Assembly (NCBI RefSeq): GCF_008642355.1
Contig: NZ_CP029193.1
Location: forward strand, 6,410,001-6,474,000
Source: Streptomyces venezuelae
GTDB lineage: Bacteria > Actinomycetota > Actinomycetes > Streptomycetales > Streptomycetaceae
Length of the DNA stretch: 64,000 bases
Direction: 5' to 3'
In this document: one piece after another, positions 1-64,000 of the stretch
Layout of the letters: every line of letters starts with the position of its first letter
How positions within the stretch are numbered: the stretch's first letter is position 1
Program-made: the position numbers and the translations under genes
The notes under the pieces: model-generated
What the model was told of the DNA's origin: nothing
Databases searched by the model: none
Seen by the model: the letters and a program-made list of their open reading frames with translations, nothing else

Positions 1-1377
1 CCCGACATCCCGGCGGCGCTCCGGGCGTACGAGGAGGAGCGCCGCCCCGTCGTCGCCTCCACGCAGCGTGCGGCCCGCGCCAGCCTGGAGTGGTTCGAGC
101 GGCTGCCGGACCACCTCGACCAGCCCCCGCGCCAGTTCGCGTTCAACCTCCTCACCCGCAGCCGCCGCGTCACCCACGACAACCTGCGCCTGCGCGACGC
201 GGACTTCACCCGCGCGGTCGAGCGCGACTTCGGCTGCCCGGACGGTACGCCGCCGATGTTCACGCCCTTCCGGCTCCGCGACCTGACGCTCCGCAACCGG
301 GTGGTCGTCTCCCCGATGGACATGTACTCCGCCGTGGACGGCGTCCCCGGCGACTTCCACCTGGTCCACCTGGGCGCGCGGGCGCTCGGCGGCGCGGGGC
401 TCGTCATGACCGAGATGGTGTGCGTCAGCGAGCGCGGGCGCATCACGCCGGGCTGCGCGGGGCTGTACACCGACGAGCAGGCCGAGGCGTGGCGCCGCGT
501 CACGGACTTCGTGCACGAACAGGCGCCCGGCGCGGCGATCGGCCTGCAGCTCGGGCACTCCGGCCGCAAGGGCTCCACGAAGCGGATGTGGGAGGGCATC
601 GACGATCCGCTGCCCGACGGCAACTGGCCGCTCGACGCGGCGTCGCCGCTTCCGTACAAGCGGGGCAGCCAGGTTCCCCGTGAACTCTCCCGGGCGGGTC
701 TGACGAAGATCCGTGAGCGGTTCGTGTCGGCGGCGCGGCGTGCCGACCGGGCGGGCTTCGACCTCCTCGAACTCCACGCCGCGCACGGGTACTTGCTGTC
801 GGGCTTCCTCTCCCCGCTCACGAACCGCCGCACGGACGCGTACGGGGGCGACCTGCCGGGTCGCCTGCGCTACCCCCTGGAGGTCTTCGACGCGGTGCGG
901 GAGGTGTGGCCCGCCGGTAAGCCCATGACGGTCCGCATCTCGGCGACGGACTGGGCGGAGGGGGGTACGACGGCGGAGGACGCGGTGGAGATCGCGCGGG
1001 CGTTCGCGGGGCGCGGCGCGGATGCGATCGATGTCTCCACCGGGCAGGTCGTGGCGGACGAGCGCCCGGAGTTCGGACGCTCGTACCAGACGCCGTACGC
1101 GGACCGCATTCGCAACGTGACGGGCGTGCCGGTGATCACGGTGGGCGCGGTGTCGTCGTGGGACGACGTGAATTCCCTGCTCCTGGCGGGGCGCACGGAT
1201 CTGTGCGCGCTGGCCCGCCCTCACCTGTACGACCCTCACTGGACGTTGCACGCGGCGGCGGAGCAGGGGTATGCCGGTGAGGCGGCACCGTGGCCCCTCC
1301 AGTACCGGGCGGGGAGCCGCCGCCCGCAGACGGGGCGCACGGACGCGCCGAAGCAGAGACTGCAACTGCCCGTGTGA
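1..1377 (+). CDS. Bifunctional aryl-CoA monooxygenase / NADH:flavin oxidoreductase, C-terminal part (5' end outside window)
   Basis: The reading frame is open from base 1, so only the C-terminal 458 residues are present. The first ~80 residues ([21 protein letters not shown]) match the end of an FAD-monooxygenase domain. From about residue 86 ([21 protein letters not shown]) it is an old-yellow-enzyme TIM barrel with the family's [16 protein letters not shown] and [10 protein letters not shown] segments. This two-domain layout is that of anthraniloyl-CoA monooxygenase/reductase and salicylyl-CoA 5-hydroxylase, which hydroxylate and partly reduce the aryl-CoA ring. The nearby aryl-CoA ligase, acyl-CoA dehydrogenase, RidA and PaaX genes fit that role. 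The domain assignment is confident. The exact substrate, 2-aminobenzoyl-CoA, is inferred from context. Confidence 0.85.
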
Positions 1378-1398
1378 CGTCGGGTGCGGGTGGTGTGC

Positions 1399-1944
1399 TC
1401 AGCGGGTTGTGGTGATCCTGATCTCGGCCAGCGTGCCCTCGCCCCGTAGTCCTACCGCGCCCGGCCCGGTACGACGTGCGCAGTCCAGGCGGGCGAGTGC
1501 GGTATCCGGGGCGACCAGAGCGAGGCCCTCCGTGAGGGGCATGACGAGGAGGATCTCGTCCGGCCCGCTCACCGCCTCAGCCGTGGCGGTGACGGTGACG
1601 ATTCGTACCCGTGCCGCCGCCCGGCCCCGGCGCGTCATCACGTTCAGGTTGCGCACCGGGCCATTCGGCAGGTGGCAATCCGTCGGTGCGTCGCCGGGGA
1701 AGGCGAACGGGGTCAGGGGTGCGACCCGCTGCCGCGTGCCGGAGACCGTCAGCAGCATGCCCTCGCCCTCGACCGGGGTGATCACGCGGTCCGTCTCGGG
1801 GAAGTGGGAGAAGGGGCCGTCCCCGGCCACGTCCGCCACGCTCACCCGCCAGGCCGCGCCCTCCGCGACCTCCCTGGTCGTACCGCCGCCGTTCCTCCAT
1901 GGAACGGTGCGGTACGCGGTCCAGCGCAGCAGTTCTTCGTTCAT
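1399..1944 (-). CDS. HutD/Ves family protein
   Basis: A 181-residue cupin-like protein beginning MNEELLRWTAYRTVPWRNGGGTT. The W(R/K)NGGG(T/V)T(R/K)E motif near residue 16 is the signature of the HutD/Ves family. Later segments (GPFSHFPETDRVITPVEGEGM, MTRRGRAAARV) also fit. Family members often sit beside histidine-utilisation genes, but none is visible here. The biochemical role of the family is poorly defined. It lies 9 bases downstream of the PaaX-type gene on the same strand, so it may be co-transcribed with it. The start gives the normal family N-terminus. Confidence 0.8.
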   Translation of the reverse strand: MNEELLRWTAYRTVPWRNGGGTTREVAEGAAWRVSVADVAGDGPFSHFPETDRVITPVEGEGMLLTVSGTRQRVAPLTPFAFPGDAPTDCHLPNGPVRNLNVMTRRGRAAARVRIVTVTATAEAVSGPDEILLVMPLTEGLALVAPDTALARLDCARRTGPGAVGLRGEGTLAEIRITTTR

Positions 1945-1953
1945 CGGCGCAGT

Positions 1954-2769
1954 CTAGGCGGGGTGCACGAACCGCGCGCCCGGCTCCCTCAGGCGTTCGT
2001 CCAGGGCCGCGAACACCGCCGCCGAGCGGGCGCCCGGCCAGTCCGCGGGCAGCAGCGCGGGAGGCAGGCCCGGGTCCGCGTAGGGGAGTTGGCGCCAGGA
2101 GTCCAGGGCGAGGAGGTAGTCGCGGTACGCCTCCTCGGCGGCGGCGGAGTCGGGGGCGCCGCGGGACTCCCACGTGCGGAGCACCGGCTCATGGCGGTCC
2201 AGGAACGCCTCGTGCTGCTTGGCCAGGGAGGCCAGGTCCCACCAGCGGGCCACCGCCTCCGGTGTCGGGGTGAACCCGAGGTGTTCACCTCGGAACAGGT
2301 CGACGTACGGAGCGAGTTGGAGGCGGGTCAGCGTGTGCCTGGTCTCGGAGTAGAGGTGTGCGGGGGCGATCCAGACGCCCGGCGCCGCCGTGCCGAAGCC
2401 GAGGCCCGCGAGGCGGGACCGCAGGACGTGCCGCTTGGCGCGTTCCGCCTCGGGGACGGAGAAGACGGCCAGGACCCAGCCCTCCCCGTGATCCGCCCCC
2501 GCGCCGTAGATGCGGCGGTCGCCGTCCTCCAGGAGCTGGCGGGCGTCGGGCGAGAGCGCGTACCCCGCGGCGCCCCCCTCCGTACGTCCCGGCACGAGCA
2601 GTCCGCGCCGCTTCAGGCGGGACACCGACGACCGCACGGACGGCGCGTCGACGCCGACCGGCGCGAGGAGGCGCACCAGCTCGGCGACCGGCACGGGGCC
2701 GGGCGCGGCCCGGCCGTAGGCGCCGTAGAACGTGACGATCAGGGACCGTGGAGTGTGCTGCTCGGACAC
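1954..2769 (-). CDS. PaaX-type transcriptional repressor
   Basis: A 271-residue regulator with a GTG start. The N-terminal winged helix (PRSLIVTFYGAYGR..VPVAELVRLLAPVGVDAPSVRSSVSRLKRRGLL) is the PaaX pattern of a paralogous HTH with a strongly basic recognition helix. The central part and the C-terminal AYRDYLLALDSWRQLPYADPGLPPALLPADWPG match the PaaX C-domain. PaaX proteins repress aromatic acyl-CoA catabolism and are released by an aryl-CoA. The gene starts 4 bases after the ligase stop and shares its orientation, so it is very likely in the ligase operon and controls this group. The ligand is inferred to be an aryl-CoA made by the ligase. Confidence 0.85.
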   Translation of the reverse strand: MSEQHTPRSLIVTFYGAYGRAAPGPVPVAELVRLLAPVGVDAPSVRSSVSRLKRRGLLVPGRTEGGAAGYALSPDARQLLEDGDRRIYGAGADHGEGWVLAVFSVPEAERAKRHVLRSRLAGLGFGTAAPGVWIAPAHLYSETRHTLTRLQLAPYVDLFRGEHLGFTPTPEAVARWWDLASLAKQHEAFLDRHEPVLRTWESRGAPDSAAAEEAYRDYLLALDSWRQLPYADPGLPPALLPADWPGARSAAVFAALDERLREPGARFVHPA

Positions 2770-2773
2770 GTGA

Positions 2774-4429
2774 TCACTCTACGGGCCCGGAGTCGCCCGG
2801 CACCCGGCCGCGCAGCCGGAAGCGCTGGAGCTTGCCCGTCGCGGTGCGGGGCAGCGCGTCCAGGAAGACGATCTCGCGCGGGCATTTGTAGGGCACGAGT
2901 TCCCCCTTCACGAACTCCCGCAGCCGGTCCGCGTCCGCCTCGGCGCCCGCGCGCAGCACCACGTACGCCACGGCCACCTGCCCGCGCAGCTCGTCGGGGC
3001 GGCCCACCACCGCCGTCTCCGCCACGTCGGGGTGGCGGAGGAGGGCGTCCTCGACCTCGGGGCCCGCGATGTTGTACCCGGCGGAGATGATCATGTCGTC
3101 CGCGCGGGCGACGTACCGGAAGTAGCCGTCGGCGTCCCTGACGTACGTGTCGCCGGTGATGTTCCAGCCGTGCCGTACGTACTGGAGCTGCCGCTCGTCG
3201 GAGAGGTAGCGGCAGCCGACCGGGCCGCGCACCGCGAGGAGCCCGGGTTCGCCGTCCGGCAGCGGCGCCCCGGAATCGTCGACCACGCGCGCGTGCCACC
3301 CGGGGACGGGCAGCCCGGTCGTGCCGGGCCGGATCGCGTCGTCGGCGGCGGAGATGAAGATGTGCAGCAGCTCGGTCGCGCCGATGCCGTTGATGATGCG
3401 GTGCCCGGTGCGCCGCTGCCAGCTCTGCCAGGTCGCCGCGGGCAGGTTCTCACCCGCGGAGACGCACCGCCGCAGCGAGGAGACGTCGTGCGCGTCGAGC
3501 TCGTCCAGCATCGTGCGGTAGGCGGTCGGGGCGGTGAAGAGGACGCTGATCCCGTGCCGCCCGATCGCCGGCAGCAACTGCTTGGGCCCCGCCTGTTCGA
3601 GCAGGACCGACGAGGCGCCGAAGCGCAGCGGGAAGACGACGAGACCGCCGAGTCCGAAGGTGAAGCCGAGGGGCGGGCTGCCCGCGAACACGTCGTCCGG
3701 CGTCGGCTTCAGGACGTGCCGCGCGAACGTGTCGGCGATGGCGAGCACGTCGCGGTGGAAGTGCATGCAGCCCTTGGGGCGGCCCGTCGTGCCGGAGGTG
3801 AACGCGATCAGCGCGACGTCGTCGGCCGCCGTGTCCACCGCTTCGTACCGCTCGGGGTGCCGGGCGGCCCGCGCGAGGAGGTCGTCGGGGCCCCCGCCGC
3901 CGTACGTGGTGACGTTCAGGCCCGGCACACCGGCCTTGATCAGGTCGTCGACCGACCGGACGTCGCAGAGCGCGTGCCGCACCTCGGCGATCTCGCACAT
4001 CGTGGCGAGCTCCTGCGCGCGCTGCTGGGCGAGGACGGTCACGGCGACCGCCCCGGCCTTCATCACGGCGAGCCAGCAGGCGGCGAGCCACGGCGTGGTC
4101 GGCCCGCGCAGCAGGACGCGCTCGCCCGGCCGTACGTCCAGGTCGGCGGTGAGCACGTGCGCGATCCGGTCGACGTGCCGCCGCAGCGCGCCGTACGTCC
4201 AGGTCTCGCCGGACGCGGCGTGGAAGGCGGGGCGTTCGGCGCCGAATCGTTCGGCGGACCGGTCGAGGAGCTCCGTGCCGCAGTTGAGGCGGTCGGGGTA
4301 GTGCAGTTCGGGGCGGTCGTGGACCAGGGCGGGCCACTGCTCGCGCGGCGGGAGATGGTCCCGGGCGAACGTGTCGACGTGGCCGGACGGTATCGGTCCC
4401 GCGTTGGCTGGACTGCCGGTCGGTTCCAT
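2774..4429 (-). CDS. Aryl-CoA ligase (2-aminobenzoate/benzoate-CoA ligase family)
   Basis: A 551-residue ANL-superfamily ligase. The phosphate-binding loop IAFTSGTTGRPKG lies near residue 210. The A5-type motif NGIGATELLHIFISA near residue 355 is typical of benzoate/aminobenzoate-CoA ligases. The hinge and C-terminal motifs GDTYVRDADGYFRYVARADDMI and the lysine in LPRTATGKLQRFRLR complete the domain. It should form an aryl-adenylate and then the CoA thioester used by the monooxygenase at the left edge. It is divergent from the acyl-CoA dehydrogenase gene, with about 110 bases between the starts for a control region. Benzoate versus 2-aminobenzoate specificity cannot be settled by eye; the neighbours favour 2-aminobenzoate. 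Confidence 0.85.
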   Translation of the reverse strand: MEPTGSPANAGPIPSGHVDTFARDHLPPREQWPALVHDRPELHYPDRLNCGTELLDRSAERFGAERPAFHAASGETWTYGALRRHVDRIAHVLTADLDVRPGERVLLRGPTTPWLAACWLAVMKAGAVAVTVLAQQRAQELATMCEIAEVRHALCDVRSVDDLIKAGVPGLNVTTYGGGGPDDLLARAARHPERYEAVDTAADDVALIAFTSGTTGRPKGCMHFHRDVLAIADTFARHVLKPTPDDVFAGSPPLGFTFGLGGLVVFPLRFGASSVLLEQAGPKQLLPAIGRHGISVLFTAPTAYRTMLDELDAHDVSSLRRCVSAGENLPAATWQSWQRRTGHRIINGIGATELLHIFISAADDAIRPGTTGLPVPGWHARVVDDSGAPLPDGEPGLLAVRGPVGCRYLSDERQLQYVRHGWNITGDTYVRDADGYFRYVARADDMIISAGYNIAGPEVEDALLRHPDVAETAVVGRPDELRGQVAVAYVVLRAGAEADADRLREFVKGELVPYKCPREIVFLDALPRTATGKLQRFRLRGRVPGDSGPVE

Positions 4430-4538
4430 GGCGGCTCTGCCCCCTTGCCTGCCGGACGGGCGCTGTGGTGGGCTCGCTCCATGAGCGTATCGTGATGGTG
4501 ACGACAGTCAACGGTGCGCGATAAAGGAGGGGACCGGG

Positions 4539-5744
4539 ATGACGGCATTCTCGCTCAATCCTGAACAAACCGCCCGTTGCGCGGAGCTGCGGACGCTCGC
4601 CGCCGAGCGTCTGCGTCCCCTGGCGGAGAAGGGCGAGCCCGGCCATGTGAACCGGCCACTGGTCACGGCGCTGGGTGAATTCGGGCTGCTGGACGGGCTG
4701 TTCGAGGGGGGAGGTGCCGGTGCGGGGCCTCCCGGCGGGGCGTCGTCCGGCGCCCTCGACCTCTGCCTGACCCGGGAATCACTCGCGTACGCCTGCACGG
4801 AGGCGGAGACCGCCTTCGCCCTGCAAGGGCTCGGCGCCCACCCCGTGCACGCCCACGGCACGCCCGAGCAGCGGGAACGGTGGCTCCCGCCGGTCCGCGC
4901 CGGGCACGCCGTCGCGGCCTTCGCGCTCTCCGAGCCGGGCGCGGGTTCGGACGCCGCGGCCCTGAGCCTCGCGGCGGAGCGGGACGGCTCCGGGGGCTGG
5001 CGCCTCACCGGCGAGAAGTGCTGGATCTCCAACGCGCCCGAGGCCGACTTCTACAGCGTCTTCGCCCGTACGTCGCCGGGCGCGGGCTCCCGCGGCGTCA
5101 CCGCGTTCCTGGTCCCCGCCGACCGCGCGGGCCTCACCGGCACCCCGCTCGACATGCTCTCCCCGCACCCCATCGGCGCCCTCGCCTTCGACGGCGTACG
5201 GGTCGGCGAGGAGGACGTGCTCGGGGAGGTCGACCGCGGCTTCCGGGTCGCGATGACGACACTGAACCGGTTCCGGCCGAGCGTCGGCGCGTTCGCCGTC
5301 GGCATGGCGCGGGCCGCGCTCGACGCGACACTCGCGCACACCGCCGAACGGACCGCGTTCGGCGGCCCGTTGAAGGACCTGCAATCGGTGGGCCACCAGG
5401 TCGCCGAGATGGCGACGCGCACGGAGGCGGCCCGCCTGATGGTGTACGCGGCAGCGGCGGCGTACGACGGCGAGGGGCCGCAGAGCCCCGGCATCGCCCG
5501 CCGCGCGGCGATGGCGAAACTCATCGCCACGGAGACCGCGCAGTACGTGGTCGACGCGGCGGTCCAGCTGCACGGCGCCCGCGCGCTGCGCCGCGGCCAC
5601 CTCCTCGAACACCTCTACCGCGAGGTGCGCGCGCCCCGCATCTACGAGGGCGCGAGCGAGGTCCAGCGCACCATCATCGCCAAGGAGCTGTACGCCGGGG
5701 TGGACGCCCCGACGTTCGCCCACGAGGAGGAGCCGCCCGCATGA
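4539..5744 (+). CDS. Acyl-CoA dehydrogenase
   Basis: A 401-residue flavin dehydrogenase. The FAD/substrate segments AAFALSEPGAGSDAAAL and TGEKCWISNAPEADFYSVFART lie near residues 125-180. The C-terminal catalytic-Glu region reads APRIYEGASEVQRTIIAKELYAG. A very strong ribosome site (aaaggagggg, 4524-4533) precedes the ATG. It probably oxidises a ring-reduced or ring-opened CoA thioester in the same aryl-CoA pathway. Its stop overlaps the RidA start (ATGA at 5741-5744), so the two are translationally coupled. The general family is certain; the physiological substrate is not visible. Confidence 0.88.
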   Translation: MTAFSLNPEQTARCAELRTLAAERLRPLAEKGEPGHVNRPLVTALGEFGLLDGLFEGGGAGAGPPGGASSGALDLCLTRESLAYACTEAETAFALQGLGAHPVHAHGTPEQRERWLPPVRAGHAVAAFALSEPGAGSDAAALSLAAERDGSGGWRLTGEKCWISNAPEADFYSVFARTSPGAGSRGVTAFLVPADRAGLTGTPLDMLSPHPIGALAFDGVRVGEEDVLGEVDRGFRVAMTTLNRFRPSVGAFAVGMARAALDATLAHTAERTAFGGPLKDLQSVGHQVAEMATRTEAARLMVYAAAAAYDGEGPQSPGIARRAAMAKLIATETAQYVVDAAVQLHGARALRRGHLLEHLYREVRAPRIYEGASEVQRTIIAKELYAGVDAPTFAHEEEPPA

Positions 5745-6148
5745 GCGACAGCCACCTGCACCGCGTCAACCCCGCCGAACTCTCGCCGCCCACGGGCTTC
5801 TCGCACGCCGTCACCGCGACGGGCTCCCGGCTCGTCTTCCTCGCCGGGCAGACCGCGCTGGACAGCGAGGGCGAGATCACCGGTGCGACCCTGCCCGAGC
5901 AGTTCGAGCGGGCCCTCACCAACCTCCTGACCGCCCTGCGCCACGCGGGCGGCACCCCGGCCGACCTCGCGCGCGTCACGGTCTACGCCACGGACGTCGC
6001 CGACTACCGCGCCTGCGCCGGCGAGCTGGGCCGGATCTGGAAGAGGCTGGCGGGCCGCGACTATCCGGCCATGGCGGTGGTGGGCGTCGTCAGGCTGTGG
6101 GACGAGGAGGCCTTGGTGGAGCTCGACGGAACGGCCGTGCTCGCCTGA
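5741..6148 (+). CDS. RidA/YjgF family imine deaminase
   Basis: A 135-residue RidA protein (MSDSHLHRVNPAELSPPTGFSHAV), with the LVFLAGQTALDSEGEI core and C-terminal DYPAMAVVGVVRLWDEEALVELDGTAV. RidA-family trimers hydrolyse reactive enamine/imine intermediates. In a 2-aminobenzoate pathway such a protein could release ammonia from an imine formed after ring hydroxylation and reduction, which fits its coupling to the dehydrogenase. The canonical RidA arginine (the family's NPVAR-type position) is replaced (DYPAMAVVGV), so it belongs to an Rid subgroup rather than strict RidA. Its 3' end overlaps the convergent small gene by 88 bases. Confidence 0.85.
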   Translation: MSDSHLHRVNPAELSPPTGFSHAVTATGSRLVFLAGQTALDSEGEITGATLPEQFERALTNLLTALRHAGGTPADLARVTVYATDVADYRACAGELGRIWKRLAGRDYPAMAVVGVVRLWDEEALVELDGTAVLA

Positions 6149-6369
6149 CCGCGCACGTCCCGCACGTCCCGCACCGTTCTGGCACGTCGGCGCGCCGAGG
6201 CGAGCGCCTGCTCCAGTGAGCGGGTGCCGGTGATGACGCACAGGGTGTACGTGACGTCGTCGAGCTGTCGGCGCAGCGCCGGGTCGACGGCCGCGCTGCC
6301 GGTCTTCGCGTGGAGGGATTCGTAGCGCTCGACGAGGTCGGCGAGGACGGAAGGGTGTGCCTGCAGCAT
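6061..6369 (-). CDS. Small DUF5133-like protein
   Basis: A 102-residue protein beginning MLQAHPSVLADLVERYESLHAKTG, with a central QLDDVTYTLCVITGTRSLEQALASARR segment. This matches my memory of the Streptomyces DUF5133 family of about 90-residue proteins, function unknown. I chose the ATG at 6369 because an AGGAG lies 7 bases upstream. An upstream in-frame ATG at 6450 would add a non-conserved tail without a ribosome site. The last ~28 codons overlap the convergent RidA gene, and the C-terminal VPSSSTKASSS may be a read-on tail. Confidence 0.65.
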   Translation of the reverse strand: MLQAHPSVLADLVERYESLHAKTGSAAVDPALRRQLDDVTYTLCVITGTRSLEQALASARRRARTVRDVRDVRGQASTAVPSSSTKASSSHSLTTPTTAMAG

Positions 6370-6587
6370 GAACGTACTCCTGGACAGATGTCGGTGGGGG
6401 TACTGGTGGGGGGATCTGATGCCCCTGTTACCCCCGGTTTCCGGTGTCATGCACCGGTCTTTTTCCTGAAAGGCGGAATGCCTGCTACCGGGTGCAACGG
6501 GCGGATCACGGGGTACTCGGCGACGACCGCGGCCACCGGGGTCGTGGGCGACGGAACGTCCGAGAGTTCCGCAGGAGGGGTTACCAC

Positions 6588-7334
6588 GTGCGTACGCGAA
6601 GGGTTTCGGGTGTCATCGGAGCTACGGTGTTCGCGGCGGCGCTGCTGTCGAGCTGTGGCGACAGCGACGACGGAGGCGGCTCGGACAAGCCGTTCGCCAA
6701 GGACAGCGCCGACCAGATCGCTGCCAAGGCGGTGGCGGCCACCAAGGGCGCGGACTCCATGCGCATCAAGGGCGACATGCGGCAGGAGGGGAAGCCGGTC
6801 AGCCTGGACATCGCGGTCGACCAGGAGAAGAACTGCGAGGGGACGATCGGCAGCGGCGGCTCGAAGGCCGAGGTGCGGCACACGAACGGCACCTTGTACA
6901 TGCGCGGCAACGAGCAGTACTGGAAGGCCGCGCTGAAGGACAAGCCGGGTTCCGAGAAGGTCATCTCCAAGGTCGCCGACAAGTGGGTCAAGATGCCCGC
7001 CGACGACGCCTCCGTGTCCGGCCTGTGCGACAAGCAGGGCCTGGTCGCGTCGATGGACGAGAACAAGTCCGAACGCAAGGGCATGAAGAAGGGCGGGACG
7101 ACGTCGGTCGACGGCAAGGACGCGATCGCCCTCACGAAGAAGGGCTCCGGCGGCGAGACGAACACGATGTACGTCGCCACGGAGGGCAAGCCGTACATCC
7201 TCCGCGTCTCCACGAAGGGCGGCGACGCCCCGAACGACGCGACGTTCGGCGACTACGACAAGCCGGTGACTCCGGCGACGCCGGGCAAGGGCGAGACGGT
7301 CGACATGAAGGAACTGGCCGCCTCGGGCCGGTGA
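6588..7334 (+). CDS. Secreted lipoprotein, LppX/LprAFG-like
   Basis: A 248-residue protein from a GTG at 6588, with GGAGGGG 7 bases upstream. The signal peptide MRTRRVSGVIGATVFAAALLSSCGDSDD carries a lipobox (LLSSC), so Cys23 should be lipidated. The mature part (IAAKAVAATKGADSMRIKGDMRQEGKPVSLDIAVDQEKNCEGTI..LYMRGNEQYW) resembles the Streptomyces lipoproteins related to mycobacterial LppX/LprAFG. These have a half-barrel fold that binds lipids or glycolipids. No operon partner is evident. The role at the outer face of the membrane is inferred from the family. Confidence 0.75.
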   Translation: MRTRRVSGVIGATVFAAALLSSCGDSDDGGGSDKPFAKDSADQIAAKAVAATKGADSMRIKGDMRQEGKPVSLDIAVDQEKNCEGTIGSGGSKAEVRHTNGTLYMRGNEQYWKAALKDKPGSEKVISKVADKWVKMPADDASVSGLCDKQGLVASMDENKSERKGMKKGGTTSVDGKDAIALTKKGSGGETNTMYVATEGKPYILRVSTKGGDAPNDATFGDYDKPVTPATPGKGETVDMKELAASGR

Positions 7335-7399
7335 ACGAAGCCCGGGACTGACGTCCCCGGTGTCCGCCGGACCCTGACGCTGCCTCAAGCAGCCCGGCC

Positions 7400-7439
7400 G
7401 CCGCCCCTGTTGCCGTACCCACTCGGTGACGGGGGCGGC
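7400..7439 (+). terminator. Probable terminator after the lipoprotein gene
   Basis: An 8-bp perfect inverted repeat (GCCGCCCC at 7400-7407, GGGGCGGC at 7432-7439) surrounds a 24-base loop that can itself fold (CCG..CGG). It is followed by CTTTCTC. It lies about 65 bases after the lipoprotein stop and just before the long non-coding stretch, as expected for a terminator. The loop is long, so confidence is moderate. Confidence 0.5.
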
Positions 7440-7979
7440 TTTCTCGTGTGAACTCACCTTACGTGGCGGCGAGTTCCTGCCGGGTCGTCCCAAACCTAGG
7501 TGGATCGGCCACGCATATACGATACCGCCCAGTATGGGAAGCGGTACTTCCGGTCGCGGCTGGCCTACTTCACTCGCATCAGGTAGGTTCTCAAAAGATC
7601 TTGCTTTGCGGGCGGACCGTGCCCGTGGAGCAATCAGGTTGCTTATGCGCAGCCAAATCCGCACATGGTGCACCTATCGGGGGGTGGGGACTTGAGACCT
7701 AGCAGACGGATTCCTCTGAGAGCGTCGGCATGGGGGCCCCGTGGCCTCGGCAGGTCGGGGCGAGCGGCTTAGTCCCGCGGAGCCACCGCCCTGTGCGGCG
7801 GCACATCTCCTGATCATCTCTCCGTGCCCCTACATGAGGGTGCCCCCGTCGCGTGACGGATCTCCGCAGCGCACCTTCAAGACATCCATGGCCCCTGCAC
7901 CTTGATGCGGCGGGCTTTCGCGGCGACCCGCGGCCATGGGTCACGTCGTCATGCAATTTTCCGGGAAGTCGAGGAAAAC
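7440..7979 (+). promoter_or_regulatory. 540-base leader region upstream of the biosynthetic operon
   Basis: No convincing gene lies here. Bases 7480-7660 are visibly poorer in GC than the surroundings. A spaced inverted repeat, TACCGC-N12-GCGGTA, lies at 7523-7546 and has the size of a TetR-family or butyrolactone-receptor operator. Further down there is a small repeat AGCAA-N5-TTGCT near 7630-7645 and a CCCT-N5-AGGG element near 7828-7842. The MbtH gene and the long co-directional series of cluster genes follow, so this is the best candidate for the main cluster promoter. I cannot point to a definite -10/-35 pair. Confidence 0.45.
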
Positions 7980-8201
7980 ATGAGCAATCCGTTCGACAAC
8001 GAGGACGGAAGCTACTTCGTGCTCACCAACGAGGAGGGGCAGCACTCCCTCTGGCCTGCCTTCGCCGACATCCCGGCCGGCTGGTCGACGGTCTTCGGCG
8101 CGGCCGACCGGGCGGCGTGCCTGGCGTACGTGGACGCGAACTGGACTGATCTGCGCCCCAGTTCACTCATCGAGGCCACCGGGAACGGCGGCAAGCAGTG
8201 A
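7980..8201 (+). CDS. MbtH-like NRPS accessory protein
   Basis: A 73-residue protein, MSNPFDNEDGSYFVLTNEEGQHSLWP. It has the family signature NxEGQHSLWP..IPAGW and a second conserved stretch, CLAYVDANWTDLRPSSL. MbtH proteins bind adenylation domains and are needed for their folding or activity, so this one should serve the NRPS and/or stand-alone A protein downstream. GAGG lies 5 bases before the ATG. The stop overlaps the next gene's GTG (GTGA at 8198-8201), so it opens the biosynthetic operon. Confidence 0.95.
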   Translation: MSNPFDNEDGSYFVLTNEEGQHSLWPAFADIPAGWSTVFGAADRAACLAYVDANWTDLRPSSLIEATGNGGKQ

Positions 8202-9502
8202 CGGGGAAGGCGGCTCGGCCCATGACGGCACAGACAACGGCGGACGTGGTCGGAGTCGGCTTCGGCCCCTCCAACCTGGCACTGGCGATCGCGCTCCAGG
8301 ACATCACCGGGCCCGCCGCGGGAGCGCCGGACGTCAGCATGAAGTTCTACGAGCGGCAGCCCCGGTTCGGCTGGCACCGCGGCATGCTGATGGAAGACGC
8401 GACGATGCAGGTCTCTTTCCTCAAGGACCTTGCGACCATGCGTGACGCGACGAGCCGGTACACGTTTGTCTCCTACCTCCAGGAGAAGGGGCGGGTCGCC
8501 GAGTTCATCAACAGCAAGACCCTGTACCCACTGCGCGTGGAGTTCCACGACTACCTGGAATGGGCGGCCCTGGAATTCCGGTCGTACGTCTCGTACGGCA
8601 CCGAGATCACCGCCGTCCGGCCGGTGGTCGAGGGCGGGGCCGTGGAATACGTCGACGTGGTGGCCCGCGATGCATTCAATGGCCACGAGACCGTCCAGCG
8701 TGCCCGCAACGTCGTGATCGGCACAGGGCTCACCCCGCGGCTCCCTGCGGGTATCGAGGAATCCGCGCGTATTTGGCACAGCTCGCAATTGATGCACCGG
8801 ATCGGCGGCGTCACCAGTGCCCCGCGCAATGTCGTCGTCGTCGGATCCGGCCAGAGTGCCGCCGAGGCCGCCGACTACATGCACCGCACCTTCTCCGACG
8901 CCCAGGTGCACACGGTGCTCTCGCGCTACGGCTACAGCGTCGCCGACGACAGCCCCTACGCGAACGGCATCTTCGACCCGGTGGCGGTCGACCGGTTCTA
9001 CGACTCACCCGCCGACGAGAAGCGGCGCCTCCTCGACTACCACGCGAACACCAACTACTCGGTGGTCGACCTCGACGTGTCGCAGGACCTGTACCGCAGG
9101 AGCTACCAGGAAAGAGTCCTCGGCAAGCAGCGGCTGCGCATGCTCAACACCTCGCGCGTCACCGCCGTCGACGAACACGAGGACGGCGTACGGGTCGTGG
9201 TCGAGTCGACGGCGTCCGGCACGGCGCAGACCATCGACGCGGACCTGATCGTCTTCGCCACCGGCTACCGGCCCAGCGACCCGGCGACCCTGCTCCAGGA
9301 CCTGCTGCATGAGTGCAAGCGGGACGAGGAGGGGCGGCTCGCGGTGGGGCGCGACTACCGGGTGATCACGTCGGATGCGGTGCGCTGCGGGATCTACGTC
9401 CAGGGCGCCAGCACCGAACACTCCCACGGCCTGTCGGCCGGCCTCCTGTCCAACACCGCTGTCCGGTCCGGCGAGATCGCCCAGTCCATCCTCAAGAGGT
9501 AA
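8198..9502 (+). CDS. L-ornithine N5-monooxygenase (KtzI-type)
   Basis: A 434-residue flavoprotein of the N-hydroxylating monooxygenase family. The FAD motif VGVGFGPSNLALAIAL is near residue 20, the NADPH motif VVVVGSGQSAAEAADYM near residue 212, and the C-terminal DADLIVFATGYRPSDP motif near residue 350. Such enzymes convert L-ornithine (or lysine) to the N-hydroxy amino acid. The very next gene is a piperazate synthase homologue, so N5-hydroxyornithine for piperazic acid is the most likely product, rather than a siderophore hydroxamate. The GTG at 8198 overlaps the MbtH stop; an in-frame ATG at 8222 is an alternative start. Confidence 0.9.
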   Translation: MTGKAARPMTAQTTADVVGVGFGPSNLALAIALQDITGPAAGAPDVSMKFYERQPRFGWHRGMLMEDATMQVSFLKDLATMRDATSRYTFVSYLQEKGRVAEFINSKTLYPLRVEFHDYLEWAALEFRSYVSYGTEITAVRPVVEGGAVEYVDVVARDAFNGHETVQRARNVVIGTGLTPRLPAGIEESARIWHSSQLMHRIGGVTSAPRNVVVVGSGQSAAEAADYMHRTFSDAQVHTVLSRYGYSVADDSPYANGIFDPVAVDRFYDSPADEKRRLLDYHANTNYSVVDLDVSQDLYRRSYQERVLGKQRLRMLNTSRVTAVDEHEDGVRVVVESTASGTAQTIDADLIVFATGYRPSDPATLLQDLLHECKRDEEGRLAVGRDYRVITSDAVRCGIYVQGASTEHSHGLSAGLLSNTAVRSGEIAQSILKR

Positions 9503-9504
9503 CC

Positions 9505-10185
9505 ATGTACGTCCCTACGATCTACCAGGCGGAAGACCGGGCCTGGCTTCGCCGCATCGTCGAGCAGTACCCCCTCGCGACGCTGGTCTCCAACGGCCCC
9601 CGGGTGCCGTACGCCACGCACCTGCCGATGATCTTCAACCCCGACACCCCCGCGGGCGACGCCGGTCCGGAGGGCGTGACCCTGCTCGGCCACCTGAACC
9701 GGGCGAACGCCCACTGGGACTCGCTCACCGACGGCGGGGACGCCCAGCTGATCTTCACCGGCCCGCACGGCTACGTCACGCCCGCGGTGTACGAGTCGAC
9801 GCCGGCGGCGCCCACCTGGAACTTCGTCTCCGTGCACCTCCAGGGAAAAGTGCGGCCGATCACCGACTTCGAGGAGACGCTCCGGGTCGTCCAGCTGACG
9901 GTCCAGGCGTACGAGAAGGACTTCGGCGACGGCTGGGAGATGGACACCTCGCTGGACTACTTCCGGGCCATCGGCCCCGCCGTGGGAGCGTTCCGCTTCG
10001 AGGTGGAGTCGGCGGACGGCATGTTCAAGCTCAGCCAGGAGCAGAGCCCCGAGATCCGCAAGAGGGTCACCGACCGCTTCGGCACGGACGGCACCTGGCG
10101 CGGCAGGGAACTCGCCGCCCTCATGCGCGAGTTCGACCACGCCGGCCGCACTCGAGAGTCGACCGCCCCCACCGGAGGAGCCTGA
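9505..10185 (+). CDS. Piperazate synthase (KtzT-type, PaiB fold)
   Basis: A 226-residue protein of the PaiB/FMN-binding split-barrel family: MYVPTIYQAEDRAWLRRIVEQYPLATLVSNG..ATHLPMIF..GHLNRANAHW..TWNFVSVHLQGKVR. Annotation pipelines usually label such proteins 'FMN-binding negative transcriptional regulator'. KtzT of kutzneride biosynthesis has this fold, uses haem, and makes the N-N bond of piperazic acid from N5-hydroxyornithine. The gene follows the N5-monooxygenase by 2 bases and precedes NRPS genes, which is the diagnostic piperazate arrangement. Fold and context are visible; the haem-dependent activity is inferred from the pair. Confidence 0.9.
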   Translation: MYVPTIYQAEDRAWLRRIVEQYPLATLVSNGPRVPYATHLPMIFNPDTPAGDAGPEGVTLLGHLNRANAHWDSLTDGGDAQLIFTGPHGYVTPAVYESTPAAPTWNFVSVHLQGKVRPITDFEETLRVVQLTVQAYEKDFGDGWEMDTSLDYFRAIGPAVGAFRFEVESADGMFKLSQEQSPEIRKRVTDRFGTDGTWRGRELAALMREFDHAGRTRESTAPTGGA

Positions 10186-10187
10186 CC

Positions 10188-11045
10188 ATGCCCGCCACCG
10201 ACGTGACCCCCGCCGTGCGCCGCGACCGGCGCCGGGAGGCGACCCCGCGCCGTCTCCTGATGTGCCGCCCCAGCCACTACGGCGTCGTCTACTCCATCAA
10301 CCCGTGGATGAACCCGGAGAAGCCCTGCGACCGCGATCTGGCACTCGCGCAGTGGGAGCAGCTCCATGACCTCTACACCTCGCTCGGCCACACCGTGGAC
10401 GTGATCGACCCGGTACCCGGCCTGCCCGACATGGTGTTCGCCGCCAATGGCGCGACCGTGGTGGACGGCAAGGTCCTCGGCGCCCGATTCCGGCACGCGG
10501 AGCGGACGGCCGAGGGGCCCGCCTATCTCTCCTGGTTCCGGGCACGGGGCTTCGACGACTTCCTGTGGCCGGAGTTCATCAACGAGGGCGAGGGCGACTA
10601 CCTGCTCGTCGGCCGACGCATCCTGGCGGGCACCGGTTTCCGTACCGACCCGCGCTCGCACGCCGAGGCGCAGGAGTTCTTCGGGCTCCCGGTGACCGGA
10701 CTGACCCTGGTCAACCCGCGTCACTACCACCTCGACACCGCCCTTTCGGTGCTCTCCGACGACGAGATCATGTATTACCCGGAGGCCTTCTCGCCGGGCA
10801 GCCGTGCCGTGCTCGGGGAAATGTTCCCGGACGCCGTTCTGGCGTCCGCGCAGGACGCATCCGTCTTCGGACTCAACGCGTTCAGCGACGGCTACAACGT
10901 GATTCTGCCCGAGGCCGCCACCGGTCTCGCCGCGGAGCTGCGCGAACGCGGTTTCAACCCCATCGGCGTGAACCTCTCCGAACTGCTCAAGGCAGGGGGC
11001 AGCGCCAAGTGCTGCACCCTGGAACTGCGTTCCCCCCGAGGCTGA
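10188..11045 (+). CDS. DDAH / arginine-dihydrolase-like amidinohydrolase
   Basis: A 285-residue guanidino-modifying enzyme with a GGAGG 8 bases before its ATG. Recognisable segments are PDMVFAANGATVVDGKVL (near residue 82), the catalytic-His region NPRHYHLDTALSVL (near 178) and the nucleophilic Cys near the end (SAKCCTLEL). This is the dimethylargininase/amidinotransferase superfamily. In a piperazate operon it could turn arginine into citrulline, or directly into ornithine as the related arginine dihydrolases do, and so feed the N5-monooxygenase. It lies 2 bases after the piperazate synthase gene. The family is clear; the ornithine-supply role is inferred. Confidence 0.75.
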   Translation: MPATDVTPAVRRDRRREATPRRLLMCRPSHYGVVYSINPWMNPEKPCDRDLALAQWEQLHDLYTSLGHTVDVIDPVPGLPDMVFAANGATVVDGKVLGARFRHAERTAEGPAYLSWFRARGFDDFLWPEFINEGEGDYLLVGRRILAGTGFRTDPRSHAEAQEFFGLPVTGLTLVNPRHYHLDTALSVLSDDEIMYYPEAFSPGSRAVLGEMFPDAVLASAQDASVFGLNAFSDGYNVILPEAATGLAAELRERGFNPIGVNLSELLKAGGSAKCCTLELRSPRG

Positions 11046-11047
11046 CG

Positions 11048-12232
11048 ATGGACTACGACGTTGTGGTGGTCGGCGCGCGCTGCGCGGGGGCGTCGACCGC
11101 TCTGCTGCTGGCGAGACAGGGCCGGCGCGTGCTCCTCGTCGACAAGGCCCCGTTCCCTTCGGACACCATGTCCACGCTCTACATCCACCAGCCGGGGGTC
11201 ACGAGACTCGCGCGCTGGGGCGTGCTCGACGACGTCGTGGCCTCCGGCTGCCCGCCCCTGGACACCATCAGCCATGACATCGACGGCCTCAGCCTGACCT
11301 CGGCGGTGCCGGCGGTCGACGGGGTCTCCGCCGCGTACGCGCCGAGGCGGTACGTCCTCGACGAGCTGCTGGTGCGGGCCGCCGTGGCGGCCGGGGCGGA
11401 GTTCACGGACCGTGCGCAGGTGCGGGAACTGGTCCGGCGTGACGACCGGGTCACCGGAGTCCGCCTGCGGACCGGGGACGCGACGGCCACCGTGTCGGCG
11501 GGACTGGTCATCGGGGCCGACGGCATGCGCTCGAAGATCGCCGACCTGGTCGGCGCGCCCGTCCTGCGGTCGGCGCCGCGGGCGAGCTGCGTGTACTACA
11601 CGTTCTGGCGCGGCCTGCGCACCGGGTTCGGGTTCCACGAACGACCGGGACGCTGGATCGCCCGCATCCCGACCCACGACGACCTCACCGTCGTGGCCGC
11701 GTACATGCCGCAGGCCGAATTCGCCGAGGCGCGCCGCGACCCCGAGGAGGCGTACCTGTCGGCGGTCGAGTCGACCGCGCCGGACCTGTACGAACAGATG
11801 ATGGCCGCCGAGCGGGCCGACCGGCTGCGGGGCACGGGCGACCAGCGGAACTACTTTCGTACGGCGCACGGGCCCGGCTGGGCCCTGGTGGGCGACGCGG
11901 CCCACCATCTCGACACGATCAGTGCCCGCGGAATCACCAACGCGTTCATTCAGGCGGATCTGATCGCCGATGCCATGTCCGGGGTCCCGACGGAGGACGC
12001 GGCGTCGGTCGACGGAGCGACGTCAGGATTCGCCCGGACCATGGCGGACACCCTCGAAGGGCCGTACAAGAGCACGCTCGAACTCGCGAAGCTCCGTCCG
12101 ACGAAGACGAGACTGCGCATGCTGCACGCCGTGGCCGGCTCGCCCGAACTCACGAGCCGCTATTTCGCCATGGTCTCGGGCGTCATCGGGATGCGCGAAT
12201 TCATGACGGCCGACGTCGTGGACCTGTTGTAG
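11048..12232 (+). CDS. FAD-dependent monooxygenase/oxidoreductase (PHBH-like)
   Basis: A 394-residue flavoprotein. The N-terminal dinucleotide motif is DVVVVGARCAGASTALLLARQGRRVLLVDK. The GADGMRSKIADLVGA segment lies near residue 158, and the second FAD motif GWALVGDAAHHLDTISARGITNAFIQADLIADAM near residue 278. This is the p-hydroxybenzoate-hydroxylase/geranylgeranyl-reductase-like group, which includes hydroxylases, dehydrogenases and halogenase-like enzymes. It sits between the piperazate cassette and the NRPS. A tailoring step is likely, for example hydroxylation or desaturation of piperazate, or N-oxidation of a warhead amide. The reaction cannot be decided by eye. Confidence 0.75.
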   Translation: MDYDVVVVGARCAGASTALLLARQGRRVLLVDKAPFPSDTMSTLYIHQPGVTRLARWGVLDDVVASGCPPLDTISHDIDGLSLTSAVPAVDGVSAAYAPRRYVLDELLVRAAVAAGAEFTDRAQVRELVRRDDRVTGVRLRTGDATATVSAGLVIGADGMRSKIADLVGAPVLRSAPRASCVYYTFWRGLRTGFGFHERPGRWIARIPTHDDLTVVAAYMPQAEFAEARRDPEEAYLSAVESTAPDLYEQMMAAERADRLRGTGDQRNYFRTAHGPGWALVGDAAHHLDTISARGITNAFIQADLIADAMSGVPTEDAASVDGATSGFARTMADTLEGPYKSTLELAKLRPTKTRLRMLHAVAGSPELTSRYFAMVSGVIGMREFMTADVVDLL

Positions 12233-12309
12233 TCCGCTCTCCACCGACCCCGCCGTTCCCGTAGTCCGCCGGCAGTGAGTCCGCTGCCCGCCGTAAGTAA
12301 GGTTGAGCA

Positions 12310-15300
12310 TTGATCCCGTTGTCTTTCGCGCAGCGTCGGTTGTGGTTCATTCACCAGCTGGAAGGGCTGTCGTCGACGTACAACATTCCCCTGGTGCTGC
12401 GACTGACCGGGGGCCTCGACGCTCGGGCGCTGGGTGCGGCCCTGTCCGCCGTCGTGGACCGGCACGAGAGCCTGCGGACGGTGTTCCCGGCCGTGCGGGG
12501 AGTGGCGGAACAGCGCGTCCTGGCAGCCGCCGACGCGGAGTTCGGCTGGGAGGTCGTCGACGCCTCGGGGTGGCCGGCGGACGCACTGGACGACGCCGTC
12601 GCGAGGACGGCGTGGTACGAGTTCGACCTGAGCGCCGAGATCCCGTTCCGCGCGCGGCTGTTCAGGGTCGCCGACGACGAGCATCTGATGGTGCTCGTGA
12701 TGCATCACATCGCGTCGGACGGGTTGTCGCTCGCGCCGCTCCTGCGCGACATCGAGGTGGCGTACGCCGCGTGCGTCGCCGGTGAGGCCCCCGGCTGGGC
12801 CCCGCTGCCGCTGCACTACAGCGAATACACGCTCCGCCAGCTCGACACGCTCGGGGACGAGTCCGACCCCGACAGCGCGCTCAGCCGTCACCTGCGGTAC
12901 TGGGAGGAGGCGCTCGCCGGCTTCGAGGGGCGGCTGGAGCTGCCGACGGACCGGCCGTACCCGGCGGTGGCCGATCACCGCGGCAGCCGGATCCCGGTGG
13001 AGTGGCCCGCGTCGCTCCAGGAACAGGTGCGGAAGGTGGCGCGGGAGAACCGGTCCACCGGCTTCATGGTGGTCTCGGCGGCGCTCTCCCTGCTGCTGTC
13101 CGAGCTGAGCGGCAGCCCGGACGTGGCGTTCGGGGTCCCGACCACGGGCAGGCGCGACGCCGATCTCGCCGACCTCGTGGGCTTCTTCGCCAACACACTG
13201 GTCCTCAGGGCGGACATGGCAGGTGAGTTGACGGGACGTCAGCTCCTGGCGCAGGTGCGGAAGCGCGTCCTCGACGCGTCGGCGCACCAGGACGCCCCGT
13301 TCGACGCGCTGGTCGACCTGATCAATCCCACCCGTTCACAGACGCACCACCCGCTGGTCCAGGTCATGCTCGGCTGGCAGAACAACATCGCCGCCGAGCT
13401 GACGCTGCCGGGCGTACGGGCCGACATCGTGCCCACCACGTCCCGCGCGGCCCGTATGGACCTGACGTTCAGCCTGCGCGAGCGGTACACCGGGTCCGGC
13501 GAACCGGCGGGCATCGGCGGCGTGGTCGAGTACCGCACCGACGTCTACGACGCGTCGACCGTCGAGTCGATGGTGGCCCGATTCCAGCGGATCCTCACCG
13601 CGATGGTCGCCGACATGGACCGGCCGGTCCTCTCCATCGACGTACTCGACGACGACGAGCACGCGCACCTGGACCGCCTGGGCAACCGCGCCGTCCTGTC
13701 GGACCAGGCCGACGGCGCGTCCATACCCGGGCTCTTCGCGGCCCAGGCGGCGCGGACACCGGACGCCGCGGCCCTGGTGTTCCGGAACCGCACCTGGACG
13801 TACCGGGAACTCGACGAGGCGTCGACGCGCCTGGCACACCTGCTGACCGGCCGCGGCGTGGGCGCGGGGGACAACGTCGCCCTGCTGCTCCCGCGCTCCG
13901 CCGAGACCGTGGTCGCCGTCCTCGCCGTGCTGAAGCTGGGCGCGACGTACGTCCCGGTCGACGTCAAGCACCCCGACGAGCGGGTGGCGTTCATCCTGGG
14001 CGACGCGGCTCCGGTGGCGGCCGTGACCACGTCCTCGCTGGCGCACCGGATCGACGGGTTCGACGTCACGGTGGTCGACGTGGCCGACCCCGGCCTCGCG
14101 GCGCAGCCCGTCACGGCCCCGGCCCTCCCGGACGCGGGCCGGACCGCCTACATCATCTACACCTCAGGCACCACCGGCGTGCCCAAGGGCGTCGCGGTCA
14201 CCCACGCGAGCGTCACACGCCTGTTCACCTCGACGGCCCCGGGGTTCGTACCGTCCCCGGACCACGTCTGGTCGCTGTTCCACTCGTACGCGTTCGACGT
14301 GTCCGTCTGGGAGATGTGGGGCGCGCTGCTGCACGGCGGACGCCTCGTCGTCGTCCCCGAGGACGTGGTCCGGTCCGCCCATGACTTCCGGCAGCTGCTC
14401 ATCGACGAGCGCGTCACCGTCCTCAGCCAGACACCGTCGGCCTTCTACGCCCTTCAGGCTGCCGACATGCAACGGCAGCCCGGGGACGGGCTCGACGCGC
14501 TGGAGGCCGTGGTCTTCGCCGGAGAGGCCCTGGAGCCGTCCAAGCTGCGGGCGTGGCTGGAGCGGCGCGAGACCTGGCCGCACCTGATCAACATGTACGG
14601 CACGACGGAGACGACCGTCCACGCGTCCTTCCGCGGCATCGTCGCCGCGGACCTCGACAGCCATGTGAGCCCCGTCGGCGTGCCCCTCGCCGACCTGGCC
14701 TTCTTCGTGCTGGACGCGGGGCTGTGCCGGGTGCCGGTCGGCGTCGTCGGTGAGCTCTACGTGGCGGGCCCCGGCGTCGGCCTCGGCTACCTGGGGCGCG
14801 GTGGGCTGACGGCGTCACGGTTCGTGGCCTGCCCGTTCGGCCCCGCGGGGGCGCGGATGTACCGCACGGGCGACCTGGTGCGGTGGAACCGCGAGGGCGA
14901 GCTGGAGTACGTGGGCCGCTCGGACGACCAGGTGAAGATCCGCGGTTTCCGCGTGGAGCCGGGCGAGGTCGAGGCCGCGCTGGCCGCGGTGCCCGGGGTG
15001 GCGCGGGCCGCCGTGCTGGTGCGCTCGTCCGAGGCGGGCAAGCAGCTGGTGGGCTACGTGGTGCCCGCCGACGCCGCGGCGGGTGTGGACGGCGCCGCGG
15101 TGCGTGGCGAGGTGGCCGGGCACCTGCCCGAGTACATGGTCCCCGCGGTGGTCATGGTCGTCGACGATTTGCGGCTGACGGTCAACGGCAAGCTGGACAA
15201 GCGGGCCCTGCCGGAACCGGAGTTCACCGGCGGGGCCTACCGGGCCCCCTCGTCGCCGGTGGAGGAGATCCTGGCGGGAATCTTCGCGCGGGTCCTCGGG

Positions 15301-18300
15301 CTGCCGCAGGTCGGCGTGGACGACCCGTTCTTCGACCTCGGCGGCAACTCGCTGGCGGCGATGCGGGTGATCGCGGCCGTGCGGGAGTCCTTCGGCTCCG
15401 ACATCGGGGTCCGCGCGCTGTGGGAGGCCCCGTCGGTGGCGGGGTTCGCCCGGCTGGTGGGCAGCCCGGCCGACAGCGGCGCGGAATGGGTGCCCGTGGC
15501 GCGTCCGGAGCGGTTGCCGCTGTCGTACGCGCAGCGCCGCCTGTGGTACATCGACCAGCTGGAGGGGGCGTCGTCGACGTACAACATCCCCCTGGTGTCG
15601 CGGCTGACCGGCGAGCTGGACGTCACGGCCCTGGGCGCGGCGGTCGCCGATGTCGTGGCACGGCACGAGAGCCTGCGTACCGTCTTCCCGGCCGTGGACG
15701 GCGTACCGGAGCAGCGTGTCCTGGACGTGGCCGCGGCGGACGTCGGCTGGGAAGTCGTCGACGCCGCCGCGTGGACACCGGCGCGGCTCGCCGACGCAGT
15801 CGCCGAGCGCGGCCGACACACCTTCGACCTGGCCGCCGAAGCGCCCTTCCGGGCGACGCTCTTCGTCGTGTCGCCCGCGGAACACCGGCTGGTGCTGGTC
15901 ATGCACCACATCGCGGTCGACGGGTGGTCGCTGGCGCCCCTGCTGCGCGACCTGTGGACCGCCTACCGGGCGCGCACCGAAGGACACGCGCCCTCCTGGT
16001 CGCCGCTGCCCGTCCAGTACGCCGACCACACGCTCCGGCAGTACGCGCTGCTGGGCGACGAAGCGGACACCAACAGTGCGCTCGGCCGACAGGCGCAGTA
16101 CTGGGAGCAGGCACTGGAAGGCCTCCCCGGCAGGCTGGAACTCCCCACGGACCGGCCGTATCCGGCGGAGGCGGGGCGGCACGGCGGCCGCGTCGCCGTC
16201 GAGTTGCCCGCGGACTTCCACGCCCTGGTGCAGCGCGTCGCGCGGGAACGCGATGCCACGACGTTCATGGTGATGTCGGCGGCGCTCTCGGTGCTGCTGT
16301 CCCGCCTGAGCGGCAGCGCGGACGTGGCGTTCGGGGTGCCGACGGCGGGCCGGGGACGGACCGAGCTCGACGACGTGGTCGGCTTCTTCGTCAACACCCT
16401 GGTGCTGCGCACCCAGGTCACCGGCGAGCAGAGCTTCGACGAACTGCTCGGGCAGGTGCGGGAGCGGAGCATGGACGCGTTCGCGCACCAGGACGTGCCC
16501 TTCGACGCGCTCGTGGAACGGCTCAACCCGGTCCGGACGCAGGCCCACCACCCCCTGGTGCAGGTGCTGTTCGGCTGGCAGACCGACACGGTCCCCGACA
16601 TCGCGGTGCCGGGACTGGACATGGAGACGGCATCGGTCGACATCGGGGCCGCCCGCATGGACCTGGCGTTCAGCCTCCGTGAGCGGTTCACGGAGAACGG
16701 CCGGCCCGCCGGGATCAGCGGGATCGTCGAGTACCGCACGGACATCTTCGACGCCGGGACCGTGGAACGCATGACTGCACGCTGGCAGCGGCTGCTGACC
16801 GCCATGGCCGCGGAGCCCGACCGCCCGCTGGCCTCGCTCGACGTGCTGGACGAGGAGGAGCGGACCCGGCTGGACGTCCTCGGCAACCGGTCGGTGCTGT
16901 CGGAGCCGTACGACCCCGCGACCGTGCCGGAGCTGTTCGCCCGCCAGGTGTCGCGGACACCGGGCGCCGTGGCGATGGTGTTCGAGGGCCGGTCGTGGAC
17001 GTACCGGGAGCTGGACGAGGCATCGACGCGCCTGGCACACCTGCTGGCCGGGCGCGGCGTGCGCGCCGGAGACGCGGTGGCGCTCCTGCTGCCGCGATCG
17101 GAGCACACCGTCACGGCGGTGCTCGCGGTGCTGAAGCTCGGCGCCGCCTATGTGCCGATCGACGTGAACCACCCCGACGAGCGGGTGGCGTTCGTGCTGG
17201 AGGACGCCGAGCCGGTGGCGGTCGTCACCGTCCGGGAGCTCGCGGAGCGGGCCGGTGCGGACGGGACGACGGTCGTGGACGTCGAGGACCCGGCCCTCGC
17301 CGGGCAGCCCACCGCCGCCCTGCCGCACTTCTCCGTGGACCGGACCGCCTACGTCATCTACACCTCGGGCACGACCGGCACCCCCAAGGGAGTCGCCGTC
17401 ACCCACCGCGGCATCGCGGACCTCATCGTCACGCACCTCCAGCGGCTGGCCGAGTCCGGCGCCCCCGGAGCCGCCCCCCTGGCGCCCCACGACCACGTGT
17501 GGACGCTCTTCCATTCCTACGCGTTCGACTTCGCGGTGTGGGAGATGTGCGGTGCGCTGCTGCACGGCGGGCGCCTGGTCGTGGTCCCCGAGGAGGTCGT
17601 GTACTCGCCCTCCGACTTCCACGACCTGCTCGTCGCCGAGCAGGTCGTGGTGCTGACGCAGACGCCGTCCGCACTGGCACGGCTCTCCCCGGAGGGACTG
17701 ACCTCGGTCGCGGTGCTCCTGGTGGGCGGCGAGGCGTGCCCGGCCGAGCTGACCGAACGCTGGGCCCCCGGACGGGCGATGATCAACGCCTACGGCCCGA
17801 CCGAGTGCACCGTCTACGCGTCGATGAGCAGGCCGCTGACCGCGGACGGAGCCGTGCCGATCGGCGCCGCGGGCTCGGGCACCGCGCTCTTCGTCCTCGA
17901 CGGCGGACTGCGCCGGGTGCCGGTGGGCGTCGCCGGTGAGCTGTACGTCGCGGGGCACGGTGTGGCGCGCGGCTATGTGCGCAGGGCCGGCCTGACGGCG
18001 TCGCGGTTCGTGGCGTGCCCGTTCGGTCCTCCCGGTTCGCGGATGTACCGCACCGGCGACCTGGTGCGGTGGAACGCCGACGGTGAGCTGGAATACCTCG
18101 GGCGCGCCGACGACCAGGTGAAGATCCGCGGGTACCGGGTCGAGACCGGTGAGATCGAGTCGGTGCTGCGAGCGGCCCCCGGCGTGGCGCAGGCCGCGGT
18201 CGTCGTCCGGGAGGACCGGCCGGGCCACCGCCGACTGGTCGGCTACGTCGTCGCCGACGCCGATGGAGCGGGCACACCGGACGGTGCCCGGCTGCGTTGC

Positions 18301-21300
18301 CTGGCGGGGGAGTGGCTGCCCGAGTACATGGTGCCGGCGGCCGTCGTGGTCGTGGACGAGCTGCCCATGACCGGCAACGGCAAGCTGGACAAGAACGCCC
18401 TGCCCGCGCCCGAGCACCGGGACACGGAGGGCTACCGGGCGCCGACCACCGAGACCGAGGCGAGCCTCGCCGCCGTCTACGCCCATGTGCTCGGCGTCGA
18501 ACGCGTCGGCGTCGACGACTCGTTCTTCGACCTCGGAGGCGACAGCATCTCCTCCATGCAGGTGGTGGCTCGGGCCCGCGAGGCCGGCCTGCACTGCAAG
18601 CCCCGCGACATCCTGGTCGAGCAGACCGTGGCGCGCGTGGCCCGCGTACTGGAGCAGCCGGACCCGGCGGTCGCTGAGCTCGGACCGGACGACGACACCG
18701 GCCCCCTCACGGCGACGCCGATCATCCGCTGGCTCGGCTCCCTGGCGGCGCCGACGGACCAGTTCAACCAGACCATGCTGTTCCAGGCACCGGCGCGGGC
18801 GGAGCACCGCGACGTGGTCGCGCTCCTGCAGGCGCTGCTCGACCGGCACGCGATGCTCCGGCTGCGCATGGACGACACCCCGCCGGGCGAACCGGCGAAC
18901 CTCACGATCCCGCCCGCGGGCTCGGTCGACGCCGCCGACCACGTCGCCGTCGTGGAGGAGCTGACCGACGACGCGTTCACCGCCGCCGTGCGCGGACTCG
19001 ACCCGCGCCGCGGAGTCATGGTGCGCGCCGTGTGGGCCGCACCGGTCCGTCAACTGCTGCTGGTCGTCCACCACCTGGCGGTCGACGCCGTCTCCTGGGG
19101 GATCATCCAGCGGGATCTCGCGGCAGGATGGCGTCGGCACGCCGACGGCCGGGACATCGCGCCGGACACCGGCGGCACCTCGTTCCGGCGCTGGGCCACG
19201 ACGCTGGCGGAGTACGCCACCACGCCGGAGGTCACCGACCAGCTGCCGAGCTGGCAGCGCATCGAGACGGCCGCCGCGCTGCTGCCCACCGCGCGGCCGG
19301 ACGCCGACGCGTGGGCGGACGTGGAGCAGCTGTCGGTCTCGGTCGACGCCGAGCTGACGGACGTCCTGGTGAACGAGGCTGCCGCGGCCCTGCACACGAG
19401 CGTCCAGGAACTGCTGCTCATCGCACTCGGCACGGCCCTGGCCCAGCAGCACCGGCACTTCGACGCCCCCTTCCGCATCGACGTGGAGGGCCACGGGCGC
19501 CGCGACGAGATCGGCGCCGGCACCGATCTGACCGGCACCGTGGGCTGGTTCACCGCGAAGCACCCGGTCGCGCTGACCGCGTCGCCACTGGACAGGGAGA
19601 CGGTCCTGGCGGGCCGCCCGGCCCTCGGCGCGTGGCTCAAGGACGCCAAGGAACAGCTGCGTTCCGTCCCGGACGGGATCACGTACGGCCTGCTCAAGTA
19701 CCTCGGCGACGGCGCGGAGCTGCCCGGCGAGGACCCCGCCATCGGCTTCAACTACCTGGGCCGACGCGGTACGCCGCCGACCGGTGACGGCGCCGGTGAC
19801 TGGCGCGTTCTCGGGCCGCTGGAATCACCGCAGGCCCGGCGCTTCGGCTCCCGGCCGATGCTGCTGCCGCACACGGTCGACATCAACGCCGCCGTGCTCG
19901 GCAACGGCACGGGGGCGGAACTCCACGCGACCTGGAGCTGGTCCGGCGGGCGCGTCGACCGGTCGTACATCACCGAACTGCACACGCGCTGGCACGACGC
20001 CCTCACCGGAATCGCCGCGTACGTGAAGAACGGCGGCGGTGGGCTCACGCCCTCCGACGTGCTGCCCGCGGTCGTCACCCAGCAGCAGCTCGACCGGCTC
20101 GCGCAGATCGTCGAACCGGCCGACATCCTCCCGCTGACCCCGCTCCAGACCGGTCTGCTCTTCCATCGCCGCTCCGACGGCGCCGAACCCACCGAGCTGT
20201 ACACCGTGCAGCTGGGCATCGAGATCACCGGTGCGCTGGACGTGCCCCGCCTGCACGAGGCCGTGCGCACGGTGGTGGCACGCCATCCGAACCTGGTCGC
20301 CCGGTTCGTCTCCGACCGGCTCACCGAGCCGGTGCAGATCATCCCGAAGCGGCCGGACGTGCCATGGACCACGGTGGACGCGCACCATGACGGGTCGGAA
20401 CAGGAACTGCTCGACGCCGAGTTGGCCGCCTGCAGCGACCTCGCGGGCGGGTCGCCGCTGCGCGTCCTGATCCGCCGGACGGCACCCGACCGGCACGAGC
20501 TGGTGCTCTCCGTCCACCACATCGTGGTGGACGGCTGGTCGATCCAGATCCTCCTCCGCGAGGTGTTCGCCGCCTACCGCCGCGAGCCCCTGGCCCCCGC
20601 CCCCGCCTTCCGCGGCCACGTGGAGTGGCTGTCCGCGCAGGACTGGAGCGCCGCGCGACGGCACTGGCAGCACCTGCTCGCGGAGCTGGAGACGCCGACC
20701 CTGGTCGACCCGGCCGGCCACACCGGCCCCGCCGCGCGCGGACTGCTGCGAGCCGACCTCCCGGCCGGTGTCACACGCGCCGTGGAGCGCCTCGCCCGCG
20801 CGCGGAACACGACACCGAACATCGTGCTCCAGGCCGCCTGGGCGCGCCTGCTCGGCGCGTTGACCGGCGGCCGGGACATCGTGTTCGGCGCCACGGTCTC
20901 GGGCCGCCCGGCCGATCTGCCCGGCAGCGAGTCGGCCGTGGGCATGTTCATCAACACGGTCCCGGTGCGCGCCCGCACGACCGCCACGACGACCGCCGCC
21001 GAGCTGATCGACGCACTGCGGGACGCCCATCACGACGGCATGGACCACCAGTTCATGGCGCTGGCCGACATCCAGCGAGCCGCCGGCCACCAGCGGCTCT
21101 TCGACACGGTCTTCGTGTACGAGAACTACCCGCTGAAGGCGTCCGGCGGGCAGCTCGACAGCGACGGGCTGGGCGTCCGGATCACCTCCAGCCGCGAGTT
21201 CACGCACTACCCGATCGCCTTGCAGGCCTGGCCCGGCAGGCAGCTGCGGCTCCGTCTGGAGTACCGCACGGACGTCGTCGACCGGCAGGCGGCCGAGCGG

Positions 21301-24300
21301 ATCCTGACCTGGCTGGAGACCCTGGTCACCGCGATGGCGGCCGACGCCGACCGTCCGCTGTCGACCATCGACGTGCTCGACGGCGACGAGCTGGCGCGGT
21401 TGGACGTCCTGGGGAACCGGCCCGCGCTCTCGGAGCGGACCGCCGCGGTGACGGTGCCCGAGCTCTTCGCCGAGCAGGTGCGGCAGCGGCCCGACGACGT
21501 GGCGGTGGTGTTCGAGGGCCGCTCGTGGACGTATCACGACCTGGACCGGGCCTCGACGGAGCTGGCGCGACTGCTGGCCGGGCGTGGCGTGGGCGCGGAC
21601 GACGTCGTCGCGCTGCTGCTGCCGCGCTCGGAGCACACCGTGACGGCCGTCCTCGCGGTGCTGAAGCTGGGCGCCGCATATCTGCCGATCGACGCGCACA
21701 CCCCCGACGAACGGCTGGCGTTCGTCCTCGGGGACGCCGCGCCGACGGCGGTCGTGACGACGGCGGAACTGTCGGAGCGGCTGCGCGGACACGACGTCAC
21801 CGTGGTGGACGTCGCGGAACCGGCGCACGGCGCCCGGCCGGCCGGTGGACACCCGGCCGACGGCGGCTTCCCGGCCCCCGACCCCGACCGCGTCGCCTAC
21901 CTCATCTACACCTCCGGAACGACCGGCACCCCCAAGGGGGTCGCCGTCACCCACGCCAACGTGACGCAGCTGTTCACCACGTCCTCACGGACGTCGGAGC
22001 TGTCGCCGGGCCAGGTGTGGTCCCAGTTCCACTCCTACGTGTTCGACGTGTCGGTGTGGGAGATGTGGGGTGCCCTGCTGCACGGCGGCCGCCTGGTCAT
22101 CGCCTCCGAGGACACGGTCCGCTCCGCCGACGACTTCCACGACCTGCTCGTGAAGGAACGCGTCACCGTCCTGACCCAGACGCCGTCCGCCCTGGGCCGG
22201 ATGTCGCCCGAAGGGCTCGACACGGTACGGACCGTCTTCGTGGGCGGCGAGGCGCTCCCGGCCGAGCTGGCCGACCGCTGGGCCCCGGACCGAGAGGTGA
22301 TCAACGCCTACGGTCCCACCGAAGCGACCGTCTACGCCTCGATGAGCGCACCCGTGCGGCCCGGCGACGGCGCCCCCATCGGCTCACCGGTCCCGGGTGC
22401 CGCGCTGTTCGTGCTGGACGCGGGGCTGCGCCGGGTGCCGACGGGCGTCGTCGGCGAGCTGTACATCGCCGGACACGGCGTGGCGCGCGGCTATGTGCGC
22501 AGGCCCGGCCTGACGGCGTCGCGGTTCGTGGCGTGCCCGTTCGGCCCGGCGGGGTCCCGGATGTACCGAACCGGGGACCTGGTGCGCTGGAACGCCGACG
22601 GTGCGCTCGAATTCCTCGGTCGCTCGGACGACCAGGTGAAGATCCGCGGCTTCCGGGTCGAGCTGGGCGAGATCGAGGCGGCGCTGGCCGACGCGGCCGG
22701 GGTGGCGCACGCCGCCGTGGTGGCACGCGACACCGACGCCGGCCGGCAGGTGGTGGGCTACGTCGTACCCGCCGGCACCGGAGCGGGCCTCACCGTGGAC
22801 GGCGCGACGGTACGCGCCGAAGTGGCCGCACGGCTGCCGGAGTACATGGTTCCGGCCGCCGTGGTCGTCATCGACGAGCTGCCGCTGACCGTCAACGGCA
22901 AGCTCGACAGGCGCGCCCTGCCCGAACCGGAGTTCTCCGGCGGCGTGCACCGGGCTCCGTCGTCGCCGGTCGAGGAGATCCTCTGCGGCATCTTCGCGCG
23001 GGTGCTCGGCGTCGAACGGGTCGGCGTGGACGATTCCTTCTTCGACCTGGGCGGCAACTCGCTGTCCGCGATGCGGGTCGTCGCGGCCGTACAGGAATCC
23101 TTCGGCCGCGAGATCGGCGTGCGCGCGCTGATGGACACGTCGTCGGTGGCGGGCCTCGCCCGCCTGGTGGGCGCCCCGTCGGGCGACGGGCAGGCCTGGG
23201 AGGCGGTCGTGCGCCCGGAGCGGCTGCCGCTGTCGTTCGCCCAGCGCAGGCTCTGGTTCATCCACCAGCTCGAGGGGCCATCGGCCACCTACAACATTCC
23301 CCTGGTGCTGAGGCTGACCGGCACGCTGGACGCCGGGGCCCTGGCCGCGGCGGTCGCCGACGTCGTGGCCCGGCACGAGAGCCTGCGCACGGTGTTCCCC
23401 GCCGTGGACGGTGTGCCCGAACAGCGCGTGCTCGACGTGGACCGGGCGGGCTTCGCCTGCGCCGTCAGGGACGCCGAGGACTGGACCGGGCAGCGGCTGG
23501 ACGACGAGATCGGCACGCTCACCCGTCACGCCTTCGACCTGGCCGCCGAAATCCCCTTCCGCGCCCGGCTCTTCAGGGTCTCCGCCACGGAACACCGCCT
23601 CGCCCTCGTGGCGCACCACATCGCCGCCGACGGCTCGTCCCTGGCACCGCTGGTCCGTGACCTGCTCACCGCCTACCGGGCCCGCGGTGCCGGGACGGCA
23701 CCGGAGCGGGAACCGCTGCCGGTGCAGTACGCGGACTTCACGCTCTGGCAGCACCGGCTCCTCGGCGACGAAGCCGACCCCGACACCCGGCTCGGCCGTC
23801 AGTCGGCGTACTGGGAGCGGGAACTCGACGGGTTCGAGGGCCTCCTGGAGCTGCCGACCGACCGGCCCTACCCGCCGGTCGCCGACCACCGGGGCGGGCA
23901 GGTCGTCGTCGAGTGGCCCGCGGAACTCCAGGAACGCGTCACCCGCACCGCGCGGGAGCACAACGCGACGACGTTCATGGTGATGGCGACGTCCCTCTCG
24001 GTGCTGCTGTCGCGGCTGAGCGGCAACGACGACGTGGCGTTCGGCGTGCCGACGGCGGGCCGGGGGCGCACCGAGTTCGACGACATGGTCGGGTTCTTCG
24101 TCAACACCCTGGTGCTGCGCACCCGAGTGTCGGCCGACATGAGCTTCGACGACCTGCTCGGACAGGTGAGGGAACGCAGCCTGGACGCCTTCGCCAACCA
24201 GGACGTGCCGTTCGACGCGCTGGTGGACCGCCTCAACCCGGTCCGCACGCAGGCCCACCACCCGCTGATCCAGACCTTGTTCGCCTGGCAGAACGTCACC

Positions 24301-27138
24301 CTGCCCGACCTGTCCCTGCCGGACCTCGACATCACCCCGCTGCGCGCGGACACCCTGACCGCCCGCATGGACCTGACCTTCAGTCTGCGTGAGCGGCACG
24401 ACGACTCCGGCCGTCCCGCGGGCATCGGCGGCGTGGTCGAGTACCGCACCGACGTGTACGACGCCGCGACCGTCGAGCGCCTCGTGGCCCGCTGGCAGCG
24501 ACTGCTCAGGACGCTGCTCGCCGACGCGGACCGCCCGGTGCTGTCGATCGACCTCCTGGACGCGGGGGAGCTCACGCACCTCGACGACCTCGGGCAGCGG
24601 TCGGTGCTCGACCGGACGGCCGCCGACCCCTCGATCCCCCGGCTCTTCGCCGAGCAGGTGCGCCTGCGGCCCCACGAGGTGGCGCTGGTGTTCGACGGCA
24701 GGTCGTGGACGTACCGGGAGCTGGACGACGCGTCGACGGGGCTGGCGCACCTGCTGGCCGGTCGCGGTGTGGGCACGGGTGATGCGGTCGCGTTGCTGCT
24801 GCCGCGCTCGCAGCACACCGTGACGGCGATCCTGGCGCTGCTGAAGCTGGGTGCCGCGTACGTGCCGATCGACGTCAAACACCCCGACGAGCGCGTGCGG
24901 TTCGTCCTCGGTGACGCCTCGCCCGTCGCGGTCCTCACCACGGCCGGACTCGCCCACCGCGTCGAGGCGTGCGGCGTCCCGGTCGTGGACGTCGAGGACC
25001 CCGGGACGGCCGCGCCGCCGTCCGGGACGCTGCCGCCGCCGGACCCCGATCTGCTCGCCTACATCACCTACACCTCCGGGACGACGGGCGTGCCCAAGGG
25101 CGTGGGCATCACCCACGCGAACGTCACGCAGATGTACGCCCCCTCGGAGCGGTCCTTCAAGCCCACCCCGGATCAGGTGTGGTCGCTGTTCCACTCCTAC
25201 GTGTTCGACGTGTCGGTGTGGGAGATGTGGGGCGCCCTGCTGCACGGCGGCCGGCTGGTCGTCGTCCCCGAGCACGCCGTGCACTCCGCGGACGACTTCC
25301 ACCGGCTGCTCGTCGCCGAGCGGATCACCACGGTCAACCAGACACCGTCGGCGCTCGAAATGCTCTCGCCCGAGGGCCTCGACCATGTGCGCACCGTCTT
25401 CGTGGGCGGCGAGGCGTGCTCCGCCTCGCTCGTCGAGCGCTGGGCCCCGGGCCGGTCCATGATCAACGGGTACGGGGAGACGGAGACGTTCTACGCCTCC
25501 ATGAGCGGGCCCATGCGGCCCGGCACGGGAGCGGCCCCCATCGGCACTCCCGTTCCCGGGGACGCCCTGTTCGTGCTGGACGCGGGGCTGCGCCGGACAC
25601 CGGTCGGCGTGGTCGGCGAGCTGTACGTGGCGGGTCGCAGCGTCGGACGGGGCTATGTCGGCCGCCCCGGCCTGACGGCGTCACGGTTCGTGGCGTGCCC
25701 GTTCGGCCCTCCCGGTTCGCGCATGTACCGCACCGGCGACCTGGTGCGCTGGAACGCCGACGGCGAACTCGAATTCGTCGGGCGCTCGGACGACCAGGTG
25801 AAGATCCGCGGCTTCCGGGTCGAGCTGGGCGAGGTGGAAGCAGCCCTGACGGCCGTGCCCGGGGTGGAGCGTGCGGTGGTGACCGTGCGCGCCACCGAGG
25901 CGGGCAAGCAACTCGTGGGCTACGTCGTGCCCGCGGACCCGGCCGTACCGGTCGACGGCGGCGCGGTCCGCGGCGACCTGGCCGTGCGGCTGCCCGAGTA
26001 CATGGTCCCGGCCGCGGTCATGGTCATCGACGAACTGCCCCTGACCGTCAACGGCAAGCTGGACAAGCGGGCCCTGCCGGAGCCGGAGTTCACCGGTGGG
26101 GTGTACCGGGCGCCGTCGTCACCGGTGGAGGAGATCCTCGCGGACGTCTTCGCACGGGTCCTCGAGGTGCCGCGGGTCGGGGTCGACGACTCCTTCTTCG
26201 ACCTGGGCGGCAGCTCGCTGTCCGCGATGCGGGTCGTCGCGGCCGTGCGGGAGGCCTTCGACACCGAGATCGGTGTGCGCGCCCTGATGGAGGCGCCGAC
26301 CGTACGGGGCCTGAGCGGGCAGCTCTACAGCTGGTCCGCGTCCGACGAGATGCCGCAGGTCGTGAGGTTGCGCCAGGGCGAGGGACGCCCGCTGTTCTGC
26401 ATCCACCCCGGTGGCGGCGTCAGCTGGGCCTACCGGGCGCTGGGCGGCGCCGTACGGCGTCCGATCATCGGCATCCAGCAGACCCCGGACGACGGCGAAC
26501 GGCCGCGCACGGTACGCGAGATGGCCGAGCACTACGCCGACCTCGTCCAGGCCGAACAGCCCGACGGGCCCTACGACCTGCTCGGCTGGTCCTTCGGCGG
26601 CGTCGTCGCTCACCAGATGGCCACGGTCCTCGAACGCAGGGGGGCACGAGTGCGGCGGCTGGTGCTGCTCGACGCGGCACTGGTGGAATCCGGCACGCAC
26701 CGCTCACCGGACGAGGAATTCGACGAGATCGACGTACTGCGGTATTTCGTGTCCAAGAACGCGGACCTGCCCGCGCCGCCCGAAAAGGCATCCCAGGAAC
26801 AACTGGTGGAATGGATCGAAAGCCATTCCTCTCTCGGCGCGGCCATTCCACCGGCCTGGATGATCAGCCACGTCGTGCACAACCTCCGATTCAACTCGGA
26901 GCTCTGGCACGGCCACGCACCGGACGTGTTCAACGGCGCCGCCGTGGTGTTCCAGGCCGTGGGCAAGGAGCTCGACGCGGGCTACTCACGCGACTGGACC
27001 CGGCACGTCGCGGGGCCGGTCACCGAGATCACGGTGGAATGCGAGCACAACGACATTTTGAGTACCGACGTGTTGGACACCTATGGCGACCGGCTGCGCG
27101 CAGAACTGGAAGGCGGCGACGATGACCAAACCCGGTGA
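12310..27138 (+). CDS. Four-module nonribosomal peptide synthetase, C-A-T-C-A-T-E-C-A-T-C-A-T-TE
   Basis: A 4942-residue NRPS. Module 1: C (HHIASDG at 132), A (core loop near 614), T (Ser1014 in LGGNS). Module 2: C (HHIAVDG near 1199), A, T (Ser2079, LGGDS), then E ([11 protein letters not shown] near 2131; HHLAVDA near 2254), so its residue should become D. Module 3: C ([11 protein letters not shown] near 2605; HHIVVDGW near 2736), A, T (Ser3584). Module 4: C (near 3639), A, T (Ser4636), TE (GWSFGG, Ser4761; likely His4913). By comparison with GrsA I read A codes A1 DVWSVAMVH (threonine-like end), A2 DFWTLGAVY, A3 DVWTFGAVY, A4 about DVWNFGG(F)Y. I cannot assign A2-A4 safely. The start is a TTG with TAAGG upstream; an in-frame stop lies just before it. 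It overlaps the mutase gene by 17 bases. Confidence 0.95.
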
Positions 27139-28570
27139 GTTCCCCTACGAGGCCGGACTTCATCCCAAGGGATATACGTCCCGGCCGTGGACGATCAGGC
27201 AATTGGCCGGTCTCGGCGACGGAATGGACACCAACAAGCGTTTCCACTATCTCCTCGACCGCGGCGAGACGGGGCTCTCCCTCGCGTTCGACCTGCCCAC
27301 CCAACTCGGTCTCGACCCGGACGACCCGACGGCTGTCGGCGAGGTCGGCCGCGCCGGCGTCTCGGTGGCCACCGTCGACGACCTGGCCGCCGTGTTCGAC
27401 GGGATTCCGCTGGACCAGGTGTCGGTCTCGTTCACCATCAACGCGACCGCGCCGATGATCCTCGCCCTGTGGATCGTGGTCGCCGAGGAGTCGGGCGTCG
27501 ACCCCGCGCTGCTGCGCGGCACGCTGCAGAACGAGATGCTCAAGGAACACGCCGCCCGCAAGGCGTTCGTGTTCGACCTGGACGACAGCTTCCGTTTCTC
27601 ACTGGACGTCATCGAGTACTGCGTACGCCACCTGCCCAAGGTCAACCCCGTGTCGATCTCCGGCGGACACGCCCGCGAGGCCGGCGCGAACCGGGCGATG
27701 GAGGTGGCGCTCGGCATCGCCGACGCGGAGACGTACCTCCAGGGCATGCTGGAGCGCGGATTCACCGTCGACCAGGTCGCACCACGGCTCAGCTTCATCT
27801 TCGGCACCCACATGGAGGTCCTCGCCGAGGCCGCGAAGTTCCGGGTGCTGCGCAGGATGTACGCCACCCGCATGGTGGACCTCTTCGGCGCGACCGAGGA
27901 GAAGTCGACCCGCATGCGCATCCAGGTCAACACCTTCGGCTCCGCCCTGGCCGCGAGCGAACCGCTCAACAACATCGCGCGCACGACCGTCCAGGCCATG
28001 GCGGCCGTCCTCGGCGGGGTCCAGTCACTGCACGTGTGCGGCTTCGACGAGGCCGCGCAGACCCCGGGACAGCTGTCGGCGCGCGTCGCGCTGCGGGTCC
28101 AGCAGATCCTCCTGAAGGAGACGGATCTGGCGCAGCACATCGACCCGCTCGGCGGCTCCGACGTGATCGCGCGCATCGCCGACGAGATCGAGGCGGAGGC
28201 CAGTGGCTGGCTCGACGACATCGCGGCCCGCGGCGGCCTGCTGAGCTGCCTGCGCAGCGGCTGGCTGGAGTCACGCATCGACGACATGGCCTACACCGGG
28301 AGCGGCCCGACGGTCGGCGTCGTCGACGCCGAGGAGTCCGAGGAAGAGGACTGGCTCACCGAACGGCAACTGCGGTCCGGCGTCGTCCCCGGGCGCCGCA
28401 CCCCCTTCGAGCGCGGGAACTGCGACGACCGGCTCCGCGCCCTCACCGAGGACGTCGCGGCGGGCCGCAACGTCATGGAGTCGATGATCGCGGCAGCGCG
28501 GGCCAGGGCCAGCATCGGCCAGATGCAGCAGGCCCTCGCGGCCGGGCTCGGCACGGCGCCGCCCACCTGA
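27122..28570 (+). CDS. B12-dependent acyl-CoA mutase, large (substrate-binding) subunit
   Basis: A 482-residue TIM-barrel subunit of the methylmalonyl-CoA mutase family without a B12 domain: [103 protein letters not shown]. Against P. shermanii MCM, Arg207 (carboxylate contact) is kept as Arg146 and His244 as His183. Tyr89 is Leu28 and Tyr243 is Gly182. This suggests a carboxylated but bulkier substrate such as alkylmalonyl-CoA, giving alkylsuccinyl-CoA. Its partner subunit lies 5 kb downstream in the same operon. GGAAGG precedes the ATG, inside the NRPS 3' end. Isobutyryl-CoA mutase is less likely because that family replaces Arg207 by Gln. Confidence 0.88.
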
Positions 28571-28661
28571 CCTGCACGGCGACAACAAGTTTCCCTTCGG
28601 GCCCGCACACACCGCACGCGGCCGTGCCGGCGCCCGACACCCGAGTGGATAGCGAAGCAAC

Positions 28662-28922
28662 ATGAACAAGCAGCAGCTGACCGACACCGTCATCGCCTTC
28701 TGGGAGCGGGCCACCGGAGAAGAGGGCCTCACGCCCGAGGACAACTTCTTCGACCTGGGCGGCGAGTCCCTCGTCGCCGCGAAGATCCTCGCCCTGGTCG
28801 AGCGCGAGTACGGCCTGGAGGCGGAACTGCACCTGATATTCGACAACCCCACCATCGAGGAGTTCGTGGACGCCGTCGACGAGGAGCTGTCCGCCAAGGC
28901 ACAGCAAGGGACGAACGCATGA
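28662..28922 (+). CDS. Stand-alone peptidyl/acyl carrier protein
   Basis: An 86-residue carrier protein (MNKQQLTDTVIAFWERATGEEGLTPEDNFFDLGGESLVAAKIL). The phosphopantetheine Ser is in LGGESL, near residue 36. The rest (VEREYGLEAELHLIFDNPTIEEFVDAV) is a normal four-helix carrier. It overlaps the following stand-alone adenylation gene (ATGA at 28919-28922), so the two form a loading pair. It should carry one residue, or the acylated first residue, to the C domain that opens the large NRPS. Confidence 0.93.
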   Translation: MNKQQLTDTVIAFWERATGEEGLTPEDNFFDLGGESLVAAKILALVEREYGLEAELHLIFDNPTIEEFVDAVDEELSAKAQQGTNA

Positions 28923-30499
28923 CCACGCAGGAACGGAAGTCTCTGTGGGGCGGCCCGGCGACGCCGGACTGCTTCCTGACCGCATTCGCCCGCCGCGTCA
29001 CCGAACACCCGGACCGTACGGCGGTCGTCGACGCCGACCGCTCCTACACGTATGCGGAGCTGGCCGCCTGGGCCCAGGCGGTCTCGGCCGACCTCGCGAC
29101 GGCCGGCGTGGGCGTGGGCGACCGGGTCGCGGTCTCCCGCCCGCGCGGCGCGGGCGCCGTCGCCGCGCTCTTCGGAGTGGTGCTGCGCGGCGCCACGTAC
29201 GTCCCGCTGGACCCCGAGTACCCCGTCGAACGCCTGCAGTTCATGATCGACGACTGCGCGCCGCGCGCCGTCATCACCACCGACGACACCCGCGTGCGCT
29301 ACGACGGCCCCCTGGTGGACATCGGCCGGGCCCCCGCCGCGCCCGGGACCCCGGACCTGCGCCCGGTCGACTGCGACCCCACGCTGCCCGTGTACATCAT
29401 CTACACCTCGGGGTCGACCGGCTGGCCCAAGGGCGTGGCCCTCGGCCACCGCTGCATCGACACGATGGCCGAGTGGCAGGCGTCCCACTCGCCGCGCCCC
29501 GACCTGCGCACCGCGCAGTTCGCCCCGCTGAACTTCGACGTCTCGTTCCAGGAGATCCTGGGCACGCTGTGCGGCGGCGGCACGCTGGCGGTCATGCCGG
29601 AGGAGCTGCGCCGCGAGCCGGCGCGGCTGCTGCGCTGGCTGGCCGAACACCGCGTCGAGCGGCTGTTCCTGCCGTTCGTCGCCCTGCAGATGCTGGCGGT
29701 GACGGCACGTCCGGAGACGCTCGCCGAGCTGTCCCTGGTCGAGGTCAACACCGCCGGCGAGCAGGTCGTCTGCTCGGAGGACATCAGGGCGATGTTCGCC
29801 CGGCTGCCCGGCTGCCGCCTGGTCAACCACTACGGGCAGAGCGAGTCCGCCATGGTGACCTCGCACATCCTGGGCCCCGACCCCTACGCCTGGCCCCATC
29901 TGCCGCCGGTCGGCGTCCCCCTGCCGGGGTGCGAGCTGCTCATCGACCCGGAGAACCCGGAAGACCCCCACATCGGCGAACTCCTCGTGACGGGGCACCC
30001 GCTGTCGGAGGGATACCTGGGCCGCCCGGAGCTGACGGCCGAGCGCTACGTCACCATCCCGACCTCACCGGCCGGGCACACCCGCGCCTTCCGCACCGGC
30101 GACCTGGTCGAACTCACCGACGACGGTGTGCGCTTCCTCTCCCGCGTGGACAGCCAGACCAAGATCCGCGGCATCCGCGTCGACCTCCTGGAAGTCGACG
30201 CGCAACTGCTCGCGGACCCCGACATCGCGGCCGCCGCGACGGTCATGGTGACGACCGGGGCGGGCCACGCCGTCCTGCGCGCCGCGGTCGTCCCCCGCGA
30301 GGGCTGCGCGGGGCCGGCCGAGGCCGACGCGCTGGAACGGCTGCGCAAGGTCCTGCCGGACGCCTCGATCCCGGCCTCGGTGACGGTACTGCCCGAACTG
30401 CCGAGGACGCCCAGCGGGAAGATCGACCGCGACGCCGTCGCCACGCTGATCAGCGAGGACCGCAGCAGGCGCCGACGCGAGCGGGGCCGCCGCGCATGA
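28919..30499 (+). CDS. Stand-alone adenylation protein with proline-like specificity code
   Basis: A 526-residue NRPS A domain with core motifs YIIYTSGSTGWPKG (near 160), FDVSFQEILGTLCGGG, NHYGQSES, FRTGDLVELTDDG, and the catalytic Lys in LPRTPSGKIDRDAV near the end. Aligned to GrsA, the pocket reads D-V-Q-F-N-A-H-M-V. This is close to the prolyl code DVQ(L/F)IAHVV and to stand-alone L-prolyl-AMP ligases, which also share the NFDVSFQEI stretch. It probably loads a cyclic imino acid (proline, pipecolate or piperazate) on the adjacent carrier protein. The Asn in place of Ile at position 299 is unusual and might accommodate the second ring nitrogen of piperazate; that is speculation. Confidence 0.88.
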   Translation: MTTQERKSLWGGPATPDCFLTAFARRVTEHPDRTAVVDADRSYTYAELAAWAQAVSADLATAGVGVGDRVAVSRPRGAGAVAALFGVVLRGATYVPLDPEYPVERLQFMIDDCAPRAVITTDDTRVRYDGPLVDIGRAPAAPGTPDLRPVDCDPTLPVYIIYTSGSTGWPKGVALGHRCIDTMAEWQASHSPRPDLRTAQFAPLNFDVSFQEILGTLCGGGTLAVMPEELRREPARLLRWLAEHRVERLFLPFVALQMLAVTARPETLAELSLVEVNTAGEQVVCSEDIRAMFARLPGCRLVNHYGQSESAMVTSHILGPDPYAWPHLPPVGVPLPGCELLIDPENPEDPHIGELLVTGHPLSEGYLGRPELTAERYVTIPTSPAGHTRAFRTGDLVELTDDGVRFLSRVDSQTKIRGIRVDLLEVDAQLLADPDIAAAATVMVTTGAGHAVLRAAVVPREGCAGPAEADALERLRKVLPDASIPASVTVLPELPRTPSGKIDRDAVATLISEDRSRRRRERGRRA

Positions 30500-32349
30500 C
30501 CACGATCCTGCACGAGAGGCCCGCGGACGCGGGCCAGTACGCACTGTGGGCCGAAGCCACCATCGACCCGTCCATCAGCGGCGGCGGCTACTTCGTGGCG
30601 ACCTTCCACGGGGCGGTCGACGCCCACCACCTGGAGGCCGCCGCACGAGCCGTGCTGCACCGGCACGAACCGCTGCGGTCGGTACTGCGCCTGGTCGACG
30701 GCCAGTTGCGGCAGTGCGTCCTGCCGGCCGAGGAGGCCTGCGACTTCGAGCACGGCGACCTCCCTTGCGAGGACGGCGCCGAGCGCGCCGCCGTCCGTGC
30801 CTGGCGCGAGCGGCCCGAACAGCACCGACACTGGGACCTGGCCACGGAGGCGCCCATCCGGTTCCGGCTCCTCAGGCACGCCCCCGACCGCTGCTCGGTC
30901 GTGTTCGAGGCCCATCACGCCGGATTCGACGGGCGCAGCAAGTTCCTCGTGGCCCGCGACTTCTCCGCCTGCCTCGGGGACCTCCGGGCGGGGCGGGCCG
31001 TGCGCCCGACGCCGCTGGCCGCGCCCGACACCCCGGTGGCCCCGAGGGAGGTGACCGAGGAGGCCATCGAGTTCTGGCGGACCGCCGTCGACAGGGCCGA
31101 GCCGATGGCGCTGCCCGAAGGCGGACGCCTGGGGCAGCGGACGGTCACCGCGTCGCCGACGATCGAACTGGACCCGTCCGCGGTCGCCGCCCTCCGTACG
31201 AAGGCACAGGCGCTGGAGGTGAGCACCTTCACCATGCTCATGGCGGCGCTCACCCGCCAACTGGCCGTCTACGGCAACACCGAGTCGCTGCTGGCCCTGG
31301 CCTCCGACGTGAGCGACGAGCACACCGGCCACGTCGCCGGGCTCCAGATCAACGTGGTCCCCGTGGCCCTGGAGACGGCCCGGAGCGCCTCGACCGAGCA
31401 GTCCGTGGCCACCGCGCGCCGGGCGCTGACCCAACTGGCGCGCAACCGCCGCGTCCCCTTCGTCGACCTGGTCGCCGGTGTGCCCGGCAAGCCGCTGGCC
31501 CGGCTCAGCACCGAACTCGGCCTGTCCTTCCCCCGGCCGCCGGCCGGCCTGGACCTGGACGTCCCGGGCCTGCGCTCCGCCTGGGACTTCTTCACGCCGA
31601 ACACCAACGCGGCCCTGGCCAGGACCCTGCAGATCCGGGCGGACTGGCCGCGGTGCCGGGTGCGCCTCGACTACCGCCAGGACCTCATGGGCGCAGCGGA
31701 GGCCGAGCAGCTCCTGGCCGACTTCCGCACCGCCGTCTCCGACCTCGCCGCCGACCGCACGACCTCCTCGGTCGCCCCGGCACGCGCGGACCGCCCGGCC
31801 CCCGCGGCCGGCGGATCCCCGTACCTCCGCGGCGACGTCCGCGCGGGGACCGTGCACGACGACGACGCTCCCCAGCCGCCCACGCTGGCACCCGCGGAGG
31901 GCGTCGCGTTCACGGTCCACGGCCCGTCGGGACAGCCGCTGCCGCGATCCATCGCGGGTACGGTGCGGGTCCTGCTGCCCGACGGCCGCGAGATCCCCAC
32001 CGAGGACTGCGGATACGTCGCCGCCGACGGCCGCGTGCGGCTCCTCGGACCGCGGGACGGCCGGTGGATACGCACCCGCAGCCTGATCGACGCCTCCGCC
32101 GTCGCCCGTGTCGCCCGCACCCACCCCTGGGTCCGGGAAGCGGAGGTGCGCATGGAACAGGCCCGGACGGCGACCGCGGTGCTCACCGTGACCGGCCCGT
32201 CCACGGGCGCCCCGAGCGCGCGCGACATCCGTGCCCATCTGCGCACCTGGCTGCACGGCGGTGACCTGCCCGGACGCATCAGAGTCACCGTTTCCGACCC
32301 CGATACGAGCACCGACCCCAGCACCGACGCTGACAGTGAAGAAGGATGA
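30496..32349 (+). CDS. Stand-alone condensation protein with a degenerate adenylation-type tail
   Basis: A 617-residue protein. Residues 1-430 are a C domain (AGQYALWAEATIDPSISGGGYF; active-site HHAGFDG near residue 138; later DFFTPNTNAALARTLQI). Residues ~470-600 look like a reduced C-terminal subdomain of an adenylation enzyme: GTVRVLLPDGREIP, GYVAADGRVRLLGPRDGRWI, then a segment like the post-hinge part of A domains (VARVARTHPWVREAEVRME). The A10 lysine region is absent, so adenylation is not expected. With an intact HHxxxDG it could join an acyl-CoA starter to the carrier-bound imino acid. Its start overlaps the A gene stop (ATGA). Confidence 0.8.
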   Translation: MTTILHERPADAGQYALWAEATIDPSISGGGYFVATFHGAVDAHHLEAAARAVLHRHEPLRSVLRLVDGQLRQCVLPAEEACDFEHGDLPCEDGAERAAVRAWRERPEQHRHWDLATEAPIRFRLLRHAPDRCSVVFEAHHAGFDGRSKFLVARDFSACLGDLRAGRAVRPTPLAAPDTPVAPREVTEEAIEFWRTAVDRAEPMALPEGGRLGQRTVTASPTIELDPSAVAALRTKAQALEVSTFTMLMAALTRQLAVYGNTESLLALASDVSDEHTGHVAGLQINVVPVALETARSASTEQSVATARRALTQLARNRRVPFVDLVAGVPGKPLARLSTELGLSFPRPPAGLDLDVPGLRSAWDFFTPNTNAALARTLQIRADWPRCRVRLDYRQDLMGAAEAEQLLADFRTAVSDLAADRTTSSVAPARADRPAPAAGGSPYLRGDVRAGTVHDDDAPQPPTLAPAEGVAFTVHGPSGQPLPRSIAGTVRVLLPDGREIPTEDCGYVAADGRVRLLGPRDGRWIRTRSLIDASAVARVARTHPWVREAEVRMEQARTATAVLTVTGPSTGAPSARDIRAHLRTWLHGGDLPGRIRVTVSDPDTSTDPSTDADSEEG

Positions 32350-32351
32350 CC

Positions 32352-33670
32352 ATGGACGAGCTTTCGGCAGCTGTGATCGCGGGCGCCTCGCCCGACGTAC
32401 TGGAGAGCCTTCCGGTCCCCGCCGAATACAACGCTGCCCATCTGCGAGCCGAGGACGTCGGCATCTTCTCCGGTGTGGAGGACAAGGACGTCCGCAAGAC
32501 CATTCACCTCGGCAGGGTCCCGATGCCGGAACTCGCCCCCGACGAGGTGCTGGTCGCCGTCATGGCGGCGGCGATGAACTACAACACCATCTGGTCCGCG
32601 ACCTTCGAGCCGCTGCCCACCTTCAACTTCCTGCGCCACTACGGCAAGCAGGGCGGCTGGGCCGCCCGGCACGACCAGCCCTACCACGTGCTCGGCTCGG
32701 ATGCCGCCGGAGTGATCGTGCGCGTCGGTGACGGGGTGCGCAACTGGAAGGTCGGCGACCACGTCGCCGTGGCGACGGCACACGTCGACGACCAGGAACC
32801 GCTGACCCAGCACGACGGCATGCTGGGGCACGAGCAGCGGGCCTGGGGATTCGAGACGAACTTCGGCGGTCTCGCCGACTACGCGGTCGTCCGGGCCAGC
32901 CAGTTGCTGCCCAAGGCCGCCCACCTCACCTGGGAGGAGGCGGCCAGCAATCCGCTGTGCGCCGGCACGGCCTACCGGATGCTCGTGAGCGAGCGCGGTG
33001 CCAACATGCGTCAGGGCGACGTGGTGCTGGTGTGGGGCGCGGCGGGCGGCCTCGGCGGCTACGCCGTCCAGTTCGTCCGCAACGGCGGCGGCATACCGGT
33101 CGGCATCGTCAGTTCGGACGAGAAGGCCGAGGTCGCGCGCAAGCTCGGCTGCGAACTGGTCATCGACCGCCGGGAGATCGGCGAGATCTCCGCCGACCCG
33201 GACGTCACCGTGGCCGCGGGCAAGCGGCTCGGGAAGATCATCAGGCGTGAGGTCGGCGAGGACCCGAACATCGTCTTCGAGCACGTCGGCCGCGAGACGT
33301 TCGGAGTCTCGGTGTTCGTCGCCCGTCGCGGCGGCACCATCGTGACGTGCGGATCGAGCACGGGGTACCAGCACACCTTCGACAACCGCTACCTGTGGAT
33401 GCGGCTGAAGAAGATCGTCGGCAGCCACGGGGCGAATCTGTACGAGCAGCACCAGGCGAACCGCCTCATCCAGCGCGGCAAGGTGATGCCGATGCTGTCC
33501 GCGGTGCACCCGTTCCAGGAGACGGGCGAGGCCGCACGGGCGATCCAGCTGAACGAGCACCTCGGCAAGGTCGGCGTGCTCTGCCTGTCGCCGGCCGCCG
33601 GGCTCGGCGTCACCGACCCGGCGCTGCGCGCGCGCATCGGCGAGGACCGGGTCGCCCCGCTGATGACGGC

Positions 33671-33674
<4 letters not shown>
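32352..33674 (+). CDS. ccr: Crotonyl-CoA carboxylase/reductase homologue
   Basis: A 440-residue NADPH-dependent MDR-family enzyme. Typical CCR features are MPELAPDEVLVAVMAAAMNYNTIWSA (near residue 60), FNFLRHYGKQGGWAARHDQPYHVLGSDAAGVIV, the dinucleotide site GDVVLVWGAAGGLGGYAVQFVRNGG and FEHVGRETFGVSVFVARRGGTIVTCGSSTGYQH. CCRs reductively carboxylate enoyl-CoAs to alkylmalonyl-CoAs. Secondary-metabolic paralogues often take longer chains than crotonyl-CoA. With the epimerase and mutase of this cluster it should start an alkylmalonyl to alkylsuccinyl route. I prefer the ATG at 32352, with AAGAAGG 6 bases upstream; an ATG at 32346 overlaps the previous stop. Chain-length preference is not readable by eye. 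Confidence 0.92.
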
Positions 33675-34122
<448 letters not shown>

Positions 34123-34126
<4 letters not shown>

Positions 34127-34917
34127 CGGGGGAGCCGCTGCACGCCCTGCTGGAATCCGCCCGGCAGGGCAGCACCCGCGCGCTGGCCCGCCTCATGGGG
34201 CGTGCGGAGAACCATGACCTCGCGGCCGCCGACCTCGGCGCCCCGGGCGCGGCGGGTGCTGCCGGTGCGGCCTGCCCGGTCATCGGCCTGACCGGTCCGC
34301 CGGGTGTCGGCAAGTCGACGTTCGTCTCCTGCCTCGTCGCCGAGTACCGGCGGCGCGGGAAGCGGGTGGCGGTGCTCTGCTTCGACCCCTCGTCGCCGGT
34401 GACCGGCGGCGCGCTGCTCGGCGACCGCATCCGTATGCAGGCGCATGCGGACGACCCGGGGGTGTTCATCCGGTCGGCCTCCAGCCGGGGTCACCTCGGT
34501 GGCCTCTCGGCGACCGCCCGGCCCATGATCGCGGTCCTGTCCGCGGCCGGGTTCGACGTCATCCTGATCGAGACGGTCGGGGCCGGGCAGTCGGAGGTCG
34601 AGATCGCGTCGGTCGCCGACCGGACCGTCGTCGTCCTCGCCCCCGGCGCGGGCGACGGAATCCAGTTGGCCAAGGCCGGTGTGCTGGAGGTCGCCGACCT
34701 GTACGTCGTGAACAAGGCGGACCAGGACGGGGTCCACGGGCTGGTCCGCGAACTGCGTGCGATGGTCGCGCTGGGCACCCGGGACATCCCCGTGGTGACG
34801 ACCACGGCGAGTCGGGGCGAAGGGGCCGCGGAGGTCATCTCGGCCCTCGGCACCGAGAACCCGGCGGACGCGACGAATGCGCCGGACGCGCCGGGCGTGA
34901 CGAACTCGCCGGCATAG
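34123..34917 (+). CDS. MeaB/ArgK-type GTPase chaperone of the mutase
   Basis: A 264-residue G3E GTPase. The Walker A is VIGLTGPPGVGKSTFVSCL (near residue 60), with LCFDPSSPVTGGALLGDRIRM, SSRGHLGGLSATA, LIETVGAGQSEVEI and the guanine motif VVNKAD. MeaB proteins protect and reload B12 mutases. The last ~25 residues are a low-complexity NPADATNAPDAPGVTNSPA tail. The helical C-terminal dimerisation arm of typical ~330-residue MeaB proteins seems to be missing. The GTG start overlaps the B12-subunit stop (GTGA), showing that it serves this mutase. Confidence 0.9.
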
Positions 34918-34934
34918 GCGGGCTCTCCGGGGCG

Positions 34935-35510
34935 TCACTCCTCCGGGCGTACGTCCACGGACGACCGGGCTGACCGGGTCGCACCACCACTACCACCGTC
35001 GTCGTCGAGGAGGGGGAACAGCCGGGCGACCGCGGCCACGGGCCTCGCCCCCGCGACGGCCCGGTGGTCCCGGTCGCGATACGCGCCCACCAACAGCCTG
35101 ATGGAAGCGGCGAGTTCGGCCATCTCCGCCGGGGTGAGGTGGACCACGGCGCTGAACGACTCGTCGTGCTTCCAGTCGGCCGGCGCCCGGTCCCGGTGAC
35201 TCAGCCAGTGCTGGTAGCTCTCGTCCTCCAACCCCCGTGCCAGATCGTCGAACCGCTCCGGCGCGTTCTGGTCCGGCGGGGGCCCCGACTCCCACCTGAG
35301 CCGCCACGGCCGCGCCCGGCCGCCCTCCCGCGGAACCTCCTCGATGAGGCCGTGCCGGGCGAGTTGGCGCAGGTGGAAGGAGCAGAGGCCGGAGCTGTGG
35401 CCGAGGCGGGCGGCGGCCTGTGTGGACGTGACGGTGCCGAGCTCGGCCAGCAGGTCCAGCAGGGCGACGCGCACGGGATGGTCCGGTAGGGACTGTCGGG
35501 CACGGCTCAA
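34935..35510 (-). CDS. ArsR-like winged-helix regulator
   Basis: A ~191-residue regulator transcribed away from the deformylase gene. The DNA-binding domain (PVRVALLDLLAELGTVTSTQAAARLGHSSGLCSFHLRQLARHGLIEEV) is the ArsR/winged-helix pattern. The C-terminal part (YQHWLSHRDRAP..VHLTPAEMAELAASIRLLVGAYRDR) is common in Streptomyces paralogues with unknown ligands. I prefer the TTG at 35510, because GGGAG lies 6 bases upstream. A GTG at 35552 is in frame but has no ribosome site and would lie inside the operator. It is the only regulator gene inside the cluster, and may control itself, the deformylase, or both. Confidence 0.78.
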   Translation of the reverse strand: MSRARQSLPDHPVRVALLDLLAELGTVTSTQAAARLGHSSGLCSFHLRQLARHGLIEEVPREGGRARPWRLRWESGPPPDQNAPERFDDLARGLEDESYQHWLSHRDRAPADWKHDESFSAVVHLTPAEMAELAASIRLLVGAYRDRDHRAVAGARPVAAVARLFPLLDDDGGSGGATRSARSSVDVRPEE

Positions 35511-35551
35511 CGTGTGCTCCCTGGCGGGTGTTTGACGGTCGTTGTCGCTCA

Positions 35552-35578
35552 CTTTGCAAAGGCTGCTACTTTGGAAAG
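35552..35578. promoter_or_regulatory. Twin CTTTGCAAAG-type operators between regulator and deformylase
   Basis: A perfect 10-bp palindrome CTTTGCAAAG (35552-35561) and a near-perfect copy CTTTGGAAAG (35569-35578) lie 17 bp apart centre to centre, in the divergent promoter region. Each has the size of a winged-helix half-turn site. They are upstream of both the ArsR-like gene and the deformylase, so the encoded regulator is the natural candidate to bind here. Confidence 0.65.
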
Positions 35579-35598
35579 CGTTCGGTCAAGCTGGGCAG

Positions 35599-35631
35599 GC
35601 GCCGGCCGGGGAGCACGTCCCCGGCCGGCGC
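35599..35631 (+). other. Perfect 14-bp stem-loop in the deformylase 5' leader
   Basis: The left arm GCGCCGGCCGGGGA (35599-35612) pairs perfectly with TCCCCGGCCGGCGC (35618-35631) around a 5-base loop, GCACG. It lies between the operators and the deformylase start, so it should be in the 5' untranslated RNA. No U-run follows. It could attenuate transcription, insulate the gene from upstream transcription, or stabilise the mRNA. Confidence 0.7.
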
Positions 35632-35659
35632 GTGCATGTGCGGAAGGCGTGGAAACTCC

Positions 35660-36319
35660 ATGGCAGTTCGGAACGGTGACATCTCGCAGGACCGCCGGGT
35701 GCGGGTACAGGGGGAGCCGGTCGACTCCTACCCGCAGCTCGCCCCGGAGGTCGAACGGGGTGCGGTGCACCGCATCACCGTCGTCGGGGAGGAGATCCTG
35801 AACCGGCGCTGCCGGGAGGTCACCGAGTTCGGCACGCCCGAGCTCTCGCAGTTGATCGACGACATGTTCGCCACGAACCAGGTGGCCAACGGCGCGGGCC
35901 TAGCGGCCAACCAGATCGACGTGGACCTTCAGTTGTTCGTGTGGGACATCGTGGACGACTGGGGAGTGCGCCATGTCGGGCACATCGCCAATCCGGTCCT
36001 GGACGAGATCGCGACCGAGGATCGCGTGCTGGTCGAGGAGTCGGAGGGCTGCCTGTCCGTGCCGGGTCCGTACCGCATGGTGCCCCGGCTCGACCGCGCG
36101 GTGGTGCGAGGCCGCGACAAGGACGGCAACCCTCTCGTGATCGAGGGCCGGGGCTACTTCGCCCGCTGCCTCCAGCACGAGACGGACCACCTGCACGGCC
36201 ACCTCTACCTGGACCGGCTCAGCAAGCGGGAACGGAAGTCCGCGCTGCGCGAGATGGAGGGCTCCAAGGAGGAGACGTTCGCCCGCCGCGCCGCCGCGGC
36301 CAAGAAGCTGGGCAAGTGA
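35660..36319 (+). CDS. def: Peptide deformylase, probable self-resistance copy
   Basis: A 219-residue deformylase with all three metal/active-site motifs: motif 1 GAGLAANQ (78-85), motif 2 EGCLS (129-133, metal Cys131) and motif 3 HETDH (173-177). It removes the formyl group from nascent proteins. An N-terminal extension of ~38 residues precedes the catalytic domain, as in one class of Streptomyces deformylases. The family GVG of motif 1 is GAG here, and the following strand (QLFVWDIVDDWGV) departs from the usual VFVYDCPDD. Deformylase is the bacterial target of actinonin. A divergent copy at the end of a cluster encoding an alkylsuccinyl-type pathway therefore suggests self-resistance (inference). 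A weak ribosome site precedes the ATG; an in-frame ATG at 35636 is possible. Confidence 0.92.
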   Translation: MAVRNGDISQDRRVRVQGEPVDSYPQLAPEVERGAVHRITVVGEEILNRRCREVTEFGTPELSQLIDDMFATNQVANGAGLAANQIDVDLQLFVWDIVDDWGVRHVGHIANPVLDEIATEDRVLVEESEGCLSVPGPYRMVPRLDRAVVRGRDKDGNPLVIEGRGYFARCLQHETDHLHGHLYLDRLSKRERKSALREMEGSKEETFARRAAAAKKLGK

Positions 36320-36359
36320 CGGCTTGCATGATCATCCGCGGGTGAGGTGAACTTGAGCC

Positions 36360-36800
36360 ATGCTGACGCGAATTGATCACATCGGGATCGCCTGCTTCGA
36401 CCTCGACAAGACCATCGAGTTCTACCGTGAGACGTACGGTTTCGAGGTCCTCCACATCGAGGCCAACGAGGAACAGGGCCTCCGGGAGGCGATGTTGAGG
36501 ATCAACGGGACGTCGGACGGCGGTATGAGTTGCCTCCAGCTCCTGGAGTCGACCCGCGAGGACTCCGTGGTGGGCAAGTGGCTGGCCAAGAACGGCGAGG
36601 GCGTCCACCACATCGCGTTCGGCACGGCGGACGTGGACGGCGACGCCGACGCCATCCGGGACAAGGGAATCCGGGTGCTCTACGACGAGCCGCGGATCGG
36701 GTCCATGGGGTCGCGGATCACCTTCCTGCATCCCAAGGACTGCCACGGGGTGCTGACCGAACTCGTCACGGCCGCGCCGTCGGACCGGGCCGGGCACTGA
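36360..36800 (+). CDS. Methylmalonyl/alkylmalonyl-CoA epimerase
   Basis: A 146-residue VOC-fold protein (MLTRIDHIGIACFDLDKTIEFYRETYGFEV..GEGVHHIAFGTADVDGDADAIRDKGIRVL..GSRITFLHPKDCHGVLTELV). This is a clear methylmalonyl-CoA epimerase with the His/Glu metal ligands in place (DHIG, HHIAFG, TELV). Epimerases supply the (R) isomer to B12 mutases, whereas CCR makes the (S) isomer, so it completes the CCR-epimerase-mutase route. It could instead be the housekeeping gene. It starts 40 bases after the deformylase stop with GAGGTGA upstream and is the last co-directional gene before the MurA block. Confidence 0.88.
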   Translation: MLTRIDHIGIACFDLDKTIEFYRETYGFEVLHIEANEEQGLREAMLRINGTSDGGMSCLQLLESTREDSVVGKWLAKNGEGVHHIAFGTADVDGDADAIRDKGIRVLYDEPRIGSMGSRITFLHPKDCHGVLTELVTAAPSDRAGH

Positions 36801-36813
36801 CCCGCCCGCGTCC

Positions 36814-36833
36814 GACGGCGCTCCGCCGCCGTC
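36814..36833. terminator. Short bidirectional hairpin between convergent epimerase and murA genes
   Basis: GACGGCG (36814-36820) pairs with CGCCGTC (36827-36833) around a 6-base loop, in the 31-base gap between two convergent genes. Its arm touches the murA stop codon. It is a plausible but short terminator without a T-run. Confidence 0.45.
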
Positions 36834-38361
36834 AGATGTCCCGGAACGTCTCGATCTGCGCGCCCACCGAGTTCAGGCGCTCCGCCAGGTCCTCGTAGCC
36901 GCGGTTGATCACGTACACGTTGCGCAGCACCGACGTGCCCTCGGCGGCCATCATCGCGAGCAGGACGACCACGGCGGGGCGCAGGGCGGGCGGGCACATC
37001 ATCTCCGCCGCGCGCCAGCGGGTCGGGCCCTCCACCAGGACGCGGTGCGGGTCCAGGAGCTGGAGGCGGCCGCCGAGGCGGTTGAGGTCCGTGAGGTAGA
37101 TCGCGCGGTTGTCGTAGACCCAGTCGTGGATCAGCGTCTTGCCCTGCGCCGCCGCCGCGATGGCCGCGAAGAAGGGCACGTTGTCGATGTTCAGGCCGGG
37201 GAACGGCATCGGGTGGATCTTGTCGATCGGCGCCTCCAGCTTGGAGGGGCGGACCGTGAGGTCGATCAGGCGGGTACGGCCGTTGTCGGCCGGGTACTCC
37301 GCGCTGCGGTCGTGGTCGAGGCCCATCTCCTCCAGGACCGCGAGCTCGATCTCCAGGAACTCGATCGGCACCCGGCGCACCGTCAGTTCCGACTCCGTGA
37401 CGACCGCGGCGGCCAGCAGGCTCATCGCCTCGACCGGGTCCTCGGAGGGGGAGTAGTCGACGTCGACGTCGATGGTGGGGACGCCGTGCACGGTCAGGGT
37501 GGTCGTGCCGATGCCCTCCACCTTGACGCCGAGCGCCTCCAGGAAGAAGCACAGGTCCTGGACCATGTAGTTCGAGGACGCGTTGCGGATGACGGTCGTG
37601 CCCGCGCCCCGCGCCGCGGCGAGCAGCGCGTTCTCGGTGACCGTGTCCCCGCGCTCGGTCAGGACGATCGGGCGGTCGGGGGAGACGTCGCGGGCGACCG
37701 TCGCGTGGTACAGCCCCTCGGTCGCCGCGATGTCCAGGCCGAACCTGCGCAGCGCGATCATGTGTGGCTCGATCGTGCGGGTGCCCAGGTCACAGCCGCC
37801 CGCGTAGGGCAGCTTGAAGTGGTCCATGCGGTGCAGCAGCGGGCCGAGGAACATGATGATCGAGCGGGTGCGGCGGGCCGCCTCCGCGTCGATGGCGTCC
37901 ATGTCCAGCTTGGCGGGCGGCACGATCTCCAGGTCGACGCCGTCGTTGATCCAACGGGTGCGTACCCCGATGGAGTTGAGGACCTCCAGGAGGCGGTAGA
38001 CCTCCTCGATGCGGGCCACGCGGCGCAGCACCGTACGGCCCTTGTTCAGGAGGGACGCACAGAGCAGCGCCACGCACGCGTTCTTGCTCGTCTTGACGTC
38101 GATGGCGCCGGAGAGCCGACGGCCGCCGACAACTCGCAGATGCATGGGGCCCGCGTACCCGAGCGAGACGATTTCACTGTCGAGAGCCTCGCCGATTCGG
38201 GCGATCATCTCAAGGCTGATGTTCTGGTTGCCGCGCTCGATGCGGTTCACGGCGCTCTGGCTGGTGGAGAGCGCCTCGGCGAGCTGCGTCTGCGTCCAGC
38301 CGCGGTGCTGCCGGGCGTCGCGAATGAGCTTGCCGATGCGTACGAGGTAGTCGTCTGCCAT
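36832..38361 (-). CDS. murA: UDP-GlcNAc 1-carboxyvinyltransferase with N-terminal XRE HTH domain
   Basis: A 509-residue fusion. Residues ~5-65 are a Cro/C1-type helix-turn-helix (IGKLIRDARQHRGWTQTQLAEALSTSQSAVNRIERGNQNISLEMIARIGEAL). From ~74 it is an EPSP-synthase-fold MurA (LRVVGGRRLSGAIDVKTSKNACVALLCASLL). The catalytic cysteine is present in YAGGCDLGTRTIEPHM. MurA enzymes add enolpyruvate to UDP-GlcNAc at the first committed step of peptidoglycan synthesis. This HTH-fused paralogue occurs in Streptomyces beside aconitase, as here. The HTH suggests a DNA-binding role as well; a palindrome lies 12 bases upstream of the start. Confidence 0.9.
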   Translation of the reverse strand: MADDYLVRIGKLIRDARQHRGWTQTQLAEALSTSQSAVNRIERGNQNISLEMIARIGEALDSEIVSLGYAGPMHLRVVGGRRLSGAIDVKTSKNACVALLCASLLNKGRTVLRRVARIEEVYRLLEVLNSIGVRTRWINDGVDLEIVPPAKLDMDAIDAEAARRTRSIIMFLGPLLHRMDHFKLPYAGGCDLGTRTIEPHMIALRRFGLDIAATEGLYHATVARDVSPDRPIVLTERGDTVTENALLAAARGAGTTVIRNASSNYMVQDLCFFLEALGVKVEGIGTTTLTVHGVPTIDVDVDYSPSEDPVEAMSLLAAAVVTESELTVRRVPIEFLEIELAVLEEMGLDHDRSAEYPADNGRTRLIDLTVRPSKLEAPIDKIHPMPFPGLNIDNVPFFAAIAAAAQGKTLIHDWVYDNRAIYLTDLNRLGGRLQLLDPHRVLVEGPTRWRAAEMMCPPALRPAVVVLLAMMAAEGTSVLRNVYVINRGYEDLAERLNSVGAQIETFRDI

Positions 38362-38372
38362 GAGTCGTACGT

Positions 38373-38390
38373 TATCTCAGATATGAGATG
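38373..38390. promoter_or_regulatory. Palindromic operator upstream of the HTH-murA gene
   Basis: TATCTC-AGATAT-GAGATG, with perfect inner arms ATCTCA/TGAGAT at 38374-38389, lies directly upstream of the murA start. The same layout, TATCTC-N6-GAGATA, occurs upstream of aconitase at 43168-43185. The HTH domain of MurA itself is a candidate binder. Confidence 0.6.
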
Positions 38391-38469
38391 CCGTACGCGC
38401 TGGGGTAGGCCATCTGAGGTTCGGCCGTAAGAGGGGCTTTCTCCCGGTTCGCCGAGGCGCGGGGGGAGC

Positions 38470-40383
38470 TCAGCCACAGCCGCACGAGGCGTGCCGGCCG
38501 TGCACCGACGCGTACGCCGTGGGCCGGGGCCCCGCCGCCGCCCGCGTCACTCGGGCGGCGGCCGCGCGTCCTGCCGACGACTGTGCGTCGTGCACCACTG
38601 TGCCTCCGACGAGCGTCATGCGCACCTCGGACGAGCTGATATCGGCCACCGGACACCGCGTCACATCGCGGTCGAGCACCACGAGATCGGCTGCCTTCCC
38701 TCTCTCCACGGTGCCCGTGAGGTGGTCCGAGCGGAGTTGACGCGCGGTGCCCGCGGTGTGCATGAGCAGGGAAGACGTACGGCTGAGGCCTTCCTGCGCG
38801 CGGTACAGGTCGCCCTCGCCCTCCATGCCCTCGCGGTCGATCGCGGTGCGGATCTGGTTCCAGACCTGCAAAGGGTCGACCGGCCAGTCCGAGCCACCCG
38901 CGAGCGCCGCGCGCCGGTCCCGAAGGCTGCGCGCCGGGTACTGCCAACGGTGGCGCCGTGCCCCGATGTAGGGCAGCAGGGCGTCCATCGTCCACGTGGT
39001 GCGGGCGGCCCACTGGAGCTGCATGCAGGCGACGACGCCGAGTGCGGCGAACCGCGGCAGATCGGCGGGATCGACCAGTTGGAGGTGTGCGGTGGTGTTG
39101 CGGAGATCACGGCGGCCGGTCTTCCGCAAGGCGTACGCGTACCCGTCGAGGGACGTGCGCACGGCGCGGTCGCCGATGGCGTGCGCGTGCATCTGCCAGC
39201 CCTCGGCGTTGAAGGCGGCGCTGAGCCGTCCGTAGTCCGCCGCCGACACGTACAGGTCGCCGCGGTGGTCGGTGGGCCTGCCGTCCTTGTCGAGGTACGG
39301 CTCCAGGAGCGCGGCGGTCTGCGCCGGGTACTCGACGACACCGTCGAGGAACACCTTGATGGTCCCGAAGCGCAGTCCTCGTACGTCATCGAACTCCGCC
39401 CGCAGCTTCTTCGCGTACGCGAGTGCCGCGGCCGGATCCTTCGTCATGTCGGTCTCCACGCGCAGGGCGGGCACGATGCGCTGGAGCAGCCGGTCCGACG
39501 CGGCGAGCCGCTGATACAGCTTCAGCTCGGCGCGCCCCACGACGGCTTCCATGAACGTGGTGATGCCGGACGCGGCGGCCTCGGCGAGAGTTTTCGCCGC
39601 TGCATCCGCCAACTGGGTCTCGTCGGGCTCGGGGATGTGCCGTGCGACGAGCGGCTGGGCGTCGTCCTTGAGCACGCCCGTCGGCCTGCCGTCCGCCCCC
39701 TTCACGATTCTGCCGCCGACCGGGTCCGGCGTGGACGCGGTGATCTTCGCGATGTCCAGGGCCCGCTGATTGGCCCACAGGTTGTGGCCGTCGCCGCCGC
39801 GCAGCGCGATCGGGCGGCGCGTCGGCAGGGCGTCGAGCATCGTGTGGTGCGGGGCGGTGCCGTGCGGCAGGAGCCCGACCGGATTCCAGTCCTCCACGAC
39901 GAGCCACCCGTCGGGCTCCTGCTCCGCCGAGTCCTTGAGGAACCCCGTCAGCGTCTTCTGGAGCTCCTCGACGGTCTGCTCGGCGCCGGCCAGCGAGGGG
40001 CGCAGCGACCGGCTCGCGGCGTCCATCGGGTGGGCGTGCCCGTCGTGGATGCCGCTCATGACGGTGCCGCCCGCCGCGTCCACGACGTCGGTGTCCCGCC
40101 CCACGTGCCGCTTGACGGCGGCGTCCGGACCGACGGCGAGAATCCGCCCGTCCCGCCCGACGGCGACGGCTTCGTGCCGGGTGGGGTGGGCGGAAGTGCC
40201 GGTGAAGACGCGGCCGTTGTGGACGACGAGGGCGGCGGAGCGGCGACGGGACGAGGGGGACGCGGGGGAGGCCGCGGCGGCGGGACCGGCCGCGGTGACG
40301 AGCCCGGCGGCTCCGGCGGCGGCGAGGAGCCCCCTCCGCGAGAGGGGAGAGGGCTGGGCGGGGGCTTCGTACGACGGGGACAC
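38470..40383 (-). CDS. Tat-exported amidohydrolase (YtcJ-like metal-dependent hydrolase)
   Basis: A ~637-residue protein from a GTG at 40383 (GGAG 9 bases upstream). A twin-arginine signal (SPLSRRGLLAAAGAAGLVTAAGPAAAA) opens it. The amidohydrolase domain then shows VMSGIHDGHAHPMDAA (HxH metal motif), GITTFMEAVVG, FGTIKVFLDGVVEYPAQTAALLEPY, MHAHAIGDRAVR, and ALAGGSDWPVDPLQVW with the catalytic Asp. This matches the YtcJ/ExeA-like family annotated as exported amidohydrolases; substrates are unknown. It is divergent from a LacI-type regulator, 104 bases away, which probably controls it. A longer in-frame extension to 40503 would hide the Tat signal, so it was rejected. Confidence 0.85.
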   Translation of the reverse strand: MSPSYEAPAQPSPLSRRGLLAAAGAAGLVTAAGPAAAASPASPSSRRRSAALVVHNGRVFTGTSAHPTRHEAVAVGRDGRILAVGPDAAVKRHVGRDTDVVDAAGGTVMSGIHDGHAHPMDAASRSLRPSLAGAEQTVEELQKTLTGFLKDSAEQEPDGWLVVEDWNPVGLLPHGTAPHHTMLDALPTRRPIALRGGDGHNLWANQRALDIAKITASTPDPVGGRIVKGADGRPTGVLKDDAQPLVARHIPEPDETQLADAAAKTLAEAAASGITTFMEAVVGRAELKLYQRLAASDRLLQRIVPALRVETDMTKDPAAALAYAKKLRAEFDDVRGLRFGTIKVFLDGVVEYPAQTAALLEPYLDKDGRPTDHRGDLYVSAADYGRLSAAFNAEGWQMHAHAIGDRAVRTSLDGYAYALRKTGRRDLRNTTAHLQLVDPADLPRFAALGVVACMQLQWAARTTWTMDALLPYIGARRHRWQYPARSLRDRRAALAGGSDWPVDPLQVWNQIRTAIDREGMEGEGDLYRAQEGLSRTSSLLMHTAGTARQLRSDHLTGTVERGKAADLVVLDRDVTRCPVADISSSEVRMTLVGGTVVHDAQSSAGRAAAARVTRAAAGPRPTAYASVHGRHASCGCG

Positions 40384-40487
40384 GACCACACACTCCAAGG
40401 CGTAGCGGGACCGATGAGGAAGGTGGAGGGAACCCTCGACGAGTAATCCGTTAACCAGAACCCGTCCCGGACGACGGATTCCGTACG

Positions 40488-41498
40488 ATGTGCCACGTGC
40501 CACGGCCGACTCTCGCCGACATAGCCCGCGCCGCGGAGGTCTCGACGGCGACGGTCTCGCACGCCCTCAACGGCACGGGACGGGTCGGCGACGCCACCCG
40601 CCGCCGGGTCCGCGAGACGGCGACCCGCCTCGGCTACGGCACGCCGGGCCCGCCCCGCACCCGGACGCTCGGCATCGCGGTCACCACGTTCCCCGGCGCC
40701 TGGAACTACACCGACATCGCCTACTTCTCCCGCGCCGTCACCGCGGCCACCTCCGCCGCCCACGCCCGCGGCTACGCCCTCGTCACCCTCCCCGCCGACC
40801 GCGCCGCCGACGACTCCTGGCACCACCTCGCCGTCGACGGAATGCTGATCATGGACAGCCCGCGCGGCGATCCGATGGTCCGCGCCCTGCGCGCCCGCGG
40901 CATCCCGCTCGTCTTCGACGGGGTCCCGGGCGACCCGCTCCCCGGCGACCACTGGGTCGACAACGACCACGAGTCGGCGACCCGCGAGGTGCTCGACCAC
41001 CTCGCGTCCTCCGGTGCCCGCCGCGTCGCCCTCCAGTCCGGCAGCGGCGGCGAGCACTACGCGCACGCGGTGACGGCGGCGTACGAACGCTGGTGCGCGG
41101 ACCACGCGAGGACCCCGCTGATCGTGCCGTTCGACGAGACCGACGACGGAGGCAACGCGTTCGACGCGCTCCTGGGGGACCCCGGGAACCGGGTCGACGC
41201 CGTCTACGCCGCGTACGACCCCGGAGGCCGCCAGCTCCTCGCCGCCGCGGCCCGGCACGGCCTGCGCGTCCCCGACGACCTGCGCGTGGTCTGCGCGAGC
41301 GAGGACCCCGCCTACGCGCGGACGACCCCACCCGTGACGACGCTGACCCTCGCCCCGGAGCAGATGGCCCACGCCGCCGTGGCGGTCCTCGTCGCCCTGA
41401 TCGAGGACGACGGGACGGTGCCGTCGGGCCCGGTGACGGTCCCGGCGGGCCTGGTGGTGCGGGCGTCGTCGGAGGCGTGCCCGGCTCAACGGGTTTGA
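40488..41498 (+). CDS. LacI-family transcriptional regulator
   Basis: A 336-residue LacI/GalR regulator. Its HTH (PTLADIARAAEVSTATVSHALNGTGRVGDATRRRVRETATRLGYG) is followed by a periplasmic-binding-type sensor domain (LGIAVTTFP..DGMLIMDSPRGDPMVRALRARGIPLVFDG..VYAAYDPGGRQLLAAAARHGLRVPDDLRVVCASEDP). It is divergent from the exported amidohydrolase, so it probably regulates that gene and itself. Possible starts are ATG 40488 or GTG 40497; the latter begins exactly at the HTH (MPRPTLADIA). The ligand is not predictable. Confidence 0.88.
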   Translation: MCHVPRPTLADIARAAEVSTATVSHALNGTGRVGDATRRRVRETATRLGYGTPGPPRTRTLGIAVTTFPGAWNYTDIAYFSRAVTAATSAAHARGYALVTLPADRAADDSWHHLAVDGMLIMDSPRGDPMVRALRARGIPLVFDGVPGDPLPGDHWVDNDHESATREVLDHLASSGARRVALQSGSGGEHYAHAVTAAYERWCADHARTPLIVPFDETDDGGNAFDALLGDPGNRVDAVYAAYDPGGRQLLAAAARHGLRVPDDLRVVCASEDPAYARTTPPVTTLTLAPEQMAHAAVAVLVALIEDDGTVPSGPVTVPAGLVVRASSEACPAQRV

Positions 41499-41650
41499 GG
41501 CGCGGCCCCCGCGAGGACGGTGAGAACGCCACGGCGTGCTTCCGCAGCCCGGGGCGCACCGTCCTCACGCCCCGCGCCCATCCGCGACGCGCCGCCCGAG
41601 ACGCGTTGTCGCCGTCCTGGCTGGTGCGGACGTCGTCGGACGCACCCGGC

Positions 41651-42286
41651 TCAACCCGTCCGAGGTGTCGCCCCCGCCAGGACCGTGTCGACGACCCGAC
41701 GGACCTCCACTGCTGACGGAGCACCGCCCTCGTACCCCGCGAACAGCAGATGTCCGCTCCCGATGACGGTGAACGCGAGCGTGTCGGGGTCGGACCCGGC
41801 GGTGAGCCGGCCGAGGTCGCGCTCCGCCGCGAGGTAGGCGGCAAGCACGGCGCCCGCCTCCGTCAGGAGAGGGATGCCGACCGGCGTCGTCCGCCGCAGC
41901 CGCGCCCGCAGCGCGTCCCGCGAGGTGACCAGACCGAGCACGCCCAGCGCGAGCGGCCCGAACAGGTCCGTCAGCGCGGCGGCGACGTGGTCGACGACGG
42001 TGCCGGTTCCTGCCGCCCCGCGCAGGGCCGCGCCCCGCGTCTCGACCTCGCCGATCCGGTCGCGCACCAGCTCGGCGAGGAACGCGTCGAAGTCGTCGAA
42101 GTGCCGGTGCAGGACCCCCTTCGCGCACCCCGCCTCCGCGGTGACCGCCCGGCTGGTCAGCGCGTTCGGGCCGTCCCGGAGCAGGACGCGCTCGGCGGCG
42201 GCGAACAGCTGCTCGCGCACATCGCGGATGGCCACCCCTGTGGGCACGTCGGTCCCGCCTCTCTGCCGTACCGTCCACCCGGCCAT
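41651..42286 (-). CDS. TetR-family regulator
   Basis: A ~211-residue (or ~198 from GTG 42247) TetR regulator. The HTH is IRDVREQLFAAAERVLLRDGPNALTSRAVTAEAGCAKGVLHRHFDDFDAFLAELV. The C-terminal domain (LTDLFGPLALGVLGLVTSRDALRARL..GHLLFAGYEGGAPSAVEVRRVVDTVLAGA) is typical for the group with unknown ligands. It is divergent from a methyltransferase gene and faces two strong palindromes, so it very probably represses both. The ATG at 42286 is only 4 bases from the first palindrome; the GTG at 42247 would leave a normal leader. Confidence 0.85.
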   Translation of the reverse strand: MAGWTVRQRGGTDVPTGVAIRDVREQLFAAAERVLLRDGPNALTSRAVTAEAGCAKGVLHRHFDDFDAFLAELVRDRIGEVETRGAALRGAAGTGTVVDHVAAALTDLFGPLALGVLGLVTSRDALRARLRRTTPVGIPLLTEAGAVLAAYLAAERDLGRLTAGSDPDTLAFTVIGSGHLLFAGYEGGAPSAVEVRRVVDTVLAGATPRTG

Positions 42287-42290
42287 TGAC

Positions 42291-42330
42291 GAGTGGGCAC
42301 GTGCCCACTCAAAGTGGGCGCATGCCCACT
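42291..42330. promoter_or_regulatory. Twin palindromic TetR operators
   Basis: A perfect 20-bp palindrome (GAGTGGGCAC|GTGCCCACTC, 42291-42310) is followed after 2 bases by AGTGGGC-N4-GCCCACT (42313-42330). They share the half site AGTGGGC and fill the gap between the TetR and methyltransferase genes. The second overlaps the methyltransferase ATG at 42322. Confidence 0.8.
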
Positions 42331-43116
42331 ATCCCTGAGAGCGAGCCCCACCGACACCGTCGGATGGCGGAATCCTTCGGCGCGGACGCCGAGCGCTACG
42401 ACCGGGCCCGCCCCCGCTATCCCACCCCGCTTGTCCGCCGCATCGCCGCGACCGCCCCCGGCCCGACCGTCCTCGACGTCGGCTGCGGCACCGGAATCGT
42501 CGCCCGGCAGCTGCGCGCAGCGGAGTGCGAGGTGCTCGGCGTCGAGCCCGACGAGCGGATGGCGGAGCTGGCGCGGGGGCTCGGAACGGAGGTCGAGCCC
42601 GGGACCTTCGAGGAGTGGGACCCGGCGGGCCGCACGTTCGACGCGGTGGTCGCGGGTCAGGCCTGGCACTGGGTCGACCCGGTCGCGGGGGCGGCGAAGG
42701 CGGCGCGGGTCCTGCGCCCCGGCGGCCTCCTCGCGGCGTTCTGGAACATGCACGAGCCGCCGCCCGCCGTGGCGGACGCGTTCGCCGACGCCCTCCACGC
42801 GGTGGCGCCCGACGTCCCGTTCGACGTCCGGGCGAAGCCCGGCCCGGACCCGCTGCTCGACACGGCCGCCGACGGCATCCGTGCGACGCGCGCCTTCGGC
42901 GACCCCGAGCGATGGTCGTACGCATGGGAGTGGACGTACACCCGCGACGCCTGGCTGGACCAGCTGCCGACGCAGGGCGCGCTCACCCGCCTCCCGGTCC
43001 GGGCGCGGTCCGAGGTGCTCGCGGCGGTCGGCGCCGCCGTCGACACCCTGGGCGGCAGCTTCACCATGCGCTACACGACGGTGGCGCTCACCGCGCGTGC
43101 CGGGGGCGCCCCGTGA
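42322..43116 (+). CDS. Class I SAM-dependent methyltransferase
   Basis: A 264-residue methyltransferase with the SAM motif PTVLDVGCGTGIVARQL near residue 45, EVLGVEPDERM (acidic ribose-binding residue), VVAGQAWHWVDP and AARVLRPGGLLAAFWNM. It belongs to the large Methyltransf_11-like group; substrate unknown. The ATG at 42322 lies within the second operator, so repressor binding would occlude the start region. An ATG at 42364 (MAESFGADAERYDRARP) begins at the conserved region and could be the true start. It pairs with the divergent TetR gene as a small self-contained regulon. Confidence 0.85.
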   Translation: MPTIPESEPHRHRRMAESFGADAERYDRARPRYPTPLVRRIAATAPGPTVLDVGCGTGIVARQLRAAECEVLGVEPDERMAELARGLGTEVEPGTFEEWDPAGRTFDAVVAGQAWHWVDPVAGAAKAARVLRPGGLLAAFWNMHEPPPAVADAFADALHAVAPDVPFDVRAKPGPDPLLDTAADGIRATRAFGDPERWSYAWEWTYTRDAWLDQLPTQGALTRLPVRARSEVLAAVGAAVDTLGGSFTMRYTTVALTARAGGAP

Positions 43117-43167
43117 CGCAGGGCATGCGGGCGCGCCTCGTCGGACCGAGGGGTCATGTACTAGAGT

Positions 43168-43185
43168 TATCTCGACATCGAGATA
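43168..43185. promoter_or_regulatory. 18-bp palindromic operator upstream of aconitase
   Basis: TATCTCGA-CA-TCGAGATA has perfect 8-bp arms around a 2-bp centre. It lies about 130 bases before the aconitase start and has the same TATCTC-N6-GAGAT frame as the site at the HTH-murA gene. No regulator gene sits immediately next to it. Confidence 0.7.
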
Positions 43186-43227
43186 TCTGCCGAGGCGCAC
43201 CAGAAGCCGCCACTCGGTAAGGGTTAC

Positions 43228-43246
43228 CTAACTAAGCCTTACCTTA
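43228..43246 (-). promoter_or_regulatory. Possible DmdR/IdeR-type iron box upstream of aconitase
   Basis: On the minus strand the site reads TAAGGTAAGGCTTAGTTAG. It matches the actinobacterial iron-box consensus TTAGGTTAGGCTAACCTAA at 13 of 19 positions, strongest in the left half. It lies about 70 bases before the aconitase start in an AT-rich patch. Iron control of this Fe-S enzyme would make sense; the right half-site is weak. Confidence 0.45.
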
Positions 43247-43247
43247 G

Positions 43248-46028
<2,781 letters not shown>

Positions 46029-46059
46029 GTCGGCGGGCAGGACCCAGCAAGCGGTCGAG

Positions 46060-46096
46060 GGGCCGTACCCCCGGACACGTTCCGGGGGTACGGCCC
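46060..46096. terminator. Strong bidirectional terminator
   Basis: GGGCCGTACCCCCGG (46060-46074) pairs perfectly over 15 bp with CCGGGGGTACGGCCC (46082-46096) around a 7-base loop. It lies between the convergent aconitase and secreted-repeat-protein genes and can serve both. Confidence 0.9.
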
Positions 46097-46107
46097 TCGC
46101 CGCGTTC

Positions 46108-46878
46108 TCACGTCAGCGGAACGCTCTTGACGGCCGACAGCAGCGGCACGAGAACGTAATCGCCGTTGCCCGCGCCGCAGACCGGCCGGGTGTCGACGGT
46201 GTCGGAGATGTTCGTGCCCGTCGTGTACCGCCTGTCCGGCGCCGGCACGACGCTCGTCATGTGGCTCTTGAGCCGCTCCGAGTAGTACACGCACTGGTGC
46301 AGGTTGAGGCGGCTGCCGGTGGTCAGGTCCAGGGGCAGGGAGCCGGAAAGCCCCGGGTTGGGCACGTGGCTGCCGTTGCCGGGCCCGCAGGTGGGGGAGG
46401 TCTCCTTGGTGTTCGAGACCTTCGTGCCGGTCGAGTAGCGCCCGTCGCCGCTGGGCGTCACCAGGGTGGTGAAGCGGTCGGTGCTCGCGCTCCGGTAGTA
46501 GTCGCACTGCTGGAGGTTGAGGTAGCGCCCCGCGCCGAGGTCCAGCGCGTTGACGCCGTGCAGGACCGGCACGGGTACGTGATTGCCGTTCCCCGCACCG
46601 CAGGCCGCCGTGGTGTCGGCGGTGGCGGAGTGCTTCGTGCCGGTGGAGTAGCGGCCGTCGCCGCTCGGGGTGATGAACGTGTTGAAGTGGTCGTCGAGGC
46701 TGCTCGCGTAGTACGCGCACTGGTGCAGGTTGAGATGGCCGGAGGCGGCGAACGCCGACTCCAGGACCCGCTGGTCCCCGGCCACGGCGACAGGCGCCGC
46801 CGTACCCACGAATGTTGCCGCGCCGACCGCGAGGGCGAGTGCCGGTCGCCAGCCGCGCAGGGCCGTCCGTCGCATCAT
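46108..46878 (-). CDS. Secreted protein with three ~66-residue repeats, function unknown
   Basis: A 256-residue protein with a Sec-type signal peptide (RRTALRGWRPALALAVGAATFVGTAAPVAVA) and GGGAG 7 bases before the ATG. The mature part is three tandem repeats starting near residues 47, 113 and 178. The pattern is LNLxQCxYYxS..DxFxTxVTPSGDGRYSTGTKxSxTxxTxxxCGxGNGxHVPxPxLxG..LDL. Each repeat has two cysteines, which probably form a disulphide, and the motif Q-C-x-Y-Y. I do not recognise the family; the repeat spacing resembles small extracellular beta modules. No operon partner is seen. Confidence 0.75.
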   Translation of the reverse strand: MMRRTALRGWRPALALAVGAATFVGTAAPVAVAGDQRVLESAFAASGHLNLHQCAYYASSLDDHFNTFITPSGDGRYSTGTKHSATADTTAACGAGNGNHVPVPVLHGVNALDLGAGRYLNLQQCDYYRSASTDRFTTLVTPSGDGRYSTGTKVSNTKETSPTCGPGNGSHVPNPGLSGSLPLDLTTGSRLNLHQCVYYSERLKSHMTSVVPAPDRRYTTGTNISDTVDTRPVCGAGNGDYVLVPLLSAVKSVPLT

Positions 46879-47010
46879 TTCGTTTCTCCCGTCCGGGTGC
46901 GGGCTGCGCTCTGGAACCGTCCCGCACTTCCTGCGAAGAAGGTCCCAGGGGCACCCCGCGCCCCGGTATCCCGAAACCTGGGGATGGCGGAAACGCGCGG
47001 CTCCGTCCGG

Positions 47011-47403
47011 CTACACCTCGGGCCACCCGCCGTACGGCACGGTGATGAGCTCCATCGCGTGCCCCGCCGGATCGAGGAAGTACACGCCCCGGCCGCCGTC
47101 GTTGCGGTTGAAGTCGCCCGGCAGCGTCTGCCGCGGATCGGCCCAGTGCTCGATCCCACGGACCCTGATCTTCTCGTACGCCGCCTCGAACTCCGCCTCC
47201 GAGACCAGGAAGGCGTAGTGCTGCGGGGTGATCGACTCGGCGGGAACGGCGGCGAAGTCGAGAGTGACCGAATTGCTGAGGGCGACCGCGACGAACGGTC
47301 CCCATGCGCCGGAGATTTCGAGGCCCAACAGCTCCGCGAAGAACTCGGCGGACTCCCGGTTGTCCCGGGCGTGGACGATCGTGTGATTCAACTGAACGGA
47401 CAA
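47011..47403 (-). CDS. VOC-family (glyoxalase/bleomycin-resistance-like) protein
   Basis: A ~130-residue protein (LSVQLNHTIVHARDNRESAEFFAELLGLEI..YAFLVSEAEFEAAYEKIRVRGIEHWADP..GRGVYFLDPAGHAMELITVPYG). The betaalphabetabetabeta repeats and metal ligands (NHTIVHA His, GHAMELI His/Glu) mark the vicinal-oxygen-chelate fold. I chose the TTG at 47403 because GGAGG lies 6 bases upstream and the product begins with the family's N-terminus; a longer frame to 47439 reads through that ribosome site. Substrate unknown. Confidence 0.8.
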   Translation of the reverse strand: MSVQLNHTIVHARDNRESAEFFAELLGLEISGAWGPFVAVALSNSVTLDFAAVPAESITPQHYAFLVSEAEFEAAYEKIRVRGIEHWADPRQTLPGDFNRNDGGRGVYFLDPAGHAMELITVPYGGWPEV

Positions 47404-47482
47404 GGAATGCCTCCACAAGGCATCTCCCGACACCTCCATGCCTCACCCAGCCGGTGACCGGCACGCGATGTCGCCGTGGATC

Positions 47483-47998
47483 TTAGACACGACGACGTCG
47501 CGCTGTCGAGAGGCTGGTCGACCGAGCGCTGTGTGCCGGACCGTGCCGCCGTGCGAACCGTGCCCGAGCCGCCTCGTGGGCGTCGCGCAGCAGCCGTACG
47601 ACCGTGTCGGCCGTCCGCTCGCCGGGATTGACGACGCAGACCCAGCCCAGCGCGCCGTACACCGGGTGCGGCAGCACGCGGTCGGCGGTCGCGTGGTCAC
47701 GGGGTCGGGTGATGCCGTGCGGCTCCTCACCGGTGAGGTCCCGGAACGTCGCGCGGTCGACGCGGACGTTGACGCGCCAACGGCCCGGGAGGTCCAGGTC
47801 GGAGGCGGTGTCGTCCGGGTAGTTCTTGGTGACGACGGTCCCGTAGGGCTGGACGTTCTCGGGCGGTCGGCCATCGGGGGCGTAGTAGAAGAACGCGTCA
47901 CCCCACGCGAGCTCGGGGGAGTCGCTCCCCGGCTCCGGGACGAGCACGAGCGCGCCGTCGAGGTTTCGTACGGTCGCGATGATCTGTTCCATACTCAT
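47483..47998 (-). CDS. DUF6194-like protein
   Basis: A 171-residue protein (MSMEQIIATVRNLDGALVLVPEPGSDSPELAWGDAFFYYAPDGRPPENVQPYGTVVTKNYPDDTASDLDLPGRWRVNV). It matches the Streptomyces DUF6194 family as I remember it: WGDxFFYYAPDG and a C-terminal HPVYGALGWVCVVNPGERT. Function unknown; some relatives are annotated as erythromycin-esterase-like by proximity only. Its start codon overlaps head-to-head with the possible ATG of the MerR gene, so both are likely controlled from the same ~50 bases. Confidence 0.7.
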   Translation of the reverse strand: MSMEQIIATVRNLDGALVLVPEPGSDSPELAWGDAFFYYAPDGRPPENVQPYGTVVTKNYPDDTASDLDLPGRWRVNVRVDRATFRDLTGEEPHGITRPRDHATADRVLPHPVYGALGWVCVVNPGERTADTVVRLLRDAHEAARARFARRHGPAHSARSTSLSTARRRRV

Positions 47999-48803
47999 GG
48001 TTCAAGCATCACCTTCAAGTGCTCATGTGGGGTTTGCGGTGGACGGAACCGCGAGTGGCGGTCGGCGGCGAACGGAGCGGCTGAGGACCGTCGATGTCGC
48101 CCGCGAGGCGGGGTACTCGGTGCAGCAGGTCCGTGACCTGGAGCGGCTGGGCGTCATTCCGCAGGCCGCGCGGTCGAGCAACGGCTACCGCTCGTACACG
48201 GCAGCCCACGTGCAGGCTCTTCGCGCCTATCGCGGACTCGCCGCCGCCGTCGGGCCCGTCGAGGCCCGGCGGCGGCTCGCGGAGCTGCGGACGGCGACGA
48301 TCGCCGAGGCCGCCGCGGCGATCAGCGCGGCGCACGTGCGGCTCGCGCGGGAACGGGACGAGGCCCTCCGCGCGCAACAGGCGTTGCGCGCGATCCAGGG
48401 GGAGACGGACACGCCCGGACCGGAGCGGGACGGCGACACGATGACGATCACGCAGCTGGCCGCGGCGCTCGACGTACGCCCCTCGACCCTGCGGTTCTGG
48501 GAGGAGGAAGGACTCGTCACCCCTGAGCGGGTGACGTCACTGCGAGCACGTCGGTACGGCCTCGCGGCGATCGGCGAGGCCCGGATCGTCGCCGCCCTCC
48601 GCAACGCCGGATACGGCGTTCCCGCGGTGCGCGACATCATGGGCTCCCTGCACCGGTTCGACGGGCAGGGGCTGGGAGAGGCCGAGCACATCCTGCGGCA
48701 ACGCCTCGACCGGATCGCCTCGCGGACCGTGGCGCTGCTCCGGGCGGGCGCGGACCTCGCAGCCGTCGTCACGTCCGGTCAGGAACCGCCGGTCGCCCGA
48801 TAG
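47997..48803 (+). CDS. MerR-type regulator with two MerR HTH domains
   Basis: A ~268-residue regulator with two separate winged-helix MerR motifs. The first (RTVDVAREAGYSVQQVRDLERLGVIPQAARSSNGYRSYTAAHVQALRAYRGL) is near residues 30-80. The second (MTITQLAAALDVRPSTLRFWEEEGLVTPERVTSLRARRYGLAAIGEARIVAALRNAGY) is near 150-205. The linker LARERDEALRAQQALRAI is probably coiled-coil. The start is uncertain: ATG 47997 overlaps the divergent DUF6194 start, and a GTG near 48040 (VDGTASGGRRRTERL) is a plausible alternative. It probably regulates the divergent gene. Confidence 0.8.
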   Translation: MVQASPSSAHVGFAVDGTASGGRRRTERLRTVDVAREAGYSVQQVRDLERLGVIPQAARSSNGYRSYTAAHVQALRAYRGLAAAVGPVEARRRLAELRTATIAEAAAAISAAHVRLARERDEALRAQQALRAIQGETDTPGPERDGDTMTITQLAAALDVRPSTLRFWEEEGLVTPERVTSLRARRYGLAAIGEARIVAALRNAGYGVPAVRDIMGSLHRFDGQGLGEAEHILRQRLDRIASRTVALLRAGADLAAVVTSGQEPPVAR

Positions 48804-48875
48804 GGCCGTACCGCTCCCGGGCCGCAGGTCTGGACTTGTCCGCACAGGCTCTCTACGCTCGGCCGCACCACGCAC

Positions 48876-48889
48876 TGAGAGCGCTCTCA
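48876..48889. promoter_or_regulatory. TGAGAGCGCTCTCA palindrome upstream of the protease gene
   Basis: A perfect 14-bp palindrome about 80 bases before the protease GTG. Its AGCGCT centre is the hallmark of LacI/GalR-family operators (CebR-type sites have a similar core). It suggests nutrient-linked control of the secreted protease. Confidence 0.65.
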
Positions 48890-48967
48890 ACAGTTCAACT
48901 CTGGTCAACTCCGGTCTATCGCACCCCCCTTGGCACGACCTGACCCGAACCACGAGAGGACACCCAC

Positions 48968-50131
48968 GTGAGACGCAAGACCAGCGCACGCCTCGGCCTG
49001 TCAGCCTTCCTCCTCGCGGCCGCCTGTGCCGGTACCGGCCTCGCCCCCACCGCCACCGCGACCGCCGATTCCCCCGACGCGCCCCTCGCCTCCGACGGCC
49101 TCCTCAAAGCCATGCAGCGCGACCTCGGGCTGTCGCCCGCCGGGGCCCGCGAGCGGCTCGTCGACGAGAAGCGCGCCGTCAAGGTCGAGCGCGCGGCGAA
49201 GAAGGCGGCCGGTGGCGCGTACGGAGGCGCCTGGTTCGACGCCGGGCGCGGACGGCTGACCGTCGCCCTCACCGAGCGCTCCGCAGCCGCGGATGTACGC
49301 GACACCGGCGCCGATGTCCGCTTCGTCGAGCACAGCGCGGCCGAGCTCGATGCCGCCAAGGCGCGCGTCGACAAGTTCGCCGACAAGTCCAAGGCGCCCA
49401 AGGGCGTGGCCAGTTGGCGGGTCGACGCCAAGACCAACCGCGTCGTCGTCGACGTCGTCGAGGGCCACCGTGCCGACAACGATGTCACCACCTTCCTCCG
49501 CCGTGCCCGCGCCACCGCCCCCCTGCGCGTGGACACCGTTCCGGAGGCCCCGAGCACCTTCGCCGCCGGAACCGTCGGCGGCGACCCGTACTACACCGGC
49601 AACGTCCGCTGCTCCATCGGCTTCTCCGTGCACGGCGGCTTCGTCACCGCCGGGCACTGCGGCAAGGCGGGGGCGGGTGTGCGCGGCTGGGACGGATCCA
49701 ACATCGGGTCGTTCCAGGGCTCTTCGTTCCCCGACAACGACTACGCGTGGGTGTCCGTCGGCAACGGCTGGTGGACCGTGCCCGTCGTGCTCGGCTGGGG
49801 CACCATCCCCGACCGGCTGGTGAAGGGGTCGGCGGAGGCGCCGGTCGGTACGTCGATCTGCCGCTCCGGTTCCACCACGAAGTGGCACTGCGGGAATCTC
49901 CTCGCCAAGAACGAGACCGTCAACTACTCGGGCGGCGCGGTCGTCCGCCAGCTGACCAAGACCAGCGTCTGTGCCGAGGGCGGTGACTCGGGTGGCTCGT
50001 TCATCAGCGGCGACCAGGCCCAGGGCGTGACGTCCGGCGGCTGGGGCAACTGCGGCAGCGGTGGCGAGACGTGGTTCCAGCCGGTGAACGAGATCCTTCA
50101 GTGGTACGGGCTGCGACTGCACACCGCGTGA
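48968..50131 (+). CDS. Secreted serine protease, streptogrisin type (S1E)
   Basis: A 387-residue prepro-protease. Residues 1-33 are a signal peptide (RRKTSARLGLSAFLLAAACAGTGLAPTATATA). Residues ~35-200 are an alpha-lytic-type propeptide (GLLKAMQRDLGLSPAGARERL..YGGAWFDAGRGRLTVALT). The catalytic domain shows the triad His (FVTAGHCG), Asp (FPDNDYAWV) and Ser (AEGGDSGGSF). It should be exported, fold with its pro-region and mature by self-cleavage near APSTFAAGTVGG. The GTG start follows GAGAGG. It is a single gene with a LacI-type palindrome upstream. Confidence 0.93.
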   Translation: MRRKTSARLGLSAFLLAAACAGTGLAPTATATADSPDAPLASDGLLKAMQRDLGLSPAGARERLVDEKRAVKVERAAKKAAGGAYGGAWFDAGRGRLTVALTERSAAADVRDTGADVRFVEHSAAELDAAKARVDKFADKSKAPKGVASWRVDAKTNRVVVDVVEGHRADNDVTTFLRRARATAPLRVDTVPEAPSTFAAGTVGGDPYYTGNVRCSIGFSVHGGFVTAGHCGKAGAGVRGWDGSNIGSFQGSSFPDNDYAWVSVGNGWWTVPVVLGWGTIPDRLVKGSAEAPVGTSICRSGSTTKWHCGNLLAKNETVNYSGGAVVRQLTKTSVCAEGGDSGGSFISGDQAQGVTSGGWGNCGSGGETWFQPVNEILQWYGLRLHTA

Positions 50132-50182
50132 GGTGGAGGGTGCGCCCGGCTCTCGTGACCCCCGGGCGCACCCTGTTCGTCA

Positions 50183-51832
50183 TCAACGCGCGGGACGGAT
50201 CGACAGCCTGTGCCGGAACTCGTCACGCGGGTCGTACGTCGCCTTCACCCGCTGGAGGCGCGGGTAGTTGTCCTTGTAGTAGAGCGTGTACCAGGGCACG
50301 CCCGACGTGTTCTGCTCCGGGTCGGCGAGGTCGGCGTCCGGGTAGTTGATGAACGCGCCGTCGCTGACCTCGCCCGGCACGGGAACGCCGCCGCTGTCGG
50401 CGTACACGCCCCTGTACAACGAACGCACCCACTCGGTCTGCCGCTTCCCGTCCTGCGTCTCCGCGTCCCACCCCGCCATGTAGACGGCCTTCAGGATCGA
50501 GTCGCGCTGCGCGACGGCGGTGGCGTCGGGGGCGACCTTGCGGGCGGCGCCTCCGTACGCGACGAGCCACAGTGTGCCGCTGATGCGCGCGGCGGGATCG
50601 TCGGACGGCCTGAGATGGTCGTGCAGTACGTCGAGCTGCCGGTCGGTGTAGGTCTTCCGCAGGTACGCGCTCTTGACCTTGAACGGCGAGGACCGGGTGT
50701 CCGTGATGGAGGTCAGCGCGTTCAGCCACGACAGCGGAGGCCTGCGGATCGCGGGCTCGGCGCCCACGCCGCGCCCGACCGCCGCGATGTAGTCGTCGAC
50801 GAGCCGCTGCGCGCCCGGCACGGCCGCGTCGATCACACCGGCGAGGACGGCGCCGGAGCCCGCAGCCTGGGTGGTGTTGACCATGAGCACGCTGAAGAGG
50901 TTCGCGTACGGGGTGCCTGGGTCGCTGTTGCGCTCACACCATTGCCCGTGATTGCGCATGAGGGTCTTGAAGTCCCGCGCGTCGAGGTCCTTCCAGCTCC
51001 AGCCGGCCCGGAAGGCGAGGAAGGAGGCGGGGGCCCTGGGCAGCAGCTTGGTGGGGTCGTCGCCGCGCGCGCCCGGGTCACGGAACCAGTACCGCGTCAC
51101 GACGCCGAAGTTCCCGCCGCCCGCGCCGGTGTGCGCCCACCACAGGTCGTGGTGCGGGCTGTCGGGGTCGCGCTCGGCGATGACCGCGCGGGCGGTGCCG
51201 TCCTTGTCCACGACGACGACTTCGAGTGCGTACAGGTGGTCGACGGAGACGCCGTCGCGCCGCGACATCACGCCGTAGCCGCCGCCGATGACGTGCCCGC
51301 CGATGCCGACCTCGGCGGTCGCGCCTGCGGGAATGGTCACGCCCCAGCCGATGAACAACTCGCGGTACACCTCGGCGAGCTGCGCGCCGGGTTCCACGCG
51401 GAAGGCCCGCCGCTCGGCGTCGTACGTGATCTCGCGCATCGGCGACATGTCGATGACGACCTTGATGTCCGGGTGGTCGACGAAGTCCTCGAAGCAGTGG
51501 CCACCACTGCGCACGGCGATGCGCCTGCCCTCGCGCACGGCACGCTGCACGGCGTCGACGACTTCGGCGGTGGAGTGGACGACGCGGTAGTAGTCGGGCC
51601 TGCCGATGAAGCGGGCGTTGCAGCCGCGTTGGGCGAGGGAGAGGTAACGGGGGTCTTCGGGGCCGATGGCGGCGGTGGGCGCCCCGGCGCCCGGGGCGGG
51701 CTTCCCTTGTGCGGCCCCGGCCGTCCCGGCGGTCCCCACCGCCATGGCGGCGCCCCCGGCCGCGGTGGCCGCGAGCACGTGTCTGCGGCTGGGAGCGGCT
51801 GTGCCTCGTACCGGGTTCTCCGGCTCTGTCAT
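50183..51832 (-). CDS. Tat-exported FAD-linked oxidase, berberine-bridge-enzyme-like
   Basis: A 549-residue oxidase. The start ATG 51832 gives a Tat signal (SRRHVLAATAAGGAAMAVGTAGTAGAA). The FAD domain has VREGRRIAVRSGGHCFEDF, whose His is the covalent FAD ligand. Then come AGATAEVGIGGHVIGGGYGVMSRRDGVSVDHL and GAGGGNFGVVTRYWF. The C-terminal BBE motif region is NYPDADLADPEQNTSGVPWYTLYYKDNYPRLQRVKATYDPRDEFRHRLSI. The usual second FAD-binding cysteine (AGxCPxVG) is replaced (AGATAEVG), so a mono-covalent flavin is expected. Substrate unknown, probably a sugar or phenolic. Confidence 0.88.
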   Translation of the reverse strand: MTEPENPVRGTAAPSRRHVLAATAAGGAAMAVGTAGTAGAAQGKPAPGAGAPTAAIGPEDPRYLSLAQRGCNARFIGRPDYYRVVHSTAEVVDAVQRAVREGRRIAVRSGGHCFEDFVDHPDIKVVIDMSPMREITYDAERRAFRVEPGAQLAEVYRELFIGWGVTIPAGATAEVGIGGHVIGGGYGVMSRRDGVSVDHLYALEVVVVDKDGTARAVIAERDPDSPHHDLWWAHTGAGGGNFGVVTRYWFRDPGARGDDPTKLLPRAPASFLAFRAGWSWKDLDARDFKTLMRNHGQWCERNSDPGTPYANLFSVLMVNTTQAAGSGAVLAGVIDAAVPGAQRLVDDYIAAVGRGVGAEPAIRRPPLSWLNALTSITDTRSSPFKVKSAYLRKTYTDRQLDVLHDHLRPSDDPAARISGTLWLVAYGGAARKVAPDATAVAQRDSILKAVYMAGWDAETQDGKRQTEWVRSLYRGVYADSGGVPVPGEVSDGAFINYPDADLADPEQNTSGVPWYTLYYKDNYPRLQRVKATYDPRDEFRHRLSIRPAR

Positions 51833-51992
51833 GGTCGTCCCCCGTCGGGTGAGCGTGCGATCGACCCCACCACCATCACGGGGGGCGTGAATCGCGTCAT
51901 CCACCGTTCGGTCAGGGGGTCCCTGCTCCCCAGGTTGCAGATGTACCCCCTTAGGGGTGGGCCCGTAGACGGAGCGCTTTCCGGCCGACCGG

Positions 51993-52500
51993 TCAGGCCG
52001 AGCGAGCGCTCCTGCGGTCCGCGATGGTGCGGACGGCCGCTCGTGCCTCCTCGGTCGCCAGGCCCTTCGTCCGGCAGTACGTGAGGACGTGCGCGTCGGC
52101 CTCGTCCGTGTCCAGCGCCGCGAGGCCGCCCAGGGCGATGCCGTGTCGGCGGAAGGTGCGGGTGGTGCGGGCGCTGGTGAGCACCGACGCCAACGGTGTG
52201 ACGGAGTCGGGGGAGTGGCGGGCGGCCAGGGCCTCGGTCGCGGAGACGTGGACTTCCTCGGTCTCCGGTGAGGTGACCAGTACCGCCAGTGCTTCCGCCG
52301 CTGCGGGCCCCGCGCACTCGGCGAGCGCCGTGACCAGTTCCTGTCCCACGTCCCGCGCCGTGCTCCCTCCGGGATCAGGGGCCGGGCGCGGCGGTCCCGT
52401 AACTCCGCGAGGGTCGAGAGCGCGTGCGGGTGCAGCCGTTTCGGATGGGCCTCCGGCCGGTCAACGCGGTCCAGAAGGGCGTCCGCCGCGTCCCGTCCGC
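51993..52500 (-). pseudogene. HEAT-like protein, 5'-truncated and frameshifted
   Basis: The frame 51993-52349 encodes VGQELVTALAECAGPAAAEALAVLVTSPETEEVHVSATEALAARH and so on, an alpha-helical HEAT-like repeat protein. Upstream on the same strand a different frame (about 52350-52480) continues the same kind of protein (DAADALLDRVDRPEAHPKRLHPHALSTLAELRDRRARPLIPEG). The two parts would join smoothly if the frame were corrected near 52355-52375. No start codon is available before the upstream part. I read this as one decayed gene rather than a 118-residue protein. Confidence 0.6.
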
Positions 52501-52559
52501 CATCGCCACGTACAACGGAGTGCCGACGACGACGTCGACCTGTCGTCCGTCCCGTCCAG

Positions 52560-52996
52560 GTTCTTGGAGTCGCGGATGTGGATCTGCGATCAGCTGGCTA
52601 CCACGTTGGGTTGCGGTGTAGGCAAGCCGCTGATGCTCAGGGGTCTCCAGCAGGACAAAGGGCCCGTCCAGTCCCGATCACGAAGCTGGTCGTCGGCGGC
52701 ACCTTGCGGTGCAGGATCGTCTGGCGTTCCAAGCGGCTCGCGACGTATTGCTCGATCTCATCCTCGTCGTGAACCGGGACGCGACTGCGAAACACTGCCC
52801 GCGCGTACTCCTCCGTCTGCAACTGTCCGTGTACGGCCAAACTGTCGTACACGGAGATTGCAATGGCCTCCCGCTCGCAGTCCAGATACTCCTCCGCCCA
52901 CCTCGGGACGAGGTCCACCTCCGGCATGTTGTCCACCGCCGTCTGCAGCGTCCGCTTCGTGCCGAGGAAGTCGTCCAACCGCACCGCCAGGTCCAT
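52560..52996 (-). pseudogene. XRE-DUF5753 (Scr1/WhiJ-like) regulator remnant with DUF397 fragment
   Basis: The frame 52637-52996 starts inside the end of an HTH domain (LDLAVRLDDFLGTKR-like) and continues with DUF5753 (WAEEYLDCEREAIAISVYDSLAVHGQLQTEEYARAVFRSRVP..EIEQYVASRLERQ). Near 52665 it runs out, and the adjacent frame reads GPFVLLETPEHQRLAYTATQRGSQLIADP, the DUF5753 C-terminal part. About 60 residues are therefore missing and the frame is shifted. Just downstream another frame reads IHIRDSKNLDGTDDR, which looks like the end of a DUF397 protein. The HTH itself is lost. Confidence 0.75.
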
Positions 52997-52997
52997 C

Positions 52998-53365
52998 TTC
53001 TACCGGCGAGATCGCCACTCCGTCCCCGCAGCCCGCGCCTTCGCCGCCGCCGCGCTCGGCGACTGGGGGATCGAGGGCGAGCGCGCCGAAGACATCACGC
53101 TCTGCGTGAGCGAGCTGGCGACCAACGCGCTGCTGCACGGCGTCCCGCCCGGCCGGGGATTCCGGCTGTACGTGGACCGCGTGGGCGACGCGATCCGGGT
53201 GGGCGTGCACGACAGTGGCAGCGCGCGGCCGAGGCTCGACCTGGATGAGCGGGAGGACGGGGGAGTCCGGGCGCGGGCTCCTGCTCGTGGCGGCGCCTGC
53301 GGACAAGTGGGGGGTCGAGGAACAGGCCCCGGGGAAGACGGTCTGGTGCGAGTTCGTCCTCGCGT
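52998..53365 (+). pseudogene. HATPase_c (anti-sigma/WhiJ-partner type) regulator, truncated and frameshifted
   Basis: From about 53000 the plus strand encodes RDRHSVPAARAFAAAALGDWGIEGERAEDITLCVSELATNALLHG and RVGVHDSGSARPRL, an ATP-binding regulator of the kind paired with XRE-DUF5753 and DUF397 genes. The N-terminus is fused directly to the decayed divergent gene, so no start exists. In the G-run near 53258-53262 the frame breaks. The next frame gives ESGRGLLLVAAPADKWGVEEQAPGKTVWCEFVL, the proper end of the domain. Removing one G would restore the frame. Confidence 0.75.
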
Positions 53366-53382
53366 CGCCACCCCAGATCCCG

Positions 53383-54516
53383 TCAGGTCGTCTTCTTGCG
53401 GTCGAACCAGACCGTGGCGAGGGTCGGGACGAGCCCCGCCCAGAACAGCGCCTGCGGCACCGTCCGTTCGGTCCACGGGATCTCCGCCAGGAGCAGCGTG
53501 CAGAGCATGGTCCAGGCGGCCTGGGCGAGGACGATGCGGGGCCACACACGGCGGCGGATCAGGGAGCGGATGTTGATGCGGACGCCCGCGCGCAGCCGCC
53601 GGTACCTGAGCAGCGCGCCGACCGCCCAGAGCGCGGACATCGGGACGAGGAACCAGAGGCGCTGGCCGAGTGAGACGGGGAGTTCGCGGGGGGTCTCGCC
53701 GTCGGTGGGGAAGAGGTCGAGGCCGGAGGCCGCGATGACACCGAGGCAGAGCAGGGCGATCCAGCGGATGCCGCGCAGCATGCGGTACGACGCGTCGTCG
53801 AGGCCGTCCTGCATCGGGCGGGAGTCCGGTGCGGCGGCCAACGCGTCCGCGTACAGCGTGGCGGCCTCGCGGGGCTTGACCCCGGGCGCGGACGCCGCTT
53901 TACGGGTCTGGCGGGCGAGCGCGTAGGGATGGTTCGGGTCGAGGCGGAGGATCGCGTGGTCCAGCTGGTCGGCGACCGTGCTGTTGCTCGCCAGGTCGGC
54001 GATCTGCCAGGCGACCTCGTGCGCGTAGACCTCTTCGGGACCGAGGCGCAGCGCCTCCATGGCGATGTCGCCCGCTTCGTGGAGGGGGCCCTGCATCTGT
54101 TCGGAGGTGATCCGGCCGCCGCCCGCCTGGCCGATGCGGACGAGGCGGATGCGCCAGACGATGTCGGCGAGGAGGGCGTACGTGTACCAGTAGTCGGGCG
54201 CGAGGCGTATCGCTTCGCGCAGTACGCCCTCCGACTCCTGCCAACGCGTGCCGCCGACGCCGCGCAGGGCGTGGGCGCGCATGATGAGGCCGCCGACGTC
54301 CTCGGGGTCGATGGCGAGGGCGCGGTCGGTCGCCGTCAGGGCCTTCTCGTGCTGGCCGGAACGGACGTAGCAGAGGGCGAGTTTCGTCCAGGCCCGGATG
54401 TCGTCGGGGTCCTCGGCGAGGCGCTGCCCGAGCACCGCCTCGGCCTCGTCGTACCGCTTGAGCTCGATGAGCCCGTCGGCCCGCTCCACGGCGGGGTGCA
54501 CAGTGCCGGCGCTCAC
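53383..54516 (-). CDS. TPR-repeat membrane protein
   Basis: A 377-residue protein from a GTG at 54516. Residues 1-220 are tetratricopeptide-like repeats (ADGLIELKRYDEAEAVLGQRLAEDPDDIRAWTKLALCYVRSGQHEKALTATDRALAIDPEDV). The C-terminal ~130 residues hold about four hydrophobic segments (WIALLCLGVIAASGLDLF, LWFLVPMSALWAVGALL, VLAQAAWTMLCTLLL, ALFWAGLVPTLATVWF). It overlaps the AAA+ gene by GTGA (54513-54516), so the two are coupled. It may be the membrane partner of that ATPase. Function unknown. Confidence 0.85.
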   Translation of the reverse strand: MSAGTVHPAVERADGLIELKRYDEAEAVLGQRLAEDPDDIRAWTKLALCYVRSGQHEKALTATDRALAIDPEDVGGLIMRAHALRGVGGTRWQESEGVLREAIRLAPDYWYTYALLADIVWRIRLVRIGQAGGGRITSEQMQGPLHEAGDIAMEALRLGPEEVYAHEVAWQIADLASNSTVADQLDHAILRLDPNHPYALARQTRKAASAPGVKPREAATLYADALAAAPDSRPMQDGLDDASYRMLRGIRWIALLCLGVIAASGLDLFPTDGETPRELPVSLGQRLWFLVPMSALWAVGALLRYRRLRAGVRINIRSLIRRRVWPRIVLAQAAWTMLCTLLLAEIPWTERTVPQALFWAGLVPTLATVWFDRKKTT

Positions 54517-55805
54517 AGCTTCCGCTTCTTCTTGAGGTAGGTGACCAGGTCGTCGTACATGCCGCCCTCGTTGGCGAACATCGCCACGTTGCGGGCGGAG
54601 GCGAACCACGGGTCGCTGGACGGCGAGATGGTGGCGGCCGCCTCCGTCAGGTCCTGCATGCCGATCATGCGGACGGTGCCGGTGCGCGCGGAGTCGAGCA
54701 GGGCGCGTTCGGCGGCGGCCTCGCAGAGGTGGGCGAGGTCGGCGCCGGACAGGCCGTCCGTGGCTTTCGTGAGTTTCCGCAGGTCGATGTTGGCGATGGG
54801 ACGGTCGCGGAGGTGGTAGCGGAGGATGGCCTCGCGGGCGGGTGCGTCGGGCGGCAGGACGAGGATCGTACGGTCGAGCCGTCCGGGGCGGCGCAGCGCG
54901 TTGTCCACGTCCCAGGGGACGTTGGTGGCGGCCAGCACGAACACGCCCTCGTTGGCGCCCGCGTCGATGCCGTCGAGCTCGGTGAGGAGCTGGTTGACGG
55001 TGTTGCGCATGCCGCTGTGCGCGGTGCGGCTGCGCTTGGCGCCGAGGGCGTCCAGCTCGTCGAGGAAGAGGACGCAGGGGGCCTGGCGGCGGGCCGTCTC
55101 GAAGACCTCGTGCATGTTGCGTTCGGAGTTGCCCATCCACATGTCGAGCACGTCGTTGATGGATATGGAGAGGAAGTTGGCGCCGAGCTCACCGGCGACC
55201 GCACGGGCTATGAAGGTCTTGCCGCAGCCGGGCGGGCCGTACAGGAGGAGTCCGCCGCGCAGGCTCTTGCCGTACAGCTTGCGGAGCTCGGGGTTGCGCA
55301 GGGGCGCGAGGAACGCGGCCTCCAGGCGGTCCTTGACGTCCTGCATGCCGCCGACGTCGGCGAGCCGCACGCCGTGGGGGGCCTCCACCTCCCAGGCGGA
55401 GGCGTCGCCGGGGTCGCCGGCCCCGTCGGCGGTCTGCGGGGCCTCAGCCGCTTTCGGTGTCTCGACGAAGCGGGGCGGGACGACGTCACCGACCTGATCC
55501 TCGGCCGCCTTCCAGTTGAACCCGGCGGGGGACGGAGGGCCCTCGGGAACCTGCGCCGACACTTCGGGAGCCTGCGCCGACACTTCGGGAGCTTGCGGCG
55601 GCACCCCCATCGCCCGAGCCATCAACTCCCGTGCCTGCGGGTCGCCCGGCGCGTGCTGAAGGGCGACGGCGGCTTCGGCGACCGCCTCGTCGTGATGCCC
55701 GCCCGCGATGAGGAGTTCCGCGAGATGCAGCCGCAACGGCACGTCGTCGGGAGCGCCCGCGACGGCTGTGCGCAGGCTCTGGATCAAGGGCGAGTGATCG
55801 GGCAT
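54513..55805 (-). CDS. AAA+ ATPase with N-terminal TPR-like region
   Basis: A 430-residue protein from ATG 55805. The N-terminal part (SLRTAVAGAPDDVPLRLHLAELLIAGGHHDEAVAEAAVALQHAPGDPQAREL) is TPR-like. A Pro-rich linker with the repeat QAPEVSA follows, then a single Cdc48/FtsH-like AAA module: Walker A YGPPGCGKTFIA, Walker B VLFLDELDALG, SRH NALRRPGRLDR. No protease HExxH is present. The direct DNA repeat in the linker (about 55555-55600) may vary in copy number. It is co-transcribed with the TPR membrane gene. Probable role: ATP-driven remodelling of an unknown client at the membrane. Confidence 0.88.
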   Translation of the reverse strand: MPDHSPLIQSLRTAVAGAPDDVPLRLHLAELLIAGGHHDEAVAEAAVALQHAPGDPQARELMARAMGVPPQAPEVSAQAPEVSAQVPEGPPSPAGFNWKAAEDQVGDVVPPRFVETPKAAEAPQTADGAGDPGDASAWEVEAPHGVRLADVGGMQDVKDRLEAAFLAPLRNPELRKLYGKSLRGGLLLYGPPGCGKTFIARAVAGELGANFLSISINDVLDMWMGNSERNMHEVFETARRQAPCVLFLDELDALGAKRSRTAHSGMRNTVNQLLTELDGIDAGANEGVFVLAATNVPWDVDNALRRPGRLDRTILVLPPDAPAREAILRYHLRDRPIANIDLRKLTKATDGLSGADLAHLCEAAAERALLDSARTGTVRMIGMQDLTEAAATISPSSDPWFASARNVAMFANEGGMYDDLVTYLKKKRKL

Positions 55806-55922
55806 GGGACGAGGATACGGGGGCTGTACGACCGGTGTTCGAGCGGTGTTTCGTGAGGTGGGCGGGCCCGCCCACCTCACCTGACCGGGGACAGGTGGGG
55901 CAGACGGGCCCGACGCGCGCGG

Positions 55923-58900
55923 TCAGCCGAGCAGCTCCACCTCCGCCAGCGTCGCCGACCCGGTCCCGCCCTTCGGGACGAGGCGGTAGTGCCCGTACGT
56001 GCCCGGGTGGGCGATCGTGAAGGCCCGGGTCTGCTGGTCCCAGGCGAAGGACTCGGACGAACGCTTGTCCAGGTCCCGCCACTTCTTGCCGTCGGCGGAG
56101 CCCTGGAGCACCCAGCCGCGCGGCGCCTTCGCCCTGTCGGCGCCGGACGTCAGCGTGTACTGGACGGCCTTCGTCTTCCCGGCCACCGGCAGGGTCACCG
56201 CCGCGTCCGAGGCCGTCTCCGTCGCCGACGAGTCGTCGAAGAGCGCGCCCTCACCCTTGAGGGCGTCCTTCCTCGGCGAAGGGACCTTGTCGTCCTGCGT
56301 GATCGACGCCGGCTGCGCGTTCCTGCCGCTGCCCCACGCGGACGGCTTCGGACCCATGTCGAACTCCAGGACACCGCCGCGGGCGACGACGTCGTGCGGG
56401 AGAGCGGTCGACCTCCACGCCTTGCCGTTGACCTTCAGCCCCTGCACGTACACGTTCTTCGCGCTGTTCCTCGGCGCCTTCACGACCAGGTCACGGCCGT
56501 TGTCGAGGTGCAGCGTCATCTTCGTGAACTGCGGCGACCCGATGGCGTACTCACCGCTGCCCATCACCAGGGGGTAGAAGCCCAGCGACGAGAAGAGGTA
56601 CCAGCCCGACTGCTCGCCGTTGTCCTCGTCGCCGTGGTATCCCTGCCCGATCTCGCTGCCCGTGTAGAGGCGGGAGAGGACCTCGCGGACCTTCTCCTGC
56701 GTCTTCCACGGCTGCCCGGCCGCGTCGTACATGTACGCGGCGTGGTGCGCGACCTGGTTGGAGTGGCCGTACATCCCCATGCGTACGTCGCGCGCCTCCG
56801 TCATCTCGTGGATGACGCCTCCGTAGGAGCCCGCGAACTCGGCGGACCCGGTCTCCGGAGTGGCGAAGTACGTGTCGAGCTTCTCGCCGAGACCCTTGCG
56901 GCCTCCGTACAGGTTCGCCAGGCCGCGCGAGTCCTGCGGCGCCGTGAAGGCGTACCCCCAGGCGTTGGTCTCCGTGTAATCGTGGCCCCACACGCGCGGG
57001 TCGAACTTCTCCGACGGCACGCGCCAGACGCCCTTGGTGTCCTTGCCCTGGAAGAAGCCGGGGTCGGTGCCCGCGCCCGCCGCCTCGGGGTCGAAGAGGT
57101 TCACGTAGTCACGGGCACGGTTGAGGAAGTACTCGGACTCCTCCTTGTAGTGCTTCTTGCCCGTCTTCTTGTAGAGGGCCGCTCCCATGCGGGAGATCCC
57201 GTAGTCATTGAGGTAGCCCTCCAGAGCCCATGACAGGCCCTCGTGGGTCTCGCTCGGCGTGTAGCCGAGGAACGGCGACGTCTTCATGCCCTTGCGGCCG
57301 ACGCCCGACGTCGGCGGGACGACCGTCGCGTTCTTCAACGCGGCGTCATACGCGGCCTCCGCGTCGAACTTCACGCCCTTGGTGTACGCGTCGGCGAACG
57401 CCACGTCGGACGACGTGCCCGTCATCAGGTCCGCCGCGCCCGGCGACGACCAGCGCGAGGTCCAGCCACCGTCCTTGTAGTGCTGCACGAACCCGTCGAC
57501 CAGCTCACCCGCCTTCTTCGGGGAGAGGAGCGAGTACGCGGGCCACGTCGTGCGGTACGTGTCCCAGAAGCCGTTGTTCACGTACGGCTTGCCCTCGACG
57601 ATCTTCGCGCCCGTGTGGGTCGGCGTGTCCGGACCGGTCTGCGGCGAGAACGGCGAGGCGTACTTGTACGTGGCCCTGCCGCTGTCGCCCCGCACCTTCT
57701 CGAAGCCCGAGTTGGGGTAGAGGTAGAGCCGGTAGAGGGAGGAGTACAGCGTCGTGCGCTGCCCCTCGCTCGCGCCCTCGACCTCCACCTTGCCGAGGAT
57801 GTCGTCCCACTGCTTCTGCGCGCGGTTCTTCACACGGTCGAACGACGTGCCCGGCGGTATCTCGTCGGCGAGGTTCGCCTTCGCCTGGTCCAGGCTGATG
57901 AGGGAGGTCGCGAGCCGCAGGGTGACCGTGCGGTCCTTGCCCGGCTCGAAGCGCAGATAGCCGGTGACGTCACCGCCACCGCCGCCCTCCAGCTTGCCGC
58001 CCGCGGTGACGGGGGCGTCGAAGGTGCCGTAGACGAAGAGCCGCGTGGCACCCGCCGACAGACCCGACTTGACGTCCGAGAAGCCGGAGACGATGCCCTT
58101 CTCCTTGTCGAGGGTCAGGCCGCCCTTGTCCGACACGTTGTCGAAGATGACGCTCGCGTCGTCACCGGGATAGGTGAACCGCATCATCGCCGCGTGGTCG
58201 GTCGGTGCCATCTCGGCCTTCAGGCCGTTCTCGAACGTCACGCCGTAGTAGTGCGGGCGCGCCGTCTCCTTCTCGTGCCGGAACGGCAGCGCCCGCTTGG
58301 TGCGGGACGCGCTCGGCGTGTCCTTGGCGACGGACGGCATCATCTGGAACGTCTGCCGGTCGCCCATCCACGGGCTCGGCTCGTGGCTCGCGCTGAACGC
58401 CTGCATCGTCGGCAGATTGTCGTCGTTGTTGCCGCGCGCGTAGTCGTACAGCCAGCTCAGGGAGCCCGCGTTGGTCACCGGTGTCCAGAAGTTGAAGCCG
58501 TGCGGGACCGCGGTGGCGGGGAAGTTGTTGCCGCGCGAGAAGCCACCACTGGAGTTGGTGCCGCGCCGCGTGTCGGCGTAGTCCGAGAGATGCGCCTTCG
58601 GCTTCTCCGGAGCCTTCTGCTTCAGGGACACGTCATCGACCCAGCCCCGGAACTTCGCGGGCCCCTTCGGGGCGTCGTACGCGACGAGGACGCGGTCGAC
58701 GGTCTTGCCGCGCGCGACCTGCCCGATGCGCGACGCGACGTTGTTCCACTGATTGACGTAGAGGACCTTCGACTTGCCCTGCCCCTGCGGCGTCAGCGGG
58801 AACCCGTGCTGGTCGACGGCCTTCAGGTCGCTCAGATACGTGCCGTCGGTGAACGCGAGATCGACGGAGACGTTGGTGGCGGCGTAGTCGAGATCGCCCT

Positions 58901-59873
58901 CGGCCATGGAGGGGAAGACGCGGTACCCGAGCTCGGTGTCCCGCTCGACCTTCACGTCGACGTCGAAGACCTTGTTGTACGAGTAGCCGCGGCCGTCCGC
59001 CTTGTGGCTGCCCGCGTAACGCAGCGCGTGCTTTCCGGTGAACCCGGCGCGGGCCTTCGCGGTGGGGGAGCCGCTGGGGCCGCGGTCGACCAGGCTCAGC
59101 ATGTCCTCGGGCCCGGGAGCCTGCGTACCGCCGACGGACAGCTGCACGTCGGCGAGTTGGAGGGCGTCGGAGGCGCCGTTGTTGGCGGTGACGTCCAGGC
59201 GGAAGTGGGAGTAGGCCTTCGCGTCGTCGGGCTCGGCGAAGTCGTACTTCTTCGTCTTGTGCCGCCCGTCGAAGGCCTCCCCCTTCCGCTCGTCGAGGAC
59301 GGTCCACGTCTTGCCGTCGGTGGAACCCTTCAGGGTCCAGTCCTTCGGGTCGCGCTCGGCGTGGTCGTTGGCGGACGTCAGCGCGTACGTCACGACCTTC
59401 GCGGGCTCGTCCAGGTCGAACTCGACCCAGCCGTCCTTCGCGAACGTCAGCCATTTGCTGGTCGCCTCGCCGTCGACGAGGTTCGCGGCGACCTCACCGG
59501 ACCCGGCGTTCTCCCCGCTGGCCCGCACCTCGGTGACGTGGTCGTTCACGCTCCCGGGCAGCCCGGAGCTGAACTCGCCGTTCACCCCTGCGGACTTCTT
59601 CTTCCCGTCGGGCCCCGTCTCGACGGTGCTCAGCCAGTCCGGCGGGGCCTGACCGTCCTCGAACGACGAGGAGAACTCCCGGTCGGCGCGGGGCGCCCGC
59701 TCGGGCCCGGCGACGGCGGCCCCCTGCGCCGCCACGACGAGCGCGATCGCGAGCGTTCCGGCGGCCACGGCTGTGCGGGGCCCTTGGCCGGGCGGGCGGT
59801 GGTGTCTGAGACGAGGTCTGCGTGCCGAATCGCGTGCCGAGTTGCTTGTCGTACTACGTGCCGAATGCGGCAT
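55923..59873 (-). CDS. Secreted GH92 alpha-mannosidase with F5/8-type carbohydrate-binding domain
   Basis: A 1316-residue exported protein from ATG 59873 (GGAGGGG 7 bases upstream). A signal peptide (TAVAAGTLAIALVVAAQGAAVA) follows a basic leader. Near residues 100-210 is a discoidin-like domain (SKWLTFAKDGWVEFDLDEPAKVVTYALTSANDHAERDPKDWTLKGS). The GH92 core then shows YADTRRGTNSSGGFSRGNNFPATAVPHGFNFWTPVTNAG, GFWDTYRTTWPAYSLLSP, and GYHGDEDNGEQSGWYLFSSLGFYPLVMGSGEYAIGSP with the catalytic Glu. A second discoidin-like domain closes it. GH92 enzymes remove alpha-linked mannose. A LacI-type palindrome lies just upstream. The far-upstream TTG at 59924 would put the operator in the coding region, so it was rejected. 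Confidence 0.92.
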   Translation of the reverse strand: MPHSARSTTSNSARDSARRPRLRHHRPPGQGPRTAVAAGTLAIALVVAAQGAAVAGPERAPRADREFSSSFEDGQAPPDWLSTVETGPDGKKKSAGVNGEFSSGLPGSVNDHVTEVRASGENAGSGEVAANLVDGEATSKWLTFAKDGWVEFDLDEPAKVVTYALTSANDHAERDPKDWTLKGSTDGKTWTVLDERKGEAFDGRHKTKKYDFAEPDDAKAYSHFRLDVTANNGASDALQLADVQLSVGGTQAPGPEDMLSLVDRGPSGSPTAKARAGFTGKHALRYAGSHKADGRGYSYNKVFDVDVKVERDTELGYRVFPSMAEGDLDYAATNVSVDLAFTDGTYLSDLKAVDQHGFPLTPQGQGKSKVLYVNQWNNVASRIGQVARGKTVDRVLVAYDAPKGPAKFRGWVDDVSLKQKAPEKPKAHLSDYADTRRGTNSSGGFSRGNNFPATAVPHGFNFWTPVTNAGSLSWLYDYARGNNDDNLPTMQAFSASHEPSPWMGDRQTFQMMPSVAKDTPSASRTKRALPFRHEKETARPHYYGVTFENGLKAEMAPTDHAAMMRFTYPGDDASVIFDNVSDKGGLTLDKEKGIVSGFSDVKSGLSAGATRLFVYGTFDAPVTAGGKLEGGGGGDVTGYLRFEPGKDRTVTLRLATSLISLDQAKANLADEIPPGTSFDRVKNRAQKQWDDILGKVEVEGASEGQRTTLYSSLYRLYLYPNSGFEKVRGDSGRATYKYASPFSPQTGPDTPTHTGAKIVEGKPYVNNGFWDTYRTTWPAYSLLSPKKAGELVDGFVQHYKDGGWTSRWSSPGAADLMTGTSSDVAFADAYTKGVKFDAEAAYDAALKNATVVPPTSGVGRKGMKTSPFLGYTPSETHEGLSWALEGYLNDYGISRMGAALYKKTGKKHYKEESEYFLNRARDYVNLFDPEAAGAGTDPGFFQGKDTKGVWRVPSEKFDPRVWGHDYTETNAWGYAFTAPQDSRGLANLYGGRKGLGEKLDTYFATPETGSAEFAGSYGGVIHEMTEARDVRMGMYGHSNQVAHHAAYMYDAAGQPWKTQEKVREVLSRLYTGSEIGQGYHGDEDNGEQSGWYLFSSLGFYPLVMGSGEYAIGSPQFTKMTLHLDNGRDLVVKAPRNSAKNVYVQGLKVNGKAWRSTALPHDVVARGGVLEFDMGPKPSAWGSGRNAQPASITQDDKVPSPRKDALKGEGALFDDSSATETASDAAVTLPVAGKTKAVQYTLTSGADRAKAPRGWVLQGSADGKKWRDLDKRSSESFAWDQQTRAFTIAHPGTYGHYRLVPKGGTGSATLAEVELLG

Positions 59874-59897
59874 CCCCGGGCCCCTCCTTGCCAGTTG

Positions 59898-59909
59898 GAC
59901 AACGTTGTC
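59898..59909. promoter_or_regulatory. GACAACGTTGTC operator upstream of the GH92 gene
   Basis: A perfect 12-bp palindrome with an AACGTT centre, 25 bases before the GH92 start. This is the common LacI-family operator form for Streptomyces glycoside-hydrolase genes and suggests sugar-controlled repression. Confidence 0.7.
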
Positions 59910-59992
59910 ACGGTCGCTGCGCAAGGTCTAGTAGGGCCGCAAGGGGACAGTGGTGTCAAGGCTGTTGGCAAGGGGCCCGATGGTGTAGAGGT

Positions 59993-60408
59993 GAACGGTG
60001 ACGAGTTGAGCGCGCGCCCGGCCGGTGGCCTGCTGGTGGCGATCCCCGCTCGCGGGTGGGGGAGTGCCGGGAAGCCGCGGCTGATCCTGGACGAACCCGA
60101 CGGCGCCGCCGACCTTCGGGGCGCCGGGGCGCGGTGTCGTTCCCTGGCCGGACCCGGTGCTCCACCGCGACATGGTCGACAAGCTGCGGCCGGAGGTGAG
60201 GACCCCGTCCTGGGATGCATCTACGGGCGGATCGGCGAACGGTGCGGCGATCCGGCGGTGCGGTCCCTGTCGGCGGAGCGGTTCCGTGCCCTCGCGGCGC
60301 TGCCCACCGCAGCCGTCCCTGACGGTCTCTCACCCCGCCTCCGGGAACTCGGTCACAAAGGCGCGCGGTCAAGTGGCCCGCATCATCCGGAGGGCGCTCC
60401 TCGGCTAG
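59993..60408 (+). pseudogene. Possible decayed gene in the 480-base gap after the GH92 gene
   Basis: No intact gene is convincing between 59925 and 60404. Protein-like pieces appear in different plus-strand frames: MNGDELSARPAGGLLVAIPARGWG from a GTG with AGGTGA upstream, then WPDPVLHRDMVDKLRPEVRTPSWD, then PAVRSLSAERFRALAALPTAAVPDG and a terminal QVARIIRRALLG before a stop at 60408. They could be parts of one gene broken by several frameshifts. I do not recognise a family, and the idea is weak. Confidence 0.3.
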
Positions 60409-61067
60409 CCGGAGCCGGAGCCGGAGCCCACCGGTTTCGGAACTCGGTCGGCTTCCGGGCGGTGGGCGTCCTCACCGCCGGAGCAGACCCGCCGTTCGGC
60501 GAGCAGCCGACCGCGGTGGGCGTGGCGGCGGAAGGCGGTGACGGCGACGACGGTCGTGCCGATGAGGATGCCGAGGGCCGGGAGGGCGACGGCCGCGATC
60601 ACGCCGACCGCCAGCGTGACGTACCCTCCGCGGTCCCCGATGGCGTACAGGGAGGGGCCTTCGGACGTGCAGGTGATCTCGTGGTCGCCCGGCCGCGACA
60701 CCTCGATCGTGCGGAGCGGGTTCCACGTCTCGTCGCGGGTGAGGAACACATCGATTCCCGGGTCGGTGAGGCGCGGGTCGCCCGGACCGGAGATGGTGCA
60801 CTTCTGGGCGGGGGACGGACCCCGGTCCTTGATCCAGATGGCCTTGTCGCTGTCCGCGTCGAGCCGCAGCGTGACCGTGTCCCCGTCGGCGAACCGGCTG
60901 CCCGTGTCCACCGCGTCGAGCGCGCCGGTGAACCGGTACACGCCTATGCCGATGCCCAGCACGGTCAGCACGACGGCGATCACGGCAGCGGTGACGTACC
61001 AGTGACGGCCGGGGCGGAGTTCATTCGCCGGTATGTGCGGCGGTGGTGGGGCGGGCTGCATCGGCAC
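60405..61067 (-). CDS. Two-helix membrane protein, function unknown
   Basis: A 220-residue protein with a Pro-rich start (MPMQPAPPPPHIPANELRPGRHWYV) and a transmembrane helix (VTAAVIAVVLTVLGIGIGVY). An extracellular part follows (GSRFADGDTVTLRLDADSDKAIWIKD..CTISGPGDPRLTD), then a second helix (VTLAVGVIAAVALPALGILIGTTVVAV). The extracellular domain has two cysteines. This is a common Streptomyces type of conserved membrane protein; no role is known to me. It ends with an SGSGSG tail. Confidence 0.75.
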   Translation of the reverse strand: MPMQPAPPPPHIPANELRPGRHWYVTAAVIAVVLTVLGIGIGVYRFTGALDAVDTGSRFADGDTVTLRLDADSDKAIWIKDRGPSPAQKCTISGPGDPRLTDPGIDVFLTRDETWNPLRTIEVSRPGDHEITCTSEGPSLYAIGDRGGYVTLAVGVIAAVALPALGILIGTTVVAVTAFRRHAHRGRLLAERRVCSGGEDAHRPEADRVPKPVGSGSGSG

Positions 61068-61094
61068 ACTGTAGAGCGTGTGTGCCGACCGGCC

Positions 61095-61568
61095 TCACGG
61101 AGTCGGTGCCAGCCACTTCCCCTCGCGCATGACGACCCTCCCGCGCAGCTCCGGCTCGCCGCGCCAGGCGCGTACGGTCCGCGGCGTCACGCGTATGTAG
61201 AGGTAGGGGCTCTCCTCGCCCCGCGGGTCCCAGCCGAACTTGTCGGCGAACGCCTGCGCCGCCGCGTCGGGCACCTCCCGGTCGGGGAAGCACTCCGCCT
61301 CCCCCTGGAGGAGCACGACGTCGAAGGTGTCCGGCAGGGACAGGCGTACGCGCGGCTCCGCACGCACGTTGCGCGCCGTGGCGGACGTCGCCCCGGTGCA
61401 GATCCACACCGCTCGCCCGTCCCACAGGAACCACAGCGGCACCTGGTGCGGCCCGTGCTCCGGGTGTGCCGTCGCCACCCATATGTCCCGCTCGGCGGCG
61501 AGCCGGTCCAGCGTGTCGCGCGTGCGCTCCTCCGCCGGGCGGCGGGCAGCGGTCTCCGTGGTGTCCAT
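61095..61568 (-). CDS. Pyridoxamine 5'-phosphate oxidase-like flavin/F420-binding protein
   Basis: A 157-residue split-barrel protein (DTLDRLAAERDIWVATAHPEHGPHQVPLWFLWDGRAVWICTGATSATARNVRAEPRVRLSL..LLQGEAECF..FADKFGWDP..YLYIRVTPRTVRAW). This is the PPOX/F420-dependent reductase superfamily; the cofactor (FMN, F420 or haem) is not readable. Small redox or cofactor-binding roles are typical. It is a single gene reading away from the sugar-transporter operon. Confidence 0.8.
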   Translation of the reverse strand: MDTTETAARRPAEERTRDTLDRLAAERDIWVATAHPEHGPHQVPLWFLWDGRAVWICTGATSATARNVRAEPRVRLSLPDTFDVVLLQGEAECFPDREVPDAAAQAFADKFGWDPRGEESPYLYIRVTPRTVRAWRGEPELRGRVVMREGKWLAPTP

Positions 61569-61839
61569 GGCCCGACCCTAACCACGCCGCCCGGCGGCCC
61601 CCGCCCCTCCCCCCACTCGGGTGACCCGAGGGAAAGTCCATGGAAACCGGCGCGAAAGTCCACGGGTTCCGGCGGTGATGTGCGAGAGGTTCGGACGGGG
61701 ATCGGCGTCGGCTCCGACCGGGGGCCGGCACGGGTCGCCACAGGGGATCGACACGGGTCCCCACCCGGGATCGTCGCAGGTCTCAACTCGGACAAGGCTG
61801 CAGTCCAAAGTCGTATTCGATCTTGCCCACCCGGCCGCG

Positions 61840-61855
61840 AGTGGACTATACCTGT
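61840..61855. promoter_or_regulatory. DasR-like (dre) site upstream of the sugar transporter
   Basis: AGTGGACTATACCTGT matches the dre consensus AGTGGTCTAGACCACT at 12 of 16 positions, in the 468-base gap before the solute-binding gene. DasR controls N-acetylglucosamine uptake genes in Streptomyces, which suits the NgcE-like product. The rest of 61569-62036 contains G/C-rich short direct repeats (cgaaagtccacgg-like near 61632-61660) and no gene. Confidence 0.55.
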
Positions 61856-62036
61856 CCGCGTCTGCCCGGCCGTCCGACCCGGCCGCAGGCCCGGGGGTGT
61901 GGGGGCGGGGGCGCGTCGAACGTCAACTGCCTTTTCCCGTCCGAGAACCCGGCGCACGAGCCCAGCTTCACACCACCGCGGTGCCGGGGAGGGTCCGGTT
62001 CACCGCCTGAGTCCTGGAGAAGGCGAGGACTTGAGC

Positions 62037-63470
62037 ATGGGATCCACCAGCGTCAACCGTCGTGATGTCATGAAAAGGGCAGCGGCAGCCGGACTGCTCG
62101 CCGTGCCGGCCGTGGGAGCGCTCAGCTCGTGCGCCAGCGGGGGCGGCGACGAGAACAAGGCCGAAAAGGGCGAGAAGAGCAAGAAGAACCCGCTCGGTGT
62201 GAAGGAAGACGCCGGACTCACCGTCTACATCTTCAACGGCGGGTACGGGGACAAGTACGCCCAGTTCGTCACGGACATGTACGCCAAGAAGTACCCCGAG
62301 GCCGACCCGGAGCAGAAGCCCACCGAGAAGATCGCCACCCAGGTCCAGCCGAAGATCGTCCGCGGCAAGCCCACCGCGGATGTCGTCAACAACTCCGGCG
62401 CCGACCAGATGAACCCCGGCAAACTCGTCCACAACAAGCAGGTCGCCGACCTCAGCGAGGTGCTCGACGCGCCGTCGTGGGACGACCCGAACGTCACCGT
62501 GCGCGAGACCCTCGTACCCGTCGTGGAGCAGATGGGCCGCTTCGGTGGCCGCGAGTGCTATCAGCTCAACATCGCGCTCACCGTGTACGGGAACTGGTAC
62601 TCGAAGAAGCTCCTTGAGGACGGGCTCGACTCCTCGTACCCCAAGACCTGGGACGAGATGCTCGCCGTCTGCAAGAAGGCCAAGGCCAAGGGCATCCACG
62701 GCTGGAGCTACCCCGGTGGCCACCCGCGCTACATGTTCTTCAGCATGTACGCGATGTTCGCCCAGCGCGGGGGCCGCGACGTCACCACGGCCATGGACTA
62801 CCTGGAGCCGAACGCCTGGAAGCACGAGGCGGTCAAGGAGGTCTTTGAGGCCTGGGAGGAGCTCGTCGCCAAGAAGTACGTGCTCACCGGCTTCGACGGC
62901 ACCGAGGCCCACACCGAGATGCAGACCGCTTGGACGAAGGAGGGCAAGTGCCTCTTCGTGCCCAACGGTTCCTGGGTGGAGAACGAGGCCAAGGACACCA
63001 CGCCCGAGGACTTCGCGATGACGGTCGGCGCGACCCCGTCGCTCGACTCCGGCGACAAGATGCCGTTCGGCACGCTCTACTCACCCGCCGGCGAGCCGTT
63101 CATCGTCCCGGCCAAGGCCAAGAACCGGCAGGGCGGCCTGGAGTGGCTGCGGATGATGTACAGCAAGGAAGCCGCGCTCAACCTCTTCAAGGAGATCGGC
63201 TCCATGCCGGTCGTCAAGGGCGCCATCGACGGACAGCAGCTGCCCTCGGGCACGGCGAGCGCCCAGGCGGCGATCAAGGCGGCCGGGGACAACATCGTCA
63301 TCCCCCAGTTCATGGACTGGTACAACGAGCTGTTCCGCGAGGACTTCAACAACATGATCCACAAGTTCATGCAGGGCCAGATCGGGCCCAAGCAGGCGAT
63401 GGACACCATGCAGAAGGCCTCCGACCGGATCATGAAGGACCCCGACATCACCAAGGTCAAGAAGGCCTGA
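62037..63470 (+). CDS. ngcE: Sugar ABC transporter solute-binding lipoprotein, NgcE-like
   Basis: A 477-residue binding protein. The signal carries both twin arginines (NRRDVMKRAAAAGLLAVPAVG) and a lipobox (ALSSC), so it is a Tat-exported lipoprotein anchored through a Cys near residue 32. The mature domain (LTVYIFNGGYGDKYAQFVTDMYAKKYPEADPEQKPTEKIATQVQPKIVRGKPTADVVNNSG..YPKTWDEMLAVCKKAKAKGIHGWSYPG) matches the family that binds N-acetylglucosamine/chitobiose in Streptomyces. A dre-like site upstream supports this. GAGG precedes the ATG. The permease gene follows after a strong hairpin. The ligand is inferred from family and site. Confidence 0.85.
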   Translation: MGSTSVNRRDVMKRAAAAGLLAVPAVGALSSCASGGGDENKAEKGEKSKKNPLGVKEDAGLTVYIFNGGYGDKYAQFVTDMYAKKYPEADPEQKPTEKIATQVQPKIVRGKPTADVVNNSGADQMNPGKLVHNKQVADLSEVLDAPSWDDPNVTVRETLVPVVEQMGRFGGRECYQLNIALTVYGNWYSKKLLEDGLDSSYPKTWDEMLAVCKKAKAKGIHGWSYPGGHPRYMFFSMYAMFAQRGGRDVTTAMDYLEPNAWKHEAVKEVFEAWEELVAKKYVLTGFDGTEAHTEMQTAWTKEGKCLFVPNGSWVENEAKDTTPEDFAMTVGATPSLDSGDKMPFGTLYSPAGEPFIVPAKAKNRQGGLEWLRMMYSKEAALNLFKEIGSMPVVKGAIDGQQLPSGTASAQAAIKAAGDNIVIPQFMDWYNELFREDFNNMIHKFMQGQIGPKQAMDTMQKASDRIMKDPDITKVKKA

Positions 63471-63502
63471 GACACGGCCTGACGGACGTCGACGTCCAGA
63501 CG

Positions 63503-63532
63503 GTCCGGGGTCCGCTGTCGCCGACCCCGGAC
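63503..63532 (+). terminator. Intergenic hairpin between ngcE and the permease gene
   Basis: GTCCGGGGTC (63503-63512) pairs perfectly with GACCCCGGAC (63523-63532) around a 10-base loop. Such a hairpin after a binding-protein gene usually stabilises its mRNA or partly terminates, giving more binding protein than permease. Confidence 0.65.
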
Positions 63533-63589
63533 ACCGGCACGTAACCGAGCACGTGTAGGCATGGGAAAGAGCGGGCGGGGCTGATCAGC

Positions 63590-64000
63590 GTGAAGACCGA
63601 CACCCGGGTGGACCGGACGCCACCTCCGAAGAAGCAGGCCGAACGCAAGCCCCCACCGGGCCCGCCGAGCCTGCTGCTGTTCGTCGTGGCGGCGCTGCTG
63701 CCGCCCCGCTTCACCCCCGAACGCGTCCGCTACGACCGGCGCTACCGCACGCTCGACAAGTACCGCTTCATCGTGGGCTTCCTCGCCGTGCCGCTCGCCT
63801 TCTACGCGCTGTTCGTGATCTCGCCCTTCCTCCAGGCGATCTACTACTCGTTCACCGACTGGTCCGGCGGGCCCGTCGCGAACTTCGTCGGGTTCGACAA
63901 CTACGAGAAGATGTGGAACGACGACCGGTTCTGGGACTCGCTCGAGGTGAGCGTCCTGCTGCTGGTCATCGCGCCCGTCCTCACCCTCGTCCTCGGCATG
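63590..64000 (+). CDS. ngcF: Sugar ABC transporter permease, NgcF-like (3' end outside window)
   Basis: The first 137 codons of a binding-protein-dependent permease from a GTG at 63590. A Pro/Lys-rich cytoplasmic tail (TPPPKKQAERKPPPGPPS) is followed by RYRTLDKYRFIVGFLAVPLAFYALFVISPFLQAIYYSFTDWSGG, FVGFDNYEKMWNDDRFWDSLEVSVLLLVIAPVLTLVLGM. The YYSFTDW and GFDNYEKM pieces are typical of MalF-type sugar permeases. It should form the membrane channel with a second permease that probably follows outside the window. Confidence 0.88.
   Translation, partial: MKTDTRVDRTPPPKKQAERKPPPGPPSLLLFVVAALLPPRFTPERVRYDRRYRTLDKYRFIVGFLAVPLAFYALFVISPFLQAIYYSFTDWSGGPVANFVGFDNYEKMWNDDRFWDSLEVSVLLLVIAPVLTLVLGM

What the first reader, a model, noticed from the sequence alone, without database searches (positions are those of the whole stretch)
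7980..36800. Candidate undescribed cluster: piperazate peptide with an alkylsuccinyl-type warhead and its own deformylase
One co-directional gene series combines a piperazate pair (N5-monooxygenase and KtzT-like synthase), a four-module NRPS with loading-type A/T/C proteins, a full CCR-epimerase-B12 mutase-MeaB route to alkylsuccinyl-CoA, and a divergent peptide deformylase. Actinonin and matlystatin carry alkylsuccinyl hydroxamate warheads made by an ethylmalonyl-CoA-type route; matlystatin also contains piperazate, and actinonin inhibits deformylase. Here the peptide is longer (four modules plus a loading residue, one D centre, TE release), so the product should be a new relative. I see no amidotransferase for a hydroxamate; the warhead end may be a carboxylate, or the FAD enzyme at 11048 may act on it.
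Basis: partly seen in the sequence, partly recalled or inferred. Interest (0 to 1): 0.95.

Follow-up and report, generated by a model that had tools for sequence, protein, structure and literature searches.

The report
Lydiamycin antibiotic gene cluster
This stretch of a Streptomyces chromosome holds a close copy of the gene cluster for the known antibiotic lydiamycin A, and it is predicted to make the same kind of molecule, which would block the bacterial enzyme peptide deformylase; the cluster is therefore not undescribed.

Summary
Window 7980-36800 has the gene set of the lydiamycin (lyd) cluster, whose product is known: a pentapeptide with piperazate and a 2-pentylsuccinyl carboxylate. Lydiamycin A inhibits peptide deformylase, and the cluster's own deformylase gives immunity (PMC12130866). 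All five A-domain codes equal those of genome G329, which encodes the deposited lyd proteins Lyd8 and, but for its start residue, Lyd2. Proteins match that genome at 59-92%. No AsnB- or AurF-type hydroxamate gene lies in the window, so the warhead end should be a carboxylate. The deformylase is not divergent (87% to Lyd2). Two things go beyond what I read in print: a dimethylargininase/arginine-dihydrolase-like gene between the piperazate and flavoprotein genes, and an ArsR-type regulator divergent to the deformylase. A homologue of that regulator lies beside 13 of 26 related Streptomyces deformylases against 0 of 30 housekeeping ones, but not beside the S. huiliensis lyd deformylase on its MeaB side.

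The parts
7980..8201 (+). MbtH-like protein
   Evidence: Pfam MbtH 96.1 bits; no match on the G329 lyd stretches read
8222..9502 (+). ornithine N5-monooxygenase (KtzI type)
   Evidence: Pfam Lys_Orn_oxgnase 350.8 bits; 65% to the G329 lyd gene
9505..10185 (+). piperazate synthase (KtzT type)
   Evidence: Pfam FMN_bind_2 144 bits; 59% to the G329 lyd gene
10188..11045 (+). dimethylargininase/arginine-dihydrolase-like enzyme; role in ornithine supply inferred
   Evidence: NCBIfam NF045659 447.7 bits over cut-off 300; PDB matches only Sll1336 and Alr4995; second own copy at C1:2272588; not on the G329 lyd stretches read
11048..12232 (+). FAD oxidoreductase; candidate for piperazate dehydrogenation (inferred)
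   Evidence: Pfam FAD_binding_3; 80% to the G329 lyd gene; 75-91% relatives listed
12310..27138 (+). four-module NRPS, C-A-T, C-A-T-E, C-A-T, C-A-T-TE
   Evidence: Pfam, motifs; 81/78/81% to three G329 contig pieces; four A codes identical
27122..28570 (+). B12-dependent acyl-CoA mutase, large subunit
   Evidence: TIGR00641 469.3 bits; 92% to G329, best other own-genome mutases 43-44%
28662..28922 (+). free-standing PCP
   Evidence: Pfam PP-binding; 89% to G329
28919..30499 (+). free-standing A domain, predicted piperazate
   Evidence: Pfam AMP-binding; code DVQFNAHMV identical in G329, S. huiliensis, S. cacaoi and G472
30496..32349 (+). free-standing C protein
   Evidence: Pfam Condensation, HHAGFDG; 78% to Lyd8 record P0004
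32346..33674 (+). crotonyl-CoA carboxylase/reductase type (CCR)
   Evidence: TIGR01751 536.8 bits; 91% to G329
33671..34126 (+). mutase B12-binding subunit
   Evidence: TIGR00640 158.5 bits; 82% to G329
34123..34917 (+). MeaB-type GTPase
   Evidence: TIGR00750 256.3 bits; 74% to G329
34935..35552 (-). HTH_20/ArsR-type regulator, divergent to the deformylase
   Evidence: Pfam HTH_20 38.7 bits; 73% to G329 beside its deformylase
35660..36319 (+). peptide deformylase, LydA/Lyd2 type (predicted self-immunity)
   Evidence: Pfam match, NCBIfam, 87% to Lyd2
36360..36800 (+). acylmalonyl-CoA epimerase
   Evidence: TIGR03081 140.8 bits; 80% to S. huiliensis L006; no match on the G329 lyd stretches read

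Best explanation
This is a lydiamycin biosynthetic gene cluster with the same gene set and the same A-domain codes as the known one, and it is predicted to make lydiamycin A or a close congener, which would inhibit peptide deformylase. Inferred route, by analogy with the published lyd, mat and act pathways: the CCR carboxylates 2-octenoyl-CoA to hexylmalonyl-CoA; the epimerase and the two-part B12 mutase, helped by MeaB, turn it into 2-pentylsuccinyl-CoA. KtzI- and KtzT-type enzymes make piperazate from ornithine, which the dimethylargininase-like enzyme may help to supply. The free-standing A and PCP load piperazate, the free-standing C protein acylates it with the pentylsuccinyl unit, and the four-module NRPS adds four residues (one epimerised) and cyclises by its TE. 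The FAD enzyme likely makes the dehydropiperazate. The second deformylase would keep translation going in the producer, probably under the ArsR-type regulator.
For: Shown: same genes as described for lyd; protein identities 59-92% to G329; G329 encodes the Lyd8 record letter for letter and Lyd2 in 205 of 206 residues, the difference being its start; 5 of 5 A-domain codes identical, each window A domain 84-88% identical to its counterpart and 34-77% to the others; mutase 92% to G329 but at most 44% to the other mutases of its own genome; no AsnB/AurF gene in the window; one loading residue plus four modules equals the published pentapeptide.
Against: No product was measured. MbtH, epimerase and the dimethylargininase-like gene were not found on the G329 lyd stretches read (20000 of 23513 bases of one contig were read), and about 960 of 4942 NRPS residues have no G329 counterpart in the stretches read. 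Gene order differs: in G329 the deformylase pair lies by the FAD gene and KtzI/KtzT by MeaB. The LuxR regulator and prenyltransferase gene drawn in the R. fascians cluster are not among the families found here. A preprint assigns lydiamycin in S. alboflavus to a cluster with PKS domains and a P450 (PMC11761653, passages), which does not fit this one.
Confidence: 0.88

Rival explanations
1. A new lydiamycin-like compound: same scaffold, but changed by tailoring, chain length or one residue, so that it counts as a new member of the class.
For: Protein identities are 59-92%, not 100%; an extra dimethylargininase-like gene is present; congeners beyond lydiamycins A-H are reported from R. fascians (PMC12130866).
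Against: All five A-domain codes are identical, and the extra gene has a primary-metabolism-like family and a second copy elsewhere in the genome.
Confidence: 0.15
2. A hydroxamate relative of actinonin and matlystatin: genes elsewhere in the genome amidate and N-oxygenate the warhead.
For: AsnB-type and AurF-type genes exist elsewhere in the genome.
Against: None of the 3 AsnB-type and 3 AurF-type matches lies in the window; in act and mat these genes lie in the cluster (PMC5719088, passages).
Confidence: 0.03
3. The FAD enzyme at 11048 N-hydroxylates an amide next to piperazate, instead of making dehydropiperazate.
For: FAD oxidoreductases Lun21 (400 aa) and PlyE are proposed to N-hydroxylate residues next to piperazate (PMC9866976, passages).
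Against: I did not compare with the Lun21 or PlyE sequences. Lydiamycin needs an oxidase for its dehydropiperazate, and I saw no other unassigned oxidase between 7980 and 36800.
Confidence: 0.25

Closest known systems
Lydiamycin (lyd) cluster: Streptomyces (OL452059; S. aureoverticillatus) and Rhodococcus fascians pFiD188
   Same: Gene set, A-domain codes (5 of 5 against G329), deformylase, no hydroxamate genes
   Different: Extra dimethylargininase-like gene; ArsR-type/deformylase pair placed between MeaB and epimerase; KtzI/KtzT at the front; no LuxR or prenyltransferase gene found
Matlystatin (mat) cluster, Actinomadura atramentaria
   Same: CCR, epimerase, two-part mutase, piperazate, free-standing C and A proteins (free-standing C 54% identical)
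   Different: mat has AsnB- and AurF-type hydroxamate genes (PMC5719088, passages), an NRPS/PKS hybrid and no deformylase gene in the cluster (PMC12130866)
Actinonin (act) cluster
   Same: CCR, epimerase and mutase for the alkylsuccinyl unit; deformylase is a target
   Different: Hydroxamate; no deformylase gene in the cluster (PMC12130866)

Membership tests
Lydiamycin (lyd) cluster | CCR, epimerase, two-part B12 mutase and MeaB | tested here: met
   NCBIfam; CCR 91%, mutase 92%, B12 82%, MeaB 74% to G329; epimerase 80% to S. huiliensis, not found on the G329 stretches read
Lydiamycin (lyd) cluster | KtzI/KtzT piperazate pair | tested here: met
   (65% and 59%)
Lydiamycin (lyd) cluster | Free-standing PCP, A and C proteins plus NRPS with the lyd A-domain codes | tested here: met
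   5 of 5 codes identical to G329; domain order
Lydiamycin (lyd) cluster | Cluster-borne deformylase of LydA/Lyd2 type | tested here: met
   87% to Lyd2
Lydiamycin (lyd) cluster | No AsnB- or AurF-type hydroxamate genes | tested here: met
   matches only outside the window
Lydiamycin (lyd) cluster | Produces lydiamycin A (m/z 664.3665) | not testable with these tools
   needs culture and LC-MS
Actinonin/matlystatin hydroxamate clusters | AsnB-like amidotransferase and AurF-like N-oxygenase in the cluster | tested here: not met
Arginine dihydrolase (ArgZ N-terminal type), gene 10188-11045 | Sequence membership | tested here: inconclusive
   The 6 PDB sequences matched are all Sll1336 or Alr4995 and the Asn of the PDMVFxAN stretch is kept; but NCBIfam names it dimethylargininase (447.7 over 300), and its arginine-dihydrolase model scores 192.8 under its 450 cut-off

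The most novel reading that the evidence does not exclude
The lyd clusters took their immunity gene from a genus-wide stock: an ArsR-type regulator/deformylase pair that stands in many Streptomyces genomes without lyd and acts as an inducible defence against natural deformylase inhibitors. This cluster has also recruited an arginine-to-ornithine enzyme to feed piperazate synthesis.
Probability: 0.35. Interest if true: 0.5.

Novelty: already known. Interest (0 to 1): 0.25.

Why it matters
It adds a further predicted producer of a published antimycobacterial deformylase inhibitor, on one unbroken contig with every gene open, and a further instance of a second copy of the target as self-protection. 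The side result is testable: an ArsR-type/deformylase pair stands in many Streptomyces genomes without the cluster, which would mean that tolerance to deformylase inhibitors is wider than the clusters that make them.

Tried and rejected
Hydroxamate product: rejected, because no AsnB- or AurF-type gene is in the window. Divergent deformylase: rejected. One residue as a resistance mark: the window deformylase has Tyr where E. coli has Arg in the alignment, but the 12 Streptomyces housekeeping deformylases that I printed, of 30, also have Tyr there, and only 5 of the 27 LydA-type ones do, the window's included; so it marks nothing by itself.

Window genome being G329 (S. aureoverticillatus by its Lyd8 record): rejected, because the lyd proteins differ by 8-41%. 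Other close copies in sampled genomes: 1 of the 391 other Streptomyces genomes has a full-length free-standing C homologue (G329; next best 31% identity; up to three candidates scored per genome), and 0 of 295 others in the relatives set at the cut-off used. The one genome-contig scan gave S. huiliensis and S. cacaoi on short contigs.

Residues were not predicted from the four NRPS codes; the argument rests on identity with the known cluster. By hand arithmetic (no call) m/z 664.3665 fits C31H49N7O9, which allows pentylsuccinate plus five residues, but not uniquely. No structure was predicted. Papers seen only in passages: PMC7272546, PMC7565604, PMC10884874, PMC12690207, PMC11761653. Searches for dimethylargininase in piperazate clusters and for allopeptimicin gave nothing I could use; the listings were not read further.
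Full report
WHAT IS THERE. Order on the plus strand: MbtH, ornithine N5-monooxygenase, KtzT-type, dimethylargininase/ArgZ-like, FAD oxidoreductase, four-module NRPS (4942 aa), mutase large subunit, PCP, A, C, CCR, B12 subunit, MeaB, deformylase, epimerase; an HTH_20/ArsR-type gene lies on the minus strand between MeaB and deformylase. The NRPS core motifs are intact: five C/E motifs HHxxxDG/A (a sixth pattern match at 2907 is chance, inside a C domain), four TSGTTGxPKG, four LGGxS, one GWSFG. The window is 6410001-6474000 of a single contig of 8,018,484 bases with five deformylase genes in all.

IT IS THE LYDIAMYCIN CLUSTER. A search for matlystatin, actinonin and gene cluster returned two papers. 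One, PMC12130866 (parts 1-4 of 7 read), describes the lyd cluster of R. fascians: NRPS proteins LydDHJKL, CCR LydM, epimerase LydP, mutase LydIN, MeaB-like LydO, KtzI/KtzT-like LydEF, a flavin oxidoreductase and deformylase LydA. The product is lydiamycin A, revised there to a 2-pentylsuccinyl carboxylate; it inhibits E. coli deformylase (IC50 6 uM). If the letters follow gene order (inference), the order D-P is that of the window, apart from the deformylase and the dimethylargininase-like gene. PMC9448795 (two passages) reports lydiamycin from an expressed Streptomyces cluster, OL452059. In the protein database the window's free-standing C protein matches record P0004 (named S. aureoverticillatus and Lyd8) at 78% and the R. 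fascians protein at 73%; its deformylase matches Lyd2 at 87%. Identities to it: mutase 92, CCR 91, PCP 89, deformylase 87, B12 subunit 82, A 81, FAD enzyme 80, C 78, MeaB 74, ArsR-type 73, KtzI 65, KtzT 59, NRPS 81/78/81% in three pieces. Not found on the G329 stretches read: MbtH, epimerase, dimethylargininase-like gene.

A-DOMAIN CODES. Nine-position codes, with GrsA as ruler (recalled sequence, which reproduced DAWTIAAIC): DVWSVAMVH, DFWTLGAVY, DVWTFGAVY, DVWNFGGFY and, free-standing, DVQFNAHMV; identical in window and reference, 5 of 5. Each window A domain is 84-88% identical to its counterpart and 34-77% to the others. The free-standing code does not discriminate, since the more distant locus G472 has it too; the four NRPS codes do. 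One loading residue plus four modules equals the published pentapeptide.

WARHEAD. PMC5719088 (passages) proposes CCR, epimerase and mutase for 2-pentylsuccinyl-CoA, then AsnB- and AurF-type enzymes for the hydroxamate. In this genome AsnB-type matches lie at 876169, 309306 and 3906842 and AurF-type at 624037, 5622248 and 5623370, none in the window. A carboxylate is predicted, as in lydiamycin.

IMMUNITY AND THE ArsR-TYPE PAIR. The other four deformylases of the genome are 52, 49, 30 and 30% identical to the cluster one. Deformylases of its type (E up to 1e-70) occur in 27 of 61 Streptomyces genomes, own included, although a full-length free-standing C homologue occurs in 2 of 392, own included. 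A homologue of the window's ArsR-type gene lies beside 13 of the 26 non-own deformylases of this type, against 0 of 30 housekeeping loci examined, own included, of 61 found. The regulator also stands beside the G329 lyd deformylase and the G472 one. Against a fixed pairing: 13 of the 26 lack it, and the S. huiliensis lyd contig (L006) has deformylase 197 bases after MeaB with no ArsR-type match. A search for ArsR, peptide deformylase and Streptomyces returned two papers, judged by title and abstract start only, neither on this pair. That the regulator controls the deformylase is inferred from the arrangement alone.

DIMETHYLARGININASE-LIKE GENE. G329 has a related stretch on another contig (C5), and the own genome a second copy over the curated cut-off at 2272588. 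The 6 PDB sequences matched come from two proteins, Sll1336 and Alr4995; that these are arginine dihydrolases (ArgZ/AgrE) is recalled. The NCBIfam model it passes is dimethylargininase. The ornithine-supply role stays open.

FLAVOPROTEIN. Relatives at 75-91% are listed from Streptomyces and Rhodococcus; several share strain name and contig length with the C or deformylase rows (NPDC059008, G45, NPDC004732, NPDC058284). The timing of piperazate dehydrogenation is stated as unknown in PMC12130866. That this enzyme does it is inference; N-hydroxylation remains possible (PMC9866976, passages).

VERDICT. What remains new is small: one more lyd locus on one unbroken contig, one extra gene, and the ArsR-type/deformylase neighbourhood. 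I cannot say whether this strain is among those of Fig. 1B of PMC12130866, whose list is in a supplement not open to me.

Noticed in passing
No multi-module NRPS was seen there; the product is unknown to me.
   Followed up: partly
36832-38361 (-): MurA/EPSP-synthase-type protein with an N-terminal helix-turn-helix domain, just right of the cluster.
   Followed up: no
L073 (G471) and L074 (G437): CCR genes 82% identical to the window's without the other lyd genes in the 20 kb read; possibly extender-unit CCRs of other clusters.
   Followed up: no
6444-7334 (+): Predicted protein of 296 aa just left of the cluster with no Pfam match.
   Followed up: no
L080-L105 (unnamed Streptomyces genomes): LydA-type deformylases in genomes without lyd fall into those with (13) and without (13) an adjacent ArsR-type gene; the two may be subfamilies.
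   Followed up: partly
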